Source: a virus. Taken from it: a stretch of DNA of 64,000 bases. Of this stretch, positions 1 through 64,000 are shown piece after piece; position 1 is the first letter of the stretch, and every line of letters begins with the position of its first letter. The position numbers were made by a program, and so were the translations under genes. The notes beneath the pieces are model-generated. The model made no database searches, was not told the origin of the DNA, and saw nothing but the letters and a program-made list of their open reading frames with translations. Location of the stretch: the IMG/VR virus record IMGVR_UViG_3300013131_004463, positions 1-64,000 of that record. One strand, written 5' to 3'.

Positions 1-2
1 AA

Positions 3-149
3 AAAACAAGAAGATCTTATCCATCAGAGAATATCTATTATTGGATTGCTAAAAATGGTTTTATAAATTCAAATAAAGAAGAAATATCAGATCATCTTAA
101 AGATTGGATTAAAGTATTAAGAACAATACATAATGAAGTTTGGTTTTGA
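3..149 (+). CDS. 3' end of an unrecognised gene (partial)
   Basis: An open frame enters from the left edge and ends with TGA at 147-149, giving about 48 C-terminal residues. The visible sequence contains SYPSENIYYWIAKNG and ends in a basic and aromatic tail, RTIHNEVWF. I recognise no family. The stop codon abuts the stop of the next gene, which is on the opposite strand, so the two genes converge with no spacer. The start and most of the protein lie outside the window. Confidence 0.5.
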   Translation, partial: KTRRSYPSENIYYWIAKNGFINSNKEEISDHLKDWIKVLRTIHNEVWF

Positions 150-809
150 TTAATGTTCATAAAAATTAAAATACTCTTTCATCTCATCATAACACCAAGA
201 AATCATCAAGCTTTGTTTAGATTTTAAATTTTTAGTATAAACTTTATGAAAATATTCCATTTCCGTCAATGTCCATCTATATAAATTTGGCCAAATATCA
301 AAAAATATAGTATCAAATTTTTCTTTAAAATCTCTATGATAAGTAAAAGCATCCCCATGAAGAATAGTAACTTTATTATGGATATCTCTTTCTTTTATGT
401 ATGGTGATATTAATTCTATTAAATCTTTATCATATTCTATAATTTTTATAGATTTTATTGTTGGATCATTTAATAATGGAAATATTACCAGACCTAGACC
501 CAATCCAAAGTTTAAAATATCTCCATAAGCTTTATCTAAAAACTTTTTGCAAGATACAATTTCAAATGAAAGATTAGACATCATCGTTCCGTATTTTTTA
601 TGGATAAGAGCTACGCAATCTTTATCAATATCTTTTTCGTATTCTTTTTTATATATATGTCTTAATGGATATTCTTCGTTAAGTCCTGGCGCGTCTTTTG
701 GTACCTCAAAATCATAGTCTTCTTTTGTCCATCTAGCTTTAATTAATTTAAAATTTCTAGTCTCAGCGTTAGAGGTATATATTTTACTTATATCGATTAT
801 TTCTCTCAT
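150..809 (-). CDS. SAM-dependent methyltransferase / spermidine-synthase-fold protein
   Basis: A 219-residue protein with a Rossmann methyltransferase core. Residues about 95-105 carry the glycine-rich SAM loop (ILNFGLGLGLVIFPLL), followed by an acidic strand end (KIIEYDKDLIEL), a third strand with LHGDAF, and FDTIFFDIWPN in place of motif IV. This arrangement resembles the spermidine synthase-like class of methyltransferases, often seen in phages as orphan enzymes. The substrate cannot be told from sequence. The start ATG follows a purine-rich AAAGAAAAG stretch. Upstream on the same strand is a degenerate gene remnant, so this gene may once have been second in a small operon. Confidence 0.6.
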   Translation of the reverse strand: MREIIDISKIYTSNAETRNFKLIKARWTKEDYDFEVPKDAPGLNEEYPLRHIYKKEYEKDIDKDCVALIHKKYGTMMSNLSFEIVSCKKFLDKAYGDILNFGLGLGLVIFPLLNDPTIKSIKIIEYDKDLIELISPYIKERDIHNKVTILHGDAFTYHRDFKEKFDTIFFDIWPNLYRWTLTEMEYFHKVYTKNLKSKQSLMISWCYDEMKEYFNFYEH

Positions 810-878
810 ATTAACTTTTCTTTGATATCCAAAAGGGCTTTACCTTCATATTGTGTATTGTATGAAGTTTTTTTATAT

Positions 879-1095
879 CAATCCAACTTTTCTTTTGACT
901 CCAAATTTATTGCAATTTCAGCAATAAATGGGCCATCGCACTTATGGATCAGAGGTAGCTTCGATCACTACATTCTGCGATGCCTATAGCTACATTCCCT
1001 TCATTAGCCATATTATGCACAAACGAAGGTTTTAATAGTCGTCAGCCCTTGGGACGTTGCTATCTCAAAGGATTGATAGTTGATTTTTTGACATC
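879..1095 (-). pseudogene. Degenerate small gene with several frame breaks
   Basis: The 369-base gap between the genes at 809 and 1179 holds no intact ORF, but the minus strand reads as one protein split over at least four frames. It starts at an ATG at 1093-1095 (MSKNQLS), then gives FEIATSQGLTTIKTF, then HNMANEGNVAIGIAECSD, then IHKCDGPFIAEIAINLES and EKLD before a stop at 879-881. The pieces join smoothly where the frame shifts. The segment is visibly richer in GC than its surroundings. It could be a decayed gene, a stretch with sequencing indels, or a structured RNA that imitates coding sequence. I do not recognise the family. Confidence 0.4.
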
Positions 1096-1178
1096 AACAA
1101 ACTGCTCTAATTGGAAGCTATGTTAAGTATATAGTATTATTTTTTTATTTTTTTGTCAAATTTTTTTATAATAAAGTA

Positions 1179-1388
1179 ATGGAAATAGTTAAAAATAAAG
1201 CAAGATGGTCGGTTTATGCTCAAAAATGTATACAGCATTATAATATTGATAATGATATTATTTCTGATGAACCAAATGAATATCCATGTATCGCCGTTCC
1301 TCAACTGATTTCGGATGTAAATGGAATAAGAATTAAATTTAATTTTGTTTATAAAAAAGATTGTCAAAGATTATTGAAAGCTTTATAA
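1179..1388 (+). CDS. Small hypothetical protein (69 aa)
   Basis: A short protein of mixed composition with two Cys (QKCIQHYN and DCQRLL) and no recognisable domain. A perfect TATAAT at 1167-1172 sits six bases before the ATG, the same spacing seen before many genes in this window, which supports the start. The -35 region at 17 bp is poor (TTTATT). The promoter of the tmRNA lies inside its last codons. Function unknown. Confidence 0.45.
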   Translation: MEIVKNKARWSVYAQKCIQHYNIDNDIISDEPNEYPCIAVPQLISDVNGIRIKFNFVYKKDCQRLLKAL

Positions 1389-1389
1389 T
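1361..1389 (+). promoter_or_regulatory. Sigma70-like promoter of the tmRNA gene
   Basis: TTGTCA at 1361-1366, a 17-base spacer and a perfect TATAAT at 1384-1389. The predicted start near 1396 leaves a leader of about 23 bases before the mature tmRNA 5' end, as expected if RNase P trims the precursor. The promoter overlaps the 3' end of the preceding small ORF. Confidence 0.7.
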
Positions 1390-1418
1390 GTGTAAGATAG
1401 AATAAGTTCTTTCTCATT

Positions 1419-1806
1419 GGGCCCGTACTGGTTTCGATTTTAGGAGTCGGAATTAAAATGCAGGTAGAGGTTTAGGTGGGACTCTTTAAAAAGCCTTAAA
1501 AGTATTAACTGCCAAAACAGCCAAATACAAAGGTCATATCTCTACTAGAGTTTCTCTAGTTGAGGAGACCACTTCTGTAGCCTAAGTTCTACAGCGTGAT
1601 TACCATGACGCATCTAATGGATAGTCGCGTATTTAGATGTCTTTGTCTTTAAAGTTTTTTTATTCTTTATTGGCTTTGTATTCAAAATAAAATCGCTGAG
1701 TATGTTTGTTGTTTATCTATATAAAGCTAAAAACAAAAACAACTAAACTTGTAGTATTTTAATTTAAATTCACTAAAAGACAAGAGTTCAATTCTCTTCG
1801 GGTCCA
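1419..1806 (+). ncRNA. ssrA: Transfer-messenger RNA (tmRNA), one-piece type
   Basis: tmRNA rescues stalled ribosomes with SmpB and tags the nascent peptide for degradation. The 5' end GGGCCCG (1419-1425) pairs fully, with one G-U, with CGGGTCC (1799-1805), forming the acceptor stem. The 5' end continues with the conserved ACTGGTTTCGATTTT. The 3' end has a T arm with stem AAGAG/CTCTT and loop TTCAATT, and the conserved CTAAACTTGTAGTA block about 50 bases upstream. The length is about 388 nt. The discriminator A is followed by AGCA, so CCA is not encoded at the expected place. The likely tag frame starts at a GCC near 1511, opening AKTAKYKGHIST and ending in TSVA, with TAA in the loop of the hairpin CTGTAG-CCTAAGTT-CTACAG (about 1575-1594). 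The tag frame is inferred; the tmRNA identity is strong. Confidence 0.93.
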
Positions 1807-1837
1807 AGCAAACGAATCCCCCTGTCTGCATTTTTAT

Positions 1838-1866
1838 TAGACAATCGTATGTATACTTCATACAAT
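1838..1866 (+). promoter_or_regulatory. Promoter for the HNH gene, leaderless-type spacing
   Basis: TAGACA at 1838-1843, a 17-base spacer and TACAAT at 1861-1866, followed by six bases and an in-frame ATG at 1873. The predicted transcript would begin at this ATG rather than at the upstream ATG at 1849, which would lie before the transcription start. Confidence 0.55.
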
Positions 1867-1872
1867 CTTTAC

Positions 1873-2427
1873 ATGAACATAAAAAAGATAAGAATAATTT
1901 GCGCTAATTGTAATAAAGAGCATGAAATAAGACAAGGTGACTTTAATAGAAAAATTAAAGCTGGTCAAAGTAAATTTTACTGCAGCCTAAAATGCTCTGG
2001 TAAAGCTGATTATAAAAATAATCCAAAAAAACTAGAAAAAAATAGAGGCAATATTAGCTTATTAAAAGGTTACGAAAGTAATAGGCTAGATGAATTTAGT
2101 CCTTTCAAATATCACGCGAACAAAGCAAGATCAAGAAGCAAGGCTAGAGGAGAAAAAACCAACCTAGACGTCCAATATTTAAAAGAAATTTGGGATAAAC
2201 AAAATGGAACTTGTCCATACACCAATATCAAAATGGAAATATCTAGGACAAGTCAAGATGAAGATATCAAAAAAGCTCCAACAAAAGCAAGCCTTGATAG
2301 AATTGATGCAAGTATAGGCTATGTTAAAGGTAATGTTGAGTTTGTATGTTATTGCATCAATGTAATGAAAAATGATTTTACAAAAGAACAGATGATAGAT
2401 TTTATAAATCAAATTAAAAATATTTAA
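1873..2427 (+). CDS. HNH endonuclease with N-terminal zinc ribbon
   Basis: A protein of 184 residues from the ATG at 1873 (192 from the ATG at 1849). The N-terminus has a zinc-ribbon pattern (CANCNKEHEI, then YCSLKCSGK). The C-terminal half has the signature of phage HNH nucleases: GTCPYTN for the first part of the finger, then KASLDRIDASIGYVKGNVEF followed by NVMKNDF. Such free-standing nucleases often act as homing enzymes that cut a DNA site near their own gene. It sits about 65 bases downstream of the tmRNA, a structured-RNA gene of the kind mobile endonucleases can settle beside. I prefer the second ATG because a good -35/-10 pair places the transcript start there. Confidence 0.8.
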   Translation: MNIKKIRIICANCNKEHEIRQGDFNRKIKAGQSKFYCSLKCSGKADYKNNPKKLEKNRGNISLLKGYESNRLDEFSPFKYHANKARSRSKARGEKTNLDVQYLKEIWDKQNGTCPYTNIKMEISRTSQDEDIKKAPTKASLDRIDASIGYVKGNVEFVCYCINVMKNDFTKEQMIDFINQIKNI

Positions 2428-2452
2428 ATTTTAAACATTTATTTTTTTTTAA

Positions 2453-2459
2453 GTGTAAT
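2453..2459 (+). promoter_or_regulatory. GTGTAAT motif, putative virion-gene promoter
   Basis: AAGTGTAAT after a T-rich run, seven bases before the ATG of the FN3 virion protein. It matches the motif found before the connector, tail tube, tape measure and tail-tip operons in this window. Confidence 0.4.
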
Positions 2460-2466
2460 ACCAAGT

Positions 2467-3861
2467 ATGCCCAATAATCAAGGAAGCATAGGAAAAAATT
2501 TCGTCTTACCACCTGCGAAGGTAATACCACAATCCCCACAGAATAGTTACGCTGGAATGGGGCAAAGAGTCCTGAGAAGTTCCGAAAAATTGGGTTTTGG
2601 CGGGGGTGGGTACGAACTTGCAACTCCAGTTGTGATGCCATCCGCGCCAATAATTTCTCTTCTTTCAGTTGGAAATTCTCATATAGTTCTATCTGTAACT
2701 AATCATAATGCAAACGCAGCTAAATTACACTCTTATCAGGTCTATGTAAATAATGCTCTTTACGCAAATTTCGTAGCGAATTCAAATGAGATAAAAATTA
2801 CTGGCCTTCCTAATAATAGAGAGCATAGAATTAAAGTCAAGGCAGTAGGTGCAACCTATTCTGGTTCTGGAGCTGGAGCATCAATTACTAACTATGGCGA
2901 GACCGAGTTTAGCAACGAAGTATCAGGAACACCAACTATAGCATTAGCACCAAAATCAAGTCCATCAATGAATACTAACAAAATAGACGTCAAGTATGTT
3001 TCAAGCAATACATATGCAAATTCTTCTTTGGTTCCTACTTCGACATATTCAGAACTTTTCGAAGGAACGACTTATCCAACTAATCCTGTTTATTTTAAAA
3101 ACAATTTTTGCATTGGTAGCTTTAATGCAAACATTAAATTTAAAGCAAGAATGCAATATGGCGGAGCCGACAAACTTTACGCTGGTTCGATATTTGGTAT
3201 TTTTTCAGATGTAAATATAGACCTAAGCCCACTACCCTTTACCAGTCTTTTAAATTATGACGTGGCGGGGCAGGGGGTGGCTCTGCACAAAAAGTATGAT
3301 GATACATGGTATGGATTATGGAAGGCCGCTGGGTTCCCCGAAAATAGCCCGATCTTTGCTACCGCAGCGGGAGACTCTCAGCAAGGCCAGGATCATTTTG
3401 ATGTTGATATAGCTAGTCAATTAAGAAGAGAATTTATTCTTGCAAGGCCCTATATTGCTGAAAAACTTAGAAAATATATTAAAAATAATTTTAGTACTAT
3501 TCTTAGATCAGCAGATACAATGAGAGCTTATCTTGATGTAATTAATTTAAATACCCCAGGCATCACAACCTCATTTAAAGATTTTCTGCTTCCTTACGAA
3601 GGATTAGTTTTTATTACACCACATATTATTGCCTCAACTTTTCCAGTTGGAGTAAATCAAACCACTACTTTCTCTTACAAAATGGTAGATTCCAATAATG
3701 TAACTCAATTTACAAAAGAAAACGCTTCAACTTCAATAGTATTAGCTCCAACACAAACAGCTGATAGTTTTACTTTTCAAGAATTAAAAACAATACAAGA
3801 TGTAAGCGATATTTTTGGTCCAGCAACGGACGAGCTAGCGGAAGCAAATATAACAATCTAA
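2467..3861 (+). CDS. Virion protein with fibronectin type III-like domain
   Basis: A 464-residue protein. After a Gly-rich N-terminus ending near residue 60, residues about 58-160 form an FN3-like beta sandwich (ATPVVMPSAPIISLL, YQVYVNN, EIKITGLPNNREHRIKVKA, NEVSGTPTI). The remainder is unrecognised and has long Ser/Thr/Asn stretches. FN3 domains in phages are typical of tail and baseplate-surface proteins, and a GTGTAAT motif of the virion class precedes the gene. No enzymatic motif is visible. It is probably a tail or head decoration protein, co-transcribed with the Pro-rich gene six bases downstream. Confidence 0.55.
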   Translation: MPNNQGSIGKNFVLPPAKVIPQSPQNSYAGMGQRVLRSSEKLGFGGGGYELATPVVMPSAPIISLLSVGNSHIVLSVTNHNANAAKLHSYQVYVNNALYANFVANSNEIKITGLPNNREHRIKVKAVGATYSGSGAGASITNYGETEFSNEVSGTPTIALAPKSSPSMNTNKIDVKYVSSNTYANSSLVPTSTYSELFEGTTYPTNPVYFKNNFCIGSFNANIKFKARMQYGGADKLYAGSIFGIFSDVNIDLSPLPFTSLLNYDVAGQGVALHKKYDDTWYGLWKAAGFPENSPIFATAAGDSQQGQDHFDVDIASQLRREFILARPYIAEKLRKYIKNNFSTILRSADTMRAYLDVINLNTPGITTSFKDFLLPYEGLVFITPHIIASTFPVGVNQTTTFSYKMVDSNNVTQFTKENASTSIVLAPTQTADSFTFQELKTIQDVSDIFGPATDELAEANITI

Positions 3862-3867
3862 TTCTTT

Positions 3868-4596
3868 ATGAGAACGAAAACATTAGATCAAATCTGGGAG
3901 GAAAATTTTGAATTTTTAACGCCAGAGCAAGCGAACATAGATATTGCCTCGTGTGGTAATGGTCAAGGAGGGGACCCTGCGGATAATCAAAAAAGCCCTA
4001 TGGACACTTTAGCAGATAAAATTGCTGCTATATTGAATGACCCAGCCATGTCTGAGGCTGCTAAACAGGCTAAAATTCAGCAACTCCTTAACAACTTTTT
4101 TAACCCCCCGCCCCAAGGAATAGGTCCAATTGCTCCAGGTCCTACTCCTGGTGGCCCAATTGCATATCCTGGTAATATAAATCCAACAAGGCCAGGTAAT
4201 ACTGACCCCACTAATGGACCTATCCCTCCTCCTCCTGGACTGCCAGAGTTTCCCGATATACAACCCGATATAGGGGGACGGATAAATTTAGATATTGATA
4301 ATGATGGAAATGTAGACGTAAGGTTAGAACCCATTTTGCCCGATGCAGCGAAAACCGCAAAACAAGTTCTTCACGCTGCTGTAGCAAAGATAAATGGACC
4401 CTGCAAAAACAATAAATCTGGTTCAAATGACCCTAGCGGTGGAAGTGGCAGTGGAGAGCCTACACCTCCAACACCAACAACTCCACTCGTTCCCCCGCCC
4501 ACCACACCTCCAGTCACCACCGTACCCTTTAGACCCGTCACTCCTCCCGGCGCTCGCCCTGGTGCTGGAGTAATTGGTGGAAGACCTGTTCAGTAA
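3868..4596 (+). CDS. Proline/glycine-rich putative virion protein
   Basis: A 242-residue protein. Residues 1-80 are mostly helical and include ADKIAAILNDPAMSEAAKQ. Residues about 85-130 are a Pro/Gly linker, then a short acidic segment (DIDNDGNVDVRLEP) and a Pro/Thr-rich C-terminal tail ending GVIGGRPVQ. Base composition is much richer in GC than neighbouring genes because of the CCN and GGN codons. Low complexity prevents family assignment. Such linkers are common in phage structural proteins. The stop TAA is followed in the same frame by 31 more sense codons (separate entry). Confidence 0.5.
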   Translation: MRTKTLDQIWEENFEFLTPEQANIDIASCGNGQGGDPADNQKSPMDTLADKIAAILNDPAMSEAAKQAKIQQLLNNFFNPPPQGIGPIAPGPTPGGPIAYPGNINPTRPGNTDPTNGPIPPPPGLPEFPDIQPDIGGRINLDIDNDGNVDVRLEPILPDAAKTAKQVLHAAVAKINGPCKNNKSGSNDPSGGSGSGEPTPPTPTTPLVPPPTTPPVTTVPFRPVTPPGARPGAGVIGGRPVQ

Positions 4597-4709
4597 GATA
4601 ATAACCTATACGCAAGTGGATGGATAGTAAGATTAATTAATCCTGATGGAAGTGTTACATGGAACGGCGAGGCCGTGCTGGTGGTGGAGTAATTGGTGGA
4701 AGACCTGTT
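4559..4709 (+). repeat. 32-bp direct repeat flanking the end of the Pro-rich gene
   Basis: Bases 4559-4590 and 4678-4709 are identical except at one position (4565 C, 4684 G). The first copy encodes GAGVIGGRPV at the end of the Pro-rich protein. The second copy is offset by 119 bases, so it lies in another frame, where it can still be read as GGGVIGGRPV followed by a different tail. The material between the copies differs, so this is not a plain tandem duplication. Confidence 0.8.
4597..4692 (+). other. In-frame coding-like extension beyond the TAA of the Pro-rich gene
   Basis: Directly after TAA (4594-4596) the same frame continues for 31 codons to a second TAA at 4690-4692. The sequence is protein-like: NNLYASGWIVRLINPDGSV, then TWNGEAVLVVE. 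The WIVRLINPDGSVTW pattern looks like a beta-rich structural tail. It may be a readthrough extension, a remnant of an older C-terminus, or the result of recombination at the 32-bp repeat. Confidence 0.35.
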
Positions 4710-4738
4710 ATATCGCGACGCCACAGTACCCATAACGA

Positions 4739-4762
4739 CAAAACTTTAGTTTTGATTTTTTA
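4739..4762 (+). terminator. Weak intrinsic terminator
   Basis: Inverted repeat CAAAAC-TTTA-GTTTTG at 4739-4754 followed by ATTTTTTAT. The six-base-pair stem is AT-rich, so the call is tentative. Its position between the virion gene pair and the glycan cassette fits a transcription boundary, although the U tract overlaps the -35 of the next promoter. Confidence 0.35.
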
Positions 4763-4779
4763 TATTATGAAGATATAAT
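4752..4779 (+). promoter_or_regulatory. Promoter opening the glycan cassette
   Basis: TTGATT at 4752-4757, 16-base spacer, TATAAT at 4774-4779, then six bases to the TTG start codon at 4786. The same geometry as other class 1 promoters in the window supports a leaderless message and the unusual TTG start. Confidence 0.5.
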
Positions 4780-4785
4780 AAGTTA

Positions 4786-5751
4786 TTGAACATTCTTTGG
4801 CCAGATATCCATAAAAATCTCACAAAAAATATAGCAAAAGCATTTTCTTTGCTTGGTCACAATCTCATATTACCAAGCAATGAATATATTCCATCTAATC
4901 TTCCACCAAAACAATTTAATCAATGGGTTTGGAACACTAATTGGACACAAGAAAAAGCAAATTTAGAATTTAATTCAAACAATGTCAAAGTTCTTAACAA
5001 AGAACAAATACTAGATCTTAAGCCAGAAATAGTATTTATAACAAGTTTTGAAAGTCAGTTTGAAATATTAAATGAAATTTGGCCTCACCTTAAAGATAAA
5101 AGTAAACTAGCTTGCTATAGTGGCAATGATTATTGGGACGGAGCATATCCTTTTTATATTATTAAAAATTATCTTTGTGCAGATTATGTAGGCTATATGC
5201 TAGCTAATAAATATAAAGTAAACCATCTTTATTATAAACCTTGGGTAGATTATGATAGATGTACTTTTAATGGACCAACTGATGGAAATATAGTTGGAGT
5301 TTATATTTCAGAATATGAAAAGAATTTTAATCAAGAATATAACATGAGCCGCGAACTTCAAAAAATAACACCATATATAGATTATCACTATCATACGAAT
5401 AGCACTCAAGAAGAACTTACAGAAACCCTTAAATCTAGTATTGCTACCCAGCACATTAAACACCTCGAAGGTTATGGCATAGCAATAATCGAAAGCATGG
5501 CCTGTGGCAAGCCAGTATTTATGCATCGTAGGATGGCTCAAAATAAAAGCCTTATGCAGTGGAGCATAGAAAATGTTACTGCATTATTTTTTGAAAGTGA
5601 ATATGAATATATAGCTAAACTAAAAGCATTATACGAAAGCAAAGATTATAGATATTTCCTTCAAAATACAACTGCAAATGTTATAAGACAAATTATTGAT
5701 AATAAAAGAGAAACTGAAAAGCTTGGACATTTTCTTAATAATTTAGTATAA
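4786..5751 (+). CDS. Glycosyltransferase, GT4-like (GT-B fold)
   Basis: A 321-residue protein read from a TTG start. The C-terminal third has the group 1 glycosyltransferase signature: HLEGYGIAIIESMACGKPV at about residues 226-244, with the E-x7-E-like pair and the GKPV loop that contact the nucleotide sugar. The N-terminal half opens MNILWPDIHKN and has EIVFITSFE and YSGNDYW. It is short for a GT4 enzyme (usually 350-400). No upstream ATG gives the same frame, and the -10 box six bases upstream supports TTG. It is the first gene of the glycan cassette; donor and acceptor are unknown. Confidence 0.7.
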   Translation: MNILWPDIHKNLTKNIAKAFSLLGHNLILPSNEYIPSNLPPKQFNQWVWNTNWTQEKANLEFNSNNVKVLNKEQILDLKPEIVFITSFESQFEILNEIWPHLKDKSKLACYSGNDYWDGAYPFYIIKNYLCADYVGYMLANKYKVNHLYYKPWVDYDRCTFNGPTDGNIVGVYISEYEKNFNQEYNMSRELQKITPYIDYHYHTNSTQEELTETLKSSIATQHIKHLEGYGIAIIESMACGKPVFMHRRMAQNKSLMQWSIENVTALFFESEYEYIAKLKALYESKDYRYFLQNTTANVIRQIIDNKRETEKLGHFLNNLV

Positions 5752-5752
5752 T
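5724..5752 (+). promoter_or_regulatory. Promoter inside the cassette, before the GT2 gene
   Basis: TGGACA at 5724-5729, 17-base spacer, perfect TATAAT at 5747-5752, then eight bases to the GTG start at 5761. The -10 box overlaps the stop codon of the preceding gene. The spacing again puts transcription start at or next to the start codon. Confidence 0.5.
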
Positions 5753-5760
5753 TTTCAATA

Positions 5761-6597
5761 GTGAAAATCTGGCTCTGTGGCATTACCCAAAACGAGAAGC
5801 AGAATATTGATGATATGACAAAAGATATATATCAATATTTTGATGGTTTAATTTTTGTAGATGGCGGCTCAACTGATGGAACATTGGGTATATTAAATGC
5901 AAGAAAAGGTCAAGGAAAGATAATAAATAGAGAATGGTCAAATGATCATGACCTTCAAATGAATGGTTTTTTAAGATCAAATGTTATGCAAAATGGAGAT
6001 TGGTTTATTATAAGAGATAGCTGTGAAAGATTAAATATAGATTGGGCAAAAAATCTTAGATTATTTATAGAGGGATTTTTAACTCAAAATAATATTAATT
6101 CATGCGTTGATAGAGAAAAAGCTTTTCTAATTAAATATAATGATAATATGATATTTCAAGGTAGTCCTCATTGGGGGCTACAAGGCATGCAACCAAATTA
6201 TATAGATCTATATAAATACTATCAAGGCAATCAACAATTATTTGCGTGGGAGGAAAGACCAGCCCAAAGAAAACATTATATTGATAGTGATATGAAATAT
6301 TATTTTGTATATGGCAGATCGAATCACTGTGTCCTACATTATTATGATAATGGGAAAACTCCAGAAAGATATCATCAACAAGAAAATATAAGACAACAAT
6401 TTAGAGCTTATTGTCAATCATTAAATATTAAACTAGATTTAGATTCGCTAAAAACTTATTGGAAAGAGAATCAGCCAGATAATAATATGAAGTTATTTAT
6501 TAATAACGAAAGATTAATAAGAAGATTTTATAGATTAAATATCTTAAATCATTCATTAGAACAAATCGATTCATCAGAAGACTGGAGATTAGAATGA
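5761..6597 (+). CDS. Glycosyltransferase family 2-like (GT-A)
   Basis: A 278-residue protein with an N-terminal GT-A nucleotide-sugar-binding strand (MKIWLCGITQNEK) and the GT2 hallmark FVDGGSTDGT at about residues 31-40. A later IIRDSCERLN segment may hold metal-binding acidic residues in place of a classical DXD. It probably transfers one sugar in phage glycan assembly; specificity is not predictable. It starts with GTG and its stop overlaps the next ATG by four bases (ATGA), which suggests translational coupling. Confidence 0.75.
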   Translation: MKIWLCGITQNEKQNIDDMTKDIYQYFDGLIFVDGGSTDGTLGILNARKGQGKIINREWSNDHDLQMNGFLRSNVMQNGDWFIIRDSCERLNIDWAKNLRLFIEGFLTQNNINSCVDREKAFLIKYNDNMIFQGSPHWGLQGMQPNYIDLYKYYQGNQQLFAWEERPAQRKHYIDSDMKYYFVYGRSNHCVLHYYDNGKTPERYHQQENIRQQFRAYCQSLNIKLDLDSLKTYWKENQPDNNMKLFINNERLIRRFYRLNILNHSLEQIDSSEDWRLE

Positions 6598-7493
6598 AGC
6601 TAATAGATTGTTTTATGTACTTTAATGAGAAAGATATTGCTTATCTTAGAATAAAAGAATTATATGATTCTGTAGATTATTTTGTAATAAATGAAGCCAC
6701 AAAAACTCATCAAGGACAAGACAAAGAATTATCATTTTGGAAAGATACTAGGCTACAAGAATTTAAAGATAAAATTATTTATTCACCAATAGAACTAGAT
6801 GGAAGATTTGATGCCTTGATGCCTAAATTTTTTCCAGATGCAAAAATTGGCGCAAAAGAACATGAGCAAAGAATAAGGCTTTTTGAACAAATCGAACCAC
6901 TCAATTTAGATGATTTGGATACGATTATGATTTCAGATTGTGATGAAATACCTAATAAAAATATTTTTCAAGACATGATTAAATATCCAATAGTAGCATT
7001 AAATCAAATGTTTTTTGTACATTATATTGATATTTATACAAATAAAAATGTAACTGGAACAGTAGCTTGTAAATATGAAGGACTAAAACATTTAAATACT
7101 CTAGGCTTTGGAATGGGTTTTCAACTTTTAAGAAGAGATAAAGATTTTATGCCAAGGCTGGAAAATGGAGGATGGCATTACTCTTATATGGGCGGAGCAA
7201 AATCGGTAAGCCAAAAAGTAGTCTCGACTTATGATGGTAATTTAAATTCTCAATGGAAAACAGAAGAAGCAGCTCAAAAATTAATTAATGAGAGCATTCA
7301 AAATAGACAAAGCCCATTCTCTCAAGAGCCAATTAATATTTTAGATTTTAAATACGCAACTATTGCTGATTTAAATTTCATAACAGCAAAACAAGGTGGA
7401 TGGCATAAATCATCAGCGAGATGTCAATTACATCCTAAAGTACTAGAATTAGATTTTAATGGAGATTTTGAAATCTTAAGGTATAAAAAATGA
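6594..7493 (+). CDS. Glycosyltransferase family 17-like
   Basis: A 299-residue protein matching the GT17 layout (N-acetylglucosaminyltransferase-like): LIDCFMYFNEKD at the N-terminus, LYDSVDYFVINEATKTHQG near residues 23-41, DKIIYSPIEL, and the acidic motif MISDCDEIPN at about residue 110. The C-terminal GGWHYSYMGG and GGWHKSSARC segments are also typical. GT17 enzymes are found in many bacterial polysaccharide clusters and in large phages. It is linked by ATGA overlaps to both neighbours. Confidence 0.8.
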   Translation: MKLIDCFMYFNEKDIAYLRIKELYDSVDYFVINEATKTHQGQDKELSFWKDTRLQEFKDKIIYSPIELDGRFDALMPKFFPDAKIGAKEHEQRIRLFEQIEPLNLDDLDTIMISDCDEIPNKNIFQDMIKYPIVALNQMFFVHYIDIYTNKNVTGTVACKYEGLKHLNTLGFGMGFQLLRRDKDFMPRLENGGWHYSYMGGAKSVSQKVVSTYDGNLNSQWKTEEAAQKLINESIQNRQSPFSQEPINILDFKYATIADLNFITAKQGGWHKSSARCQLHPKVLELDFNGDFEILRYKK

Positions 7494-8368
7494 CAGATAT
7501 AGATTTTATATTAGCCTACGAACAAAATCCATTAATTTATGATTATATCTATAAAAATGGTACTTTTTACAAAAATAGCACAAATCAAAGACAATATCAT
7601 TTCCCAGAAATAGATTTATTAAAAAATAAATTGGATATAGCAGACCAGAACATAAGTAATAATTCTATTATATATTTTTGCATGAATGAATTTGAAAATT
7701 TATTAAATATTTTAAACAACCATTCTAATAAAAAATATGTTTTACTTGCGGATGGAGGAGATGGGAATGTTGAAAATTTAAAATTATCAGATAATATTTT
7801 ACATGTATATTGCCCAAATTTACCATTTTATAATAATAAGTATAGCCCATTTCCAAGAGGAATTTTAAAAGATAATTATTTAAGAGGCACAAAAGATACA
7901 AAGAACTTAGAAAGATCAAAAAATATATATTGTAATTTTACAGTATATTCTTATTCTAATCACAGAATAAATGATTTTAATTATTGGTATAATTTATCAA
8001 AATCAAATGATTATATAACTATAAAAAAAATAAATCACTCAGACGATCAATCTTACTGGAAAGATTTATATGAACACAAATTTAATATATGCTCATCGCC
8101 AGCTTCAGTCGCAGACAAAAATCAGAATAGAGATACGTATAGACTTTGGGAGACTTTAGTCGCTGGCTGTATTCCAGTAATTAAAAGGAGTAAAATGGCA
8201 GAATTTTTCTATAGTTTAAATTTACCAATATTAATAGTTGATCAATGGGAGGAAGCATCTTTAGATTATTTGAATAAAATTTTACAAGAATTTTCCAATA
8301 AATCTTTAGAAGCCACAAAAGAACAATATTGGATAGATAAATTAAGAGGACACTTTAAACATGAATAA
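7490..8368 (+). CDS. Exostosin-like glycosyltransferase
   Basis: A 292-residue protein. The C-terminal part has the exostosin-family pattern KFNICSSPASVADKNQNRDT then YRLWETLVAGCIPVI at about residues 222-236, equivalent to the conserved donor-binding RLWEAL-GCIPIV block. The N-terminal half (LLADGGDGNVENL, YCPNLPFYNNKYSPFPRG) matches no motif I can name but is consistent with a GT-B domain. Exact sugar unknown. The gene starts inside the last codon of the previous one and overlaps the next by eight bases. Confidence 0.7.
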   Translation: MTDIDFILAYEQNPLIYDYIYKNGTFYKNSTNQRQYHFPEIDLLKNKLDIADQNISNNSIIYFCMNEFENLLNILNNHSNKKYVLLADGGDGNVENLKLSDNILHVYCPNLPFYNNKYSPFPRGILKDNYLRGTKDTKNLERSKNIYCNFTVYSYSNHRINDFNYWYNLSKSNDYITIKKINHSDDQSYWKDLYEHKFNICSSPASVADKNQNRDTYRLWETLVAGCIPVIKRSKMAEFFYSLNLPILIVDQWEEASLDYLNKILQEFSNKSLEATKEQYWIDKLRGHFKHE

Positions 8369-9065
8369 CCCATTTGATTTTTTTGAAGAAATTTATTGTA
8401 TTAATTTAAATTATCGCACAGATAAGTGGAAAGCCTGTTTAGAGCAATTCGAAAAAATAGGCATACACAATAGAGTAGAAAGATTCGAAGCAATAAAATT
8501 TGAAGGATCACATCCATATGTAAATATTCGTTCGGCTGGATGTTTTGCATCTCACAGAGCAGCAATTAACCTAATTAAAGAGCGTAATTTAAATAATGCT
8601 TTAATTTTTGAAGATGATGTAGAATTTGTAAATGATGTAAATAAACATTTATCTTTATCATTAAATGAATTAAAAAAACAAAATTCATGGGATATATTCT
8701 ACTTAGGCATGCATGTTGGAGAAAAAATGGATAATAATAGACCAAATCAAATTGCATTAGAAAGAGTTGATAAAAATTTATTAAAAGTTAACGTAGCTCT
8801 ATGCGCTCACGCTCAAGCGTATAGCAGAGAGGCATCAGAAATCATTAGCGCAAATATTCCAGAGGGCCAAGCCATCATACCTTGGCTTCAAACAAATGAA
8901 AGCGTAGATGGATGGCTAATGAGACATATTTTACCAAGAGGAAAATCATTTTCAACAAATGAAATATTAGCTACTCAGTCTGAATCTTTTTCAGATAATA
9001 ATTTAGTAATGACAAGATTAGATAAATATTTTGTAGAAGCTTTCTATAAATATAGACCAGCATGA
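8361..9065 (+). CDS. Glycosyltransferase family 25 (LPS biosynthesis type)
   Basis: A 234-residue protein with the GT25 signature: EIYCINLNYRTDKW at residues about 9-22, then GCFASHRAAINLIKERN, and the metal-binding ALIFEDDVEFV near residue 85. The C-terminal region with the conserved GWLMRH is present. In bacteria GT25 enzymes add galactose or glucose to lipooligosaccharide. Two further GT25 genes lie at 62019 and 62816 on the other strand, but they resemble each other much more than this one. Confidence 0.85.
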   Translation: MNNPFDFFEEIYCINLNYRTDKWKACLEQFEKIGIHNRVERFEAIKFEGSHPYVNIRSAGCFASHRAAINLIKERNLNNALIFEDDVEFVNDVNKHLSLSLNELKKQNSWDIFYLGMHVGEKMDNNRPNQIALERVDKNLLKVNVALCAHAQAYSREASEIISANIPEGQAIIPWLQTNESVDGWLMRHILPRGKSFSTNEILATQSESFSDNNLVMTRLDKYFVEAFYKYRPA

Positions 9066-9874
9066 TTACTTTTTCTAAACTTGGTCATTTGGGCGCAATT
9101 GGGAATCAACTTTTTCAATATTCTGCATTATATTCTATTGGCAAATTAAATGATTATAATATTAAGATACCAGATACAAAAGAACATTTTTGCGAAGGCA
9201 CAAAAAGAATCCAGCATTATTTTTTGAATTGTTTTAAGAATATTTACGCAGAAGTTTTAAATGAGAATGATTTAAATTCTGTAAAACATAAGGTTGATTG
9301 GGGATATCCCGCGCTTTTTAATCCAGAAGTATTAAGAATACCAGACAATACAGATCTAGAAGGTTATTTTCAATCATACAAGTTCTTTGAAAATTGTAAA
9401 AATGATTTATTAGATCAATTTAAATTTAAAGATTCAATAATAGATAAAGTCCATAAAAAATATAATTTTAATTTTAATGATTTTTCTTCTGTTCATTTAA
9501 GGTGCGGAGACTATATTGGTAGGGATAATCACCATCCAATAATGAATAAAAATTACTATCAAAAAGCATTTCAAATAATAAATGCTTCTAACTATTTAGT
9601 CTTTTCAGATACAATTGATTATGCAAAACAAATTTTTAGTGAATTTAAAGATATTAATTTTATATACATAGAAAATAATCATGCATTTGAAGACATGTAT
9701 CTTATGTCTAGTTGTCAAAATAATATCTTAGCTAATAGTAGTTTTGCTTGGTGGTCTGCATATATAAATAAAAATAATAATAAAGTTGTTGCACCCTCAA
9801 ATTGGTTTGGACCAGCTTATAATGGCCAATGGAAAATTGATGATCTTATGCCTAATAATTGGATTGTAATATGA
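9062..9874 (+). CDS. Alpha-1,2-fucosyltransferase-like (GT11)
   Basis: A 270-residue protein with the three GT11 motifs: the N-terminal GAIGNQLFQYSALYSIG, the GDP-binding SVHLRCGDYIG near residues 142-152 (HxRxGD-like), and ILANSSFAWWSAYIN near residue 225. GT11 enzymes use GDP-fucose or a related GDP-6-deoxyhexose. This fits the GDP-mannose 4,6-dehydratase encoded in the same cassette, although no clear GDP-fucose synthase follows it. It is coupled to the next gene by an ATGA overlap. Confidence 0.85.
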   Translation: MITFSKLGHLGAIGNQLFQYSALYSIGKLNDYNIKIPDTKEHFCEGTKRIQHYFLNCFKNIYAEVLNENDLNSVKHKVDWGYPALFNPEVLRIPDNTDLEGYFQSYKFFENCKNDLLDQFKFKDSIIDKVHKKYNFNFNDFSSVHLRCGDYIGRDNHHPIMNKNYYQKAFQIINASNYLVFSDTIDYAKQIFSEFKDINFIYIENNHAFEDMYLMSSCQNNILANSSFAWWSAYINKNNNKVVAPSNWFGPAYNGQWKIDDLMPNNWIVI

Positions 9875-10740
9875 GTAGAGTAACTTGGAATATTTTAGAT
9901 GGTCATTTTGCGCATGAGAAATATTCAGTAGCCGGAAGAGATGCTGAATATGTAAATTGGGATAGAGAATTAAAAGATTTAAATAATCCAACATTCTATT
10001 CTCATATGGAAATGTTTAAAATAGATCAATTAAATACTCCTAAAGAAAATTCATATGGATTAATTTTTGAATCAAGAGGTATTGATTTGCAAACATATAA
10101 TTCTGCAGAACAATTGATTCCTAAATTTAACAAAGTATTTACTCATAATTCTGAATATTTAAAAAAGTACGAAAATTGTAAATGGATTCCAGGAGGAGGA
10201 ATTTGGGTAGGCGGAAGAAAAGATACTCCTCATGCAGAAGGCGAAATAAAAATGCAAGATAAAAATAAATTATGCTCCATGGTTTCATCTAATAAGCAAA
10301 TGTGCAGAGGTCATTTAACTAGATTACAAATAATGAATCTCGTAAAAGATAATACTAAAATAGATAAGTTTTTTGGAGTAGGCGGACCAAATGATAATTC
10401 TGGATGGATACCAATTTTTAGATCTTTAAAAGACTATATGTTTTCTATAGTTATTGAAAATTATATAGACGAGTTATATATAACAGAAAGAATATTAAAT
10501 TGTTTCGCTACTGGTACAATTCCAATATATTTAGGGGCATCAAATATAGGTCAAATTTTTAATATAGATGGAATTATTCATCTAAATTCATTAAATAGCA
10601 TGGAACAATTTAACTATTTAATTGAAAATTTAACCTCAGAGTATTATTATAATAGAATGGATGCAATTAAAGATAATTTTGAAAGATGTTTAAGATATAA
10701 ATCAATAGAAGATTATATATATATAAATTACCTAAAATGA
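9871..10740 (+). CDS. Alpha-1,3-fucosyltransferase-like (GT10)
   Basis: A 289-residue protein from the ATG at 9871, which overlaps the previous stop as ATGA. The C-terminal donor-binding block is clear: MFSIVIENYIDELYITERIL, then CFATGTIPIYLGASNI, the GT10 signature for GDP-fucose use. The N-terminal acceptor region is short and unlike the mammalian enzymes, as in bacterial homologues such as that of Helicobacter. Adjacent GT11 and GT10 genes suggest a difucosylated or similarly branched structure. A longer reading from a TTG at 9859 is possible but less likely. Confidence 0.8.
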   Translation: MSRVTWNILDGHFAHEKYSVAGRDAEYVNWDRELKDLNNPTFYSHMEMFKIDQLNTPKENSYGLIFESRGIDLQTYNSAEQLIPKFNKVFTHNSEYLKKYENCKWIPGGGIWVGGRKDTPHAEGEIKMQDKNKLCSMVSSNKQMCRGHLTRLQIMNLVKDNTKIDKFFGVGGPNDNSGWIPIFRSLKDYMFSIVIENYIDELYITERILNCFATGTIPIYLGASNIGQIFNIDGIIHLNSLNSMEQFNYLIENLTSEYYYNRMDAIKDNFERCLRYKSIEDYIYINYLK

Positions 10741-11504
10741 ATCAAACAAGTATTAGTGATACTCAGAGATATAAAAATGCATGTAAAATGGCAACTATAA
10801 GTGATTTTCATTTTGATTTTTTTAAAAAAGATCAAGCCTATACAGAGATATTAGAGCACGTAAATCAAGAACAAGGTCAAATGTATAAAGATTATCTAGA
10901 CATACATTTTGCCGATTACAAAACTAAATTAGATAAGTTTAAAGAAAATGATATTTATGGTGGCCCAGCGATTTTTAATTATGGTGATTTAGGATTAATA
11001 TCACCAACAACATTAAGATATATTAAAGTATTATCAGATCTAAAAAATTTATATGGATCATTAGATAATTTTAATATTATAGAAATTGGCGTTGGGTATG
11101 GTGGTCAATGCAAGATCATAAGCGATTTTTTTAATATCAGTAAATATTATTTAGTTGATTTAGATGAGGCAACAGATTTAGCACTAAAATACCTTAATAA
11201 ACTTAATGTTAAAAATGTAGAACCAATTAGATTTGATGAAATACAGAATAAAGATTTGAAATTTGACTTAATTATAAGCAATTATGCTTTTACAGAATTA
11301 AACAGAGATATTCAAGATATATATCTAAGTAATATACTTACAAAATCTACGAGAGGCTATATGACCTGCAATTTTATTAGTCAATACTGTAATATTAATT
11401 CTTATTCTCTTCAAGAGTTAGAATTGCAGCTGAAACAATTTAATTTTAAAAAATTTCAAGAATTTCCATTAACTCATAAAGATAATCTAATTCTTTGCTG
11501 GTAA
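10737..11504 (+). CDS. Putative sugar O-methyltransferase
   Basis: A 255-residue protein resembling the family annotated as putative sugar O-methyltransferase in polysaccharide loci. The N-terminal half has GGPAIFNYGDLGLISPTTLR, which precedes the SAM loop NIIEIGVGYGGQCKIISDFF at about residues 114-133, then YYLVDLDEATDLA and LIISNYAFTELNRD. Methylation of a terminal sugar often ends or caps a glycan. It sits between the fucosyltransferase-like and GT2-like genes and starts at an ATGA overlap. Confidence 0.75.
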   Translation: MNQTSISDTQRYKNACKMATISDFHFDFFKKDQAYTEILEHVNQEQGQMYKDYLDIHFADYKTKLDKFKENDIYGGPAIFNYGDLGLISPTTLRYIKVLSDLKNLYGSLDNFNIIEIGVGYGGQCKIISDFFNISKYYLVDLDEATDLALKYLNKLNVKNVEPIRFDEIQNKDLKFDLIISNYAFTELNRDIQDIYLSNILTKSTRGYMTCNFISQYCNINSYSLQELELQLKQFNFKKFQEFPLTHKDNLILCW

Positions 11505-11509
11505 AAAAT

Positions 11510-12211
11510 ATGGACTTTACTTTTGGCATTATAACGACCAAGCAAAATCCAGAATTGGAATTAGAAACAATTATCTCATCTATTAAAAACTTATTAATAC
11601 CAAATTATGAGATATTAATAATAGGCGGAAGCGCAAGTAAGCAAATAGAAAATATAAAAATCTTTTCATTTGATGAAAACCCAAATGGAGCATGGATTAC
11701 AAAAAAGAAAAATTTAATAACACAAAATGCTAAATATGATAATATTGTTTATATGCATGATTATATTATTTTTGATAAAGATTGGTATATAAATTTTTTA
11801 AATTTTGGTAATAATTTTAAAGTATGTATGAATCAAATAATAAATTTAGACGGCACAAGATTTAGAGATTGGACGCTCTGGGCAGAATCCGCAGAACAAG
11901 TAGGTATACCTAATCCATATTATTTAATACCTTATAGCATAAAAAATCTTTCTAAATTAATGTATTTCTCTGGAGCATATTGGGTTGCAAAAAAGAATGT
12001 TATGGAAGAGTTTCCATTAAATGAAAATCTATTTTGGGGCCAAGGAGAAGATGTAGAATGGTCTAAAAGAATTAGAGAAAAATATAATTTCTCTATTAAT
12101 CAAAATTCAATAGTTAGACTTTTAAAGTATAAAAATCCAGCCTTTTTAAGCTGCAATAACTTAGAAAAAATTAAAGAGATAAACGAAATAAAACAATATA
12201 ATAATATATGA
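11510..12211 (+). CDS. Glycosyltransferase family 2-like
   Basis: A 233-residue protein from the ATG at 11510 (238 from a TTG at 11495, which lies inside the previous gene). It has a GT-A Rossmann start (DFTFGIITTKQNPELE, YEILIIGGSA), KKKNLITQNAKYDNIVYMHD with an acidic site, and the C-terminal LFWGQGEDVEWSKRIREKY motif typical of GT2 enzymes with a galactosyltransferase-type (GT7-like) C-terminal segment. The catalytic base is probably in the GED. Stop and next start overlap as ATGA. Confidence 0.7.
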   Translation: MDFTFGIITTKQNPELELETIISSIKNLLIPNYEILIIGGSASKQIENIKIFSFDENPNGAWITKKKNLITQNAKYDNIVYMHDYIIFDKDWYINFLNFGNNFKVCMNQIINLDGTRFRDWTLWAESAEQVGIPNPYYLIPYSIKNLSKLMYFSGAYWVAKKNVMEEFPLNENLFWGQGEDVEWSKRIREKYNFSINQNSIVRLLKYKNPAFLSCNNLEKIKEINEIKQYNNI

Positions 12212-13164
12212 ATAAAGAAATAACGATAAATTATCTTCCTCATGGAAGATTTAGATATACTCCACATTTTGTTAATGAAATAATCAAAGTTAAAAATTCA
12301 GTTAAAGATTTAATTAAAATAAATTTGATGTTTTCTCATCCATTTAATGAAGAATGGCAAAAAATTGTAGATTTTTTAAAAAATCATGGAATATATTCTG
12401 AGTATTTTGTAACAGATGGCGGTCATTATATGACTAAAATAAAAACAGCTTCAGAAAATAGTGGAAAATATGCCATAAAATACGATGAAGATATCTTTTT
12501 AAATGCAAAAGGATGGGAGTATTTTCTAGAAAATTCAAAAGTTTTAGAAAATGATGAAAATCTTTTCCTTGCCCCAATTATCACAAATGGAATACCAACA
12601 GTTGATATTTTTATAGAGCAATTTTTTGACGAAAAAGCTAAAAAAGAAATTCATGATTTATTCTTAAAAGTACCATTTGCAAATGAATGGGGAGTTGATT
12701 ATTCTAGTTTAAGAAAATATGTAACAGAAGCAAGCGAATGGATTCCAGATAATTTTTATGAAGGAGTTAAAGGAATAAATCATCATTACAAAGGAATACA
12801 TCCTATTCGTTTATCTGGAGAAGCTCAATACTATATGGTAAATTATATACTAAATAATTTTGAAAGATTTATCGAGCCAAAAAATTATTCCATCTCCGAA
12901 GTTAAGAGACCATATCATTGTAATGGAATTATGATGATAAAGAATGAAACATGGAAAAAAATTCTTTATAATCAGTCTCTTTTTAGAGATGATTTTGACG
13001 AAGTTCCATTTAACTTATACAGAGAATCTAATAATTTAAAAATGTTATTTATTAATAACTGCTTTGCAGTTCATCCGTCTTATAATACAATTGATGGAAA
13101 AGGTTTTTTTTATACTCATCTTTCAGATGCATTCTTTAATTATCCATATTTTACTAAAAATTAA
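12208..13164 (+). CDS. Glycosyltransferase-like protein
   Basis: A 318-residue protein of no family I can name with certainty. The N-terminal region looks like a GT-A domain (KINLMFSHPFNEEWQKIV, SGKYAIKYDEDIFLNAKGWE, where DED may bind metal). FLAPIITNGIPTVDIF and the C-terminal HCNGIMMIKNETWKKI resemble the acceptor half of small glycosyltransferases. Context and the DED motif suggest sugar transfer, but a different function cannot be excluded. The TAATG junction with the next gene indicates coupled translation. Confidence 0.5.
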   Translation: MNKEITINYLPHGRFRYTPHFVNEIIKVKNSVKDLIKINLMFSHPFNEEWQKIVDFLKNHGIYSEYFVTDGGHYMTKIKTASENSGKYAIKYDEDIFLNAKGWEYFLENSKVLENDENLFLAPIITNGIPTVDIFIEQFFDEKAKKEIHDLFLKVPFANEWGVDYSSLRKYVTEASEWIPDNFYEGVKGINHHYKGIHPIRLSGEAQYYMVNYILNNFERFIEPKNYSISEVKRPYHCNGIMMIKNETWKKILYNQSLFRDDFDEVPFNLYRESNNLKMLFINNCFAVHPSYNTIDGKGFFYTHLSDAFFNYPYFTKN

Positions 13165-13808
13165 TGAAGAATGTTTGCTTTTATCATTTAGCAACAATAG
13201 GCAACTATCAAAAGATTACTAATGACATCTTTGCTTTATTAGATAAAAGTAGATTATATGAAAAATTAGATCATATATTTATTAATATAGCTGGAAATGA
13301 AAAAGTTATATTACCAAATAAAGAAAAAATTTCAATTTTTCAAGAAATAGCAGAATTAAATGAATTTGAATTTAGTTCTATAAATAGAATCAAAAAATAT
13401 GCAGACTTAGACTCAGACGAATCTAATATACTATATCTTCAAACGTTAGGATGTACGGCAGAATATAATATATGTATAAACGAAAGAAGAGATTATATGT
13501 TATATTTTAATATAGAAAAATATCAAAAAGCTTTAGATTCTTTAAAAGAAAACGATGCAATAAGCGTTGATCTTGTAGATTACCCAGTAAAACATTTTTC
13601 TGGTAATATTTGGTGGTCAAAATCATCTCATATTAAAAAATTGCCATATCCAGTAGAGTTGCCTTTTATATTTAGCGAAAGACATAAATGTGAATTTTGG
13701 ATATGCAGTAATCCAAATGGAAAATACGAAACAATGCATCAAACAAATATAAATGTACACGCAAGACATTTAAATAGATATCCTAGAGAGAAATACGCAA
13801 ATGATTAA
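13164..13808 (+). CDS. Glycosyltransferase-like protein of polysaccharide loci
   Basis: A 214-residue protein. HFSGNIWWSKSSHIKKLPYP near residues 148-167 resembles the conserved HFSGNFWWA block of small uncharacterised glycosyltransferases in capsule and O-antigen clusters. The N-terminus (VCFYHLATIGNYQKI) looks like a nucleotide-sugar-binding start, and LYLQTLGCT recurs in that family. The gene overlaps the following one by eight bases. The family link comes from motif memory only; donor unknown. Confidence 0.55.
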   Translation: MKNVCFYHLATIGNYQKITNDIFALLDKSRLYEKLDHIFINIAGNEKVILPNKEKISIFQEIAELNEFEFSSINRIKKYADLDSDESNILYLQTLGCTAEYNICINERRDYMLYFNIEKYQKALDSLKENDAISVDLVDYPVKHFSGNIWWSKSSHIKKLPYPVELPFIFSERHKCEFWICSNPNGKYETMHQTNINVHARHLNRYPREKYAND

Positions 13809-15177
13809 ATTAATAGTTTTTGATCTTGATGGGGTATTAATTGACGCCAGAGAAATCCATTATGAAGCACTCAATAGAGCTATAGCTTTAATAGGAAAAG
13901 ATTTCATAATAAACAAAGAAGAGCATTTATCTACATATGATGGTTTACCAACTAAGAAAAAACTAGAATTACTTTCTAAAAATAAAAATTTACCAACAGA
14001 TAAACATAGTTTGATTTGGGATAATAAACAAAAATTTACAATAGAAGTAATTAACGAAACAGTAAAAGAAGACGAAAGAATTAAGTCTATACTAAAAGAA
14101 TTAAAAAAAAGTGGATATAAAATATATGTAGCATCTAATTCTATCAAAGAAACCATAAAAACTATATTGTTAAAAAAAGGGTTTATGGAGTATATTGATA
14201 ACTATTATTCTAATGAAGATGTTAAAAATCCTAAACCTAAAGCTGAAATATATTTAAAATGCATGATTGATGCTGGAGTTGATCCAGATGAATGTTTAAT
14301 AGTTGAAGATTCAATAGTAGGTAGAAAAGCCGCTGTAAAATCTGGAGGAAATCTGCATCCAGTACTAAACGCAAATGATATTAATCTAGAAACAATAATA
14401 GATAATATTAATAAAATCAATAATAATAAAATAATGAAGCCAAAATGGAAAGACGATAAAATGAAAGTATTAATTCCAATGGCTGGCGCAGGAACTAGAT
14501 TCGAAAAAGCTGGCTATACATTTCCTAAACCACTCATAGAAGTAAGAGGTAAACCAATGATTCAAGTTGTTATTGATTCTATTGGGATTGATGCAAAGCA
14601 CGTATTTATAGCTCAAAAAAGTCATTATGAAAAATATAATTTAAAAGATACATTAAATTTAATTAGTCCAAATTGCGAGATTGCTTTAACAGATGAGCTA
14701 ACTGAAGGAGCAGCATGCACAACTCTTTTAGCTAAAGAATATATTAATACAGACCAACCACTTCTTATTGCTAATTCAGATCAATATGTAGATTGGGATA
14801 GTAATGAATTCATGTACTCTATGATGGCAGATAATATAGATGCAGGTATTCTAGTTTTTGAGTCAACCCATCCTAAATGGAGTTTTGCTAAATTAGACGA
14901 AAATGGTTTTGTATCAGAGGTTGCAGAAAAAAAACCAATAAGTAATTTAGCTACAGTAGGTATATATTTCTGGAAAAAAGGTTCAGATTATGTTAAATAT
15001 GCAGAAAAAATGATATCTAGAAATATTAGAGTTAATAATGAATTTTATGTTTGTCCAGTATTTAATCAAGCAATTCAAGATGGTAAAAAAATAAAAATTT
15101 TTAAAATTGATAATGATAAAATGTGGGGAATTGGAACTCCAGAAGATTTAAATTACTTTTTGGAGAATAATAAATAA
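13801..15177 (+). CDS. HAD phosphatase fused to sugar-phosphate nucleotidyltransferase
   Basis: A 458-residue two-domain enzyme. Residues 1-205 form a HAD-family hydrolase with the nucleophile motif LIVFDLDGVLIDA (Asp8 and Asp10), a conserved Lys region (NPKPKAEIY) and the acidic motif CLIVEDSIVGRKAAV. Residues about 221-458 form a nucleotidyltransferase: MKVLIPMAGAGTRFEKAGY, the Lys of FPKPLIEVRGKPM, and ANSDQYVDWD as the metal site. It would make an NDP-sugar and remove a phosphate from a precursor, possibly heptose-like or sialic-acid-like logic. A Met at residue 221 (14461) could serve as an internal start for the second domain alone. Confidence 0.8.
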   Translation: MIKLIVFDLDGVLIDAREIHYEALNRAIALIGKDFIINKEEHLSTYDGLPTKKKLELLSKNKNLPTDKHSLIWDNKQKFTIEVINETVKEDERIKSILKELKKSGYKIYVASNSIKETIKTILLKKGFMEYIDNYYSNEDVKNPKPKAEIYLKCMIDAGVDPDECLIVEDSIVGRKAAVKSGGNLHPVLNANDINLETIIDNINKINNNKIMKPKWKDDKMKVLIPMAGAGTRFEKAGYTFPKPLIEVRGKPMIQVVIDSIGIDAKHVFIAQKSHYEKYNLKDTLNLISPNCEIALTDELTEGAACTTLLAKEYINTDQPLLIANSDQYVDWDSNEFMYSMMADNIDAGILVFESTHPKWSFAKLDENGFVSEVAEKKPISNLATVGIYFWKKGSDYVKYAEKMISRNIRVNNEFYVCPVFNQAIQDGKKIKIFKIDNDKMWGIGTPEDLNYFLENNK

Positions 15178-15179
15178 TT

Positions 15180-15803
15180 ATGAATATAATACAATCAAAC
15201 TATCATCCAGAATGGCAAATTAATAGATTAATATTTATATTAAAAAAATACGGAGAAGATTTTTTTAAAAATAAAACAATTTTAGAATTAGGCTGCTTCA
15301 ATGGATATTTTGGAGAATCATTTAGACTACTTGGTGCAAACGTGTTATCTGTAGAAGGAAGAGAAGAGAACGTTCAAAATATAAAAATTAATTATCCTAA
15401 CCTTAATATTATTTGTAAAGATCTAGATACAAAAGATTGGGATTTTGATAATTATGATATAATTATAAATTTTGGTTTATTCTATCATCTTGAAAAATAT
15501 CATCAAGAACATTTAATAAATTGTATTGACCATTCAAAATTAATGTTGTTTGAAACAGTTATATTTGATTCTAATCAACCCGAAATTTATATGAATTCAG
15601 AACAAGGAATTGATCAATCTTTATCAAATAAAGGCGGTGTTCCAAGCGTTTCTTATGTGGAAAATATTTTTAAAAATAAAAAATGTAAATATCAAAAGTA
15701 TAGTGATTCTGTATTAAATGGAGGTGGACATTCTTACGATTGGGAAGAACGTAATACAAAAACGCTTTGTTCATCTTGCAGAAAATTTTGGATTGTTGAA
15801 TAA
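15180..15803 (+). CDS. Class I SAM-dependent methyltransferase
   Basis: A 207-residue protein with the SAM-binding loop ILELGCFNGYFGESFRLLG at about residues 35-53, followed by VLSVEGREENVQNIK and IIINFGLFYHLEKYHQEH. The C-terminal half has YVENIFKNKKCKYQKYSD and a Cys-rich end (TLCSSCRKFW). It is probably a small-molecule or sugar methyltransferase given the setting. It begins two bases after the previous stop and is followed by a heptamer repeat. Confidence 0.7.
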   Translation: MNIIQSNYHPEWQINRLIFILKKYGEDFFKNKTILELGCFNGYFGESFRLLGANVLSVEGREENVQNIKINYPNLNIICKDLDTKDWDFDNYDIIINFGLFYHLEKYHQEHLINCIDHSKLMLFETVIFDSNQPEIYMNSEQGIDQSLSNKGGVPSVSYVENIFKNKKCKYQKYSDSVLNGGGHSYDWEERNTKTLCSSCRKFWIVE

Positions 15804-15810
15804 ATATTTT

Positions 15811-15842
15811 TATTATATATTATATATTATATATTATATATT
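15811..15842 (+). repeat. Tandem TTATATA heptamer repeat
   Basis: About four perfect copies of a seven-base unit in the short gap before the GDPD-like gene. On the minus strand the unit reads TATAATA, the same as the array at 62765. It may act as a promoter-like or DNA-bending spacer, or arise by slippage. Confidence 0.7.
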
Positions 15843-15854
15843 GATACAATTAAT

Positions 15855-16283
15855 ATGAAAATAATATCCCACAGAGGAAATTTAAATGGTGAAAATTTAT
15901 CTACTGAAAATTCTATACCAGCAATTAATATAGCCTTATATCATGGATTTGACGTAGAAATAGATGTATGGTATAAAAACCACAATTGGTTCCTTGGTCA
16001 CGATAAACCTCAGCATCTTATAGAAGAATCTTTCTTACAAAATAAAAAATTATGGTGTCACGCAAAGAATCTAGAGGCTTTAAATTTTATGTTAAAAAAC
16101 AAATCAATACATTGTTTTTGGCATCAAAATGATGATTTTACAATAACTTCAAAAGGATATATTTGGACATATCCAAATAAAATTACCAGAGAAAATTCAG
16201 TAATAGTATTAAATAACAAAAAAGATAAGATTCCAAAAAAATGTTTTGGTATATGTACAGATTTTCCATTAAAATATATTTAA
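15855..16283 (+). CDS. Glycerophosphodiester phosphodiesterase-like protein
   Basis: A 142-residue protein with the start of a GDPD TIM barrel: SHRGNLNGENLSTENSIPAI, which matches the catalytic HRG and EN pattern, then GFDVEIDVWYKN with the metal-binding Glu and Asp, and FLGHDKPQHL with the HD pair. It ends FWHQNDDFTITSKGYIWTYP. At 142 residues it is much shorter than typical GDPDs (about 240), a compact type seen in polysaccharide loci. It may hydrolyse a phosphodiester in a glycan or glycerol-linked intermediate; this is inferred. Its stop overlaps the next ATG (TAATG). Confidence 0.65.
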   Translation: MKIISHRGNLNGENLSTENSIPAINIALYHGFDVEIDVWYKNHNWFLGHDKPQHLIEESFLQNKKLWCHAKNLEALNFMLKNKSIHCFWHQNDDFTITSKGYIWTYPNKITRENSVIVLNNKKDKIPKKCFGICTDFPLKYI

Positions 16284-17257
16284 TGAAAATTATTGTAACT
16301 GGCGGACTTGGTTTTATCGGTTCTAATTTTATTAAATATATAATTAATAAAAAAGAAACAAATATTGTTATAAACATAGACACAACAACAAAACAATATT
16401 CGGCATCGAATAAAGATAACGTAAAAGCTTTTGAAGACAATCCAAAGTATAAATTTTATGATTTCTGGTTAGAAATGCTAGATAATCCTTCCGTTAAAAA
16501 TGAATTTAAACAAATAATAAAAGAAAACAATATAACTCACATAGCGCATTTTGCCGCCGAATCTCATGTTGATAATTCAATATCTAATCCAAGACGATTT
16601 ATTCAGTCAAATATATTCGGTACATTTAATCTATTAGAAATTATTAGAGATTTTCCAGAAATTAGATTTCATCATATTTCTACTGATGAAGTTTATGGCA
16701 GTTTAGGTGAAGAAGGTAAATTTACAGAAACAACAGCGTATGCTCCAAATTCCCCATATTCTGCATCAAAAGCGGCTAGTGATATGTTAGTCAGAGCTTA
16801 TAATCATACTTTTAAAAGTTTAATTACAATTTCTAATTGCTCTAACAATTATGGTCCAAATCAACATAATGAAAAATTTATACCAGTTGTTATAAATTCA
16901 ATACTAAATAATAAAAAAATACCTGTTTATGGCAACGGAAAAAACATAAGAGATTGGATTTTTGTTAATGATCATTGTGAAGCAGTATGGTCTGTATTAA
17001 ATAATGGCAAAATTGGTGAAACATATAATATAGGCGGAAATTGTGAAAAAACAAATTTAGAGATTATCAATGATATTTGCGAAATATTAAATGTTAATTC
17101 TCAAGATTATATATCTTTTGTAGAAGATCGTAAAGGTCATGATTTTAGATATGCTATAGACAACACTAAAATAAATAAAGAATTAAATTGGTATCCAATC
17201 ACATCTTTTAAAGACGGATTAAAACAAACAATTGATTTTTATAAAAATTTGTTATAA
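16283..17257 (+). CDS. dTDP-glucose 4,6-dehydratase-like (RmlB family)
   Basis: A 324-residue short-chain dehydrogenase from the ATG at 16283; a longer reading from 16241 adds 14 residues overlapping the previous gene and is rejected. NAD loop GGLGFIGSNF at residues 7-16, HFAAESHVDNSISNP, the catalytic HISTDEVYG (Thr-Asp-Glu) and YSASKAASDM (Tyr-x3-Lys) are intact, as is NCSNNYGPNQHNEKFIP. It should convert an NDP-glucose to the 4-keto-6-deoxy sugar. Whether the nucleotide is dTDP, CDP or UDP cannot be told, although the sequence looks most like RmlB. Confidence 0.85.
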   Translation: MKIIVTGGLGFIGSNFIKYIINKKETNIVINIDTTTKQYSASNKDNVKAFEDNPKYKFYDFWLEMLDNPSVKNEFKQIIKENNITHIAHFAAESHVDNSISNPRRFIQSNIFGTFNLLEIIRDFPEIRFHHISTDEVYGSLGEEGKFTETTAYAPNSPYSASKAASDMLVRAYNHTFKSLITISNCSNNYGPNQHNEKFIPVVINSILNNKKIPVYGNGKNIRDWIFVNDHCEAVWSVLNNGKIGETYNIGGNCEKTNLEIINDICEILNVNSQDYISFVEDRKGHDFRYAIDNTKINKELNWYPITSFKDGLKQTIDFYKNLL

Positions 17258-17260
17258 TAT
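17232..17260 (+). promoter_or_regulatory. Promoter before the Gmd gene
   Basis: TTGATT at 17232-17237, 17-base spacer, TAATAT at 17255-17260 (or an overlapping perfect TATAAT at 17253-17258 with a 15-base spacer), then six bases to the ATG at 17267. It lies within the last codons of the RmlB-like gene. Confidence 0.45.
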
Positions 17261-17266
17261 AACAAT

Positions 17267-18406
17267 ATGAGTTTGAACTTTCAAGAAACCTATTATGGTA
17301 AAAAGATAGATACTTCCAATATTTTAAATATTGAAGACGCTAGTAGAATAATTAATGGAAAAAAAACAGTAGTAATAACTGGCGTAACTGGTCAAGATGG
17401 AAGTCATATGGTTGATTTTTTACTTAAAAATACAGATTATCTTATTTTTGGTGGAGTAAGAAGGTTGAGCGTATATAATCATGAAAATATTAAACACATT
17501 AAATCTGATAGATTTCATCTTATTAATTTTGATCTAACTGATTCTCATGCTATATCTAGGACTGTAGAAAAACTTCAACCAGATTATTTTATTAACTTTG
17601 CTGCTCAAAGTTTTGTTGCAAGTAGTTGGGATTTTGCTAGACAAACTTGGCAAACTAACTCCACAGCAGTTCTTGATATTTTAGAAGCAATTAGGCTCTA
17701 TAAACCATCTTGCAGACTTTACCAAGCTGGATCAAGTGAGGAATTTGGAAATGTACAATATGCTCCTCAAGATGAAAATCATCCATTAAAACCAAGAAGT
17801 CCATATGGGGCAAGCAAAGCAGCTTCTAGACAATTAGTTAAAGTATACAGAGAATCTTACAATACTTATGCTATTCAAGGATGGCTATTCAATCACGAAG
17901 GAACTAGGCGAGGTGAGGAATTCGTTACAAGAAAAATTACAAAAAATGTAGCAAGGATTTATAATTCAATAAAAGAAAATAAAGAATTTAAACCTCTCGA
18001 ACTAGGAAATATAGACGCAAAAAGAGATTGGAGTGATGCAGAAGATTTTGTAGAGGGCGTCTGGATGATGTTAAATCAAGATAAATATAATCCAAATTAC
18101 GATGGAACACCAAAAGAATATATTTTCTCATCTAATGAAACTCACACAATCAGAGAGTTTGCAGAAAAAGCTTTTGCTTATGCTGGAATTAATGGAGAAT
18201 GGATTGGTGAAAAAGAACACGAAGTATACTTATCTAAAGATAAGAAAGTATTAATTCAAATTAATCCTAAATTTTATAGACCAGCAGAAGTAGAGGTTTT
18301 ACTTGGAGACTCTAATAAAGCTAGAAAAGAATTAAATTGGAAACCTAAATCATCATTAAATGATCTTATTGAAAAGATGGTAAAAAATGATATTAAAAAT
18401 TTATGA
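17267..18406 (+). CDS. gmd: GDP-mannose 4,6-dehydratase
   Basis: A 379-residue protein with the NADP loop VITGVTGQDGSHMVDFLL at about residues 37-54 and the Gmd arginine motif GGVRRLSVYNHENI. NFAAQSFVASSWDF, the catalytic AGSSEEFG (Ser-Ser-Glu region) and RSPYGASKAASRQLVKVYRE follow, then LFNHEGTRRGEEFVTRKIT. These match Gmd closely. The product is GDP-4-keto-6-deoxy-D-mannose, precursor of GDP-fucose, GDP-rhamnose, GDP-perosamine or GDP-colitose. A 35-residue N-terminal extension precedes the domain. It has its own promoter-like boxes and overlaps the next gene by four bases. Confidence 0.9.
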   Translation: MSLNFQETYYGKKIDTSNILNIEDASRIINGKKTVVITGVTGQDGSHMVDFLLKNTDYLIFGGVRRLSVYNHENIKHIKSDRFHLINFDLTDSHAISRTVEKLQPDYFINFAAQSFVASSWDFARQTWQTNSTAVLDILEAIRLYKPSCRLYQAGSSEEFGNVQYAPQDENHPLKPRSPYGASKAASRQLVKVYRESYNTYAIQGWLFNHEGTRRGEEFVTRKITKNVARIYNSIKENKEFKPLELGNIDAKRDWSDAEDFVEGVWMMLNQDKYNPNYDGTPKEYIFSSNETHTIREFAEKAFAYAGINGEWIGEKEHEVYLSKDKKVLIQINPKFYRPAEVEVLLGDSNKARKELNWKPKSSLNDLIEKMVKNDIKNL

Positions 18407-19257
18407 TACTATTAATTGGATCTAGTGGCTACATTGGCACCGAATTCGTTAAACAATTAGATAAAAAAAATATAAAATATTATACTTTATCATATAAAGA
18501 AGCAAATTATAAAAATATAAAATCCCTATATGATCTTTATAATATAAAATACTTGATAAATTCAGCAGCTTTTGTTGGCAAACCAAATATTGAAGCGTGT
18601 GAGTCTCAAAAAGATAAATGCATAGAAGGTAATATTTTACTTCCCATTTTATTGAAAAATATATGTGAGCAATTTAATATAATTTATTGCCATATCTCAA
18701 CTGGATGCCTTTATAATGGTGCCACGTCTGAATTAAATGGATACAAAGAAATAGACGAACCTAATTTTAATTTTAAATATAATAACTGTGGTTTTTACAC
18801 AGGGACAAAAGCCTTAACAGAAGACTTGATTAAATCATATCCTCAAAATTATATCTGGAGAATAAGATTACCATTCGAACAATTTCATAACGATAGAAAT
18901 TATATATCAAAAATTATAAAGTATGATACTTTGATTACAGAAAAAAATTCACTAAGTAATAAAAGTGAATTTGTAAATGCATGCATAGAAAGTATATTGA
19001 AAGAAATACCATTTGGAATATATAATATAACCAATACAGGATCTATATCTGCATCTGATATTTTTGAAAAAATTAAAAAAACAATAATGCCAAACAAAAA
19101 AGCTAACTTTTTGACAATGGATGAATTTTATAATAAAATAAGTTCTATGCCTAGATCAAATTGTATCACAGATAATTCAAAAATAAGATCTACAGGTATT
19201 AAAATGTTAGATGTAAACGAATCCATAGATCTTTGTCTGAAACATTGGACTTGGTAA
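18403..19257 (+). CDS. NAD(P)-dependent sugar reductase, RmlD-like
   Basis: A 284-residue SDR protein: MILLIGSSGYIGTEFVKQL as the dinucleotide loop, YLINSAAFVGKPNIEACE, and CHISTGCLYNGATSE with the catalytic Ser/Thr. The Tyr-x3-Lys appears as FYTGTKALTEDL. The pattern fits dTDP-4-dehydrorhamnose reductase-like enzymes that reduce the C4 keto group of 6-deoxy sugars. It could reduce the product of either the RmlB-like or the Gmd enzyme. ATGA overlap with Gmd supports a joint pathway. Confidence 0.7.
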   Translation: MILLIGSSGYIGTEFVKQLDKKNIKYYTLSYKEANYKNIKSLYDLYNIKYLINSAAFVGKPNIEACESQKDKCIEGNILLPILLKNICEQFNIIYCHISTGCLYNGATSELNGYKEIDEPNFNFKYNNCGFYTGTKALTEDLIKSYPQNYIWRIRLPFEQFHNDRNYISKIIKYDTLITEKNSLSNKSEFVNACIESILKEIPFGIYNITNTGSISASDIFEKIKKTIMPNKKANFLTMDEFYNKISSMPRSNCITDNSKIRSTGIKMLDVNESIDLCLKHWTW

Positions 19258-19258
19258 T

Positions 19259-20386
19259 ATGAATACTATTATTGATCTAGGAGAGATACCTTTAGTTAAT
19301 AATCTATGCCTCTCTAAAGAAGAATCTTTAAATTGTAAAAAGTTTCCATTAAAAATAATTCAAAAAGAAGATCTAATTATGAAATTAGAGCTAGAAATTA
19401 ATTCTAATGATATGTTCTTTAATTATCTTTATAGAACAGCAGTAAACACTCCTTACATAGACCATTGTAAAAAAATGTGGAAACAATTAGAAAAATATAA
19501 TCCTAAAACCATAGTTGATATTGGCGGTAATGATGGATCTTTATTAAAATGCTTCAAATCAGAATCAAAAACTAATTTAAAATTAATAAATGTTGATGCT
19601 AGTTCATCTTTTAAAGAAGAAAATGAAAAAAATGGAATTATATATCATAATGCTTATTGGGGAGATTTTATACTTGATGAAAAAATAGATTTAATTACAT
19701 CTACGAATGTATTTCAGCATAATCCAGACTATCGTAAATTTTTAAAAGGTATAAAAGATAATTTAAATGGTATTTGGGTTTTAGAGTTTCCATATTTTTT
19801 ACATACAGTTAAAACTAATCAATTTGATCAAATTTATCACGAACATGTCTATTATTGGCTAGTAACACCTTTGATTAAATTGTTCAGAGAATATGATTTA
19901 AAAATACAATCAATCACGCAATATGATATGCATGGAGGATCTCTTAGAATCATATCTTCAAATAGAACAGAAGATCAAGAGAACAAAGAAATTATTAATT
20001 ATTATTTAAACATAGAAAGAGATTTTAATTTTAAAAATTGGGGCAAACAAATAAAAAATAGAATAATTCAAGATTTAAATTTTATAAACTCATTAAATGG
20101 TGAAATTGCTGTATTTGGTGCAGCTGCAAAAGGTTGTGTTTATTTAAACACATTAAATATCTCAAATAAAATATCATATATTGTAGATGATACAAAAGAA
20201 AAGCAAAACAAATTTTGTCCAGGAACTGGATTGAGAATTGTTGATAGGGAATATTTTTACAAAAATAATCCAGATTATTTGATTATTTTAGCTCATAATT
20301 TTAAGGATTATATTACTAAGTCAATTAGAAATGATGGATTTAAAAATAGAATCATAACTATGATACCCAATATACAAATATATTGA
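19259..20386 (+). CDS. Sugar C-methyltransferase lacking the N-terminal zinc domain
   Basis: A 375-residue protein of the NovU/TylC3-type C-methyltransferase family. The SAM domain has TIVDIGGNDGSLLKCFKS, followed by YHEHVYYW and the catalytic-region DMHGGSLRIISS. The C-terminal domain has VFGAAAKGCVYLNTL and YIVDDTKEKQNKFCPGTG. Family members are usually about 410 residues with four N-terminal zinc-binding Cys. Here the start falls in DLGEIPLVNNLCLS, just after where these Cys would be, so the zinc motif is missing. It probably methylates a carbon next to a keto group of an NDP-deoxy sugar, giving a branched-chain sugar. Confidence 0.8.
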   Translation: MNTIIDLGEIPLVNNLCLSKEESLNCKKFPLKIIQKEDLIMKLELEINSNDMFFNYLYRTAVNTPYIDHCKKMWKQLEKYNPKTIVDIGGNDGSLLKCFKSESKTNLKLINVDASSSFKEENEKNGIIYHNAYWGDFILDEKIDLITSTNVFQHNPDYRKFLKGIKDNLNGIWVLEFPYFLHTVKTNQFDQIYHEHVYYWLVTPLIKLFREYDLKIQSITQYDMHGGSLRIISSNRTEDQENKEIINYYLNIERDFNFKNWGKQIKNRIIQDLNFINSLNGEIAVFGAAAKGCVYLNTLNISNKISYIVDDTKEKQNKFCPGTGLRIVDREYFYKNNPDYLIILAHNFKDYITKSIRNDGFKNRIITMIPNIQIY

Positions 20387-20411
20387 CATTTATATATAAA
20401 AATATTAAAAT
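20383..20411 (+). promoter_or_regulatory. Promoter before the RfbH-like gene
   Basis: Perfect -35 TTGACA at 20383-20388, 17-base spacer, TAAAAT at 20406-20411, six bases, then ATG at 20418. The -35 overlaps the stop codon region of the C-methyltransferase gene. Confidence 0.6.
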
Positions 20412-20417
20412 TATACA

Positions 20418-21722
20418 ATGACAAAAAAAGACAAGATCTTAAATTTCATAAATTCTTTAGAACAAGAGGAAAACACTTTTATTCCTCAGTTTTGCCATAA
20501 TTTAAAAGATACAAAAAATAAAGTATACTATGGCGGACCATCATATACAAAAGAAGAACTTGTAGAAGCTATAGATACCCTTCTATTTGGCAAATGGTTA
20601 GCTAGTGGTGAAAATGTAGCCAGATTTGAAAAAGAATTTTCAAAGAGAATTAATGAAAAGTACTCTGTCATGGTTAATTCTGGTAGCTCTGCTAACCTAG
20701 TAATGATTGCAGCACTTAAGAAGTATTTTAATTGGAAAGATAATGATGAGATTTTAGTTTCAGTAGTAGGTTTTCCAACTACATTAAATCCTATTATTCA
20801 AAATAATCTAAAACCAGTATTTGTAGATATTGAGTTCGAAACGCTAAACTTTGATCTAGATCAACTAGAACAAAAGATCGGTAAAAATACGAAAGCTATA
20901 TTTATATCGCCAGTATTAGGAAATCCACCAGATTTTGATAAACTTATTGAAATTTCTGAAAAACATAATATTCAACTAATTTTAGATGGATGTGATAGCT
21001 TTGGAAGCAAATGGAAAGATAAACATTTAAATGAATATTGCATAGCTTCTAGTTGCTCATTCTACCCAGCGCATCATTTAACTACTGGAGAGGGAGGCAT
21101 GGTCTCTTCTAATATCGAAGAAATCATTAACTTAGCAAGAAGTTTTGCGTGGTGGGGAAGAGATTGTTATTGCATTGGTGCTTGTAATCTTTTGAAGAAT
21201 GGAAGTTGTAATTCTAGATTTTCCAACTGGATTAAAGAAGTACCATATAATATTGATCATAAATATTTCTTTACTCAAATTGGATACAATTTAAAACCGT
21301 TGGATTTACAAGGTTCAATTGGATTAGTTCAATTAAAAAAAATGCATGAATTTCATAGCGCAAGAGTATCAAATAAAAATAAAATTCAAAATATTTTATC
21401 TAAAATTCCTAATTTGAAATTTCCGTCTGTTTTTGAAAGTGCAGACGTTTCTTGGTTTGGAGTGCCAATTATTTGTGGTTGTTATCTATCTAAAAATAAT
21501 CTAGTAAATTATTTAGAAGAAAATGGAGTTCAAACTAGAAATTACTTTGCTGGAAATATACTTTTACATCCAGCCTATAAACATTTAGAAGATTGGAAAA
21601 ATTATCCTAACGCTAATACTGTTCTTGAAAAAGTATTTTTTGTCGGATGTTCTCCAACTATTAGTGAAAGTAACATAGAGTATCTAGAAGGTGTTATTCA
21701 TAGATATGATATCAAAAATTGA
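20418..21722 (+). CDS. RfbH/E1-like 4-keto-6-deoxyhexose 3-dehydrase
   Basis: A 434-residue PMP/PLP-dependent protein of the DegT/DnrJ/EryC1/StrS fold. VNSGSSANLVMIAAL binds the cofactor phosphate and LILDGCDSFGSKW supplies the pyridine-contacting Asp. The Lys that would form the Schiff base is replaced by His in SFYPAHHLTTGEGG (about residue 220), the hallmark of sugar 3-dehydrases rather than aminotransferases. The Cys cluster GRDCYCIGACNLLKNGSC matches the 2Fe-2S site of E1/RfbH, not the Fe-S-free ColD. It should remove the C3 hydroxyl to give a 3,6-dideoxy 4-keto sugar. An E3-type reductase partner is not seen in the window. Confidence 0.85.
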   Translation: MTKKDKILNFINSLEQEENTFIPQFCHNLKDTKNKVYYGGPSYTKEELVEAIDTLLFGKWLASGENVARFEKEFSKRINEKYSVMVNSGSSANLVMIAALKKYFNWKDNDEILVSVVGFPTTLNPIIQNNLKPVFVDIEFETLNFDLDQLEQKIGKNTKAIFISPVLGNPPDFDKLIEISEKHNIQLILDGCDSFGSKWKDKHLNEYCIASSCSFYPAHHLTTGEGGMVSSNIEEIINLARSFAWWGRDCYCIGACNLLKNGSCNSRFSNWIKEVPYNIDHKYFFTQIGYNLKPLDLQGSIGLVQLKKMHEFHSARVSNKNKIQNILSKIPNLKFPSVFESADVSWFGVPIICGCYLSKNNLVNYLEENGVQTRNYFAGNILLHPAYKHLEDWKNYPNANTVLEKVFFVGCSPTISESNIEYLEGVIHRYDIKN

Positions 21723-22527
21723 TCTTTTTGGCGGAACAGGTTTTGTAGGTAGTAATTTTTACAATTTATATAAATCAGAAACCTATATTCATCCAAGAGA
21801 AGACAATGTTCCACTTTATCGGGATGTTTTATACATGATTAGTACAACTGATAATTATAATGTTCTTGAGAATCCATATAAAGATATAGAAGTTAATTTA
21901 ACTAAATTAATTAAAGTGTTAGAAAGCTGTAAGAATAAAAATATTATTTTTAACTTTGTAAGTTCTTGGTTTGTCTATGGCGATGTTGAATTACCAGCGA
22001 AAGAAAGTTATTGCTGTAATCCTAAAGGATTTTATTCTATTACAAAGAAATGCGCAGAAGATTTACTTGTAAGCTATTGTAAAACATTTAATATAAATTA
22101 TAGAATATTCCGACTAGCAAATGTATATGGAAATAAAGATATTGGAGTATCTAAAAAGAAAAATGCTTTAACATATTTAATTAATGAAATAAGAAATAAT
22201 CAAAATATTAATTTATATTTTAATGGAGAATTTATAAGAGATTATATTCACGTAGAAGACGTTTGTAAAGCCATAAAACTCTGTATAGATAAGGGTAATT
22301 TAAATGAAGTATATAATATTGGAAATGGAGAACCTTTAATATTTAAAGATATTATAGATTATGTAATTAATAAAATTTCTTCAAAATCATTAGTAACTGC
22401 TATAGACCAACCAGAATTTCATAAAATAGTTCAAGTAAAAGATATGTATTTAGATAATAATAAAATTAAACAATTAGGTTTTAAAAAAGAAATTGACATT
22501 TATCAAGGAATTGATAGACTTATATAA
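21706..22527 (+). CDS. NAD-dependent sugar epimerase/dehydratase family protein
   Basis: A 273-residue SDR enzyme from the ATG at 21706; a GTG at 21691 gives five more residues but lies deeper in the previous gene. DLFGGTGFVGSNFYNLY is the cofactor loop, NFVSSWFVYG the Ser region, GFYSITKKCAEDL the Tyr-x3-Lys, and YNIGNGEPLIFKDIID the C-terminal sugar-binding region. It is probably the 4-ketoreductase or epimerase acting after the RfbH-like step, as abequose, paratose or tyvelose enzymes do in Salmonella and Yersinia. The actual product is not predictable. Confidence 0.7.
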   Translation: MISKIDLFGGTGFVGSNFYNLYKSETYIHPREDNVPLYRDVLYMISTTDNYNVLENPYKDIEVNLTKLIKVLESCKNKNIIFNFVSSWFVYGDVELPAKESYCCNPKGFYSITKKCAEDLLVSYCKTFNINYRIFRLANVYGNKDIGVSKKKNALTYLINEIRNNQNINLYFNGEFIRDYIHVEDVCKAIKLCIDKGNLNEVYNIGNGEPLIFKDIIDYVINKISSKSLVTAIDQPEFHKIVQVKDMYLDNNKIKQLGFKKEIDIYQGIDRLI

Positions 22528-22853
22528 TGTCAAAACACAAGCTTTGCCAATTACTAGTAAAAAAATTTGTAAAAGGAGATGTTAATTGGCCAAGAGAAAT
22601 TAAAATAGCTCAAAAACTAGTTAAAAGATTTAAAGAATTTGAATTTTGGAATAATCTTAAAGAACTAGGAAGTCCACCGCCATCATTAGCTTGGTTTCTT
22701 AAAACTGAAGGGAAAGCTTTTTTATTAAAAGAATATGAGAGTTTTAATATAAAATTAAATATACCTAAAATAAAATTAAAAGAAAATAAAGTAGAAGATG
22801 ATAAAAAGATTTGCAAAAAACCAAAAACATTGTTAGACTTTATAAGAAGATAA
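22527..22853 (+). CDS. Hypothetical basic protein (108 aa)
   Basis: A small Lys-rich protein (MSKHKLCQLLVKKFVKGDVN, PPPSLAWFLKTEGKAFL) with a charged C-terminal tail ending LLDFIRR. No catalytic motif is apparent. Its start overlaps the preceding stop (TAATG), and it is one base from the next gene, so it is translated with the end of the glycan cassette. It could be a nucleic-acid-binding or adaptor protein, but nothing in the sequence decides this. Confidence 0.55.
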   Translation: MSKHKLCQLLVKKFVKGDVNWPREIKIAQKLVKRFKEFEFWNNLKELGSPPPSLAWFLKTEGKAFLLKEYESFNIKLNIPKIKLKENKVEDDKKICKKPKTLLDFIRR

Positions 22854-22854
22854 A

Positions 22855-23562
22855 ATGAAAAATACAGCTCTTACATCAGCAATAAACTATAATGATTATT
22901 TGAAAATTTTTAAACAACATAATTATGATTATTTTGATGAAATATATGTTGTAACAGATTTAAATAAAGATGAAGAGTTAGAGCAAATATGTAGCCAATC
23001 TAAATTTAAATTAATAAAAACAGATAAATTTTATAGTTTTCAAAATCAACCAGCTAAATTTAACAGGGGCGCAGCGTATACATACGCTATGAGTTTATTT
23101 GAAAATCCCGAAATAATTACTATAATAGACGCGGATACATTACTTCCAGAAATCTATCATCTTATATTTAAAGAATTAAAATCAAGAGGTAAATTTGATC
23201 AAATGATAAGCGCCAGAAGATTTGTTCTAGAAACTTATCAGGATTATTCAAAAGTTTTTATTGAAAAAGATGTTAATTATACTCCAGAAATGAGAAGTTT
23301 TGATTGGGGTTGGGGATATCTTCAAATTTTTCATGCAGGAAGTAAATGGTTAAAAAATGGACTAATATATCCAGAAAATTATGACTGCGCTGTTTCAGAT
23401 TTTATGTTTAGAAAACAATTCGGATGGCACATTTTTAGGCAAGATACAGAAGAGCATTATTGGGACCCAGAAGCACAAATTTGTTTAAGACAGCATTCAG
23501 TTTATGGACTTGGTCCGAATAATATAAATTCTAGAGGTAGAAACGCGCCAGCATTTAAATAA
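22855..23562 (+). CDS. Glycosyltransferase-like protein (GT-A)
   Basis: A 235-residue protein ending the glycan cassette. TIIDADTLLPEIYHL at about residue 90 gives the DAD metal-binding motif of GT-A enzymes. It is preceded by NRGAAYTYAMSLF and followed by SFDWGWGYLQIFH and HIFRQDTEEHYWDPEAQICL, which resembles the acceptor side with its conserved His. The N-terminus is short (MKNTALTSAINYNDYL). It likely transfers a sugar; family not assigned. Confidence 0.6.
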   Translation: MKNTALTSAINYNDYLKIFKQHNYDYFDEIYVVTDLNKDEELEQICSQSKFKLIKTDKFYSFQNQPAKFNRGAAYTYAMSLFENPEIITIIDADTLLPEIYHLIFKELKSRGKFDQMISARRFVLETYQDYSKVFIEKDVNYTPEMRSFDWGWGYLQIFHAGSKWLKNGLIYPENYDCAVSDFMFRKQFGWHIFRQDTEEHYWDPEAQICLRQHSVYGLGPNNINSRGRNAPAFK

Positions 23563-23567
23563 TTTTC

Positions 23568-23595
23568 TTGCATTTTATTTAAAAAAAGATATAAT
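23568..23595 (+). promoter_or_regulatory. Promoter of the UvsX operon
   Basis: TTGCAT at 23568-23573, 16-base spacer, perfect TATAAT at 23590-23595, six bases, then ATG at 23602. No Shine-Dalgarno sequence could fit between the predicted transcript start and the ATG. Confidence 0.6.
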
Positions 23596-23601
23596 AAAAT
23601 T

Positions 23602-24744
23602 ATGGGTAGGAAACCTAAAGAAGAAATTGTTGAATCTACTGGTCCAAGCGCATCAGATAGATTATTATCATTTTTAAAAGATAATAAAGAAGATCACTAT
23701 AACTTTGAAGAAGATACTTATTACAAAGTATCTACTGGCAGTCTTAATTTAGACATTATCACAGGAGGAGGACTATCTCCTGGGCTTCATAGATTTATTG
23801 GTCAAACAGAAGGCGGAAAAAGTAGTCAGTCTCTTGAGGTAGCTAAAAATTTTCTTAAAATAGTAAAAGAATCTAGAGCCTTGTTATTTAAAGCTGAAGG
23901 ACGATTAAGTAAAGAGATACAAGAAAGATCTGGAATTAAATTCGTTACAGACCCTAAAGAATGGGTAGACGGAACATGTTTTGTCTTTGAGTGCAATGTA
24001 TTTGAAACTGTATCTGAATTAATGAAAGATTTAATTCAGTCAAACGACGAAAATAAAAGATACATATTTATTCTTGATTCTGTTGATGGATTAATTACAA
24101 AAGGAGATAAAGAAAAAACATTAAGCGAAGCAACCAAAGTCGCGGGTGGAGCAGTAATTTCCTCTATGTTAATGAAAAAAATCTCTCTCGCGTTATCTAA
24201 ACGTGGTCACATGGCAATCTTTATCAGTCAGGTGAGGTCAGACATTAAGCTTGATCCTTACGCAGCAAATAAAGAAGTAAGACAAACTAGCGCTACTGGA
24301 GGAAATGCTTTATTGCATTTTGCAAATTGGATTCTTGAATTTGAACCTCGCTATAACAAAGACCTTATTCTTGAAAAACCAAATGAAAAATATGATCCAG
24401 TAAAAAATAAAATCATTGGACATAATGTAAAAATTGCTATTAAAAAATCCACAAATGAAACCACAAATTCTAAAGTTCAATATCCAATTAAATATGGTCG
24501 CAAAGATGGAACTTCAATATGGAAAGAATATGAAGTGATAGATCAAATTTTATCTTGGGAATTCGCAACAGCAAAAGGAGCATGGGTTACATTTTCAGAT
24601 GAAATTATAGACGAACTTAAAAAATCTAATATAGAACTTAAGAAACAACATCAGGGTATTGATAATCTAAGATCTTATCTAGAAGAGAATAAAGAAATTA
24701 CAAATTATTTCTATAATAAATTTATTAATACATTAGCTTCATGA
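23602..24744 (+). CDS. uvsX: UvsX/RecA-family recombinase
   Basis: A 380-residue strand-exchange ATPase. Walker A is GQTEGGKSS at about residues 67-75, the catalytic Glu lies in LLFKAEGRLSKEI, Walker B is YIFILDSVDGLI, and an L2-like loop follows (VRQTSATGGNALLHFANWILEF). IFISQVRSDIKLDPY corresponds to motif 3. Length and the relaxed Walker A match phage UvsX-like proteins rather than cellular RecA. It probably loads on ssDNA for recombination-dependent replication and repair. It is transcribed from a class 1 promoter and overlaps the downstream nuclease gene by four bases. Confidence 0.88.
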   Translation: MGRKPKEEIVESTGPSASDRLLSFLKDNKEDHYNFEEDTYYKVSTGSLNLDIITGGGLSPGLHRFIGQTEGGKSSQSLEVAKNFLKIVKESRALLFKAEGRLSKEIQERSGIKFVTDPKEWVDGTCFVFECNVFETVSELMKDLIQSNDENKRYIFILDSVDGLITKGDKEKTLSEATKVAGGAVISSMLMKKISLALSKRGHMAIFISQVRSDIKLDPYAANKEVRQTSATGGNALLHFANWILEFEPRYNKDLILEKPNEKYDPVKNKIIGHNVKIAIKKSTNETTNSKVQYPIKYGRKDGTSIWKEYEVIDQILSWEFATAKGAWVTFSDEIIDELKKSNIELKKQHQGIDNLRSYLEENKEITNYFYNKFINTLAS

Positions 24745-25160
24745 GACTTTTAAATATTAACGGCAAACTCGTTAATAAAAATGTAAGAAAAAATCTTATA
24801 AACTGGGAAGGCAAAAGTCGTAGTAAATTACAATTTAAATTTAAACAATTTTTTTATCCATATTGGAAAAATCATATTGTTTATGAGGAGTTCCCTGTAT
24901 ATGGAAGTATGCTTAAAGTTGATATATTAAATGCAACAAAAAAGATAGCCGTTGAGATACAAGGAGATCAGCACGAATCATTTAATGAATTTTTTCATGA
25001 TCATTCTAGATTAAAATATCTTCAAAGCATAAAAAGAGATGTAAAAAAAGAAAAATGGTTAGACATGAATGAATTTAAATTTCTTGAATTGTATGAAAAT
25101 GATTTGAAAAATTTATCACCACAATATATAGAAGAAAAAACTGGAATTTTAATTATTTAA
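24741..25160 (+). CDS. PD-(D/E)XK-type endonuclease (VSR-like fold)
   Basis: A 139-residue protein. YEEFPVYGSMLKVDILNATK and KIAVEIQGDQHESFN carry the Asp and Glu-x-Gln of a PD-(D/E)XK nuclease core, in the compact layout seen in very-short-patch-repair-like and related phage nucleases. The short C-terminal helix has LELYENDLKNLS. Coupled by ATGA to UvsX, it may cut recombination intermediates; this is inference from position. Metal-dependent cleavage is expected if the active site is intact. Confidence 0.65.
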   Translation: MRLLNINGKLVNKNVRKNLINWEGKSRSKLQFKFKQFFYPYWKNHIVYEEFPVYGSMLKVDILNATKKIAVEIQGDQHESFNEFFHDHSRLKYLQSIKRDVKKEKWLDMNEFKFLELYENDLKNLSPQYIEEKTGILII

Positions 25161-25166
25161 GTGTAA
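25161..25166 (+). promoter_or_regulatory. GTGTAA motif before the small gene at 25176
   Basis: TTTAAGTGTAAAAC, nine bases before the GTG start at 25176. It is the only copy of the virion-class motif found at a gene start within the replication block, so it may be coincidental. Confidence 0.25.
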
Positions 25167-25175
25167 AACTTTTTA

Positions 25176-25454
25176 GTGATAAACAAAAAGAAAACTTTTA
25201 AAGTACCAGATTCTCTTTTAAAACAAATTGATGAGTGCAGCTTCGGCGGATATATAATGTTTAACTTTTCGAGTAAAGGCGAGCCTCAAGTATTTACAAA
25301 ATTTGATAATCAAATAAATGCCATGGCTCTTTTATATTATGTTAATACATGGAGTCAAAGCATAGATCAACTAAATTTAGAAGCAACAACAGACCAAATA
25401 GCAAAAACTAATCAAGACGACGATAATTTTGACGAACCAGAAAATAAAGATTAA
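25176..25454 (+). CDS. Hypothetical acidic-tailed protein (92 aa)
   Basis: A small protein starting at GTG. It has a basic N-terminus (INKKKTFKVPDSLLKQI), a central beta-like region (GGYIMFNFSSKGEPQVFTKF) and an acidic C-terminus (DDDNFDEPENKD). It has no recognised domain. Its place between the nuclease and the DnaB helicase genes suggests a replication accessory protein, and the acidic tail is reminiscent of proteins that contact helicases or SSB, but that is speculation. Confidence 0.5.
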   Translation: MINKKKTFKVPDSLLKQIDECSFGGYIMFNFSSKGEPQVFTKFDNQINAMALLYYVNTWSQSIDQLNLEATTDQIAKTNQDDDNFDEPENKD

Positions 25455-25457
25455 AAC

Positions 25458-25486
25458 TTGACTTTTAATTTTTGTTCTGATATCAT
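25458..25486 (+). promoter_or_regulatory. Promoter of the DnaB operon
   Basis: TTGACT at 25458-25463, 17-base spacer, TATCAT at 25481-25486, nine bases, then ATG at 25496. The predicted leader is about three bases at most. Confidence 0.6.
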
Positions 25487-25495
25487 ATATATTGG

Positions 25496-26980
25496 ATGAT
25501 TTACTCTTTACAAGTAGAAAGACATGTATTAAGCGGTTTATTAAAACACCAAGATCTTTTTGCAGATATTGATGTTTTTTTAACAGAAAATGATTTTTAT
25601 AACGATGTTCATTCCACAATATATACTGTGTTTAAAAATATAAAACACAAAGGAGAGAATGTAGATAAAATACTGTTAGCAGAAAAGATAAAAAATCTAG
25701 GCATCTCATTTAAAGATGAGATTAATATTTTTGATTATATTGATAATTTAAGCTTCTCTCAAATCACAGAACAAGCAACGATTAATTCTTGTAAAGAATT
25801 AATTAAATTAAGAATAAGAAGAGAGATATCTCAAACAGCGGATAAACTAAAAGAATATATTAATAAAAACTCAGAAGATTCTGTAGATCAGATCATTGGC
25901 AAAATAGATCAAATATACAATAAAAAAATATCATCATATTCTGAAAATGATGTGCCAATTAATATTTTTGAAGGAGTAGAAGATCTTGTTGAGGATATTG
26001 GAAATACGCCAAAAGATGAAACAGGATTAATTACTCCATATTCAGAATTTAATAGAATGTATGGTGGTTTAAAAAATAATAATATTTATGCTATTGCAAG
26101 TAGACCTGGTCAAGGAAAATCAACTTGGCTAAACGATATTTGTTTTAAAACTTCTATTAATCCAAAAAACAAAACTAAAACCCTAATTCTTGATACAGAA
26201 ATGCAAACTATAGACATTCAATTAAGAATGGTGGCTTCTTTAACTGATGTTCCAGTTTGGTATCTTGAAACTGGAAATTGGCGCAAAAATGAAGAGATGA
26301 CAAAAAAAGTAAGAGCAGCTTGGGAAAAAGTAAAAACGTACGAATATTTTCATTACCATGTAGGAAATAAAAATATAGATCAAGTATGCTCTATTATTCG
26401 TAGATGGTATCTTTCAAAAGTTGGCCGAGGAAATCAAGCAATGATTGCCTATGATTATATTAAATTAACTGGCGAAAAGGTCGGAGCAAATTGGGCAGAG
26501 CATCAAGCTATCGGAGAAAAGATTGATAAACTCAAAAGAGTTTCAGAGGAAATACATTGCCCCATTGTTACTGCTATGCAATTAAATAGAACTGGCGAAA
26601 GTTTTAATAGAAATTCTAATAATGTAGTAGATGACAGCTCTGTGATTTCTCTTTCAGATAGACTACAATGGTTTGCTTCATTTGTAGCCATCTTTAGAAG
26701 GAAAACTTTAGATGAAGTTACGCTAGATGGTCAAGCATTTGGAACGCATAAATTAATTCCAACAAAAACTAGATTCCAAGGTAAAGACGCAGCTGGGCAT
26801 CAAGATCTTGTTAGAAGACTAGACTCTTCTGGAAAAGAAATATGGGCCCAAAATTATCTTAATTATCAAGTAACAAATTTTAATATAGAAGAACGCGGGT
26901 CTTTAAGAGATGTTGCTGAAAGCCAAAGAGAGCAATATGAACTAAATGATTCGAATAGAAATGATGGAGAGTTACTATGA
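25496..26980 (+). CDS. dnaB: Replicative DNA helicase, DnaB family
   Basis: A 494-residue protein. The N-terminal domain (YSLQVERHVLSGLLKHQDLF, FYNDVHSTIYTVF) matches the DnaB N-terminal fold. The RecA-like motor has Walker A ASRPGQGKSTWLNDI at about residue 200, TLILDTEMQTIDIQLRM (H1a with catalytic Glu) and MIAYDYIKLTGEKVG as Walker B. QAIGEKIDKLKRVSEEIHCP and VTAMQLNRTGE follow. It should unwind the replication fork and recruit the primase encoded two genes downstream. ATGA overlap links it to ThyX. Confidence 0.9.
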   Translation: MIYSLQVERHVLSGLLKHQDLFADIDVFLTENDFYNDVHSTIYTVFKNIKHKGENVDKILLAEKIKNLGISFKDEINIFDYIDNLSFSQITEQATINSCKELIKLRIRREISQTADKLKEYINKNSEDSVDQIIGKIDQIYNKKISSYSENDVPINIFEGVEDLVEDIGNTPKDETGLITPYSEFNRMYGGLKNNNIYAIASRPGQGKSTWLNDICFKTSINPKNKTKTLILDTEMQTIDIQLRMVASLTDVPVWYLETGNWRKNEEMTKKVRAAWEKVKTYEYFHYHVGNKNIDQVCSIIRRWYLSKVGRGNQAMIAYDYIKLTGEKVGANWAEHQAIGEKIDKLKRVSEEIHCPIVTAMQLNRTGESFNRNSNNVVDDSSVISLSDRLQWFASFVAIFRRKTLDEVTLDGQAFGTHKLIPTKTRFQGKDAAGHQDLVRRLDSSGKEIWAQNYLNYQVTNFNIEERGSLRDVAESQREQYELNDSNRNDGELL

Positions 26981-27633
26981 ACGTTGAATTAATATCTGTA
27001 ACAAAACCAGAAATTAAAGATATTAAAAAAGCAGAAGATTTAGTAGCTTATTGCGCTAGGGTAAGTAATCCTTCCAATCAATTAAATTTAGATACTGCGC
27101 CTAAATTATTAAAATTTTTAATAAACCATAAACATTGGTCGCCATTTGAGATGGTAGATATGTGCGTAGAGATTAAAACTAGTAGAGCTATTGCAGCTCA
27201 AATCTTAAGACACAAATCATTCTTTTTTCAAGAGTATAGTTTAAGATATAGCGCCGCCGTAGATTACGAAGATATTGAATTAAGATTACAAGGAGATAAA
27301 AATAGGCAAGTTGGAGAAAAATTATTGCCAACAGGCACAGACGCTTATGATAAAATTAATGAACTTTTGATAGAATCTTTATCCTTGTCTCAGCATTGTT
27401 ATGAAACTATGATAGAAAATGGCGTAGCAAAAGAAGTGGCGAGAATGATACTACCATTGACAACTCAAACAACAATGTACATGAAGGGGACTCTAAGAAG
27501 TTGGATCCATTATATAGAATTAAGAACAGAACAAAACACTCAGAAAGAGCACAGAGAAATTGCTGAAAAATGTAAAAAAATATTTGTTAAAGAATTTCCA
27601 ATAATTAGCGAGGCTTTAGAATGGAACAAATAA
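26977..27633 (+). CDS. thyX: Flavin-dependent thymidylate synthase
   Basis: A 218-residue protein with the ThyX signature RHKSFFFQEYSLRY at about residues 74-87 (RH-x-x-S-x6-S-x-R type). Also seen are CARVSNPSNQ near residue 28, HKHWSPFEMVDMCVEI, and a C-terminal TLRSWIHYIELRTEQNTQKE with the substrate-binding Arg. It makes dTMP from dUMP with FAD and methylene-tetrahydrofolate, helpful to an AT-rich phage. Length fits the family. The primase gene starts 13 bases before its stop. Confidence 0.92.
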   Translation: MNVELISVTKPEIKDIKKAEDLVAYCARVSNPSNQLNLDTAPKLLKFLINHKHWSPFEMVDMCVEIKTSRAIAAQILRHKSFFFQEYSLRYSAAVDYEDIELRLQGDKNRQVGEKLLPTGTDAYDKINELLIESLSLSQHCYETMIENGVAKEVARMILPLTTQTTMYMKGTLRSWIHYIELRTEQNTQKEHREIAEKCKKIFVKEFPIISEALEWNK

Positions 27634-28526
27634 GCATTTACGAGATCCTAACAGAACTAGGATATCAATTAAAAGATTATGGTAAAGAGTTTAGAACAAA
27701 ACCTCTTTATAGAGATAGCGATAACGATACTGTATTAAGAATATACAAAGATACAGGAAAATGGTTTGACTTTAAACAAAATATTAGTGGAGATATAAAT
27801 TCATTAGTAAGATTAACTTTAAAAATTGATGATCCAGATAAAGCTCAAGAATGGTTAAAAAATAAAAATTTTACTACAAACTATAGCATAGAATATACAA
27901 AACCAATTCTTAAATCAACAAAGAAATTTGATATTAATTTATTAGAGAATCTTGAGTATAATCATTCATATTGGAATAAAAGATCTATCACTAACGATAC
28001 CTTAATTCAATTTAAAGGTGGAGTTGGAAAAGCTGGTAAAATGAAAAATAGATATGTTTTTCCAATTTTTGATATAAGAAATGATATAATCGGTTTTTCT
28101 GGTAGAGATATTACTAATTTATCTAAAATAAAATGGAAACATCTTGGAGAAAAAAATGATTTTTTATATCCTTTATTTTTAAATTCAAACATTATAGAAG
28201 AACAAAAAGAAATCATTCTTGTAGAAAGCATTGGGGATATGCTTAGCCTTTGGCAAAATAATATCAAAAATGTATTAGTTATTTTTGGCACAAATCTTAG
28301 TCTTTCAGTTTTAAATTATTGTTTAAAAACAGACATGAAGAAAATATATATAAGTTTAAATAATGATTCTGAAAAAAATAAAGCTGGAAATATTGCTGCA
28401 GAAAAAACCTACTTTAGATTAAAAAGATACTTTGACGACAAACAACTTAAAATAGCATTACCAATAAAAAAAGATTTTGGTGAAATGACCTCTGAGGAAA
28501 TATTACAATGGAAAAAGAGTCTTTAA
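27621..28526 (+). CDS. DNA primase, DnaG-like with TOPRIM domain
   Basis: A 301-residue protein. The N-terminal part (LTELGYQLKDYGKEFRTKPL, TGKWFDFKQNISGDINSLV) looks like the catalytic-domain entry of phage primases but lacks a clear Cys4 zinc finger. The TOPRIM region has EIILVESIGDMLSLWQNN, with the conserved Glu, then VIFGTNLS and YISLNNDSEKNKAGNIAA as the Asp-rich second half. YVFPIFDIRNDIIGFSGRDI precedes it, as in DnaG. It is short for DnaG and has no obvious C-terminal helicase-binding domain. It overlaps both neighbours. Confidence 0.75.
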   Translation: MEQISIYEILTELGYQLKDYGKEFRTKPLYRDSDNDTVLRIYKDTGKWFDFKQNISGDINSLVRLTLKIDDPDKAQEWLKNKNFTTNYSIEYTKPILKSTKKFDINLLENLEYNHSYWNKRSITNDTLIQFKGGVGKAGKMKNRYVFPIFDIRNDIIGFSGRDITNLSKIKWKHLGEKNDFLYPLFLNSNIIEEQKEIILVESIGDMLSLWQNNIKNVLVIFGTNLSLSVLNYCLKTDMKKIYISLNNDSEKNKAGNIAAEKTYFRLKRYFDDKQLKIALPIKKDFGEMTSEEILQWKKSL

Positions 28527-29482
28527 AAATATTATCTGCTTCGAGAATTAAAACTCTTGAAACTTGTTCTTGGGTTTATTGGAATAATTATCATATTAAA
28601 GTTCCCCAAACCCAAAACGATGGTAGTTTGAGAGGTACGATTTGCCACACAATTTTTGAGCTTCTTTTAAGTCCAAAGCATAAAAATCATTATAATAAAA
28701 TACTAAAAGCAAATTCTATTACTGGAAGTAAAGCTGTAACTAAATTAGTTAAAAAATTAAAATCAAAAGTAAAACTTGATGAGTCAAATTTTGAAATATT
28801 AGACCAAATGATTATGGTTGGATTAAAGCATGATTTTTTTGGAGAAAAAGATGGAAAGATTGTGTCTCCAGAATATGCTTTTGAGATTAAAAATGATAGA
28901 CCCAAATATCATATTAAGGGGTTTATTGATAAGCCTATAAAATCAAAAAATAAAATGGTTATAATTGACTACAAAAGCTCTAAAGCTAAATTTAGGGGAG
29001 ATGACCTAGAAGCCAATATTCAAGCTATGATGTATAGTTTAGCAAGTAAGAAATTATGGCCAAAATTAAAACCTATTATAAGATTTCTATTTCTTAGGTT
29101 TCCCAAACAACCAATACAAGAGCTAGAGTTTACAGAGGACCAAATAAAAGGATTTGAGCATTATTTAGAGCATATAAATGATTATATTAATAAATTTGAC
29201 GAAAGTTCAGCAAAAGCGAACTTCGCCATAGATAATGATAAGAGCAAATGGATGTGTGGTATTGGTAATTGGAAGTGTCCATATAAAGACCCTTATGATT
29301 ATTATGTTAAATTAAATAATAAAAACGAAATAGTAGAATCTAATTTTGATGGTAATTTTAAAAATATAGAGGGATTTACAATAGAGAAAAGAAAATATGA
29401 AGGATGTCCTAGATTTAATACTCAAACACCCAAAATGAAAGATGAATTTCTTGATCCAGATAAAGATGAGTTTTTAGATTGA
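28508..29482 (+). CDS. RecB/Cas4-like PD-(D/E)XK nuclease with possible Fe-S cluster
   Basis: A 324-residue protein. SASRIKTLETCSWVYWNNY at the N-terminus is typical of RecB-type nucleases, with LRGTICHTIFE carrying the metal-binding His. FIDKPIKSKNKMVIIDYKSSK holds the Asp and the D-x-K core. One Cys near residue 20 and three more at the C-terminus (MCGIGNWKCPYK and YEGCPRF) match the four-Cys iron-sulphur arrangement of AddB/Cas4 nucleases. It may process DNA ends in recombination or replication. The C-terminus ends with a duplicated DEFLDPDK-like acidic stretch. Confidence 0.75.
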   Translation: MEKESLKILSASRIKTLETCSWVYWNNYHIKVPQTQNDGSLRGTICHTIFELLLSPKHKNHYNKILKANSITGSKAVTKLVKKLKSKVKLDESNFEILDQMIMVGLKHDFFGEKDGKIVSPEYAFEIKNDRPKYHIKGFIDKPIKSKNKMVIIDYKSSKAKFRGDDLEANIQAMMYSLASKKLWPKLKPIIRFLFLRFPKQPIQELEFTEDQIKGFEHYLEHINDYINKFDESSAKANFAIDNDKSKWMCGIGNWKCPYKDPYDYYVKLNNKNEIVESNFDGNFKNIEGFTIEKRKYEGCPRFNTQTPKMKDEFLDPDKDEFLD

Positions 29483-29507
29483 AATTAAACTAAATCTATA
29501 ATATACT
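29479..29507 (+). promoter_or_regulatory. Promoter of the DNA polymerase operon
   Basis: TTGAAA at 29479-29484, 17-base spacer, TATACT at 29502-29507, seven bases, then ATG at 29515. The -35 overlaps the stop of the nuclease gene. Confidence 0.6.
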
Positions 29508-29514
29508 AAATAAA

Positions 29515-30261
29515 ATGATACCATTGTTTAAATCTCATTATTCATTAGGAAGATCTATATTAACTTTAGAGGACAAAAATGAATCTGATGATTATCCAGA
29601 TTCTATTATTCAAATAGCAAAAGAGCATAAATTAAAAGAAATATCTATTGTAGAAGATAATATGTCTTCTTTTTTAGAGGCGTATACTAATACAAAAAAT
29701 AATAATATTAAATTAAATTATGGATTAAGAATTTCTATTACCGAATCAATAAGCGAAAAGAGCGAAGAATCAATACAAAAAACATCAAAAATAATACTAT
29801 TTTTTAAGAACAAAAATGGCTATGAAAAGTTAACTAAACTATTTAGTATTGCTGCAAAATCTGGTTTTTATTATGGCCCTAGACTTGATTACAAAATTTT
29901 AAAAGAGAATTGGAATGAAGATTTAATTTTAGCTATACCATTTTATGATTCATTTATATTCAATAATACTTTAAAAAATATGATTTGTATACCTCAATTT
30001 GAATTCACAAAACCGATTATGTTTATTGAAGAGAATGATTTGCCGTTCAATGATATTATTAAAAATAAAGTAAAAAAATATGCAGAAGAAAACTCTCTAG
30101 AAGTTTATAAAGTCAAAAGCATATACTACAACAAAAAGAAAGACTTTAAATCTTATTTAACATTTAGATGCATTAATAATAGAAGCATATTAAACAAACC
30201 AGAATTAGAACATATGTCTAGCAATGATTTTTCTTTTGAGAGCTATATGAGGACAAAATAA
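29515..30261 (+). CDS. DNA polymerase III alpha, separate PHP-domain subunit
   Basis: A 248-residue protein that aligns in outline with the N-terminal PHP domain of bacterial DNA polymerase III alpha: LFKSHYSLGRSIL in place of HVHSDYSLLDG, then IIQIAKEHKLKEISIVEDN, LNYGLRISI, KIILFFKNKNGYEKLTKLFS and FYYGPRLDYKILKEN. Metal-binding His and Asp residues are mostly lost (only one His in the first motif), so nuclease or phosphatase activity is unlikely and a structural role is expected. The polymerase part is encoded separately from 31097. The combined length of 1113 residues is close to a complete alpha subunit (about 1160). Confidence 0.75.
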   Translation: MIPLFKSHYSLGRSILTLEDKNESDDYPDSIIQIAKEHKLKEISIVEDNMSSFLEAYTNTKNNNIKLNYGLRISITESISEKSEESIQKTSKIILFFKNKNGYEKLTKLFSIAAKSGFYYGPRLDYKILKENWNEDLILAIPFYDSFIFNNTLKNMICIPQFEFTKPIMFIEENDLPFNDIIKNKVKKYAEENSLEVYKVKSIYYNKKKDFKSYLTFRCINNRSILNKPELEHMSSNDFSFESYMRTK

Positions 30262-30899
30262 TGGACGAACACTTATTAAGATATGATAAGAAAAAGACTT
30301 TAGTTTTTGTTGATTGCGAGACTTTTAACTTATGTTTAAATTTTTGCCATAATTTACCGTGGCAAATAGCAATGATTAAAGTAATAGGAGATAAAAAAGT
30401 TGATGAGAAGAATTTTTATCTTAAATGGCAAACAGATTTAAAAATTAGTCAAGACGCAGCAAGAATAACAAGATATGATCATAAAAAAGTTCAAAAAGAA
30501 GGTCACGACCCAAAAGAAATATTCCCTACTATAAAAGATTGGCTAGATCATGCTGATTATATTATTGGACATAACACACTAGGCTTTGATATTTATCTAA
30601 TAAAAGAGTATTATAAATTCATGGGTTTAAAATCTAATCACCTAGTATCTAAATTTATTGATACAAATGCAATAGCAAGAGGTATTAAATATGGAACTCC
30701 TTTTAATAAAAGTGATAATTTAATTGAATACCAATACAAAATATATCACACAAAAAAGAAAAATGTAAAAAGCTCTTTAACTTTTTTAGGTAAAGAGAAT
30801 GGCATAGATCATGATTATGAGAAACTGCATGACGCTATTAATGATCTTGACTTAAATTTAAAAGTATGGAATAAATTGAAGTGGCAAATAGAGGTATGA
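30261..30899 (+). CDS. DnaQ-like 3'-5' exonuclease (DEDDh)
   Basis: A 212-residue proofreading-type exonuclease. Exo I is LVFVDCETFNLC (Asp and Glu), Exo II is YIIGHNTLGFDIYLI, and Exo III is KLHDAINDLDLNL, which gives the HxAxxD of the DEDDh class. The gene lies between the PHP and polymerase genes, as if inserted into a polymerase operon, and would supply proofreading. Start and previous stop overlap as TAATG. Confidence 0.85.
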   Translation: MDEHLLRYDKKKTLVFVDCETFNLCLNFCHNLPWQIAMIKVIGDKKVDEKNFYLKWQTDLKISQDAARITRYDHKKVQKEGHDPKEIFPTIKDWLDHADYIIGHNTLGFDIYLIKEYYKFMGLKSNHLVSKFIDTNAIARGIKYGTPFNKSDNLIEYQYKIYHTKKKNVKSSLTFLGKENGIDHDYEKLHDAINDLDLNLKVWNKLKWQIEV

Positions 30900-30900
30900 T

Positions 30901-31116
30901 ATGGCTTCGCTAGATGATATATATGATATGATTCAAAAATTAGATGATTCTAATATTGAATATCTTCTTATTACTATTCAAAAAGGCAAGAAGAATGGCA
31001 AAGCAGATGTCTTTTATTCTTTAAAAGATAAAAATTCAATGAAAATATTAACTCAAGGATTAAAAGAATTTACAAAAGAAGTAGATAGGGCAGACGATGA
31101 AGGCAAATTTGATTAA
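30901..31116 (+). CDS. Hypothetical protein (71 aa) in the polymerase operon
   Basis: A small, mostly helical acidic protein (SLDDIYDMIQKLDDSNIEYL, KSDMK-like basic centre, KEVDRADDEGKFD end). It has no family I recognise. It overlaps the start of the polymerase gene by 20 bases, indicating coupled translation. It might be a clamp- or polymerase-binding accessory factor; only position supports this. Confidence 0.55.
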   Translation: MASLDDIYDMIQKLDDSNIEYLLITIQKGKKNGKADVFYSLKDKNSMKILTQGLKEFTKEVDRADDEGKFD

Positions 31117-33694
31117 TTATTCAGAAGACAAATCTTTCTTTTCTAAGTTCGAAGATATAGACTTAGGACTTCACGGTGTAAGATTGCCAGAATTTAATAT
31201 TGATAGTTCAGCAAAAAGACATTTAAATTTAAGCGAAGATGTATCAAATTATGAGTTTTTAAGAGCTTTATCTTTAAATGGATTTAAAGAACTAAAAATA
31301 GATAAGAATCAACCAGAATATAAAAAATATACAGATCGAGCAAAGCACGAACTAGAAACTTTAAAAGAGTTAGGGTTTATAGATTATATATTATTGGTTT
31401 GGGATGTTATTAATTTCTGCAAAACCAACAATATCCCAGTTGGGCTAGGTAGAGGTTCTGCGGCCGGATCATTAATATTTTATTTAATTGGAGTCACAAG
31501 AATAGACCCAGTTAAATATAACCTTTATTTTGAAAGATTTATATCTAAGATTAGAGCTAAAAAGCAAGTTATTAATAAGATAACATATTTGGATGGTAGT
31601 TTAATGTGCGACGTAGATCTTGATATATGTTATTATAATAGACATAAAGTTCTTGAATATCTTGAAAATAAATTTAAAGGCAAAACTAGCAAAATATTAA
31701 CTTTAAATACTCTTAGCGGAAAACTTCTTATAAAAGAATGCGGTAAAATTGTTGCAGAAAAATCAGAAGAAGAAATGACAACAATCTCATCATTAATCCC
31801 TAAGATATTTGGTCAAGTAAAAGATATTACATCTGCATATGAAGAAATACCCAAATTTAAAGAATGGTGCGATGATAATAAAGAAGCGTATGAAATTGCT
31901 TTAAAGTTAAGAGATTTAATTAAAAATAAGGGAGTTCATCCTTCTGGAGTATTGTTGTCTTATGATGACCTAGAAAAAGTTTGCCCAACAGAACTCTCTT
32001 CAGATAAAGAGGCAGTCTCCAGCTTTGATATGAATTGGGTCTCTTTATTTAATATTAAATTAGATATCTTAGGCTTAAGAAGCGTTTCTGTTGTTGATGA
32101 TGTATGTAAAAGAATAAATATAAAAATATCAGATATTGATCTTAATGATCCATCTATATATAGAGCCTTACAAGATTTAAGAAGTCCTCATGGTTTATTT
32201 CAGATAGAAGCAGATACAAATTTTAAAGTCTGCCAAAAAGTAAAGCCTAAAAATTTAGAAGAGTTAAGCGGGGTATTAGCTCTTGCAAGACCTGGCGCTT
32301 TACAGTTTGTTGATAAATATGCAGCACATACAAATCTTCAACAATCAGAAAGTATACATCCATTCTTCGATGATATTCTAAAACAAACTGGCGGTGTAGC
32401 GCTTTATCAAGAGCAGCTTATGCAAATGGCAAACAAGATTGGTTTTACTTTGGATGAAGCAGAAATTTTAAGAAGGATTGTAGGCAAAAAGAAGACTGAT
32501 GAAATTAAAACTTGGCAGAAAAAAATTGAAACAAAAGTAAAAGAAAATAGATTGCCAAAAGAAGTCGGAGATATCCTATGGAAAATTTTAGAAGATTCAG
32601 CAAATTATTCTTTCAACAAATCTCATTCGCTTGCCTATGCAGCTTTAGCGGCAGTTACAATTTATCTTAAGTTTAATTATCCACAAGAATTTTTCTTATC
32701 CTTATTAAAAATGAGCAGGAACGAACCAGATCCTATAGGTGAAATATCTAAAATACAGAAAGAAATGCAAGCATTTGCAATTGAACTATTACCTCCGCAC
32801 ATTATTAAATCAGAAATGGATTTTTCGCTAGAAAATAGAGATGTAAGATTTGGCTTGCTTTCAATTAAAGGTATTAGCGATAAATCAATAGAAAAATTAA
32901 ATAGTTTTAGAAATAAATATTCTAACAAATTTGAAATATTTCAAGCCGCAGAAGAAGCAGATCTTAATATTGGAGTATTATCTGCCTTAATTCAAGCTGG
33001 CGCGCTAAGCGGATTTAGTCAATCAAGAAGTAAAATAGTATTAGAAGCTCAACTATGGAACATCTTAACCACGAAAGAAAAGAAGTACTGCATTTCATTC
33101 GCTGATCAATTTGATTATGACTTGATTAAAATCATTAAACATTTAAATAAATTTACTGATGAAAAAAATCACGCTATTATTAAAGACAATAGACTTAAAA
33201 CAATTAAAAATAAATACGAACCTTATCTCCAAATATATAATCAAAACAATAAAAGCGAAAGCTTTGCTAACTGGTATTATGAGAAAAAGCTGTTAGGTTA
33301 TACTTACGATAAAACTTTAAAAGATATATTTAATGAAAAAAGACAAGACTTAATATATATTAATAATATATATAACTATCCAATTAATTCTAAGACTATC
33401 TTTGTTGGACAAGTAGAAGAAATATTTTCTGGGGTATCAAAAAGTGAAAAGAAAACTAGATATGTAAGATTAAAAATATCAGACGAAACAGGAACGATAA
33501 ATTGTTTATTATTTAATGATAATATAGAAAACAATAAATTACTTAATAACTCCAAAAACTTTGAAGAAGGCAATATTGTTATTGTTAAAGGCATGATAAA
33601 GCAAGATTGCTTATTTGCTGATTTAGCCGCAATACAAGATCATCAAATTTATATGAAATTAAATGATTTAAAAAAGATAGATAAAAATAATTGA
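31097..33694 (+). CDS. dnaE: DNA polymerase III alpha, polymerase core without PHP domain
   Basis: An 865-residue C-family polymerase. It has VGLGRGSAAGSLIFYLIGVT at about residues 114-133 and RIDPVKYNLYFERFI. The catalytic Asp pair is in CDVDLD near residue 171 and the third Asp in NIKLDILGLRS near residue 320. GGVALYQEQLMQMANKIGFT and FNKSHSLAYAALAA belong to the thumb and fingers. A helix-hairpin-helix region (VRFGLLSIKGISDKSIEKL) and a C-terminal OB fold (IFVGQVEEIFSGVSK) follow. The PHP domain is absent from this chain and is encoded at 29515. A short insertion (KKQVINKITYLDGSL) precedes the catalytic Asp residues. Confidence 0.92.
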   Translation: MKANLINYSEDKSFFSKFEDIDLGLHGVRLPEFNIDSSAKRHLNLSEDVSNYEFLRALSLNGFKELKIDKNQPEYKKYTDRAKHELETLKELGFIDYILLVWDVINFCKTNNIPVGLGRGSAAGSLIFYLIGVTRIDPVKYNLYFERFISKIRAKKQVINKITYLDGSLMCDVDLDICYYNRHKVLEYLENKFKGKTSKILTLNTLSGKLLIKECGKIVAEKSEEEMTTISSLIPKIFGQVKDITSAYEEIPKFKEWCDDNKEAYEIALKLRDLIKNKGVHPSGVLLSYDDLEKVCPTELSSDKEAVSSFDMNWVSLFNIKLDILGLRSVSVVDDVCKRINIKISDIDLNDPSIYRALQDLRSPHGLFQIEADTNFKVCQKVKPKNLEELSGVLALARPGALQFVDKYAAHTNLQQSESIHPFFDDILKQTGGVALYQEQLMQMANKIGFTLDEAEILRRIVGKKKTDEIKTWQKKIETKVKENRLPKEVGDILWKILEDSANYSFNKSHSLAYAALAAVTIYLKFNYPQEFFLSLLKMSRNEPDPIGEISKIQKEMQAFAIELLPPHIIKSEMDFSLENRDVRFGLLSIKGISDKSIEKLNSFRNKYSNKFEIFQAAEEADLNIGVLSALIQAGALSGFSQSRSKIVLEAQLWNILTTKEKKYCISFADQFDYDLIKIIKHLNKFTDEKNHAIIKDNRLKTIKNKYEPYLQIYNQNNKSESFANWYYEKKLLGYTYDKTLKDIFNEKRQDLIYINNIYNYPINSKTIFVGQVEEIFSGVSKSEKKTRYVRLKISDETGTINCLLFNDNIENNKLLNNSKNFEEGNIVIVKGMIKQDCLFADLAAIQDHQIYMKLNDLKKIDKNN

Positions 33695-33719
33695 CATTTA
33701 CATATATAAATAGTAACAT
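33691..33719 (+). promoter_or_regulatory. Promoter of the SSB-like gene
   Basis: Perfect TTGACA at 33691-33696, 17-base spacer, TAACAT at 33714-33719, eight bases, then ATG at 33728. The -35 starts three bases before the end of the polymerase gene. Confidence 0.55.
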
Positions 33720-33727
33720 AAATTAAT

Positions 33728-34261
33728 ATGATATCATTTTATAAACCTAATAGTAAAAACAATGGAACTGCTTGTAGTTTTAGCGTAAATCCTAGAGACG
33801 GCTCTATTTGGAGCTCTTTGATTAAGCAAAGCGGCTGGAATGAAAAAACAAAAACTGGATCTTTTATGGACAACAAAGATAATCCACAAAAAAGCGCAAA
33901 GATTAAATATTCAATAACAGAAGCGGCGGGATTACTAGAAGCTCTAGATAAAAATACAGAGTTCTCAGCTTATCACTCTTCAGAACAACAAATAACAAAG
34001 ATTAAATTTGCGCCTTATATTAGAGATGAAAAACAAGTAGGATTTTCTTATAGTGTTCAAAAAGAAAGCAAAGAAAACGTAGAAAATAAACAATCATATT
34101 TAATTGGATTTTATTTTAACGAATCAAGACTATTAAAAGAATTTCTACAATATTCATTAAATTCTATATTTGAATCACAAAGAATAGAAACAATTAAAAA
34201 AATTAAAAATTCTTCCAAAGAAAAGCCTGTAGATAATCAAGAAGATAGCGAACTTTGGTAA
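33728..34261 (+). CDS. Putative single-stranded DNA-binding protein
   Basis: A 177-residue protein. The N-terminal core (SFYKPNSKNNGTACSFSVNP, SIWSSLIKQSGWNEKTKTGS, KIKYSITEAAGLLEALD, EFSAYHSSEQQITKIKFAPY) resembles a small beta-sheet plus helix protein common in phages and comparable to Whirly/PC4-like ssDNA binders. The Lys-rich linker and acidic aromatic tip (DNQEDSELW) mimic the tail of SSB and gp32, which recruits partner proteins. It has its own promoter after the polymerase gene, fitting a protein needed in large amounts. The fold is an inference. Confidence 0.55.
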   Translation: MISFYKPNSKNNGTACSFSVNPRDGSIWSSLIKQSGWNEKTKTGSFMDNKDNPQKSAKIKYSITEAAGLLEALDKNTEFSAYHSSEQQITKIKFAPYIRDEKQVGFSYSVQKESKENVENKQSYLIGFYFNESRLLKEFLQYSLNSIFESQRIETIKKIKNSSKEKPVDNQEDSELW

Positions 34262-34263
34262 TC

Positions 34264-36177
34264 GTGAGAAGAAAAAAGGTTTTATTTCAAAGCGATTTTT
34301 CTTTAGCTAAAACTGGCTTTGGCAGAAACGCCAGAGCTTTGTTAAAATATTTACATTCTACAGATAAATACGATATTGTTCATTATTCATGCGGAATGAC
34401 TTATGATCATCCAGAGTTTAAAAAAACTCCATGGAAATCAGTTGGATCATTACCAAACACCCAGCAGGAAATGGAGCAGCTGAATCGAGACCCTAATCTT
34501 GCAAGACTAGCTAGTTATGGCGCACATTTTGTAGATAGAGTAATTAATGAAGAAAAACCAGACGTCTATTTTGCTGTTCAAGATATATGGGGCGTAGATT
34601 TTGCTATAGAGAAACCATGGTTTAGTAAAATTAGTTCTGTTATATGGACAACTTTAGATTCGCTGCCTATTCTTGAGTCTGCCATTAAAAACGCTCCAAA
34701 GATAAAAAATTATTGGATTTGGAGTAGTTTTGCGACAAAAGCACTCAATAAGTTAGGATATAGCCATGTTAAAACTGTACATGGATGTTTAGAGGATAAA
34801 GATTTTTATCGTTTATCTGATTTTGATAGGAATCAACTAAGAAAAAAGAACAATATCCCACAAGATGCATTTATAATAGGATTTGTTTTCAGAAATCAAT
34901 TAAGAAAAAGCGTTCCAAATTTACTTCAAGGATATGCGCTTTGGAAAAAGCAAAATCCCGAAATTAAAAACACATATTTATTATTTCATACTCATTGGGG
35001 AGAAGGATGGAATATTTATAAACTCGCTACAGAAATAGGCGTTAATCCTCAAGAAATATTAACAACTTATGTATGTAAAAACTGTGGCGAATATGAAGTA
35101 AAACAATTTACAGGCCAAGATTTAAATTGTAAACATTGTGGGGCAGAAAAAAGTCAAATTACTACAAATGTTGGATTGGGAGTAACAGAGAATCAATTAA
35201 ATGAAGTATATAACTTAATGGATGTATACTGTCACCCATTTACAAGCGGGGGTCAAGAGATACCGATTCAAGAAGCTAAGCTAACAGAACTAATCACTCT
35301 TGTAACAAATTATAGTTGTGGAGAAGAAATGTGCGCTCCAGAAGCAAACTCATTACCCTTAGAATGGTCAGAATATAGAGAGCATGGAACAGAATTTATT
35401 AAAGCCTCAACCTCGCCAGAGTCAATAGCTAAACAATTAAATATTGTTTATAAAATGCCAATCCATAAAAGGATCGAAATTGGTAAAAAAGCAAGAGATT
35501 GGACAATTAAGAATTTTGGAGTAAAAAATGTAGCAAAAATTTTGGAAGATTTTATAGATTCTCAGCCATTTGCTGATTGGGATAAGATAAAAGAAAATCC
35601 AGAAGATAAAAAAGATCCATATTTTCAAATACCAAACATTATTGATGATTCTGAATGGCTAACATTTATGTATCATAATATATTAAAAATGAAAAATATT
35701 GATTCAAATGACTCTGGTCATCAATATTGGATGGGCGAATTAAGAAAGGGTGCAAAAAGGCAAGATATTGAAAACTATTTTAGAAATGTAGCCTTACAAG
35801 AAAACAATAAATCTAAAGAAGTAAAATTCGAAGATCTTCTAGATCAAAATAATAAAAATAGAATCTTATATGTTATGCCAGAAAGTGCTGGAGATGTATT
35901 TCTTAGCACAGCACTATTTAAGTCTATAAAAAATAGATATCCACAGCACGATTTGTATATTGCCACAAAACCTCAATACAAAGAAATTCTAGAAGGCAAC
36001 CCTTATATTCATAGATGGATTGAATATAATCCAATTATGGACAACTTAATTTGGCTAGAAGGCAATAATCAACACGATGGTCATTTTGATATTGCTTATT
36101 TACCATACACATGCACTCAAAGGAATTTAAATTATCTTCACAATGGCCTAGATAAGTTAGATTTTAGTTTAACTTAA
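34264..36177 (+). CDS. Multidomain glycosyltransferase: GT4 with zinc ribbon, DUF4214-like, GT9 N-half
   Basis: A 637-residue protein from GTG 34264 (640 from TTG 34255). Residues about 1-445 are a GT4-like GT-B enzyme: VLFQSDFSLAKTGFGRNAR, IIGFVFRNQLRKSVPNLLQG, LMDVYCHPFTSGGQEIPIQE. It contains an inserted zinc ribbon, TTYVCKNCGEYEVKQF and LNCKHCGAEKSQI. Residues about 463-520 resemble DUF4214 (MYHNILKMKNIDSNDSGHQY, WMGELRKGAKRQDIENYF). From about residue 535 a GT9-like half begins, RILYVMPESAGDVFLSTALF, and stops in mid-domain; the remainder appears in the next gene. The GT9 half is probably completed in trans, or the pair is a broken fusion. Confidence 0.7.
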   Translation: MRRKKVLFQSDFSLAKTGFGRNARALLKYLHSTDKYDIVHYSCGMTYDHPEFKKTPWKSVGSLPNTQQEMEQLNRDPNLARLASYGAHFVDRVINEEKPDVYFAVQDIWGVDFAIEKPWFSKISSVIWTTLDSLPILESAIKNAPKIKNYWIWSSFATKALNKLGYSHVKTVHGCLEDKDFYRLSDFDRNQLRKKNNIPQDAFIIGFVFRNQLRKSVPNLLQGYALWKKQNPEIKNTYLLFHTHWGEGWNIYKLATEIGVNPQEILTTYVCKNCGEYEVKQFTGQDLNCKHCGAEKSQITTNVGLGVTENQLNEVYNLMDVYCHPFTSGGQEIPIQEAKLTELITLVTNYSCGEEMCAPEANSLPLEWSEYREHGTEFIKASTSPESIAKQLNIVYKMPIHKRIEIGKKARDWTIKNFGVKNVAKILEDFIDSQPFADWDKIKENPEDKKDPYFQIPNIIDDSEWLTFMYHNILKMKNIDSNDSGHQYWMGELRKGAKRQDIENYFRNVALQENNKSKEVKFEDLLDQNNKNRILYVMPESAGDVFLSTALFKSIKNRYPQHDLYIATKPQYKEILEGNPYIHRWIEYNPIMDNLIWLEGNNQHDGHFDIAYLPYTCTQRNLNYLHNGLDKLDFSLT

Positions 36178-36191
36178 ATTATTATTCTAAA

Positions 36192-37343
36192 ATGAGACTT
36201 CTTGATACATACGCAACTAATACAGGATCAAAGATTGATCAACCTTTTATATACTCTAAATTCTTTCCTTTGCCTTTGAAAAAATTTGTTACTTTTCAAT
36301 CTCAAACTCCTTATGACTCAAGAAATTATTCTTATTGGCAAGAAGTCATTAATTTAATACATCCTTATTTAATAAAAAATGATATCCATATAATTCAACT
36401 AGGCGTAAAAGACGAGAAGCCTCTTAATGGAGTAGTTAATCTTTTGGGCCAAACCAACATTAATCAACTAGCATATGTTATTGAAAATGGCATTTTACAC
36501 TTTGGGCCAGACAGCTTAAGCGTTCATTTAGCTTCATATTATAATAAATTAATCGTGGCACTCTATAGCATAAGTAATCCTAATGTTGCCGGGCCACATT
36601 TTGGAGATAAAAACAAGCATCTTTTATTGAAAGGATACGAAAGAGTAGGTAATAAAAAACCTTCATATTCTCAAATAGAACGACCAAAATCAATAGACAC
36701 TATTAAACCAGAAGAAATCGCTATTGGAATATTAGATTTTCTTAATATAGAATATGCAAAATTACCAGAAACAATATATTTTGGACCAGATTATAACGTT
36801 AAAAGTTTTGAAGTGGTTCCAGACGATAATCTAGATGTAAATTCTATACCAATTGAAAATCCAATTATAAGAATGGATTATCTTTTTAACGAACAAACTT
36901 TTGAAAAAATAATTTCTTGTAAAAAATCAATAGTTTTTACTAATAAACCTATTAAAAAAGATCTTATACAAAAATACAAAAAGAATATAACTCAATTAAT
37001 ATATATTATAGATGAAAATAATGATGTTAATTTTGTTAAATTATTAAAGAATAATTCAATTAATTATGCGCTTCTTTCTTTTTTAGAAGAAGATATTTTA
37101 AATAAATATAAAATAGACTACATGGACTATAATCTAATAATTAATAGAAAATATAAAACAAAAGCAGATACAAGTATAAAAGATATTAATAATTTACACT
37201 ATAAATCTTCAAGAGTAATACATTCTTCAAAAGGACAATTTATTTCTAGATATGATTGGCTTCATGGAACAGGAGATAAAGTAGTAGAAGATCCTGATTT
37301 TTGGAAAGAAAGTGATAATTTTTATATTTTTAAATTGACTTAA
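36192..37343 (+). CDS. GT9-like C-terminal half with extra C-terminal region
   Basis: A 383-residue protein that continues the GT9 (heptosyltransferase-like) fold begun in the previous gene: HIIQLGVKDEKPLNGVVNLL, INQLAYVIENGILHFGPDSL then HLASYYNKLIVALYS match the donor-binding half. Residues after about 200 are unrecognised (IIRMDYLFNEQTFEKI, SRYDWLHGTGDKVVE). Fourteen bases separate it from the preceding stop and it lies in another frame, so the pair looks like one GT9 split between two chains. It also lacks an N-terminal Rossmann half of its own. Confidence 0.6.
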   Translation: MRLLDTYATNTGSKIDQPFIYSKFFPLPLKKFVTFQSQTPYDSRNYSYWQEVINLIHPYLIKNDIHIIQLGVKDEKPLNGVVNLLGQTNINQLAYVIENGILHFGPDSLSVHLASYYNKLIVALYSISNPNVAGPHFGDKNKHLLLKGYERVGNKKPSYSQIERPKSIDTIKPEEIAIGILDFLNIEYAKLPETIYFGPDYNVKSFEVVPDDNLDVNSIPIENPIIRMDYLFNEQTFEKIISCKKSIVFTNKPIKKDLIQKYKKNITQLIYIIDENNDVNFVKLLKNNSINYALLSFLEEDILNKYKIDYMDYNLIINRKYKTKADTSIKDINNLHYKSSRVIHSSKGQFISRYDWLHGTGDKVVEDPDFWKESDNFYIFKLT

Positions 37344-37363
37344 CTTAATAATTAAAGTATACT
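37335..37363 (+). promoter_or_regulatory. Promoter of the annealing-type gene
   Basis: TTGACT at 37335-37340, 17-base spacer, TATACT at 37358-37363, six bases, then ATG at 37370: the clearest class 1 leaderless layout in the window. Confidence 0.65.
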
Positions 37364-37369
37364 ATTAAA

Positions 37370-38179
37370 ATGAGTCCAAAGATCAAAGACGACCAAAACA
37401 CAATTTCAATAGGTAGTTCAGAATTAAACGAAGCATTGTCTAATAATGAATTGATTATAGATAACACAATAACGCAAACTCCTCCAAATCTTATAACAAG
37501 AAATAAATACGGTCTTTTAGAAAATTCAAATGTTAATTATGTTTATCATGATGATGGTTCAATAAACTGGCGCAAAATGGTAAAAACAGAATATCTTGTA
37601 CCAAATCGTCAAAAAACTCAAGAAACAGATGTAACAAAGCTAGAGGATAAAGATTTGTTAATATTGCTTGGTGGGATTAAAGAACTAGCTCAAATTCGTG
37701 GATATTCTAAAGTTGAATACAAAGTCGTAGCAGCTTCAGAGAATTATTTTGCCACAAGCTGTAGAATTACTTGGTTGCCAAATTATGAAACAGGTGATAA
37801 AGAAATAGTTTTTGAAGCTCTTGCGGACGCAACAACTAATAACACAAAGTCTTTTGCCAGATTCTTTCTGGCTGCAATAGCAGAAAATAGAGCGTTTGTT
37901 CGTTGTGTGCGCAATTTTCTTAAGATTAATATTGTTTCTCAAGAAGAGCTTGGTGATGCTAAACTAGTTGACGATTCAAGTTTTGCTCAAGAAAATCCAA
38001 CTTCTCCTCAATCATTACTTGAAAAAGTAATGAAAGATAAGAATATAAATTTTGATCAATTGAAAAAAAGATTAATTAAAGAGAAATTTGATGGCGCAGA
38101 AAATCTAAACTCAATAACAGACATCTCAAAAGTAAAGATATTCGAACTAATTGATAGAATTAAAAAAATTAAAGATTAA
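37370..38179 (+). CDS. Possible Rad52/Erf-like single-strand annealing protein
   Basis: A 269-residue protein. NYVYHDDGSINWRKMVKTEY and YLVPNRQKTQETDVTKLEDK lead into DLLILLGGIKELAQIRGYSK, VEYKVVAASENYFATSC, and EALADATTNNTKSFARFF then AENRAFVRCVRNFLKINIV. The repeated Ala/Arg helix after an Asp-Ala beta strand recalls the Rad52-like annealases (Sak, Erf), which act beside UvsX-type recombinases and SSB. The C-terminal helix pair (LLEKVMKDKNINFDQLKKRL) may be a protein-binding module. Assignment is tentative. Its stop overlaps the convergent minus-strand gene by four bases. Confidence 0.45.
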   Translation: MSPKIKDDQNTISIGSSELNEALSNNELIIDNTITQTPPNLITRNKYGLLENSNVNYVYHDDGSINWRKMVKTEYLVPNRQKTQETDVTKLEDKDLLILLGGIKELAQIRGYSKVEYKVVAASENYFATSCRITWLPNYETGDKEIVFEALADATTNNTKSFARFFLAAIAENRAFVRCVRNFLKINIVSQEELGDAKLVDDSSFAQENPTSPQSLLEKVMKDKNINFDQLKKRLIKEKFDGAENLNSITDISKVKIFELIDRIKKIKD

Positions 38180-38472
38180 TAATCTTTATATTTGACCAAG
38201 TGATTTCTAACAAAATATAAATTAATAAAAAACCCACAAAACGCGCTAAAAATATTACTTAAAAATGGATAAGTTAATCCAAAAAATGGATTAATAAAAA
38301 AACTAATAGCTAAAGATATCCAAAAACTAGAACATTCATGACAAAGCAAGGGTTTGTGAATATAAGGAATCTTAGCTATAAAGTTGCGAAAAGGTCTAGC
38401 TACTTCAGTATCGTTCCAACCGTAAGTTATACCAAGACAAATAAAAAGATAAACTATAAAAGTATAAAACAT
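38176..38472 (-). CDS. Small membrane protein, DUF1360-like
   Basis: A 98-residue protein with an N-terminal transmembrane segment (FYTFIVYLFICLGITYGW), a central cysteine motif LLCHECSSFWISLAISF resembling the CPICLSFW signature of small phage and Bacillus membrane proteins (DUF1360), and a third hydrophobic stretch (FLSNIFSAFCGFFINLYF). It probably sits in the host inner membrane, role unknown. It overlaps the upstream gene by one base (TAATG). Confidence 0.6.
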   Translation of the reverse strand: MFYTFIVYLFICLGITYGWNDTEVARPFRNFIAKIPYIHKPLLCHECSSFWISLAISFFINPFFGLTYPFLSNIFSAFCGFFINLYFVRNHLVKYKDY

Positions 38473-38759
38473 TATTTTCTCATAGATCCTATTCTTTGCT
38501 TTTTTTCTCTGCTTCTTTTGGCTACATTTTTTATATTTTCTTCTGAAAATATTTCAGAAAAAATATCTTTTTTGTTTTCAATCTTTGAAATAAGATAATT
38601 AATTGTTCTATACCTACAAGAACAATTCGGCGAGTTTCTTAGAGTTGTTAAATCCGCAAGGATTTCAGGAAACTTTTCTTTCAAAGAATTTAAAAAAATA
38701 TCGTCCTCTATAAAGACTTCCAAAAAAGTTCTAGATTTTATTATATCCTCTATAATCAT
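38472..38759 (-). CDS. Hypothetical protein (95 aa)
   Basis: A helical, charged protein (MIIEDIIKSRTFLEVFIEDD, FLNSLKEKFPEILADLTTLR) with a basic C-terminus (VAKRSREKKQRIGSMRK) and Cys pair NCSCRYR. Several traits suggest a small regulatory or DNA-packaging-adjacent factor, but no family is recognised. A class 1 promoter on the minus strand directly precedes it, and the membrane protein gene follows. Confidence 0.55.
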   Translation of the reverse strand: MIIEDIIKSRTFLEVFIEDDIFLNSLKEKFPEILADLTTLRNSPNCSCRYRTINYLISKIENKKDIFSEIFSEENIKNVAKRSREKKQRIGSMRK

Positions 38760-38764
38760 ATTAA

Positions 38765-38793
38765 ATTATAATATTAAATATTAATATTTTCTA
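38765..38793 (-). promoter_or_regulatory. Minus-strand promoter of the small gene pair
   Basis: Read on the minus strand: TAGAAA (38793-38788), 17-base spacer, perfect TATAAT (38770-38765), five bases, then ATG at 38759. Same near-leaderless layout as on the plus strand. Confidence 0.5.
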
Positions 38794-38829
38794 ATATTTT
38801 AAACTCCACTTAATATATAGGTATATTTT

Positions 38830-39771
38830 TTATAAACCAATGAAACCAGGAGGTGATGTAGATGGATCGGTTTGTATACTTAATGAAGAGTCAGAATTTA
38901 AATCGTATCCATCTTGTCCATATGAAAATTGTGTTACTTGGTTATTATTCGCAGCAATATTAATATTTGCATTATTTGTAATTTGGGTAGTTAAATTTAT
39001 ATTTAATTTAGCATCATTATCTAATGAATAATTAAGGTCTCTTGATGTTTGTGTTAACTTAGAAAAATTAAATTTTAATAAATCTCTACTAGTATTATAG
39101 TCCTTAAAACCAATACTTAATGGACCTGTAGCGATTTGATTAAAGATATTTGTAATCCTTTCTTGATTATATTCGCTCATGGAAAAGTTAAAATTTAAAT
39201 TAATATTTATTGGATATTTAATAATTACTTCATCTGGTAAATAATTATTTATCGTATAAACCGGTTCTCGTGATACTTCAATACCTAAATCCAATGATTC
39301 TAATCTATTGTTATTTGCTTCATTTAAATTTAAATCAACATAATAATTATCTGCAGGGATAAAATTATTTAATCTAAACGGCGTATAAGAAAAGGTTCCA
39401 GATGTATTACCAAGTTCACCAAGTATTAAAGCCCTAATATTGACTCGAGGATATTCCCCTAATCTATAATTAATTGAATAATTTGTAAGATAGCCACTCG
39501 AAAATGTAAAAAATTTATTCCCATACTCTATTTTTCCAGAAAAAGCATCGCCAGTGACATATCCTATTAATGGATCATTTCTAGTTAGAAGATAATCTAA
39601 GCTTAAATTTGCAGCGATTGGTTTAGATATAAAATAATTTAAATTTCCATCACTTATAGCCAACGATGTTCCTATATTATTATTATATGATACTTGAACA
39701 TTTTGTATCCCAGAAATAATAGAATTATTTAGATAAAAATTTTGATTTTCTATAGAATAAACATTAAACAT
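38830..39771 (-). CDS. Putative phage structural (tail) protein
   Basis: A 313-residue, Asn/Tyr/Ile-rich beta-type protein (NFYLNNSIISGIQNVQVSYN, YFISKPIAANLSLDYLLTRN, NSSFG-like TFSSGYLTNYSINYRLGEYP) with a low-complexity C-terminus rich in Asn (TQITNNANINIAANNNQ). Two internal blocks resemble each other in outline, suggesting tandem beta domains like tail tube or tube-decorating proteins. The GTGTAAT-class motif lies nine bases before its ATG and is shared divergently with the M-type tail gene, supporting a virion role. No exact family assigned. Confidence 0.5.
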   Translation of the reverse strand: MFNVYSIENQNFYLNNSIISGIQNVQVSYNNNIGTSLAISDGNLNYFISKPIAANLSLDYLLTRNDPLIGYVTGDAFSGKIEYGNKFFTFSSGYLTNYSINYRLGEYPRVNIRALILGELGNTSGTFSYTPFRLNNFIPADNYYVDLNLNEANNNRLESLDLGIEVSREPVYTINNYLPDEVIIKYPININLNFNFSMSEYNQERITNIFNQIATGPLSIGFKDYNTSRDLLKFNFSKLTQTSRDLNYSLDNDAKLNINLTTQITNNANINIAANNNQVTQFSYGQDGYDLNSDSSLSIQTDPSTSPPGFIGL

Positions 39772-39779
39772 TAAATATA

Positions 39780-39802
39780 ATTACACTTCTTTTTAAGTGT
39801 AA
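39780..39802. promoter_or_regulatory. Palindromic divergent GTGTAA promoter element
   Basis: TTACACTT-CTTTTT-AAGTGTAA (39781-39802) is a perfect inverted repeat. The left arm reads GTGTAAT on the minus strand, nine bases before the ATG of the 38830-39771 gene. The right arm reads GTGTAA on the plus strand, 21 bases before the tail gene at 39824, leaving room for its AGAGGTAAAAGG ribosome site. It could also form a hairpin. Confidence 0.55.
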
Positions 39803-39823
39803 AATATAAGAGGTAAAAGGTAT

Positions 39824-40363
39824 ATGCCAAGTATTTACGACACAGTTCCGAATTGGACTACTAGTCCAACTAGTTTTGATAAGTATGCTATCGTCAAGGG
39901 TAGCGACAACAGATTTTATTATTCTGTTATAAATTCTAATGTTGGCAATAATCCCATCACGATTTCTAATTTACAATCCAGATGGGATGGATATATATCT
40001 CTAAACTCAGTTTTATATCCAAATTTTTGGTGGAAATCTTCTTATGGTATAGATTTTCTTAGTAACCCTAGAATTAAAATAAATCAATTTGGTAATGGTT
40101 ATCAACAAAGAGTACAAGAATCAATTAATAATAATCTGAAACAAATTAACATAAGTTTTGAAAACAGAAGTGAATTAGAGACCGTATCAATTTTACATTT
40201 TTTACAACAAAGAAATTCCAAAGAAAGTTTTGTTTATAATTTACCTACAATTTATTCGAGACCAAGCGTTAAAACTATGTTTACTTGCCCAACATGGGTG
40301 GTTCAGCCTGTTTCTTACAATGTTTATACTATAAAAGCTGAATTTTCTGAGGTACCAGAATAA
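39824..40363 (+). CDS. Minor tail protein M-like with N-terminal carbohydrate-binding-like module
   Basis: A 179-residue protein. Residues about 80-179 match lambda gpM-type minor tail proteins: RIKINQFGNGYQQRVQESIN, NISFENRSELETVSILHFLQ and the C-terminal CPTWVVQPVSYNVYTIKAEF. Residues 1-70 form an extra module (VPNWTTSPTSFDKYAIVKGS, RFYYSVINSNVGNNP, SRWDGY) with spaced Trp/Tyr and a V-K-G turn as in small CBM5/12-type domains. gpM joins the tail tip to the tube. A good Shine-Dalgarno precedes it, and it heads the M-L-K-I-J operon. Confidence 0.85.
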   Translation: MPSIYDTVPNWTTSPTSFDKYAIVKGSDNRFYYSVINSNVGNNPITISNLQSRWDGYISLNSVLYPNFWWKSSYGIDFLSNPRIKINQFGNGYQQRVQESINNNLKQINISFENRSELETVSILHFLQQRNSKESFVYNLPTIYSRPSVKTMFTCPTWVVQPVSYNVYTIKAEFSEVPE

Positions 40364-40364
40364 T

Positions 40365-41741
40365 ATGTCTGTATCCCAAAATCAAACTTATTTATCAATT
40401 GTAAGTGGAAGTAGAGATATTAGGGAAAATATTTTATCTTTAAATCCATCTTCATTAATAGAATTATTTGAAATAGATTTTTCTGAAGTTCATCCAATAA
40501 CGAAAACCTTAAGCTACGGAAATGATCAACCTACTAATATGGGGATATTGCGTATTTATAACAATTTTAATTTATTTAAAATGACAAATAATCCATATGG
40601 AATAATTAATTGGAGAAATAATTCATATTACCCATTTCCTATAAAAGCAGATGGATTTGAATATAATTCATCAACGACATTACCAACCCCAAAGATATCA
40701 ATATCAAACTCTTCTCCTGATCGTTCAAATAATTCTTTCTATAATTATCTTAGAATGCAGTTTCAATCTTTTGACGATATAATTGGGGCAAAATTTACAA
40801 GAATTAGAACATTTTTGAAATATCTAAATTCTTCAAATTTTGACGAAGGATACAATATATATACTACAAATACAGGTATCTACGAAATAGAACTTCCAAA
40901 AGATGTCTATTATATAGATAGAAAAACCATCGAAAATAGTGCTACGATCGAATATCAACTTAATACAATACTTGATTTAGAAAATTTAGTTTTTCCAGGA
41001 AGGACAATATATTCAAAAAAATGTCCATTTCAATATCGTGGAGAAGGATGCTGTTATGAGTATAATAATAGATTGACTTCATTGCATAGTGGAATTTATG
41101 CATATACAATAAATCCCAGTATTAGGGTATCAGGTCTTTTAACTGCTCCTCCAGTTGCAACAGAAAATAATCAATTATTTATTGGTGGAATTTTTCCCAC
41201 AGGACAAATTGGAGCTAGCGCAATACATAGAATCACTGGATCAAATCAAGGAAACAATGGTCCACTTGGTAATTCTGGAGCTTGGAACATAAATAATACA
41301 TATATTTCGGGTGATTTTGTTTTTTTAGAAAATAGAAATTTAAAAAACTATTTTGTTTGCATTAAGAATCATACCTCAAATGCTTTCGATACACCTTTAA
41401 ATAATAATTATTGGACACCAGATGTTTGCGCTAAAGATATTCGCTCGTGTAGACTGAGATGGTTAAAAAATCCTGCATTTAGACCAATTATTTGGCCCGA
41501 GAATAGAGGTGGAGAAAATTTTAATGCTACAGCTTCAAGAATACACTGGACGTATTATAACAATGAAAGTCTTTTTGTCACTGGTGTTACTGGACAAGCA
41601 GTAAATTTTCCTAGAAGACCTGGAGCTGAAAATCCTAGTTCACCCGAAGCGCATGGAATTCCTAAAGATGCAAATGGAAATTATTTAAATGGATTTTTAC
41701 CATTTGGAGGATTTCCTGGCACAAATAAACCAAATGTTTAA
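40365..41741 (+). CDS. Minor tail protein L-like with inserted carbohydrate-binding module
   Basis: A 458-residue protein. The core matches lambda gpL: a cysteine pair nine residues apart in SKKCPFQYRGEGCCYEY (about residues 220-229) and a second pair seven apart in CAKDIRSCRLRW (about 354-361), the spacing of the gpL iron-sulphur ligands. Between the pairs lies an extra block (residues about 300-350): GAWNINNTYISGDFVFLENR, FVCIKNHTSNAFDTP and NNYW, the layout of a CBM5/12 chitin-binding-like module. gpL caps the tail tube and joins hub protein J. The inserted module is unusual (see findings). Confidence 0.88.
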   Translation: MSVSQNQTYLSIVSGSRDIRENILSLNPSSLIELFEIDFSEVHPITKTLSYGNDQPTNMGILRIYNNFNLFKMTNNPYGIINWRNNSYYPFPIKADGFEYNSSTTLPTPKISISNSSPDRSNNSFYNYLRMQFQSFDDIIGAKFTRIRTFLKYLNSSNFDEGYNIYTTNTGIYEIELPKDVYYIDRKTIENSATIEYQLNTILDLENLVFPGRTIYSKKCPFQYRGEGCCYEYNNRLTSLHSGIYAYTINPSIRVSGLLTAPPVATENNQLFIGGIFPTGQIGASAIHRITGSNQGNNGPLGNSGAWNINNTYISGDFVFLENRNLKNYFVCIKNHTSNAFDTPLNNNYWTPDVCAKDIRSCRLRWLKNPAFRPIIWPENRGGENFNATASRIHWTYYNNESLFVTGVTGQAVNFPRRPGAENPSSPEAHGIPKDANGNYLNGFLPFGGFPGTNKPNV

Positions 41742-42126
41742 TAAAAAAATTAAAAATTTTATAAAAGAGGAGTGCTTAAAAAATAGCTCAGAAGAGTCTT
41801 GTGGTTTTATAGTTTTTAAAAATGATTTCATTTGCGTTCCATGTAAGAATATATCTTCTGATCCAACCAATTTTTTTAAAATTTCTTCACTTGATTTTTT
41901 AAAAACAAAATATTTATATAATGAAATACATTACATATACCATAGTCATATAAGCGAAAATTGCGAATTTTCTGAATTAGATAAAAAATGTTCTGATTTT
42001 TTGATGATACCAATCATATTATATAATATTCAAAAAAATATATTTAAACTTTATAGTTCTACTAATTTAAAAAATTCTAATATAGAAAAAGATTTTGCAT
42101 GTAATCATTTAGAGGTAAAAATATGA
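41734..42126 (+). CDS. Tail assembly protein K-like, JAMM peptidase domain
   Basis: A 130-residue protein from the ATG at 41734 (145 from 41689, which would overlap gpL far more). It carries a JAMM/MPN metalloprotease motif: Glu in SSEESCGFIVFKND, then YIYHSHISENCEFSELDKKCSD, i.e. HxH-x7-S-x2-D with all ligands present. Lambda gpK has an MPN domain plus an NlpC/P60 domain; only the MPN part is present here. It is thought to process tail-tip proteins during assembly. It overlaps both neighbours. Confidence 0.82.
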   Translation: MFNKKIKNFIKEECLKNSSEESCGFIVFKNDFICVPCKNISSDPTNFFKISSLDFLKTKYLYNEIHYIYHSHISENCEFSELDKKCSDFLMIPIILYNIQKNIFKLYSSTNLKNSNIEKDFACNHLEVKI

Positions 42127-42938
42127 TAAAAGTTAATTTACATGGTAAATTAGGACAAGAGATTGGACAAGTTTGGGATTTAGAAGTCTCAAGCGTTGCA
42201 GAGGCTCTAAGGGCAATAGAAATAAATACAAAAAAATTTAGAAAGCATTTAATAGATAATATGGACTATGGATATGAAATATTAATTAATAGTAGTCCTC
42301 TCTTTTCTGAGGTTCCAAATATTAAAAGTATAGAAGAAATTAAAAATACAGAATTATTTATTATTCTAGATGAAAAAATTGAAACAATAGACATTGTTCC
42401 ATGTTTAATTGGCGCCGATTTTTTTCAAAGTGTTGCTAATTTCTTTACTAAAACTATACCCAAATTCGCTAGTAGCCCAGTAGGTCAAATAGTGATAGGT
42501 GGAATTGGATTAGCGGCTGGATTTGGAATTGGTTACGCTTACCCTCAATTTATGCCACTTGCAGTTGGTATTGGTTATGCTAGCATAGGTTTAATAGCTA
42601 ATGGTACTAGTGCGCTATTATCTAAGCCTCCACCACCCGTACCATTCACAGCTAACCAAGCTGATCCAATAGGTGGATCAGCAGGTGGTGCAAATTCATA
42701 CCTTTTTAATGGTCCATCTAATACAGTAGGCGAAGGTGGCCCAGTGCCAGTCGGATATGGAACTCTACTAGTTGGAGGAAATAATATTTTTGCAAATTAT
42801 GATATACTATATAAAACATATGTTGGCACTTATGATAGCGCAACTGAACAATCTATTCTTGAAGGAGATAATCAATATATATTTAATTCGAAATGTTATC
42901 TAATAGATCAGAAATCTCTATCTTCAATTCCTTTTTAA
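42123..42938 (+). CDS. Tail assembly protein I-like
   Basis: A 271-residue protein. The N-terminal beta-grasp region (IKVNLHGKLGQEIGQVWDLE, SSVAEALRAIEINTKKFRKH) is followed by a glycine-rich hydrophobic segment (GQIVIGGIGLAAGFGIGYAY) and GGANSYLFNGPSNTVGEGGP then VPVGYGTLLVGG, the signature of lambda gpI-type proteins. It lies between K-like and J-like genes exactly as in lambda. In lambda gpI helps J assemble and is not a major virion component. Confidence 0.85.
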   Translation: MIKVNLHGKLGQEIGQVWDLEVSSVAEALRAIEINTKKFRKHLIDNMDYGYEILINSSPLFSEVPNIKSIEEIKNTELFIILDEKIETIDIVPCLIGADFFQSVANFFTKTIPKFASSPVGQIVIGGIGLAAGFGIGYAYPQFMPLAVGIGYASIGLIANGTSALLSKPPPPVPFTANQADPIGGSAGGANSYLFNGPSNTVGEGGPVPVGYGTLLVGGNNIFANYDILYKTYVGTYDSATEQSILEGDNQYIFNSKCYLIDQKSLSSIPF

Positions 42939-42941
42939 TTT

Positions 42942-45900
42942 ATGCCAATTAATAAATATGCAGATGGTTTGGCTTATGTACTGTTTCCTGGAAATATTGG
43001 ATATGGACCTGCTGGATATAATTTTCCAGAAAGTACGGCTCAAGATGATGGTGGTGGTGTTGGAGCTATATCTTTATCTTTTAGCGGTTCTACTGTACCA
43101 TATCTTAGTTCTACCGATGTAAGTGGCTGGGGATATGGACCAAGTGGCTTTTACTCTGCTTATACTCCTCTAGCGACATTAAGTAGTCACACTTATAATC
43201 CTTTCACTTCACATCCAACGCTTCCAACTAGTAGAATATACTCAGGTGTAGATCCTGACACGCCAAATTTAAGATCTATTTTTTCTGTAGATACACGTGC
43301 AGCAACTGAGGCTAGTTATGGAGATAGAAAGAAGCGAACAGCAATAAGCTCTATTTCAGAAATTAATATTTTAGATTTGGTTTGCGAAGGCCCAATTGAA
43401 GGTTTTCCTACTGGAAAATATTATTATAGTTTAAGCGGTAAAACTACTGGAGATATTGGATATACTTCAGCCATCTTTGAGCCTTATGGTTCCACGAATA
43501 GCGTACCACAAGCAAGATCCATATTTTGGGACGACACACCTTTAGCAGATCAAAATGGTTTTAATAATTTTCAATATTCAAATTATAAATTTTCTTATGG
43601 GGAAAAAACTAATGATCACACGATATTTAATCCATATTTAAATATTTACGAAGAAAGAAGGAATTATTTTGGAAGACAAGTAGATAATAATAAAATACCA
43701 CTTCAGACTTCTGTAACTAAGCAAATTAATGAAAGAATTTATGGATATTATCTTATAAGTGGTAGTAATAGAATAGTTACTCCAAAAACATATTATATAT
43801 ATAATACAGACGTTTCTTCTATACAAATTAATATTAAAATAAACAGTCTATACGAACAAATAGTGAAAGGTAGTAACGCTGGAGATATAGAGCAACAAGA
43901 GATGCAGTTTCAATTTATAATCTATAGAGTTTTAAAAGATTACTCATTAGTGCGATTAGATACCTCAAAATATCCACCTTTTGAATCAGATGCTTGGTCA
44001 AGTGATGAGATTACATTAAAAGGTAAAGTCACAAGTTCACCTGTAATTTGGACATATCATATTACATTAAGACCATTCGCAGAGAATAGACCAACTTTTA
44101 AATTATTTGACGACCAAATTGGCTGGGCGATAGACATTATCAAACAAAGCAGAGAAGCTACATCTACCAGTTTAAAAAGTGAGAGCTCTATAGATAGCAT
44201 AACTGAAGTCTATTCTGATAGATTTGTTTATCCAGATTCTGCATTAGTTTTTTCTAAATTTGACGCAAGATATTTCAGCGCAATTCCAACTAGATCTTAT
44301 CTCTTAAAACTTTTAAAAGTTAAAATTCCTGTTAATTATGATCCAATAGCAAGAAATTACAATGGTCCTTGGAATGGCAAATTTAAAGTCGCATGGACAG
44401 ATAATCCAGCTTGGTGTTTTTATGATATTATAACAAATAATAGATTTGGATTAGGTAAATATATAGACGAAAAATTAGCAGATAAATGGAATTTATATGA
44501 AATAAGCCAATATTGCGATCAATTGGTAAGCGACGGGGTTGGCGGACTAGAACCAAGATTTACATGCAATGTTATGTTTAATACAAAAGAAGAGGCGTAT
44601 AAAGTTTTAAATGATATGGCCAGTTTATTTCTAGGAATACTTTATTATTCTGCTGGTCAAATCTTTTTATCACAAGATTCACCAAGAGATTCAGTTTATT
44701 TATTTAGTAATAGCAATGTAATCGCCCCTGGATTCTCTTATTCTGATGCTTCAAAAAAATCAAGAAAAACAGTAGCTATAGTAAGATATAATGATGAAAA
44801 TGATAATTATAAACCCGCGATAGAGGTAGTTGAAGATGTAAGTGCGATGCTTAAACTTGGAGTCAGAGAAACAGAAATTACATCCTTTGGTTGTACCAAT
44901 AGAAATCAAGCAAGAAGAGCGGGCAAATGGCTTCTTGCTACTCAAAATTCAAACACAGAAATTGTAGAATTTCAAGCTGGTTTAGAGGGAAGTCTGATAC
45001 GACCTGGAGATGTTATATCTATTTATGATCAAGCAAGAAAAAATTTAAGTTATGCAGGTAGAACATTAGAATTAACAACTGGATATGCGGTATTAGATTT
45101 ACCATATGATTCTATAAATACATATGCTCTAACTGGAGTTAATGCAAATAATTCATTTATATTTGATGTTATAACCCCAACTTATAACCTAGATTTCGGA
45201 ACAGATCTAGGTGATCTTTATGCTACGGGTTATAGCTCTGTAAACTCTTCTGGAGTTAGTGGTTTAAATAGTTCATTTTTCAAAAGAAGTCAAATACAAT
45301 CTATTAGAATTAATAATCCAAGAAATTTTATAACTAGCGGATCTGGTATATACACCAACAACATAAGGTTAAATTTTAGTTCTTCTTTAGGTAATTTAAC
45401 TAGTGGATATATATTACCTCAAAGTGCACCTTGGATTATAAACATAGATACTACTGGATATTTGGCCGCAGGTATTAATACAAAATCTAATATCAATAAT
45501 GATGCTCAAAATCTTTATCCAGGATACTATCTAGAATCTTACTTAAATAAACCTCAAAAATATAAAGTTTTAAATATTACAGAAAATGACAACGCTTTAT
45601 TTACAATTAGCGCCTTAGAATATAATGATAAAAAATTTAAAGATATAGATAATATTGGACAACTTGTAAATACACCAATAAGACCGGCTTCGCCTACTAC
45701 TCCTAATTTAATACTTAGTACAATATTTAGGGATAAAAATGGTTGTTATTACACACCATATCTTAATGATTATGCAACATATGGATGTGGCTCACCAGTA
45801 TACGGAGACTTACCTTATTCTACAAATCAAAATGGTATTAACAGTATAATGTATAACATAATTCCACCAGCAAATTCTTCGAATACAATTTATTATACAT

Positions 45901-46181
45901 ATGTTAAAACTGGGACAAATTTTGATTCAACTACTCCATTAGAATCTTTTGTGAGTGCAATTTCGAGCGAAAATTTACAAACAGGAATATCACATAATAA
46001 TATATTAAACGCTCCGATATTTCCTCCTTTTATAACTCCACTTCGTACTGGTTCTTATTTTTTCAGAGTATTTGCACAAAATAGTATAGGCGAAAGATCT
46101 TCTGCTGCTACAGGATTATTAATTCTTAGGAATCAGATAAAAGCTGCAGATGTAGAGGCTTCAGGAATTAATGTATATTAA
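42942..46181 (+). CDS. Tail tip / host-specificity protein J-like
   Basis: A 1079-residue tail hub protein. NILDLVCEGPIEGFPTG at about residues 142-158 and KVAWTDNPAWCFYDIITNNR near residue 482 then FGLGKYIDEKLADKWNLYEI are the conserved gpJ blocks, as is YAGRTLELTTGYAVLDLPYD. The C-terminal part has FN3-like sequence (RPASPTTPNLILSTI, SYFFRVFAQNSIGERSSAA) and ends without a clear receptor domain, so a separate fibre may determine binding. It probably forms the tail tip hub and delivers DNA. Confidence 0.88.
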   Translation: MPINKYADGLAYVLFPGNIGYGPAGYNFPESTAQDDGGGVGAISLSFSGSTVPYLSSTDVSGWGYGPSGFYSAYTPLATLSSHTYNPFTSHPTLPTSRIYSGVDPDTPNLRSIFSVDTRAATEASYGDRKKRTAISSISEINILDLVCEGPIEGFPTGKYYYSLSGKTTGDIGYTSAIFEPYGSTNSVPQARSIFWDDTPLADQNGFNNFQYSNYKFSYGEKTNDHTIFNPYLNIYEERRNYFGRQVDNNKIPLQTSVTKQINERIYGYYLISGSNRIVTPKTYYIYNTDVSSIQINIKINSLYEQIVKGSNAGDIEQQEMQFQFIIYRVLKDYSLVRLDTSKYPPFESDAWSSDEITLKGKVTSSPVIWTYHITLRPFAENRPTFKLFDDQIGWAIDIIKQSREATSTSLKSESSIDSITEVYSDRFVYPDSALVFSKFDARYFSAIPTRSYLLKLLKVKIPVNYDPIARNYNGPWNGKFKVAWTDNPAWCFYDIITNNRFGLGKYIDEKLADKWNLYEISQYCDQLVSDGVGGLEPRFTCNVMFNTKEEAYKVLNDMASLFLGILYYSAGQIFLSQDSPRDSVYLFSNSNVIAPGFSYSDASKKSRKTVAIVRYNDENDNYKPAIEVVEDVSAMLKLGVRETEITSFGCTNRNQARRAGKWLLATQNSNTEIVEFQAGLEGSLIRPGDVISIYDQARKNLSYAGRTLELTTGYAVLDLPYDSINTYALTGVNANNSFIFDVITPTYNLDFGTDLGDLYATGYSSVNSSGVSGLNSSFFKRSQIQSIRINNPRNFITSGSGIYTNNIRLNFSSSLGNLTSGYILPQSAPWIINIDTTGYLAAGINTKSNINNDAQNLYPGYYLESYLNKPQKYKVLNITENDNALFTISALEYNDKKFKDIDNIGQLVNTPIRPASPTTPNLILSTIFRDKNGCYYTPYLNDYATYGCGSPVYGDLPYSTNQNGINSIMYNIIPPANSSNTIYYTYVKTGTNFDSTTPLESFVSAISSENLQTGISHNNILNAPIFPPFITPLRTGSYFFRVFAQNSIGERSSAATGLLILRNQIKAADVEASGINVY

Positions 46182-46183
46182 TT

Positions 46184-47599
46184 ATGAAAATAAATAATTT
46201 TAATTTAACTTTTAAATGGGATACTTTGAGGTCAATACCTGATTATTTTGGGGAATATGAAGATTTCCCTAGTTATGATGTTATTATAAAAAATGGCGAA
46301 GATGAATTAGTGCAGGAGTTTAAAAATGTTGAAGGTTATGAACCACACCTAGATCAAACTGCCAGAAGGATACCTGGCTGTCCCAAGATAAAATTCTATA
46401 GTAGTGTCTCTAAAAATAAAGCTAAAAATATTTTTAAATATAATTTTTTAAATAATTTTTTAAAATATAAAGAATTAAAAAATAAATTAGGATTCTTTAA
46501 AAAATTAAAATTTCAAATTAAATACAATAATTCAATTAATAATTTTGAAAAAGAAATAGAATATGATGAAATAGAAAATTTAAATAAAAATACCTTGTTT
46601 AATAAAATATACAGAAGCGCAGATTATATGAGCGCAAAAGTGTTAATAAATAAAAATTATTTTGATGAAAAAAACATACATTCTTTTCTAATTCTAAGTC
46701 AAATTTCTAATAAAATTTTAAAGAATAAAAAATTAAATAATTTATTTGTAGAGAATGTTAAAGAAAAATGGTTGGATGTTAGCGATTCAATAACTTTACT
46801 TACTATACCTTTTATGGAAACTGATATAGTAGAGATCTCAGAAAATTTAAACATTAAAATTATCCCATTAAACTATTTTCAGTCTGAAGTTTATAAATTT
46901 TTAATAGAACAAAACGAAAAACAAGAAGACATAAATAATTTATATGAGGATTTCTTCCCTAATCAAGTATTTGATATAGGTAAAATATATAAACAAGTAT
47001 CTAATAATGAAACTGTAGCATTTTATCAAAATTATATTTACTTATTTAATACAGACAGTATTGAGACTAGTTCTTTACAAACAGATTTAACTATTAATGG
47101 TATTGTTTTTAATAAATATCTACCCTTGCTTAACAAGGGTCAAGAAAACAAAACGGTATGTTTATCTGATGATTTAAACACGGACAATGTTCTTGATAAC
47201 CCTTATAATTTACAAAAAGACTATTTGGGTTATTATGATAAAAATCTAATTGATTACGAAGATATTGCTATGGATGTTGATTATCTTCAAAATGAAGGTA
47301 TAAGTAGGGTAAAAATACTTGAAGTTGAAGAATTAGCTAATACTTGTAATATTTATATCGAATTTATAACATCTTTCTATAACAATGAGAAGTTCTATAT
47401 AGAAACTAGTAATAATCTTAAATTTTATGAAAAATATAAAACAACAATCGAAGATAAAGAATATATAACTTTGTTGTTTAAATATTCCTATAATTTAGAA
47501 TACTTGAATCAATATTTATCACAAAATCTTAATATCAATAAGAATCAAATAATAGCTGAAAAAGATTTAATTAATTTTTCTGCTAAACTAATAGTTTAA
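46184..47599 (+). CDS. Unrecognised tail-operon protein (471 aa)
   Basis: A Lys/Asn/Ile-rich protein (DTLRSIPDYFGEYEDFPSYD, CPKIKFYSSVSKNKAKNIFK, YLSQNLNINKNQI) with no motif I recognise. It follows J by two bases and ends the tail-tip operon, where lambdoid phages put side fibre or tail-tip accessory genes. The extreme A+T richness suggests either rapid divergence or recent acquisition. Its TAA directly abuts the stop of the tape measure gene on the other strand. Confidence 0.5.
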   Translation: MKINNFNLTFKWDTLRSIPDYFGEYEDFPSYDVIIKNGEDELVQEFKNVEGYEPHLDQTARRIPGCPKIKFYSSVSKNKAKNIFKYNFLNNFLKYKELKNKLGFFKKLKFQIKYNNSINNFEKEIEYDEIENLNKNTLFNKIYRSADYMSAKVLINKNYFDEKNIHSFLILSQISNKILKNKKLNNLFVENVKEKWLDVSDSITLLTIPFMETDIVEISENLNIKIIPLNYFQSEVYKFLIEQNEKQEDINNLYEDFFPNQVFDIGKIYKQVSNNETVAFYQNYIYLFNTDSIETSSLQTDLTINGIVFNKYLPLLNKGQENKTVCLSDDLNTDNVLDNPYNLQKDYLGYYDKNLIDYEDIAMDVDYLQNEGISRVKILEVEELANTCNIYIEFITSFYNNEKFYIETSNNLKFYEKYKTTIEDKEYITLLFKYSYNLEYLNQYLSQNLNINKNQIIAEKDLINFSAKLIV

Positions 47600-50500
47600 T
47601 TATTTTCTGAGTATACCGCCAGGTCTTTGCTGCTGAGTAATTACTTCTATTACTTGATTTTTAATTAAAGCAGCCAAAGATTTAGCTTCTTGATTTTTTT
47701 GTTGATTTTGCTCTTGAGCGCTTTGACTAGAGTCTTGACTAGTTTCGCCTACTGCTTGTCCATTAGCAACATTTACAGTTATGTTTATATTATTCGTAGG
47801 ATTAGATGCTATATTTTTATTTAGTTCATTTAATGAATTACCAGCTATACCACCATTAGCAAATTTCTTAACTCTACCTGTATTTAAATCGTCAAAGAAT
47901 TTTCTGCCGTAAGAATTAACCGCTTGTTTTCTCATTACAAATTCACCGTCCATTAATAGAGCTGGAATATCATCTTTACCACTAGAACCCCCATTTGCAA
48001 AACCTTGAATATATCCTCCGCTAGCTCTGCCGAATTTTAATCTTCCTCCAGAATATGGAGCAGTTTGAGTAGGTTTATAGGCAGTATTACCATCATCCGC
48101 TGGTCTTAGGTTCACATCGTGAACAGGACGAGCTCTTCTTACTTCTTTCGAACCCAAAGCTTCCCCTGCGCCGAATATACCTTTGAATCCTCCCATCTCA
48201 CCAAACTGATTCATACCTGCGCCTAATAAGCCTAATCCAAAACTATATAATCCTCCTCGAAGTTTAGCATTTTTTTGTCGATTATATTCATCTCTAATCT
48301 CTCTGTTAATTCTTTGGTTTTCAGCATAAGCCTTTCGATTTTCCTCTTGGACACTCTCTACATAGTTTAAATAATCGTACAGAGCGGCTTCTCTATCTAT
48401 TCGTCTTTGATTCTGTGGGTTATTTTCGTCAATTATAGCTCTTATACTTAATCTTTCATCAATAACGTCTTCTCCAGCAGTCGGGCGATTAGCGTCATTA
48501 TATCTATAATTATTTGCTCCTATAAATTTAGCTTCACCACCATTAGCAAATTTTTTAACTTTCTTCTCTTTAAGATCAGTAGTAGGTGTTACAGCTCCAG
48601 GCATTTCTGAAATAGTCGCTTTTCCTCCTCCTCCCCCTGATAATGAGCCAATTGCCTGACCAAGAATTCCTTGAAAAATCGGCATCCCTACTAGCTGTCC
48701 TCCGAAAAAATTCTTCTGGACTTTTCCTTCATTTAACATTTGTAAATATTCTGGACCATATTTCTTAACAGCACTTTTTCTTATAACATACTCACCAGCG
48801 CTTAGCATAGCTGGGATATCATCTTTTGTGCCTGATCCACCAGTTACATTGCCACCAGACGAATAACCTTTTATCATTCCACCTTTTGATTTAAACAAAG
48901 AACTAAAGAAGTCTCCAATACCCTCACTACCATTAACACCAAAAATATTGCTAGTGCTACCGAAAAGGGAACCAAAAATTTGATTACTAGCAAATTCAAG
49001 CGACAATTGTTGTATTTTATCGCTTATATTTAAAGCCATTTTTGTAAATGCATCACTAGCGTTTTCTGTTCCATTAGCAAAAGATAAAAATGCGTTATTG
49101 AATTCGCTTTTTATTGTTCTAGCTGTATCAATTGTGCTATTTTGAACATCTCTAAAGAATGTAGATGTATTATAATCAAAAGCATCAGTAAAGGCGTCTA
49201 CGAAATCCATAGGTTTAGTATTTCCAAGTTTTATATCTTTTTCTCTAACTGCTTGTCTTCCGCTTAAAAATTCATCTGAAAATATTGAGCCTTCCGCGCT
49301 TTGAGCTAATAAAGCTAAGTTTTCTGCCGCAGCTTGCGTGGCAAGATCTAGTTTTACAAGATTATCTTTATATTTAGTTTCTAAACCAGCTCTAATTGTT
49401 TGGAGTTTATTACCAGCATCTTGCTGTCGTTTTGAATCTAGAATAGAAGTGTTTAATATATTAAATCCATTTGTTAAAGAAGTATTACTAGCATTTAACG
49501 CTTTTAATCTTGATTGGTAATCAGCCATTTGTCTTGTAGTTAACCCTCCCTGAGTCTTTATTAGATTTAATTGTTCTTGCTCAAGAGCTTTTAATCTTTC
49601 TTTTGCTAAAATTTTTGCTTGATCATCTAATGTGTTTTCATTTATTGAATTAATGCCTTGTAAAGTTAAATCTGCAATTTCTTTTCGATAATCTGATGTT
49701 GTTTTTGTTGTTAATTCTTCTATATCTAAACCTTCAAATCTGTTAGATCTTATGCTATCAATAGAGTCTTTAATAAGTTGTGAATTTTTTTCTTCTAAAA
49801 ATATCTCGCCACTTCTGGCTTGTTGAATAACGCTTAAACTTTTTACAGCGTTTGATAAAGCAGGGATTAATAAATTGACGTTTCCATTTAGTTTTTGAGT
49901 TAAGTCTGCTTCTATAGCTTTATATTTATTAACCGCTTCTTGTCTTAAAGCCGAGTCTGAAATACTTGAATTTAAAATATCAAAATTATTAGAAGAAATA
50001 GAAGCTTTTTGACCAGCTTTATCTAACCCAACTCTGAGTTTAGAGAGTTGTTCGTCTGTTAGTTTTCCTTCCTTAGCAAGTGCATCTAATTCTGTTTTAA
50101 ATTCATTTGAAAATTCGGTTATTAAACTTGTTCGTTTTAAATCTTCTTGAGTCCCTTCTGCAATTTTCGTTGCTGCAGATTTTGTTAAATTTTCAAGTAT
50201 AGTTTGAGGGCTATATTGTTGTATAAATTGTGGATCTTTGAAAAGCTCAGCAAAGTTTGCTTGTTTTAATATTTCTGCTCCAGCTAATCTTCGCGCTTTT
50301 GCTTTAGCATTACCTTCTTCTGTTCCATCTCCTTGAGCGAAAAGTTCAGTTAAGGTTCTTGATAACTTTGTAAAAGAAAATATCCCTTTTGCAGCATTAT
50401 CCATTGCTCTACCGGCTAGCTCTATGCTACCGCCTAATTCTAAAAATTTTGCTATTACTTTATCTATTTTTTCTCTTGGATCTCCATCTCCTTCTAATAT

Positions 50501-53500
50501 AGTTTTAATAGATTCTTTTATGCCTTTACTATTTCTTTCTGTTATTTCTCCAGAAGTAACTAAACCACCAACAAAATTATCTAATTCGGCATTAAAATTC
50601 TTTAAGCTTTCTGCTGCTAAATCCGATGATAGTTTTTGAATAGCAACGTTCTCTTTTTCTCCTTGAGTTAATTTTGCATAATTTTTTGGTACCGCATATT
50701 TTTCGAAAACTCCTCCGAAACCTTGAGATGATCGAGTAATAGCTTCTGCATATGCAATATCCATTTGTTTTATTTTCTTATCTATTTGTTCTTGTGAAAA
50801 TGGTAACATTCCTGTCTCCATAACACTTTTTGGTCCATTTTGAATACTAGTTAAATTTGTAAAGCCAAATGGATCACGAACATCGCCAAAAGGAAGTCCG
50901 TCTGCCAATGATTTCTCTAAATCTTTCATACCTTTAGACGTAGTAAATGAAACTAATTCAACAGCATTAGCATATCCAGATAATGATCCAATTAATTTTT
51001 CATTATTAGAAAATAATTCTGCAAAAGTTTCTCCAGATTTTGTTCGTAACATGCCAAAAGCAGTAATATTTTCATCAAATGTATTTTTTAAATTTCCATC
51101 TTTTTTAAGTTGAGCTATTTTACTTGTGAATTCATCTATACTTTTTGTAGACTCTTTTATTACAGAAGCTCTTCCTAAAGCTTCTCTTAATCTTTCTTCA
51201 TCTCCAGATTCTATAGAGTTTATGATTTGATCTTTTAGTTCAGGACCAACGTCATTAAGTATTCTTCCCAAGCTTGCTCGAGACTCTTTCTCTGCTCTTT
51301 GCAAGTCTTTATTTGTACCTTTTATTTCTCCAGTTTGTAGTCCTCGAATTTGGTCTCTAGAAGTTAAAAACCCTTGAACATTTTCATTAAATCTAGATAA
51401 ATTATTTAAGGACTCAGCCGCTTGTTTCGCAAATTCTCCAGTTTTATCATTAACTATATCTAAAGCTTTTCTAAATCCTAAAACTGCCCCCGTTGCAGCA
51501 CCGATAGCAATCCCCCATGGTCCAAATAAAGCTCCTGCTCCAGCAAAACTTGCAAATGTCCCAAGCCCTTCTGCCGCAGCTTGCGCATTTTTATCTCCTG
51601 GCCTAGAAGCAGCAATTGTTTGAGCAAGTATTGGTGCGCCTATGCTTAAACCAATTCCAGCAGTCTGTAATCTTGCTCCACCAGCTTGTCTCGCTTGTTG
51701 GGCTCTACCTAAAGCTTCGGATGCTCTCTGTGCCCTTTCACCAGTTGTAGTGTCTCTAATTCTTTCTAATTCTCTTAATTGCCTACCTCCACCGATACCT
51801 AATCCTAAAAATCCTCCAGCAGATCTTTCTAAATTAGAAACATTTTGATTAAATGATTTTGTAGCATTTGCAACGCCTTGTAAACTACGATTCATATTTG
51901 TAGCGCTTTGATTTGTTAAATTATATTTTAAAGCTAGCGCGTCAACCTGCTTATTTGCATTTTTTAAACTTATTTGTTGATTTCTTAATTGATCTACGAT
52001 TCCACGGAATTCTTTCTGTGCATCTGCTAGAAAAGTTTTTTGATATTGAAGCGCTGCTTGTTGGCTTGACATTCCGCCTCCGGCCATTGAAGCAACCATT
52101 GCGGGATTAACTTGCATAAATGGAGAAGCAAAATTAGGAATAAATCCTTCAGAAAAAGATCCTGCTTTTTTCGCAACATTAATATTTTTTTGCGCCGCAA
52201 TTCCTTGTTTAATTCCATTTGGCTCATCTTCTGTATTATAAACTCCTACTCCTAATGGGTTATATGAACTTGTTAATCTATTATCCTGTCCAATTCTAAT
52301 TTTGGAAGATGGTACTCCTGCGGCTAATTCTCTTTCTATTGCTGCATCAAGTGCGGAAAAATTAGGTATAAAACCAGAGTTTTTTAATCTTGGGGTAGGC
52401 AATAAAGGACGAGTAGTAGCGTCTCTATAAGCTTTATCTATTATTTCTCTCGCTTGTTCCGAAGTAATAGTTCTCTTTGCGTCAGCTTTTATTACAGGGG
52501 GAGTAAATCCAAATTTACTATTAAAAGATGTTGCTGGAGGAGAACTTTCTTCAAAATCAAACGGTTTTTGAGAAGCATCTTGATTAAAAGCTTGCTCTAA
52601 CGCTCCTCCTCTTTTTGTTCCTAAATTTACTGCAGCTTCAAAAATAGATCCCTCGGCGCCAGGAGGGAAAAGATTAATGCCTGGTTTTCTTGTATTAGAA
52701 ACTAGTGTTGATTTAAATTTTGGATCAGGACTAATTGGCCCAAAAATACTATTTGCTAAATTTGCTAAAGGATCTACGAATAATTTATTAATTTCTGTTG
52801 AAAAAGCGCCTTTACTATTAATTGTGCTATTTTTTAAATCTTCTAATGTTCGAGCTTGAATTCCTTCAAATCTTATAATTCTTGGATCATTCTGATACCC
52901 TAAAGTATTAAATGAAGTTTGGGCGTTAATTGCGCCTCTTCTTCCAGTCACGCCAACTATACCAAGATTTTGCGCTTTAAATGAAACAGTCTCTTTTGGT
53001 CCATTTTTCTTAAGCAAAGCTGGACTAGCTTTAATAGAGTCTAATTCTTTTCTTACTTCTGGAGATATATTATAACCTCTTTTTTTAATTAATTCTTCTA
53101 CATCTATTTTAGATCTACTCGCTTCTGTTATATATCTTTGAGCTTGTTGAAATGGATTTGCTGCAAAATTAGGAATAAATCCATCTGAAGCATAAGGATC
53201 AAAACCATTTTGATTAGTAAAATCTTTTTGATATTGTTTTCCAGCTTTACTATTTTTAGGAGGAATAATCGCTGGTTGAGACATTCCAGGAAATTTTTTG
53301 ACTTTTTCTGCAGAGTTATATATTACTCTGCCTTCTCCAGAAATATTCATTTCTTTTATTTTACCTGGTTTGTAACCTCCAGATAAAGCACCATATACTT
53401 CTGATAATGAGTAATTTGGTATAAATCCAGAAGATTTGGTAGTTATCTGACCACCTTTAACTCCTACGCCTCTTGTAACTAATGAAGCGCCAATAGTTGA

Positions 53501-55045
53501 AGATAATGCTGCAGCCTGGGTTCTTAAAGCATTTTGCTCTTTCAATATTCTTAATATTTGATTTTCTACAGATAAAACCGTGACTTGTTTTGCATTAATC
53601 GCTGCAAGTAATTGAGGCTCTTGACTTAAAACTTGATTAATTTTTGTTTGTAATTGAGCTCTAGCCTCAGCTTGTTGATTTATACCTAATAAAGCTTTTG
53701 CTCCAGACGCTGCAAATTTAGATAAATCTAAAGCAAGTTTTCCAATAACAGCAGTAATTAAAACTATTCCAGGACCAGATATAAATGTTGAAAGACCCTT
53801 TAATATACCCTCTCCTAGTCTACCTCCAATACTTTCACTATCTTGACTATTTATAAATTCTAAAACTTTATTAACGCTTTTTAAAACATTCTCTATAGCT
53901 GGTTGAAAAGCTCCAGAGCCTATTGTAGCGCTAAGTTGTGCAGTATTTGCTACAGTTCTATTAAATAAAGCAGCTATAGTTTCGTTTAAAGCTTGATTTC
54001 TTCTAATAGCTTCATCTGTAGATGATGTAGAAGTTTTTAGAGCTCTATCATATACAGAATATTCTTTACCTAGATCTCCTAAGGCAGCTTTTAGGACGTT
54101 AATTTGAAAAACTCCTCCAACACTTTCAGCAACTTGTGCTCTTTGAGAGTCTCCAAGAGTATCAAATGTTACGCCTAATTCTCTTAATATTTGTAGTGCT
54201 GGTAAAGTATTTCCTTCTAAATCTCTTACAGTTATTCCTAAAGATTGAAGTTGATCTAAGACGTCTGTTCTTTGTATTCTTGTAAAAATAGTTTTTAAAG
54301 AATTTCCAATAACTGCACCACCTCTAGCAGTAGTTTGCTGTACGCTAGTAACAATAGCTAATAATTCATCAAAATCAACATTAACATCTTGAGCCGAACT
54401 TCCTACTCGTTTAATTGCTTCTGCAAGATCCGCAGAACTTACGGCAAATGCAGCATCAACATTAGCTAATTTATTAATAATAGCAGTTGAATCTAAAGCT
54501 GATTTACTAAAGCTATTTATCGTTGCAGTCAAAGCTTCTACTGCGCTTAGAGTATCTAAACCGCTAAGACGAGTTAATATAAGAGCATCTCTGGTCCTTT
54601 TTAATGTTTCCTCTGCGCCGAGACCTTGACGAGCAAGTTCTGTTGCAGCTTCTGCTACAGAGCGAAATGATTGGCCGGTATCTTTAGCTATATTAAATAC
54701 TTCTGCACCAAATTTAGCTAGACCTTGGGTAGTCGTATTTAATATAACATTAATATCTGTGAGTGATTTTTGAACATCTACAGTTGTTCTAATTAAATCT
54801 GTAAAAGCTTTTTGTACTGTATAGATTAAACCTGCGCTTGCTCCGAATGCAATAACGCGCGCATTTGATGCATCTAACGATTTTTGAAACTCATTTGCAG
54901 CGCCAGTAATTCTACCTAAAGGCTGAGTAAAATTCTTTTCGTTTAGTCCTTTAAATTTAAAATCACGAGATAACGCATTTTGTATATCTCTTTCGAGTTG
55001 TCTCGTGTCTGCACCTACTGAAATTGTAGCCGAAGTCCTAGCCAT
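47600..55045 (-). CDS. Tape measure protein
   Basis: A 2481-residue protein that sets tail length. Residues about 95-420 are a TP901-type core (RTTVDVQKSLTDINVILNTT, ELARQGLGAEETLKR, RGGAVIGNSLKTIFTRI). Hydrophobic segments follow (GPGIVLITAVIGKLALDL and GALFGPWGIAIGAATGAVLG). Two similar C-terminal blocks (SGTKDDIPAMLSAGEYVIRK and GKDDIPALLMDGEFVMRKQA) occur. Four GFIPN(F/Y) motifs lie near residues 539, 622, 889 and 966. By the usual 1.5 angstrom per residue the tail would be near 370 nm (inference). It ends the minus-strand tail operon, preceded by a GTGTAAT motif and an AAGGAATAAGG ribosome site. Confidence 0.9.
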   Translation of the reverse strand: MARTSATISVGADTRQLERDIQNALSRDFKFKGLNEKNFTQPLGRITGAANEFQKSLDASNARVIAFGASAGLIYTVQKAFTDLIRTTVDVQKSLTDINVILNTTTQGLAKFGAEVFNIAKDTGQSFRSVAEAATELARQGLGAEETLKRTRDALILTRLSGLDTLSAVEALTATINSFSKSALDSTAIINKLANVDAAFAVSSADLAEAIKRVGSSAQDVNVDFDELLAIVTSVQQTTARGGAVIGNSLKTIFTRIQRTDVLDQLQSLGITVRDLEGNTLPALQILRELGVTFDTLGDSQRAQVAESVGGVFQINVLKAALGDLGKEYSVYDRALKTSTSSTDEAIRRNQALNETIAALFNRTVANTAQLSATIGSGAFQPAIENVLKSVNKVLEFINSQDSESIGGRLGEGILKGLSTFISGPGIVLITAVIGKLALDLSKFAASGAKALLGINQQAEARAQLQTKINQVLSQEPQLLAAINAKQVTVLSVENQILRILKEQNALRTQAAALSSTIGASLVTRGVGVKGGQITTKSSGFIPNYSLSEVYGALSGGYKPGKIKEMNISGEGRVIYNSAEKVKKFPGMSQPAIIPPKNSKAGKQYQKDFTNQNGFDPYASDGFIPNFAANPFQQAQRYITEASRSKIDVEELIKKRGYNISPEVRKELDSIKASPALLKKNGPKETVSFKAQNLGIVGVTGRRGAINAQTSFNTLGYQNDPRIIRFEGIQARTLEDLKNSTINSKGAFSTEINKLFVDPLANLANSIFGPISPDPKFKSTLVSNTRKPGINLFPPGAEGSIFEAAVNLGTKRGGALEQAFNQDASQKPFDFEESSPPATSFNSKFGFTPPVIKADAKRTITSEQAREIIDKAYRDATTRPLLPTPRLKNSGFIPNFSALDAAIERELAAGVPSSKIRIGQDNRLTSSYNPLGVGVYNTEDEPNGIKQGIAAQKNINVAKKAGSFSEGFIPNFASPFMQVNPAMVASMAGGGMSSQQAALQYQKTFLADAQKEFRGIVDQLRNQQISLKNANKQVDALALKYNLTNQSATNMNRSLQGVANATKSFNQNVSNLERSAGGFLGLGIGGGRQLRELERIRDTTTGERAQRASEALGRAQQARQAGGARLQTAGIGLSIGAPILAQTIAASRPGDKNAQAAAEGLGTFASFAGAGALFGPWGIAIGAATGAVLGFRKALDIVNDKTGEFAKQAAESLNNLSRFNENVQGFLTSRDQIRGLQTGEIKGTNKDLQRAEKESRASLGRILNDVGPELKDQIINSIESGDEERLREALGRASVIKESTKSIDEFTSKIAQLKKDGNLKNTFDENITAFGMLRTKSGETFAELFSNNEKLIGSLSGYANAVELVSFTTSKGMKDLEKSLADGLPFGDVRDPFGFTNLTSIQNGPKSVMETGMLPFSQEQIDKKIKQMDIAYAEAITRSSQGFGGVFEKYAVPKNYAKLTQGEKENVAIQKLSSDLAAESLKNFNAELDNFVGGLVTSGEITERNSKGIKESIKTILEGDGDPREKIDKVIAKFLELGGSIELAGRAMDNAAKGIFSFTKLSRTLTELFAQGDGTEEGNAKAKARRLAGAEILKQANFAELFKDPQFIQQYSPQTILENLTKSAATKIAEGTQEDLKRTSLITEFSNEFKTELDALAKEGKLTDEQLSKLRVGLDKAGQKASISSNNFDILNSSISDSALRQEAVNKYKAIEADLTQKLNGNVNLLIPALSNAVKSLSVIQQARSGEIFLEEKNSQLIKDSIDSIRSNRFEGLDIEELTTKTTSDYRKEIADLTLQGINSINENTLDDQAKILAKERLKALEQEQLNLIKTQGGLTTRQMADYQSRLKALNASNTSLTNGFNILNTSILDSKRQQDAGNKLQTIRAGLETKYKDNLVKLDLATQAAAENLALLAQSAEGSIFSDEFLSGRQAVREKDIKLGNTKPMDFVDAFTDAFDYNTSTFFRDVQNSTIDTARTIKSEFNNAFLSFANGTENASDAFTKMALNISDKIQQLSLEFASNQIFGSLFGSTSNIFGVNGSEGIGDFFSSLFKSKGGMIKGYSSGGNVTGGSGTKDDIPAMLSAGEYVIRKSAVKKYGPEYLQMLNEGKVQKNFFGGQLVGMPIFQGILGQAIGSLSGGGGGKATISEMPGAVTPTTDLKEKKVKKFANGGEAKFIGANNYRYNDANRPTAGEDVIDERLSIRAIIDENNPQNQRRIDREAALYDYLNYVESVQEENRKAYAENQRINREIRDEYNRQKNAKLRGGLYSFGLGLLGAGMNQFGEMGGFKGIFGAGEALGSKEVRRARPVHDVNLRPADDGNTAYKPTQTAPYSGGRLKFGRASGGYIQGFANGGSSGKDDIPALLMDGEFVMRKQAVNSYGRKFFDDLNTGRVKKFANGGIAGNSLNELNKNIASNPTNNINITVNVANGQAVGETSQDSSQSAQEQNQQKNQEAKSLAALIKNQVIEVITQQQRPGGILRK

Positions 55046-55068
55046 ACCTTATTCCTTTGCTACTATAA

Positions 55069-55075
55069 ATTACAC
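55069..55075 (-). promoter_or_regulatory. GTGTAAT motif before the tape measure gene
   Basis: Minus-strand GTGTAATT at 55075-55069, about 23 bases before the start, with TTTT upstream. The remaining leader holds the AAAGGAATAAGG ribosome site. Confidence 0.4.
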
Positions 55076-55104
55076 AAAATATACTTAATTATGATAGTTT
55101 TAAC

Positions 55105-56118
55105 TTATTTAACACCATGTAATTTCATTAGATCTTCCATACTTAAAACTCCACCCTTTTTTAAAGCCTCTTGATGTAAACTTACACCTTTTTGATTTTT
55201 GTTTATTTTTTCAAGATCTTCTTTGCTTGCTCCAATAATAGAAGTACCTACAGCGCCTTCGCTCTTTTTATTTTCTTTTGAGACGTTTTTATCTAAAACC
55301 TCTTCTAAATTTCTTGAACTTTCTAACCAATCAATTAATTTATCTGGATCTTCGTATAGGTCATCAGAAGGTTTATTCTTTGCTTCAGTTATAATACTCT
55401 TAAAATATCTTGCATATCCAAATACCTCAACTTGATAAAAAGTAAGATGCATAATTGGTTTACCATAAAAATAATAAGGATTATCTTCGCTAATATTGAA
55501 AAGATTTAAATAAAAAGGAGACAACGCTATCTTCTTAAGGTTTTTATCAAAGAAATCTTTATTAAATTCATCATATATTTTTAATATATTTACAATATCT
55601 TTATCTTCTAATTCATCGAATTCGTTTTCGGAAAAATATGTATTTTTTAAATTTTCATCTTTATATAATGAATTCTTTATGTAATATTCATTTATTTTTT
55701 TGTTAGCATAGTCTTCTGCTGTAAATCCAATTAATTCTTTCTTTTCTGATTTTAATTTATTTAATTTTAAATTTTCTTCATTAATTTGAACATTTATGGA
55801 TTTAATTTCTTCACTTCTAAATAATTTTGATTTTGTAGTTTTCAAGTTAGATATATAAAAGCCTATTTTGTCTATCTCTTTGTTTTTTTCTTCTGACCAT
55901 AGTTTTTCTTTAATAATATATTTATCTTGATCTTCTATAGTTGGAAGTCCCCCTTGAATTGCTTTATTTTTAAATTCTTCTTTTTTGTGATCAGCATCGC
56001 CAGAATCAAAACTTGTTTGATGTTTGATGAATATTTTATCTTTACCAAACGCTCTAATAGAATATCCTCTAAGGACATCTATAAAAATTAATCTTAATTT
56101 ATTCTTGTCATGAATCAA
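55105..56118 (-). CDS. Chaperone-region protein upstream of tape measure (337 aa)
   Basis: A charged coiled-coil-rich protein (KLKSEKKELIGFTAEDYANK, NILKIYDEFNKDFFDKNLKK, LSMEDLMKLHGVK). Position between the preceding operon gene and the tape measure is that of tail assembly chaperones, which often appear as frameshift pairs. It starts at TTG 56118, overlapping the upstream stop as TTGA. No known chaperone motif is visible. It could be a second chaperone or another assembly factor. Confidence 0.5.
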   Translation of the reverse strand: MIHDKNKLRLIFIDVLRGYSIRAFGKDKIFIKHQTSFDSGDADHKKEEFKNKAIQGGLPTIEDQDKYIIKEKLWSEEKNKEIDKIGFYISNLKTTKSKLFRSEEIKSINVQINEENLKLNKLKSEKKELIGFTAEDYANKKINEYYIKNSLYKDENLKNTYFSENEFDELEDKDIVNILKIYDEFNKDFFDKNLKKIALSPFYLNLFNISEDNPYYFYGKPIMHLTFYQVEVFGYARYFKSIITEAKNKPSDDLYEDPDKLIDWLESSRNLEEVLDKNVSKENKKSEGAVGTSIIGASKEDLEKINKNQKGVSLHQEALKKGGVLSMEDLMKLHGVK

Positions 56119-56894
56119 GTTGCAACTTCCGCTTTATCATTTTTATCTTCGTCAGAATCAATTAGTTTGACTAATTTTTCAAATTCTTCTTGAGAAGAAG
56201 CTCTTCCAGTATACCAAAAGCTTATCAGGTATACAAATTTCGATAGAGCTTTTCTTTCCCAAGAATCTTCGCTTTTTTCTTCTACTAAATCGTATGCTTC
56301 TAATTTTTCCTCATAAGATGATCCTTTGAATAAATCTTGAAATTTTCCTTCATCGTCTTGCAATTGGCTTAACTGCAAAACCCACCACATAATAGTTTTA
56401 TTTCTAGCTCTATTTTCGGCAGTTTGCTCGAATAGACTTGCTTGAGCAAATTCATAGTCTTGCAATTTTTCTCTTGTTTGCGCGATTTCTTTTATAATTC
56501 TTTTGTATTCACTTTTTTCAGATTCGCTTCTATCTTTTTCTTCTTTTAAAGAAACCCTTTGGAATTCTGTTTGTAATTCAAAGAGTTTAACGTATAGCTT
56601 TGTGTATTCTTCTTTATCAGAATCACTAAATACTCCTCCGTCATTGCTAAATCTTTTAGCTAAAAGAGCTCTAGTTAAAAGGCCAGCTTTAATGCCTTCT
56701 GAAAGACGAACTCCGAAAAATAGCTCCGCTTCATCAAAAAGGCCTCTGCTAGGTTTTTTAATTGATAGCTTTATTGGCGCATTGACTTTTATTTTAGAAG
56801 TAATTTTAACTTCTTCGCCTTTTTCATTTGTAGAAACATCTACTTTTTCGACTTCTTTTTCTTGATTAATAGTAAATTCATACATTGTTTTCAT
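56115..56894 (-). CDS. Possible tail assembly chaperone (259 aa)
   Basis: A highly charged protein. The N-terminal beta region (NAPIKLSIKKPSRGLFDEAE, LFFGVRLSEGIKAGLLTRAL) is followed by long Glu/Lys helices (TRALLAKRFSNDGG; LFELQTEFQRVSLKEEKDRS). It occupies the tail-chaperone slot after the major tail protein and ahead of the tape measure. Ends overlap both neighbours by four bases. No slippery heptamer was confidently seen. Confidence 0.45.
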   Translation of the reverse strand: MKTMYEFTINQEKEVEKVDVSTNEKGEEVKITSKIKVNAPIKLSIKKPSRGLFDEAELFFGVRLSEGIKAGLLTRALLAKRFSNDGGVFSDSDKEEYTKLYVKLFELQTEFQRVSLKEEKDRSESEKSEYKRIIKEIAQTREKLQDYEFAQASLFEQTAENRARNKTIMWWVLQLSQLQDDEGKFQDLFKGSSYEEKLEAYDLVEEKSEDSWERKALSKFVYLISFWYTGRASSQEEFEKLVKLIDSDEDKNDKAEVAT

Positions 56895-57166
56895 ATTTTT
56901 TCTCCGTTATTTTCAACTATTTCATTAAGGTATCTTTTTATTTTACCATAATAGACTACTCCACCAATTGTTTTAATAAATTGGTGTTTTTTATTTTCAT
57001 CCCAATTTTTATAATTATTAATAAAATTAGGATTTTTAAAAATTGTTAAACTAGGTTTTAGTATACCAAAATTATCTTTTAAACTTTTTTGTATGCTTTG
57101 GATAGACAAGTTGCCCTCTATTATCTTATCTACTGGAAAATTATAGTTTATTCTTTTAGGTCTCAT
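56891..57166 (-). CDS. Hypothetical protein (91 aa)
   Basis: A small basic protein (KRINYNFPVDKIIEGNLSIQ, IQKSLKDNFGILKPSLTIFK) in the tail-chaperone region, coupled by ATGA overlaps on both sides. No recognised family. It is perhaps a tail assembly accessory factor. Confidence 0.5.
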   Translation of the reverse strand: MRPKRINYNFPVDKIIEGNLSIQSIQKSLKDNFGILKPSLTIFKNPNFINNYKNWDENKKHQFIKTIGGVVYYGKIKRYLNEIVENNGEKI

Positions 57167-57387
57167 TTTATTGATATATTTAATTTACTGAAACTTTCTT
57201 CTATTTCTCTAATAGCATCATTTGCATTATCGAGAATTCTTTTGCGTATTTTTTGATAAGTTTCATCATTTATATTATAGCCTGAATCACCTAGATCTTC
57301 AAGTATAAAAAAGAAATTTTTATATATATTTGTAATTTTTCTCTTTATCTGAAAAAGAGTAATATCTTTTATAGGATCATTTTCCAT
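57163..57387 (-). CDS. Hypothetical protein (74 aa)
   Basis: A small helical protein (ITLFQIKRKITNIYKNFFFI, ILEDLGDSGYN, NDAIREIEESFSKLN). First gene after the terminator and GTGTAAT motif that follow the major tail protein. It has a strong AAAGGTAAAAG ribosome site. Function unknown. Confidence 0.5.
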   Translation of the reverse strand: MENDPIKDITLFQIKRKITNIYKNFFFILEDLGDSGYNINDETYQKIRKRILDNANDAIREIEESFSKLNISIK

Positions 57388-57425
57388 AATCTTTTACCTT
57401 TATTTTAACCTTTAACCTAAACTGA

Positions 57426-57432
57426 ATTACAC
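57426..57432 (-). promoter_or_regulatory. GTGTAAT motif restarting transcription after the tail tube gene
   Basis: Minus-strand GTGTAAT at 57432-57426, immediately after the terminator, 39 bases before the start at 57387. Confidence 0.4.
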
Positions 57433-57464
57433 AAAAAATAACCCCCGCGAGAAGCGAGGGTTAT
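57433..57464 (-). terminator. Intrinsic terminator after the major tail protein
   Basis: On the minus strand ATAACCC-T-CGC, loop TTCTC, GCG-G-GGGTTAT: an 11-bp stem with one T-G pair, followed by TTTTTT. It is GC-rich against an AT-rich background and works only on the minus strand, since the plus strand has a C-A mismatch. Placement after an abundant structural gene is typical. Confidence 0.82.
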
Positions 57465-57488
57465 TTTATAATTTTATTTAATTATTTA

Positions 57489-58670
57489 TTAGAACTGACC
57501 GTTAATAAATAATCCATTAGTTGTATCTTGAGGACCACCAACTTGAGTACTAAATGTTAATGTAACAGTTTTGTTAGCGCCAATATCAGAACTAAATTCT
57601 TGACTATCTAATCTAGAGCCTTTAAGCTTAAATTTAGCCATAGTCAAGGTAGAGTCTGTTGGACTTTTGATTGTTATTGATGGCTCATAAGTTGTAGAAT
57701 CATTTGCAACTATATTTGCAAGACTTCCGGTTACCATATCTGTTACTTGAGCGTCTACGCTTAATGTAACAGTTAATGGGAAGTCAATCTCTCTAGAGAA
57801 TGCAAACTTATTTCCAAGTTTTTCAATTGGAGTACGAGCAAGATCAAAGCTTAATGTATAGCTTTGAATGTTAATAGCATTAACATCTGCGCCACCAGCA
57901 GTAGTATTACTTAAACTTAATGTAATATCACCTGGACGAAGAGCGCTAATAGTATTTCCATTTGAAATTCCAACATTTTGTAAAGCTTGTGGAAGCTGAT
58001 AATAGTTAGTAAGGGGTAGTCCATTAATTGGGTTAACTGCTGGTACAAAATTACCACTTGATGCTGCCCCGTCTGTGCCAATACCAGTTTGGAAATTCAT
58101 ATTTAATCCTTCAACATTAATTGTAGTTGTTGGGAAATTACCAACAGAAGCTTCTGTTGAATAAGAGGTTATGAATGCATTTCCAATTCCAATAACACCA
58201 TTATTTGGATTTGTATTATCTGTATTACCTACTGCATCTGTTCCTTCTGGAGTTGTGCGGATAAAATAATTTCTTTCATCACTTGTTTTATTTAAGAATC
58301 CAGAGATTGCAGAAATGTTAGAATCTGTACCGCCAGAAACAATTGTGAATCCAAGAATATTTTCATTCGCAAGACTAGCATTAATATAGCTAAAATCAAG
58401 AGCAACAGTTGGATTTGTTAGAATTACGCGATCAATTGCTGCGAGTTGACCGAATTGATTTACGTCTGTGCGATCAACAGTAAAACTATAATTTGCAGTT
58501 TGAATTCTTTGAAGTTGTTTGACTAAGTTACCGCTAATGCGCGCCCAATTATTACCAGCAACAGCGTCATTTGTTCTTGCTCCGTTTGCGTCTTGAAAGT
58601 GAAAACCTGTTGCTGGTGCTGGGCCAGCGTAAAGAGCTTCTGATTGATAAATTATTCTATTTCTAGGCAT
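57489..58670 (-). CDS. Probable major tail (tube) protein
   Basis: A 393-residue beta-rich protein with Thr/Asn-rich even composition (SFTVDRTDVNQFGQLAAIDR, LSFDLARTPIEKLGNKFAF, SREIDFPLTVTLSVDAQVTD, KTVTLTFSTQVGGPQDTTNG). Codons are noticeably richer in G and C at the third position than in neighbouring genes, as for highly expressed proteins, and it has its own promoter motif, a GGAGA ribosome site and a strong terminator. Operon order (connectors, this gene, chaperone-region genes, tape measure) identifies it as the tail tube protein. I have no motif-level proof. Confidence 0.65.
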   Translation of the reverse strand: MPRNRIIYQSEALYAGPAPATGFHFQDANGARTNDAVAGNNWARISGNLVKQLQRIQTANYSFTVDRTDVNQFGQLAAIDRVILTNPTVALDFSYINASLANENILGFTIVSGGTDSNISAISGFLNKTSDERNYFIRTTPEGTDAVGNTDNTNPNNGVIGIGNAFITSYSTEASVGNFPTTTINVEGLNMNFQTGIGTDGAASSGNFVPAVNPINGLPLTNYYQLPQALQNVGISNGNTISALRPGDITLSLSNTTAGGADVNAINIQSYTLSFDLARTPIEKLGNKFAFSREIDFPLTVTLSVDAQVTDMVTGSLANIVANDSTTYEPSITIKSPTDSTLTMAKFKLKGSRLDSQEFSSDIGANKTVTLTFSTQVGGPQDTTNGLFINGQF

Positions 58671-58692
58671 ATTAAATTCTCCATTTATCTTT

Positions 58693-58699
58693 ATTACAC
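58693..58699 (-). promoter_or_regulatory. GTGTAAT motif before the major tail protein
   Basis: Minus-strand AAGGTGTAATAAAG, 22 bases before the ATG at 58670, with AATGGAGAA as ribosome site in the leader. Confidence 0.45.
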
Positions 58700-58723
58700 C
58701 TTATTTTTAGGTTTTTCCTTTTT

Positions 58724-59587
58724 TTATTGATGAGGGTATCTATTTTGGCTTAGTTCAAAATCAATAAAAGCTGTAAAGAGATTAGGATTTAATTTATTAT
58801 AATTATTACTTAATCTATTATCTATTTTAGATATAGTAACATTATCTATATATAAATACTCATAATCTGGCTGTTTATTTGATATTAATTCTTGATAATT
58901 AAAGCAATGTCCAGTGCAGCTCCCAAGCATATTAAATGGCATCTCATTATCATATATTAATGGCACAAGATCCCTAGAAGTATCTCTAAATATGCTAGTT
59001 ACAGCGTCTAATTTAAATATATTATCAGATAATACGATTGCTCTTACATTAATGTTAGTTTTATCTAAACCACCAAAAGCCAAAGGTTCATTTGCTCCGC
59101 CTTGATATTTTAAATATATAACAGGATATGTTTCAAAATTAGGAGCTAGTCCGGTTGGATTTTGATAAGTTTGAGGTTTAAGTTGAAACTGAGTTTCAAA
59201 CAATAAATCCTCTTCTGTTTCACTTGTTAGGTATACATTAAAGTCTTTAACTGCATAATTTCCACTTATAGATGTTGGCGTGCCAGCTATTGGCTGACTA
59301 AAATATAACTGCCCTTGACTAGCATTTATGCCGCTTAGATAGTTTTGTCCTACGGTAGTAAATGTATTATTAATATATACTCCGCTAATAATATTTGCAT
59401 TTGGCACAGATTCGTCAATTACCATCTGTTTAAATGGCGCGCCATAAGTATAATATCCATAATATCTTGTTTCTATTGGCCAAAAATTACTTGAATAATT
59501 AGTAAAAGCTTCTCCTTTAGTAAGTAATTTATTATCAAACCAAAATAGCATACTGGTCATTGCGACGTTATTAAATTGAACTTTCAT
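58724..59587 (-). CDS. Structural protein upstream of the tail tube gene (287 aa)
   Basis: A beta-rich protein (MTSMLFWFDNKLLTKGEAFT, YYTYGAPFKQMVIDESVPNA, QNYLSGINASQGQLYFSQP) with Trp and Tyr clusters near the N-terminus and a Cys pair (SCTGHCFNYQELI). Likely a tail terminator, neck or tail-tube-end protein given position; not assigned to a family. It starts one base after the connector gene on the minus strand. Confidence 0.5.
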   Translation of the reverse strand: MKVQFNNVAMTSMLFWFDNKLLTKGEAFTNYSSNFWPIETRYYGYYTYGAPFKQMVIDESVPNANIISGVYINNTFTTVGQNYLSGINASQGQLYFSQPIAGTPTSISGNYAVKDFNVYLTSETEEDLLFETQFQLKPQTYQNPTGLAPNFETYPVIYLKYQGGANEPLAFGGLDKTNINVRAIVLSDNIFKLDAVTSIFRDTSRDLVPLIYDNEMPFNMLGSCTGHCFNYQELISNKQPDYEYLYIDNVTISKIDNRLSNNYNKLNPNLFTAFIDFELSQNRYPHQ

Positions 59588-59588
59588 T

Positions 59589-60170
59589 TTATTTAAAACT
59601 TCCTATAAAATTTTTGTATAACAAGCTAAAGTATTTTGCTGGTTTATAAGATGCTCTTCTAACTTTATTCTGACTTTGTATGCCTCTTCCAGATCTGCTT
59701 GAAGAAAACATAAGTCCATATAAATAATTACTAAATCCAGATATACCTTTTTCTATACTCTTTAACCAACTATTGCCGCCTTCAAAAGGCATTGGTGTAT
59801 AAGCTTGAAGTTCTTCTAAAGAAGGCGAAGAGACTCTAAAATTAAATATTCCATCTTTAAATTCGCCTTTTTCTATTCTTGTGTTTTTATCTATTAAATC
59901 TGTAAGATCTTCTATAGGTTTTTCGCCCTGATTAAATCCTATAAAAGTGTATAAATTTCCTTCTCCATTTAAAGTTCTTGAAATATTTTCAGAATCTGGT
60001 CCATTCATTAATTCTTGAGAAATTGGATGATTATTTATGTTATTTAAATATTCTTTTTTTTGATCTTCTAAGATTTTATTAGCAATAATATTAGCTTCTT
60101 TTTCTAAAGATCTTGCTTTAGTTTTAGATATTTCATCTTTAAGGATTAATCTGTTAATTCTACCAGCCAT
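59589..60170 (-). CDS. Head-tail connector-region protein (193 aa)
   Basis: A protein with a charged helical N-terminus (RINRLILKDEISKTKARSLE, ANIIANKILEDQKKEYLNNI) and a C-terminal WLKSIEKGISGFSNYLYGLM and basic RRASYKPAKYFSLL end. The order of short genes before the tail tube gene suggests a tail completion or stopper protein. It overlaps the preceding gene by one base. Confidence 0.5.
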   Translation of the reverse strand: MAGRINRLILKDEISKTKARSLEKEANIIANKILEDQKKEYLNNINNHPISQELMNGPDSENISRTLNGEGNLYTFIGFNQGEKPIEDLTDLIDKNTRIEKGEFKDGIFNFRVSSPSLEELQAYTPMPFEGGNSWLKSIEKGISGFSNYLYGLMFSSSRSGRGIQSQNKVRRASYKPAKYFSLLYKNFIGSFK

Positions 60171-60607
60171 TATTTTGTTTCCTCTAAATAGTATTGATAG
60201 TAAGTATTATTCAAATATTTTCTTACTCCTGCTGTGGTAATTTGATTAAAAGTTTTGCCATCTAATTGAATATTTATTACTTTGCCTTGATCCATGTAAT
60301 CTCTTGCGTCTTGTTTAACTACTAAAGTGATAATACCACGAGCGATAGACAATCTAACATCCGCTAATATATCTTCGCTTTGTTTTTTATTATAAGATAT
60401 TCTACCTTTGAAAGTAGCTTGAACAGGAATATAATTATAAGCTTCTGGTACAGATTGAGTATCATAGCCGAATAATGGTGTGGTTGCAGGAGAAACAAGA
60501 ACTTTAATTGGTTCTTTGTTTACGGTGAACTCTCTAGAAAAATAATCAAAGAATTTATCAAACTCTTTAGAGAATTTATCTGCTACGCTGGGATCTATAA
60601 AGCTCAT
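60170..60607 (-). CDS. Head-tail connector-region protein (145 aa)
   Basis: A protein with a beta-barrel-like middle (EPIKVLVSPATTPLFGYDTQ, IPVQATFKGRISYNKKQSE, RGIITLVVKQDARDYMDQGK, INIQLDGKTFNQIT), resembling head-tail stopper (SPP1 gp16-like) proteins in layout. Located second in the minus-strand connector group. Tentative. Confidence 0.5.
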   Translation of the reverse strand: MSFIDPSVADKFSKEFDKFFDYFSREFTVNKEPIKVLVSPATTPLFGYDTQSVPEAYNYIPVQATFKGRISYNKKQSEDILADVRLSIARGIITLVVKQDARDYMDQGKVINIQLDGKTFNQITTAGVRKYLNNTYYQYYLEETK

Positions 60608-60609
60608 TT

Positions 60610-61119
60610 TTAACCAGCATTATATACTGTGCGAATATTATATAACGCATCTCTTTCTGAGTTGTAAGATCCTGCTATAGTATCATCTCCAGCGACTTGT
60701 AATGGAGACGCTTCATTTATATTATATTTATCAACTAAAGACTTTAATTCTTCATGCTCCTGCTTACGGATTTGATAAAAGCTTTTTAAGACTTCATTAG
60801 TATTTAGTTTTTGTACGCTGCCAAAATCATCTTTGATTGAAGTATAATCAGCAGAAGCAAGGCTACCAATACTCTTTATTTTAATATCAAAAAAGTATAT
60901 GGAATACATTTTTTTAAATATATATTTTTGTACATCTGTAAGACTTGGACTAATTTCTAAAGTTGAACTATCAATTACAAACTCTATATTCAAAAGATTT
61001 CCAAGACCACCAATATTTCTTCTTACCCAAGCAGCAATCGCAGCTATACTAAAATCGCTTGGTTCGCCCATTTCTTCATATATTTCTTGCGCAATAGATG
61101 GTACGGTATTAATAATCAT
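60610..61119 (-). CDS. Head-tail adaptor-like protein (169 aa)
   Basis: A helical protein (SIAQEIYEEMGEPSDFSIAA, IAAWVRRNIGGLGNLLNIEF, LTDVQKYIFKKMYSIYFFD) with the length and helix layout expected of an SPP1 gp15-like adaptor. It is the first gene of the connector-to-tape-measure operon, preceded by a GTGTAAT motif and AAGGT ribosome site. Confidence 0.55.
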   Translation of the reverse strand: MIINTVPSIAQEIYEEMGEPSDFSIAAIAAWVRRNIGGLGNLLNIEFVIDSSTLEISPSLTDVQKYIFKKMYSIYFFDIKIKSIGSLASADYTSIKDDFGSVQKLNTNEVLKSFYQIRKQEHEELKSLVDKYNINEASPLQVAGDDTIAGSYNSERDALYNIRTVYNAG

Positions 61120-61126
61120 ACCTTAA

Positions 61127-61133
61127 ATTACAC
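61127..61133 (-). promoter_or_regulatory. GTGTAAT motif heading the connector operon
   Basis: Minus-strand TTTAAAGTGTAATTTAAGG, seven bases before the ATG at 61119. Same motif as before the tail tube, tape measure and divergent tail genes. Confidence 0.45.
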
Positions 61134-61150
61134 TTTAAATTATTGTAAAT

Positions 61151-62017
61151 TTAAAGCAAAGTTGATAATATTTCTTCTGTATTAAATGCTTCTGCTATAT
61201 TATAATTACACTGATGAGGCAATCCAACAAACTCTTTTTCAAGTATAATCCCATCTATGTTATGAGTGAAAACTTTAGCTTGATCTTTGGCTAATATATT
61301 AGAATGTATATTATAACCAAGTCTGTCTGGACGAGTGCCTATCCAACAAACAGTAGATGGAAGCATTAACGCAGCTGCGGCATGTTGAGCAAAAGAATCT
61401 ATAAATAATCTTTTTTGACTTAAACCTATCAAACAAAACATGTCTCTCCAATTTGCATTAACTTTTTCTGTATTTTCAAATGATATCTGATCATCCCTAG
61501 CAATATGAAATATATGATATTTATCTTTTAATCTACTCACTAAATTATTAACTAAAAATTCTGGAAGATCTCTTGCCCAACTATAATTATTTCCTTCTCC
61601 ACCGCCATTAGTTTGTAGAAGTAGAATTGGTTTTTCTCTTTTGAACTTCTTTATATTTTCATAAATTTCTGGATAGTTTAAGAATAATCTTGGATTTTCT
61701 CCACTATATTTTAGTCCAAACATGCCACACCAAGCTTCAATTAAATGTTTATTTTCAACTACATATTCATTGCTTTGATATACTTCATTGCCTAAAAATA
61801 TAGTATCTTTATCTTTTATAAAATCTTCATGAAAATATTGAACAGTGTTTGATCTGTATACTCTATGCACAAATGGATTATTAAGAAACGCCTCTGGATA
61901 AGGACAAATTATTATTAATTTTCTATCTGGATAATTTTTATTTATATTTTCAGCAACTGCAGTTGCAGCTATATGTTTACCAATTCCACCTTGAAGAAAA
62001 AATACTACAGTTTTCAA
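61151..62017 (-). CDS. Glycosyltransferase family 9-like (heptosyltransferase type)
   Basis: A 288-residue protein. VVFFLQGGIGKHIAATAVAE at the N-terminus is the GT9 acceptor half, PILLLQTNGGGEGNNYSW begins the donor half, and MFCLIGLSQKRLFIDSFAQH then AAALMLPSTVCWIGTRPDR match the nucleotide-sugar site, with FIDS-x-H in place of the usual DSG-MHLA. In bacteria GT9 transfers heptose to LPS core. It is downstream of the two GT25 genes on the same strand, forming a second glycan cluster next to a fibre gene. Confidence 0.75.
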   Translation of the reverse strand: MKTVVFFLQGGIGKHIAATAVAENINKNYPDRKLIIICPYPEAFLNNPFVHRVYRSNTVQYFHEDFIKDKDTIFLGNEVYQSNEYVVENKHLIEAWCGMFGLKYSGENPRLFLNYPEIYENIKKFKREKPILLLQTNGGGEGNNYSWARDLPEFLVNNLVSRLKDKYHIFHIARDDQISFENTEKVNANWRDMFCLIGLSQKRLFIDSFAQHAAAALMLPSTVCWIGTRPDRLGYNIHSNILAKDQAKVFTHNIDGIILEKEFVGLPHQCNYNIAEAFNTEEILSTLL

Positions 62018-62018
62018 T

Positions 62019-62765
62019 TTATGCTAATAAAATTTCATTTGCGAATGAAGAATGACCATTATCTCCATTTCTTTCGGTTTGAAAACTAACATCAATTCCA
62101 TAACAATTAATATTAGGATATATTGTTGATAAATATTCATCTACTGGACCGATTATAGTTGATTCTGATAATTTTTTAGCAATTTCTCCTTTTATTATGT
62201 AAGCTTGTAAATATAATGCTGCATTTATTTTATATATATTCTGTGAGTGAGAACGTATCTTAAAATCAGTTGGTTCAAAACTTAAAAAGTTATTTTTATT
62301 ACCCCAGCCAAGTAAAAATATATCAAAATTTAGCTTATTTTTAATATTTTCTAAATCATTAAATAATTCGTTTAGTCTCAGGAAGAAGGTAACATCGTCT
62401 TCCATAATTAATGAATATTCATAATTTTGCGCTAATTTCCAAGCTTTTCTATGACTTTGCGCCACGCAAGCTTCTGAGATAGATATATTAACTAAATCTT
62501 TTTCATAATCATAAGATTTAAGCTTCATTAACTCACTTTGACTAGTAGTTGTGCAGAAATATTCTTTTTGTATTAAATTAAGAAGATTAGCATTCTTGAC
62601 TTTATCTTGATCAACGTATTCTTTACCGTCTTTATTAATAGATATAAAATCTTTATAGTCAATAGCTGGGACTCTTTCAAATTCAACTTCGTGAAAATTT
62701 AAAAGCCCAGTACTATGAATTAGTCTATCTTGTCTTCTATCAAGATTAATAACAAAAGTTTTCAT
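62019..62765 (-). CDS. Glycosyltransferase family 25
   Basis: A 248-residue protein: TFVINLDRRQDRLIHSTGLL at the N-terminus, IDYKDFISINKDG, EACVAQSHRKAWKLAQ, and the metal site YSLIMEDDVTFFLRLN near residue 120, then NFDIFLLGWGNK and IGPVDEYLSTIY. It is closely related to the gene at 62816, roughly half identical by eye, indicating tandem duplication. It uses a TATAATA-type array as spacer. Confidence 0.85.
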   Translation of the reverse strand: MKTFVINLDRRQDRLIHSTGLLNFHEVEFERVPAIDYKDFISINKDGKEYVDQDKVKNANLLNLIQKEYFCTTTSQSELMKLKSYDYEKDLVNISISEACVAQSHRKAWKLAQNYEYSLIMEDDVTFFLRLNELFNDLENIKNKLNFDIFLLGWGNKNNFLSFEPTDFKIRSHSQNIYKINAALYLQAYIIKGEIAKKLSESTIIGPVDEYLSTIYPNINCYGIDVSFQTERNGDNGHSSFANEILLA

Positions 62766-62792
62766 ATATTATATATTATATATTATATATAT
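62765..62792 (-). repeat. Tandem TATAATA heptamer repeat
   Basis: About three to four copies of TATAATA on the minus strand directly upstream of the GT25 gene start at 62765. It contains several perfect TATAAT boxes, two and nine bases from the ATG. It is related to the array at 15811 in opposite orientation. Confidence 0.7.
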
Positions 62793-62815
62793 TTTATATC
62801 AAAATTATTTTATAA

Positions 62816-63559
62816 TTAAATTATTAATCTACTTTTTACTGGATCTGAAGAGTGGGCGTTATCTATTAAATCATTTTCAGTTTGTAGAGAGGCATACATT
62901 CCATAACAATTTATATTTTCATATAGCGCCGCCACATGTTCATCTACTGGACCAATAATAGTAGATTCATAAAGTTTTTTAGCCATATCTTTGGTTACTA
63001 TATATGCATGCAAGCATAATGCATAATTAATTTTTTGTATGAGATATGAAGTATTAATATTTTCTAAAAAAAACATATTCGTTGCATATCCAATAGCCCA
63101 GCCTAATAAAAATATATCAAAATTAACATTAAACTCATTTTCTATATGGTTTAATAAAGGTGGAATTCTTTGAGTAAATGTAATATCATCTTCTAATATC
63201 AAAGAGTAATCATAATTCATGGCTTCTTTCCAAACTTTCTTATGACTTTTAGCAACACAAACTTCTGATAATGTCATCTTTAAAAGATCATTTTCTTTAT
63301 CATAATGTTTTAATTGTAACAATTCATCTTGGCCTCTATGCAAGCAAACATATTCTGTTTGGATCTTTTCTAGTAAATCTGTTTTATTTATTTTTTGATA
63401 ATCTATATATTCTTGATTATTTTCATCTATAGAAATAAAATCTTTATAATCTATTCCTGATATTTTTTCAAAAGATGGAATACCATGAAATTCAAGATGT
63501 TTTTTCATATACTCAAGCCTATCTTGTCTTCTGTCTAAATTAATAACAAAAGTTTTCAT
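62816..63559 (-). CDS. Glycosyltransferase family 25 (paralogue)
   Basis: A 247-residue protein with the same plan as the 62019 gene: TFVINLDRRQDRLEYMKKHL, SGIDYKDFISIDENN, SEVCVAKSHKKVWKEAMNYD and the metal site YSLILEDDITFTQR. LCLHAYIVTKDMAKKLYEST and IGPVDEHVAALYENIN show that the acceptor side is also conserved. A TATAAATA box (63573-63566) lies six bases before its ATG on the minus strand. The pair may modify the adjacent fibre protein or host surface. Confidence 0.85.
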   Translation of the reverse strand: MKTFVINLDRRQDRLEYMKKHLEFHGIPSFEKISGIDYKDFISIDENNQEYIDYQKINKTDLLEKIQTEYVCLHRGQDELLQLKHYDKENDLLKMTLSEVCVAKSHKKVWKEAMNYDYSLILEDDITFTQRIPPLLNHIENEFNVNFDIFLLGWAIGYATNMFFLENINTSYLIQKINYALCLHAYIVTKDMAKKLYESTIIGPVDEHVAALYENINCYGMYASLQTENDLIDNAHSSDPVKSRLII

Positions 63560-63568
63560 ATTTTATAT

Positions 63569-64000
63569 TTATATAGCAGTATTCCCATATATTATGTATC
63601 CGTTATCTCCGCTATGCAATAATGAGATTGTTGCATATTGACCTGCGGTTCTAAATTGATTATTATAACTATTTAGAGTTACTCCTGCTGAACCAGTAAT
63701 TTGAACTTGACCTGCTCCAATTTGTATAATTGATGTATTAAATCCAGTAGGATTTCCAAAACTTATTGTGCCAGTTAACATTGATCCAGAGTTTGCAAGA
63801 ACAATTCTACTATTATATCCTGTGCCAATTGAAAAATTTGTATTTGCATTTAATATATTTGATGTAGCATTAATTAAATTACTATCACAAAAATCAACTC
63901 TTCCAGGAAGTGGAGATGGAGATAAAGTTATATTACTGCCTGTTAAAAATATTCCACCATTAAAATCTAACGATAAAGAGCAAGCGCCTCTTGATGCTTT
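63569..64000 (-). CDS. C-terminus of a tail-fibre-like protein (partial)
   Basis: A 143-residue C-terminal fragment running off the right edge, in one open frame. It contains SRGACSLSLDFNGGIFLTGS, RVDFCDSNLINATSNILNAN and the end IQIGAGQVQITGSAGVTLNS then QFRTAGQYATISLLHSGDNG, ending YIIYGNTAI. The GAG-x-V-x-I-x-GSAGV-T-L then GQYATISLL pattern is the usual trimeric C-terminal module of phage fibres and spikes. The receptor-binding part lies outside. Its neighbours on the same strand are the GT25 genes. Confidence 0.65.
   Translation of the reverse strand, partial: KASRGACSLSLDFNGGIFLTGSNITLSPSPLPGRVDFCDSNLINATSNILNANTNFSIGTGYNSRIVLANSGSMLTGTISFGNPTGFNTSIIQIGAGQVQITGSAGVTLNSYNNQFRTAGQYATISLLHSGDNGYIIYGNTAI

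What the first reader, a model, noticed from the sequence alone, without database searches (positions are those of the whole stretch)
4786..23562. About 19 kb phage cassette for making and attaching deoxy-sugars
About eleven glycosyltransferase-like genes (including GT2, GT4, GT10, GT11, GT17, GT25 and exostosin types), methyltransferases and at least six sugar-nucleotide enzymes lie in one near-continuous plus-strand series with overlapping starts. This is a host-scale polysaccharide locus inside a phage, without flippase, polymerase or initiating transferase. That absence points to glycosylation of phage proteins or modification of an existing host glycan rather than a complete polymer.
Basis: partly seen in the sequence, partly recalled or inferred. 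Interest (0 to 1): 0.75.

Follow-up and report, generated by a model that had tools for sequence, protein, structure and literature searches.

The report
Swappable sugar-chain locus in phages
A large uncultured family of phages carries at one fixed place in the genome a block of sugar-making and sugar-attaching genes that is almost completely different from phage to phage, much like bacterial capsule or O-antigen loci, and that probably decorates a phage protein with strain-specific sugar chains.

Summary
In detail: 22 plus-strand ORFs at 4786-23562 with 14 overlapping junctions, eight supported glycosyltransferases, three methyltransferases and six nucleotide-sugar enzymes, in a siphovirus-like phage contig. 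Related loci add what one sequence cannot show. The cassette is a hypervariable locus at a fixed site (cassette - GMD - unkC - UvsX - replication genes) in a large uncultured lineage: across 42 loci, upstream neighbours share 21% of genes and downstream ones 86%, even when UvsX is 95-98% identical. A GDP-mannose 4,6-dehydratase (GMD) is the constant element, in 50 of 51 loci picked without reference to it. Initiating transferases and Wzx-type flippases are absent from 33 records. No cassette protein is membrane-spanning. In 24 of 28 GT4a-type loci the gene directly upstream encodes a highly divergent protein with an S/T/P/N/G/Q-rich C-terminal tail and no signal peptide: a candidate acceptor. 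Best reading: cytosolic glycosylation of a phage (virion) protein, analogous to chloroviruses. Modification of host glycans remains open. Host is probably Verrucomicrobiota. Hypervariable glycosyltransferase islands are known in pelagimyophages, so this is a new variant of a known kind.

The parts
1419..1806 (+). tmRNA gene, conserved in the lineage; left landmark of the locus
   Evidence: ARAGORN; Rfam RF00023 102 bits; the same kind of tmRNA in all six long related genomes
2467..3861 (+). 464-aa protein, weak fibronectin-III match, no relative in six long genomes; variable virion-like protein
3868..4596 (+). 242-aa protein with S/T/P-rich C-terminal tail: candidate glycan acceptor (inferred)
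   Evidence: C-terminal 60 residues 52% S/T/P, 72% STPNQG; no signal peptide or TM; equivalent position in 24 of 28 GT4a loci
4752..4779 (+). promoter-like TTGATT-16-TATAAT just upstream of the GT4a start codon
   Evidence: consensus match only
4786..5751 (+). GT4 (GT4a), left anchor of the cassette, TTG start
   Evidence: PF00534 8e-7; 27 IMG/VR relatives, most 86-94% identical
5761..6597 (+). GT2-like glycosyltransferase
   Evidence: PF00535 0.004 (below cut-off)
6594..7493 (+). GT17 glycosyltransferase
   Evidence: PF04724 3e-15
7490..8368 (+). GT47/RXYLT1-like glycosyltransferase
   Evidence: PF24785 1e-3, PF03016 1e-3 (below cut-off)
8361..9065 (+). GT25 glycosyltransferase
   Evidence: PF01755 3e-10
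9062..9874 (+). GT11, fucosyltransferase family; HLRCGDY motif
   Evidence: PF01531 3e-20; sequence
9859..10740 (+). GT10, fucosyltransferase family
   Evidence: PF00852 4e-13; sequence
10737..11504 (+). methyltransferase
   Evidence: PF08242 3e-6
11495..12211 (+). GT2-like by eye; no Pfam support
   Evidence: sequence
12208..13808 (+). two ORFs of unknown family (12208-13164, 13164-13808), found in few relatives
13801..15177 (+). HAD phosphatase + sugar-1-phosphate nucleotidyltransferase fusion
   Evidence: PF13419 4e-28, PF00483 2e-11
15180..15803 (+). methyltransferase
   Evidence: PF13489 1e-5
15855..16283 (+). short ORF, phosphodiesterase-like by eye (ISHRGN motif), no Pfam support
16241..17257 (+). 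dTDP-glucose 4,6-dehydratase (RmlB)
   Evidence: TIGR01181 420 bits (cut-off 365)
17267..18406 (+). GDP-mannose 4,6-dehydratase (GMD): constant element of the locus
   Evidence: TIGR01472 333 bits (cut-off 415); closest solved relatives GMDs, 2z1m 2e-82; in 50 of 51 UvsX-anchored loci
18403..19257 (+). RmlD-like reductase
   Evidence: PF04321 1e-15
19259..20386 (+). sugar C-methyltransferase
   Evidence: PF08484 2e-23
20418..21722 (+). RfbH/E1-type 3-dehydratase (His for Lys; Fe-S cysteines kept)
   Evidence: aligned to 3bcx 7.5e-75; RfbH model 372 of 423 bits
21691..22527 (+). SDR epimerase/dehydratase
   Evidence: PF01370 2e-29
22527..22853 (+). unkC: 108-aa lineage-core ORF between GMD and UvsX
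   Evidence: in 54 of 62 loci; one of two core families upstream of UvsX
22855..23562 (+). GT2 glycosyltransferase, accessory (8 of 62 loci)
   Evidence: PF13704 3e-5
23602..24744 (+). UvsX-like recombinase: right boundary, start of conserved replication module
   Evidence: phrog_97 1e-31
34255..36177 (+). GT4b: lineage-core glycosyltransferase, C-terminal end resembling the start of a GT9 heptosyltransferase
   Evidence: PF00534 3e-7; TIGR02195 536-590; 65-98% identical in 80 loci, at least 598 places
36192..37343 (+). GT9-like ORF, core partner of GT4b
   Evidence: PF01075 8e-6; present in six long genomes
62019..62765 (-). GT25 glycosyltransferase inside the structural module
   Evidence: PF01755 4e-12

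Best explanation
The cassette is the variable part of a phage glycan locus that works like a serotype locus. Shown: it sits at a fixed site between an upstream variable protein gene and GMD-unkC-UvsX, its gene content turns over much faster than the flanking replication genes, GMD is its constant element, and it encodes soluble enzymes only. Inferred: the enzymes make nucleotide-activated 6-deoxy sugars (GDP-4-keto-6-deoxymannose from GMD; dTDP and 3-deoxy sugars in this cassette) and assemble a short, partly methylated oligosaccharide in the host cytosol, directly on a phage protein. The most likely acceptor is the divergent protein with the S/T/P-rich tail encoded just upstream, in the window 3868-4596 (possibly with 2467-3861), used in the virion. 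New variants arise by recombination between the conserved ends (GT4a side and GMD-UvsX side).
For: Gene content and families. Fixed order in more than 50 loci. 21% versus 86% shared genes on the two sides of UvsX, 227 versus 29 gene families in 42 loci, no dependence on UvsX identity up to 98%. Variable families with Pfam matches are mostly sugar enzymes, glycosyltransferases and methyltransferases. GMD in 50 of 51 loci chosen by UvsX. No PF02397, PF13440 or PF00953 in 33 records with ringing controls. No TM segment in any cassette protein. Upstream protein: 24 of 28 GT4a loci, 36-189 bases from GT4a, same strand, C-terminal tail STPNQG 0.56 versus 0.32 for all proteins of seven genomes (p = 1e-13, relatedness not corrected), pairwise mostly unrelated or below 35% identity while GT4a is mostly 86-94% identical; no signal peptide or TM. 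Model of one group: long helix then disordered tail. Functional precedent: chloroviruses glycosylate their capsid protein in the cytoplasm with virus-encoded GMD and glycosyltransferases including exostosin-like, GT4 and GT17 types (PMC5408694).
Against: No direct evidence that any protein of these phages is glycosylated, nor that the upstream protein is in the virion: fold searches gave nothing usable. The tail association holds for GT4a-type cassettes; in G005, G010, G013 and G022 other genes precede the cassette. Upstream protein and cassette type are not strictly coupled. A promoter-like site between them suggests separate transcription. GT25, GT9 and RfbH are typical of LPS synthesis.
Confidence: 0.5

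Rival explanations
1. Host-surface remodelling. The enzymes add or replace sugars on the host's own LPS, O-antigen or capsule during infection to block other phages, and the cassette varies because the host's glycans vary from strain to strain.
For: Favoured by the authors for similar pelagimyophage islands (PMC7029224). LPS-type families GT25, GT9 and RfbH are present. Host-strain matching would also give hypervariability.
Against: No GtrB-like membrane transferase, flippase, initiating or membrane-spanning protein in the cassette. Full sugar-nucleotide pathways are an expensive way to modify an existing polymer. The divergent S/T/P-tailed protein next to the cassette is not explained.
Confidence: 0.3
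2. DNA hypermodification. The glycosyltransferases build glycans on modified bases to evade restriction.
For: Phage-encoded glycosyltransferases that put diverse glycans on DNA are known (Pyle et al. 2024, cited in PMC12619734). The cassette sits next to the replication module.
Against: The thymidylate-synthase gene is ThyX (PF02511); no ThyA/hydroxymethylase family member above cut-off in 33 records; no Tet/JBP match, though that search had no positive control. Gene content of a DNA-modifying set is not expected to turn over this fast.
Confidence: 0.05
3. A donor of sugar nucleotides and glycosyltransferases to the host's own Wzx/Wzy or ABC machinery, giving a new complete polymer on the infected cell.
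For: Locus organisation resembles O-antigen loci minus membrane parts, which the host could supply.
Against: Host initiating transferases and flippases are partly substrate-specific; a lytic phage has little time to build a new coat. No evidence specific to it.
Confidence: 0.08

Closest known systems
Host recognition cluster (HRC) of pelagimyophages and cyanomyophages (PMC7029224)
   Same: Hypervariable island rich in glycosyltransferase and deoxy-sugar genes at a fixed site in otherwise syntenic phage genomes.
   Different: T4-like myoviruses, island between VrlC and gp14 in the structural region with tail fibres, GT8-dominated; here a siphovirus-type lineage, island next to UvsX, constant GMD, near-pure glycan gene content with whole sugar-nucleotide pathways.
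Chlorovirus (PBCV-1) cytoplasmic glycosylation of the major capsid protein (PMC5408694)
   Same: Virus-encoded GMD and glycosyltransferases incl. GT4, GT17 and exostosin-like types; process in the cytoplasm; acceptor without signal peptide.
   Different: Eukaryotic algal virus; acceptor proven there, only a candidate here; not known to be swapped as one hypervariable cassette.
Glycosylated mycobacteriophage virions (Freeman et al. 2023, cited in PMC12619734)
   Same: Phage-encoded glycosyltransferases modifying virion proteins, at C-termini of capsid and tail tube subunits.
   Different: Few glycosyltransferases (from memory), different phages; paper not available here.
Bacterial O-antigen / capsule loci
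   Same: Variable middle between conserved flanks, codirectional overlapping genes, the same enzyme families.
   Different: No flippase, polymerase, chain-length or initiating transferase.
Seroconversion gtr clusters of temperate phages
   Same: Phage glycosyltransferases.
   Different: gtr clusters (from memory) carry a flippase and a bactoprenol glucosyltransferase with membrane segments; no membrane protein here.

Membership tests
Complete Wzx/Wzy or ABC polysaccharide locus | initiating sugar-phosphate transferase (PF02397 or PF00953) | tested here: not met
   0 of 33 records, controls ring in 9 and 12 of 14 genomes
Complete Wzx/Wzy or ABC polysaccharide locus | Wzx-type flippase / Wzy-type polymerase (many TM segments) | tested here: not met
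   PF13440 0 of 33; at most 5 predicted TM segments in any protein of seven long genomes; Wzy families not searched by profile; records incomplete
Seroconversion gtr cluster | membrane-spanning GtrA/GtrB | tested here: not met
   no TM segment in any cassette protein; GtrA family not searched by profile
DNA hypermodification by glycosyltransferases | hydroxymethyl-pyrimidine supply (ThyA-family hydroxymethylase or Tet/JBP) | tested here: inconclusive
   PF00303 none over cut-off in 33; PF12851 none, but no positive control rang
Virus-encoded virion protein glycosylation | glycan present on virion protein | not testable with these tools
   needs virions and mass spectrometry
Virus-encoded virion protein glycosylation | virus-encoded sugar-nucleotide enzymes and soluble glycosyltransferases | tested here: met
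Virus-encoded virion protein glycosylation | cytosolic acceptor without signal peptide encoded by the virus | tested here: inconclusive
   candidate found next to the cassette without signal peptide; acceptor role unproven
Hypervariable glycosyltransferase island of pelagimyophage type (HRC) | non-syntenic island with glycosyltransferases at a fixed site | tested here: met
Hypervariable glycosyltransferase island of pelagimyophage type (HRC) | T4-like phage, island between VrlC and gp14 with tail fibres | tested here: not met
   lambda-like tail-tip genes; island borders UvsX, not the neck genes

The most novel reading that the evidence does not exclude
A phage lineage that switches virion serotype as bacteria switch capsule: one exchangeable locus pairs a hypervariable, S/T/P-tailed virion protein with an exchangeable glycan pathway built around a constant GDP-mannose dehydratase, so that near-identical phages carry different complex glycans.
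Probability: 0.4. Interest if true: 0.85.

Novelty: new variant of a known kind. Interest (0 to 1): 0.62.

Why it matters
If right, phage particles in lakes and seas carry complex, strain-specific glycans made by the phage itself, and the diversity is maintained by a mechanism like that of bacterial antigen loci. Since there is no antibody pressure on such phages in water, what selects for the diversity (adsorption, protist grazing, competition between phages, host glycan matching) becomes a testable question. The locus is also a source of unusual deoxy- and branched-sugar enzymes, and GMD plus GT4b mark a large lineage without a cultured member in the collections searched.

Tried and rejected
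Single-sequence structure of GT4b: pLDDT 38, unusable. Profile search of GT4b against PDB: nothing. Structure of the upstream variable protein: body partly confident, but Foldseek gave no significant match; the best viral hit (BppU-like, E 3e-3, TM 0.08) is not taken as evidence. Promoter conservation upstream of GMD: 30 of 43 against 51% in shuffles, not convincing; the site before GT4a is only a lead. First genome-contig scan with DnaB: none. Complete polysaccharide locus: rejected. DNA modification: unlikely. Strict coupling of upstream protein and cassette type: not seen (L197 and L200 71% alike with different cassettes; L198 and L200 33% alike with near-identical cassettes). Direct nucleotide relatives of the cassette in cultured phages: none.
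Full report
WHAT IS THERE. The window is bases 1-64,000 of a 79,230-b IMG/VR virus record. It has lambda-like tail-tip genes, a 2,481-aa tape-measure-type protein, a capsid-like protein, UvsX, DnaB, ThyX, a PolC/DnaE-type polymerase and a tmRNA. Eight glycosyltransferases have Pfam support: GT4, GT2, GT17, GT47-like, GT25, GT11, GT10 and a second GT2; GT2 at 5761 and GT47 are weak. There are three methyltransferases (one a sugar C-methyltransferase), a HAD+nucleotidyltransferase fusion, RmlB, GMD, an RmlD-like reductase, an RfbH-like enzyme and an SDR epimerase. The RfbH-like enzyme carries the SFYPAHH motif and the cysteines of the E1 3-dehydratase, so it should remove the 3-hydroxyl rather than transaminate. 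GMD aligns over its length with solved GDP-mannose dehydratases. GT10 and GT11 are fucosyltransferase families, which fits GDP-6-deoxyhexose donors, but GDP-fucose synthase was not identified with confidence.

WHAT THE RELATIVES SHOW. A scan of IMG/VR with GMD gave 62 loci and one with UvsX gave 80. Gene maps show one fixed order: variable glycan genes, GMD, none to several variable genes, unkC, UvsX, replication genes; in long genomes PolC is followed by GT4b, a GT9-like ORF and g7. Among UvsX loci with at least 4 kb upstream, 50 of 51 hold a GMD; the exception, L073, has a different neighbourhood. In 42 loci with full flanks, a gene left of UvsX has a counterpart in another locus in 21% of comparisons, a gene on the right in 86%. 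The contrast is the same at 85-90% and at 95-98% UvsX identity (24% versus 86%). Left flanks hold 227 families, 148 of them singletons, and only GMD and unkC are core; right flanks hold 29, 8 core. Of 509 left genes 498 lie on the same strand. Of 120 variable families scanned with Pfam, the most frequent matches are SDR epimerases/dehydratases, methyltransferases (incl. FkbM), GT2, GT4, GT17, GT61, GT10, GT47, DegT and nucleotidyltransferases. In the long genomes homologues of these families fall mainly in one block upstream of UvsX. A 171,916-b relative (G005) with a 357-b direct terminal repeat is probably complete. GT4b occurs in at least 598 places in IMG/VR, so the lineage is large. No cultured phage in the collection comes near: DnaB at most about 25%, GT4b one hit at 22%, no nucleotide match of the cassette.

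ABSENCES. PF02397, PF00953 and PF13440 have no match in 33 records, with controls ringing. In seven long genomes no protein exceeds five predicted TM segments, and no cassette protein of the window has one. So the locus lacks the membrane parts of polymer loci and of gtr clusters. DNA modification lacks its base-hydroxylating enzyme as far as tested (the Tet/JBP search had no positive control).

A CANDIDATE ACCEPTOR. GT4a marks the left end of one cassette type. In 24 of 28 loci (27 from IMG/VR plus the window) the gene just upstream, same strand and 36-189 bases away, encodes a protein whose last 60 residues are rich in S, T, P, N, G and Q (mean 0.56 over all 27 loci with an upstream ORF; all proteins of seven genomes 0.32; p = 1e-13, not corrected for relatedness, and four pairs are identical). 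These proteins are mostly unrelated or below 35% identical to each other, while GT4a is mostly 86-94% identical. They have no signal peptide or TM segment. For the group that could be aligned, AlphaFold2 gives a body, a long helix and a disordered tail; fold searches were inconclusive. In the window this gene is 3868-4596, behind a 464-aa protein with a weak fibronectin-III match. That it is the acceptor, and that it is in the virion, is inference.

HOST. The closest GMD in 84,980 prokaryote species genomes is on a 4.4-kb contig of a Verrucomicrobiales MAG (60%; all others 48% or less). That contig itself carries phage genes distantly like the window's structural genes. Several relatives carry a pseudopilin gene and a beta-strand-repeat protein, which are common in Verrucomicrobiota and Planctomycetota (from memory). 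Host Verrucomicrobiota is likely but not proven.

MECHANISM AND KNOWN SYSTEMS. Best reading: soluble enzymes build activated 6-deoxy sugars and a short oligosaccharide on a phage protein in the cytosol, and phages exchange cassettes through the conserved ends. Chloroviruses do the equivalent, with GMD and GT4, GT17 and exostosin-like enzymes, on their capsid protein (PMC5408694). The closest phage precedent is the hypervariable host-recognition cluster of pelagimyophages, whose authors favour host O-chain modification (PMC7029224). That rival stays at 0.3 here, because host-strain matching would also produce hypervariability. The finding is therefore a new variant of a known kind: different phage type, different site, near-pure glycan content and a constant GMD.

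Noticed in passing
window 1419-1806; G001, G005, G010, G013, G017, G022: Phage tmRNA with an unusual 24-aa tag (AKTAKYKGHIS..SVA, shorter in G010) that is nearly identical in seven genomes of the lineage.
   Followed up: partly
window 34255-37343: Two adjacent core ORFs look like a GT4 fused to the N-terminal half of a GT9 heptosyltransferase, with the GT9 C-terminal half in the next ORF; the two-ORF arrangement recurs in relatives.
   Followed up: partly
L151:206-871 (-), L151:850-3342 (-); similar in G010, G013, G017: Phage genes for a prepilin/pseudopilin-like protein and a beta-strand-repeat (autotransporter-type) protein, conserved in several relatives.
   Followed up: partly
window 4752-4779 and 17232-17258: TTGATT-(15-16)-TATAAT sites ending 6-8 bases before the start codons of GT4a and GMD, which would give nearly leaderless mRNAs; consensus match only.
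   Followed up: partly
window 62019-62765: GT25 glycosyltransferase gene lying between structural genes on the minus strand.
   Followed up: no
L001:14196-15479 (-) and G010:97763-100621: BspA-type leucine-rich-repeat protein encoded by the phage (Pfam 4e-56).
   Followed up: no
G001 33506, 35371, 36699, 40642, 49926; G017 96777, 98216: Small families of Cys-rich paralogues with a shared N-terminus and diverging remainder, some beside the cassette's left end.
   Followed up: no
L168:9013-9942 (+), L168:5285-7543 (+): Relatives encode a shortened adenylosuccinate synthetase (PurA 6e-79, PurZ 5e-26) and class Ia ribonucleotide reductase.
   Followed up: no
L290: Contig of a Verrucomicrobiales MAG that carries the closest GMD outside the lineage plus distantly related phage structural genes.
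   Followed up: partly
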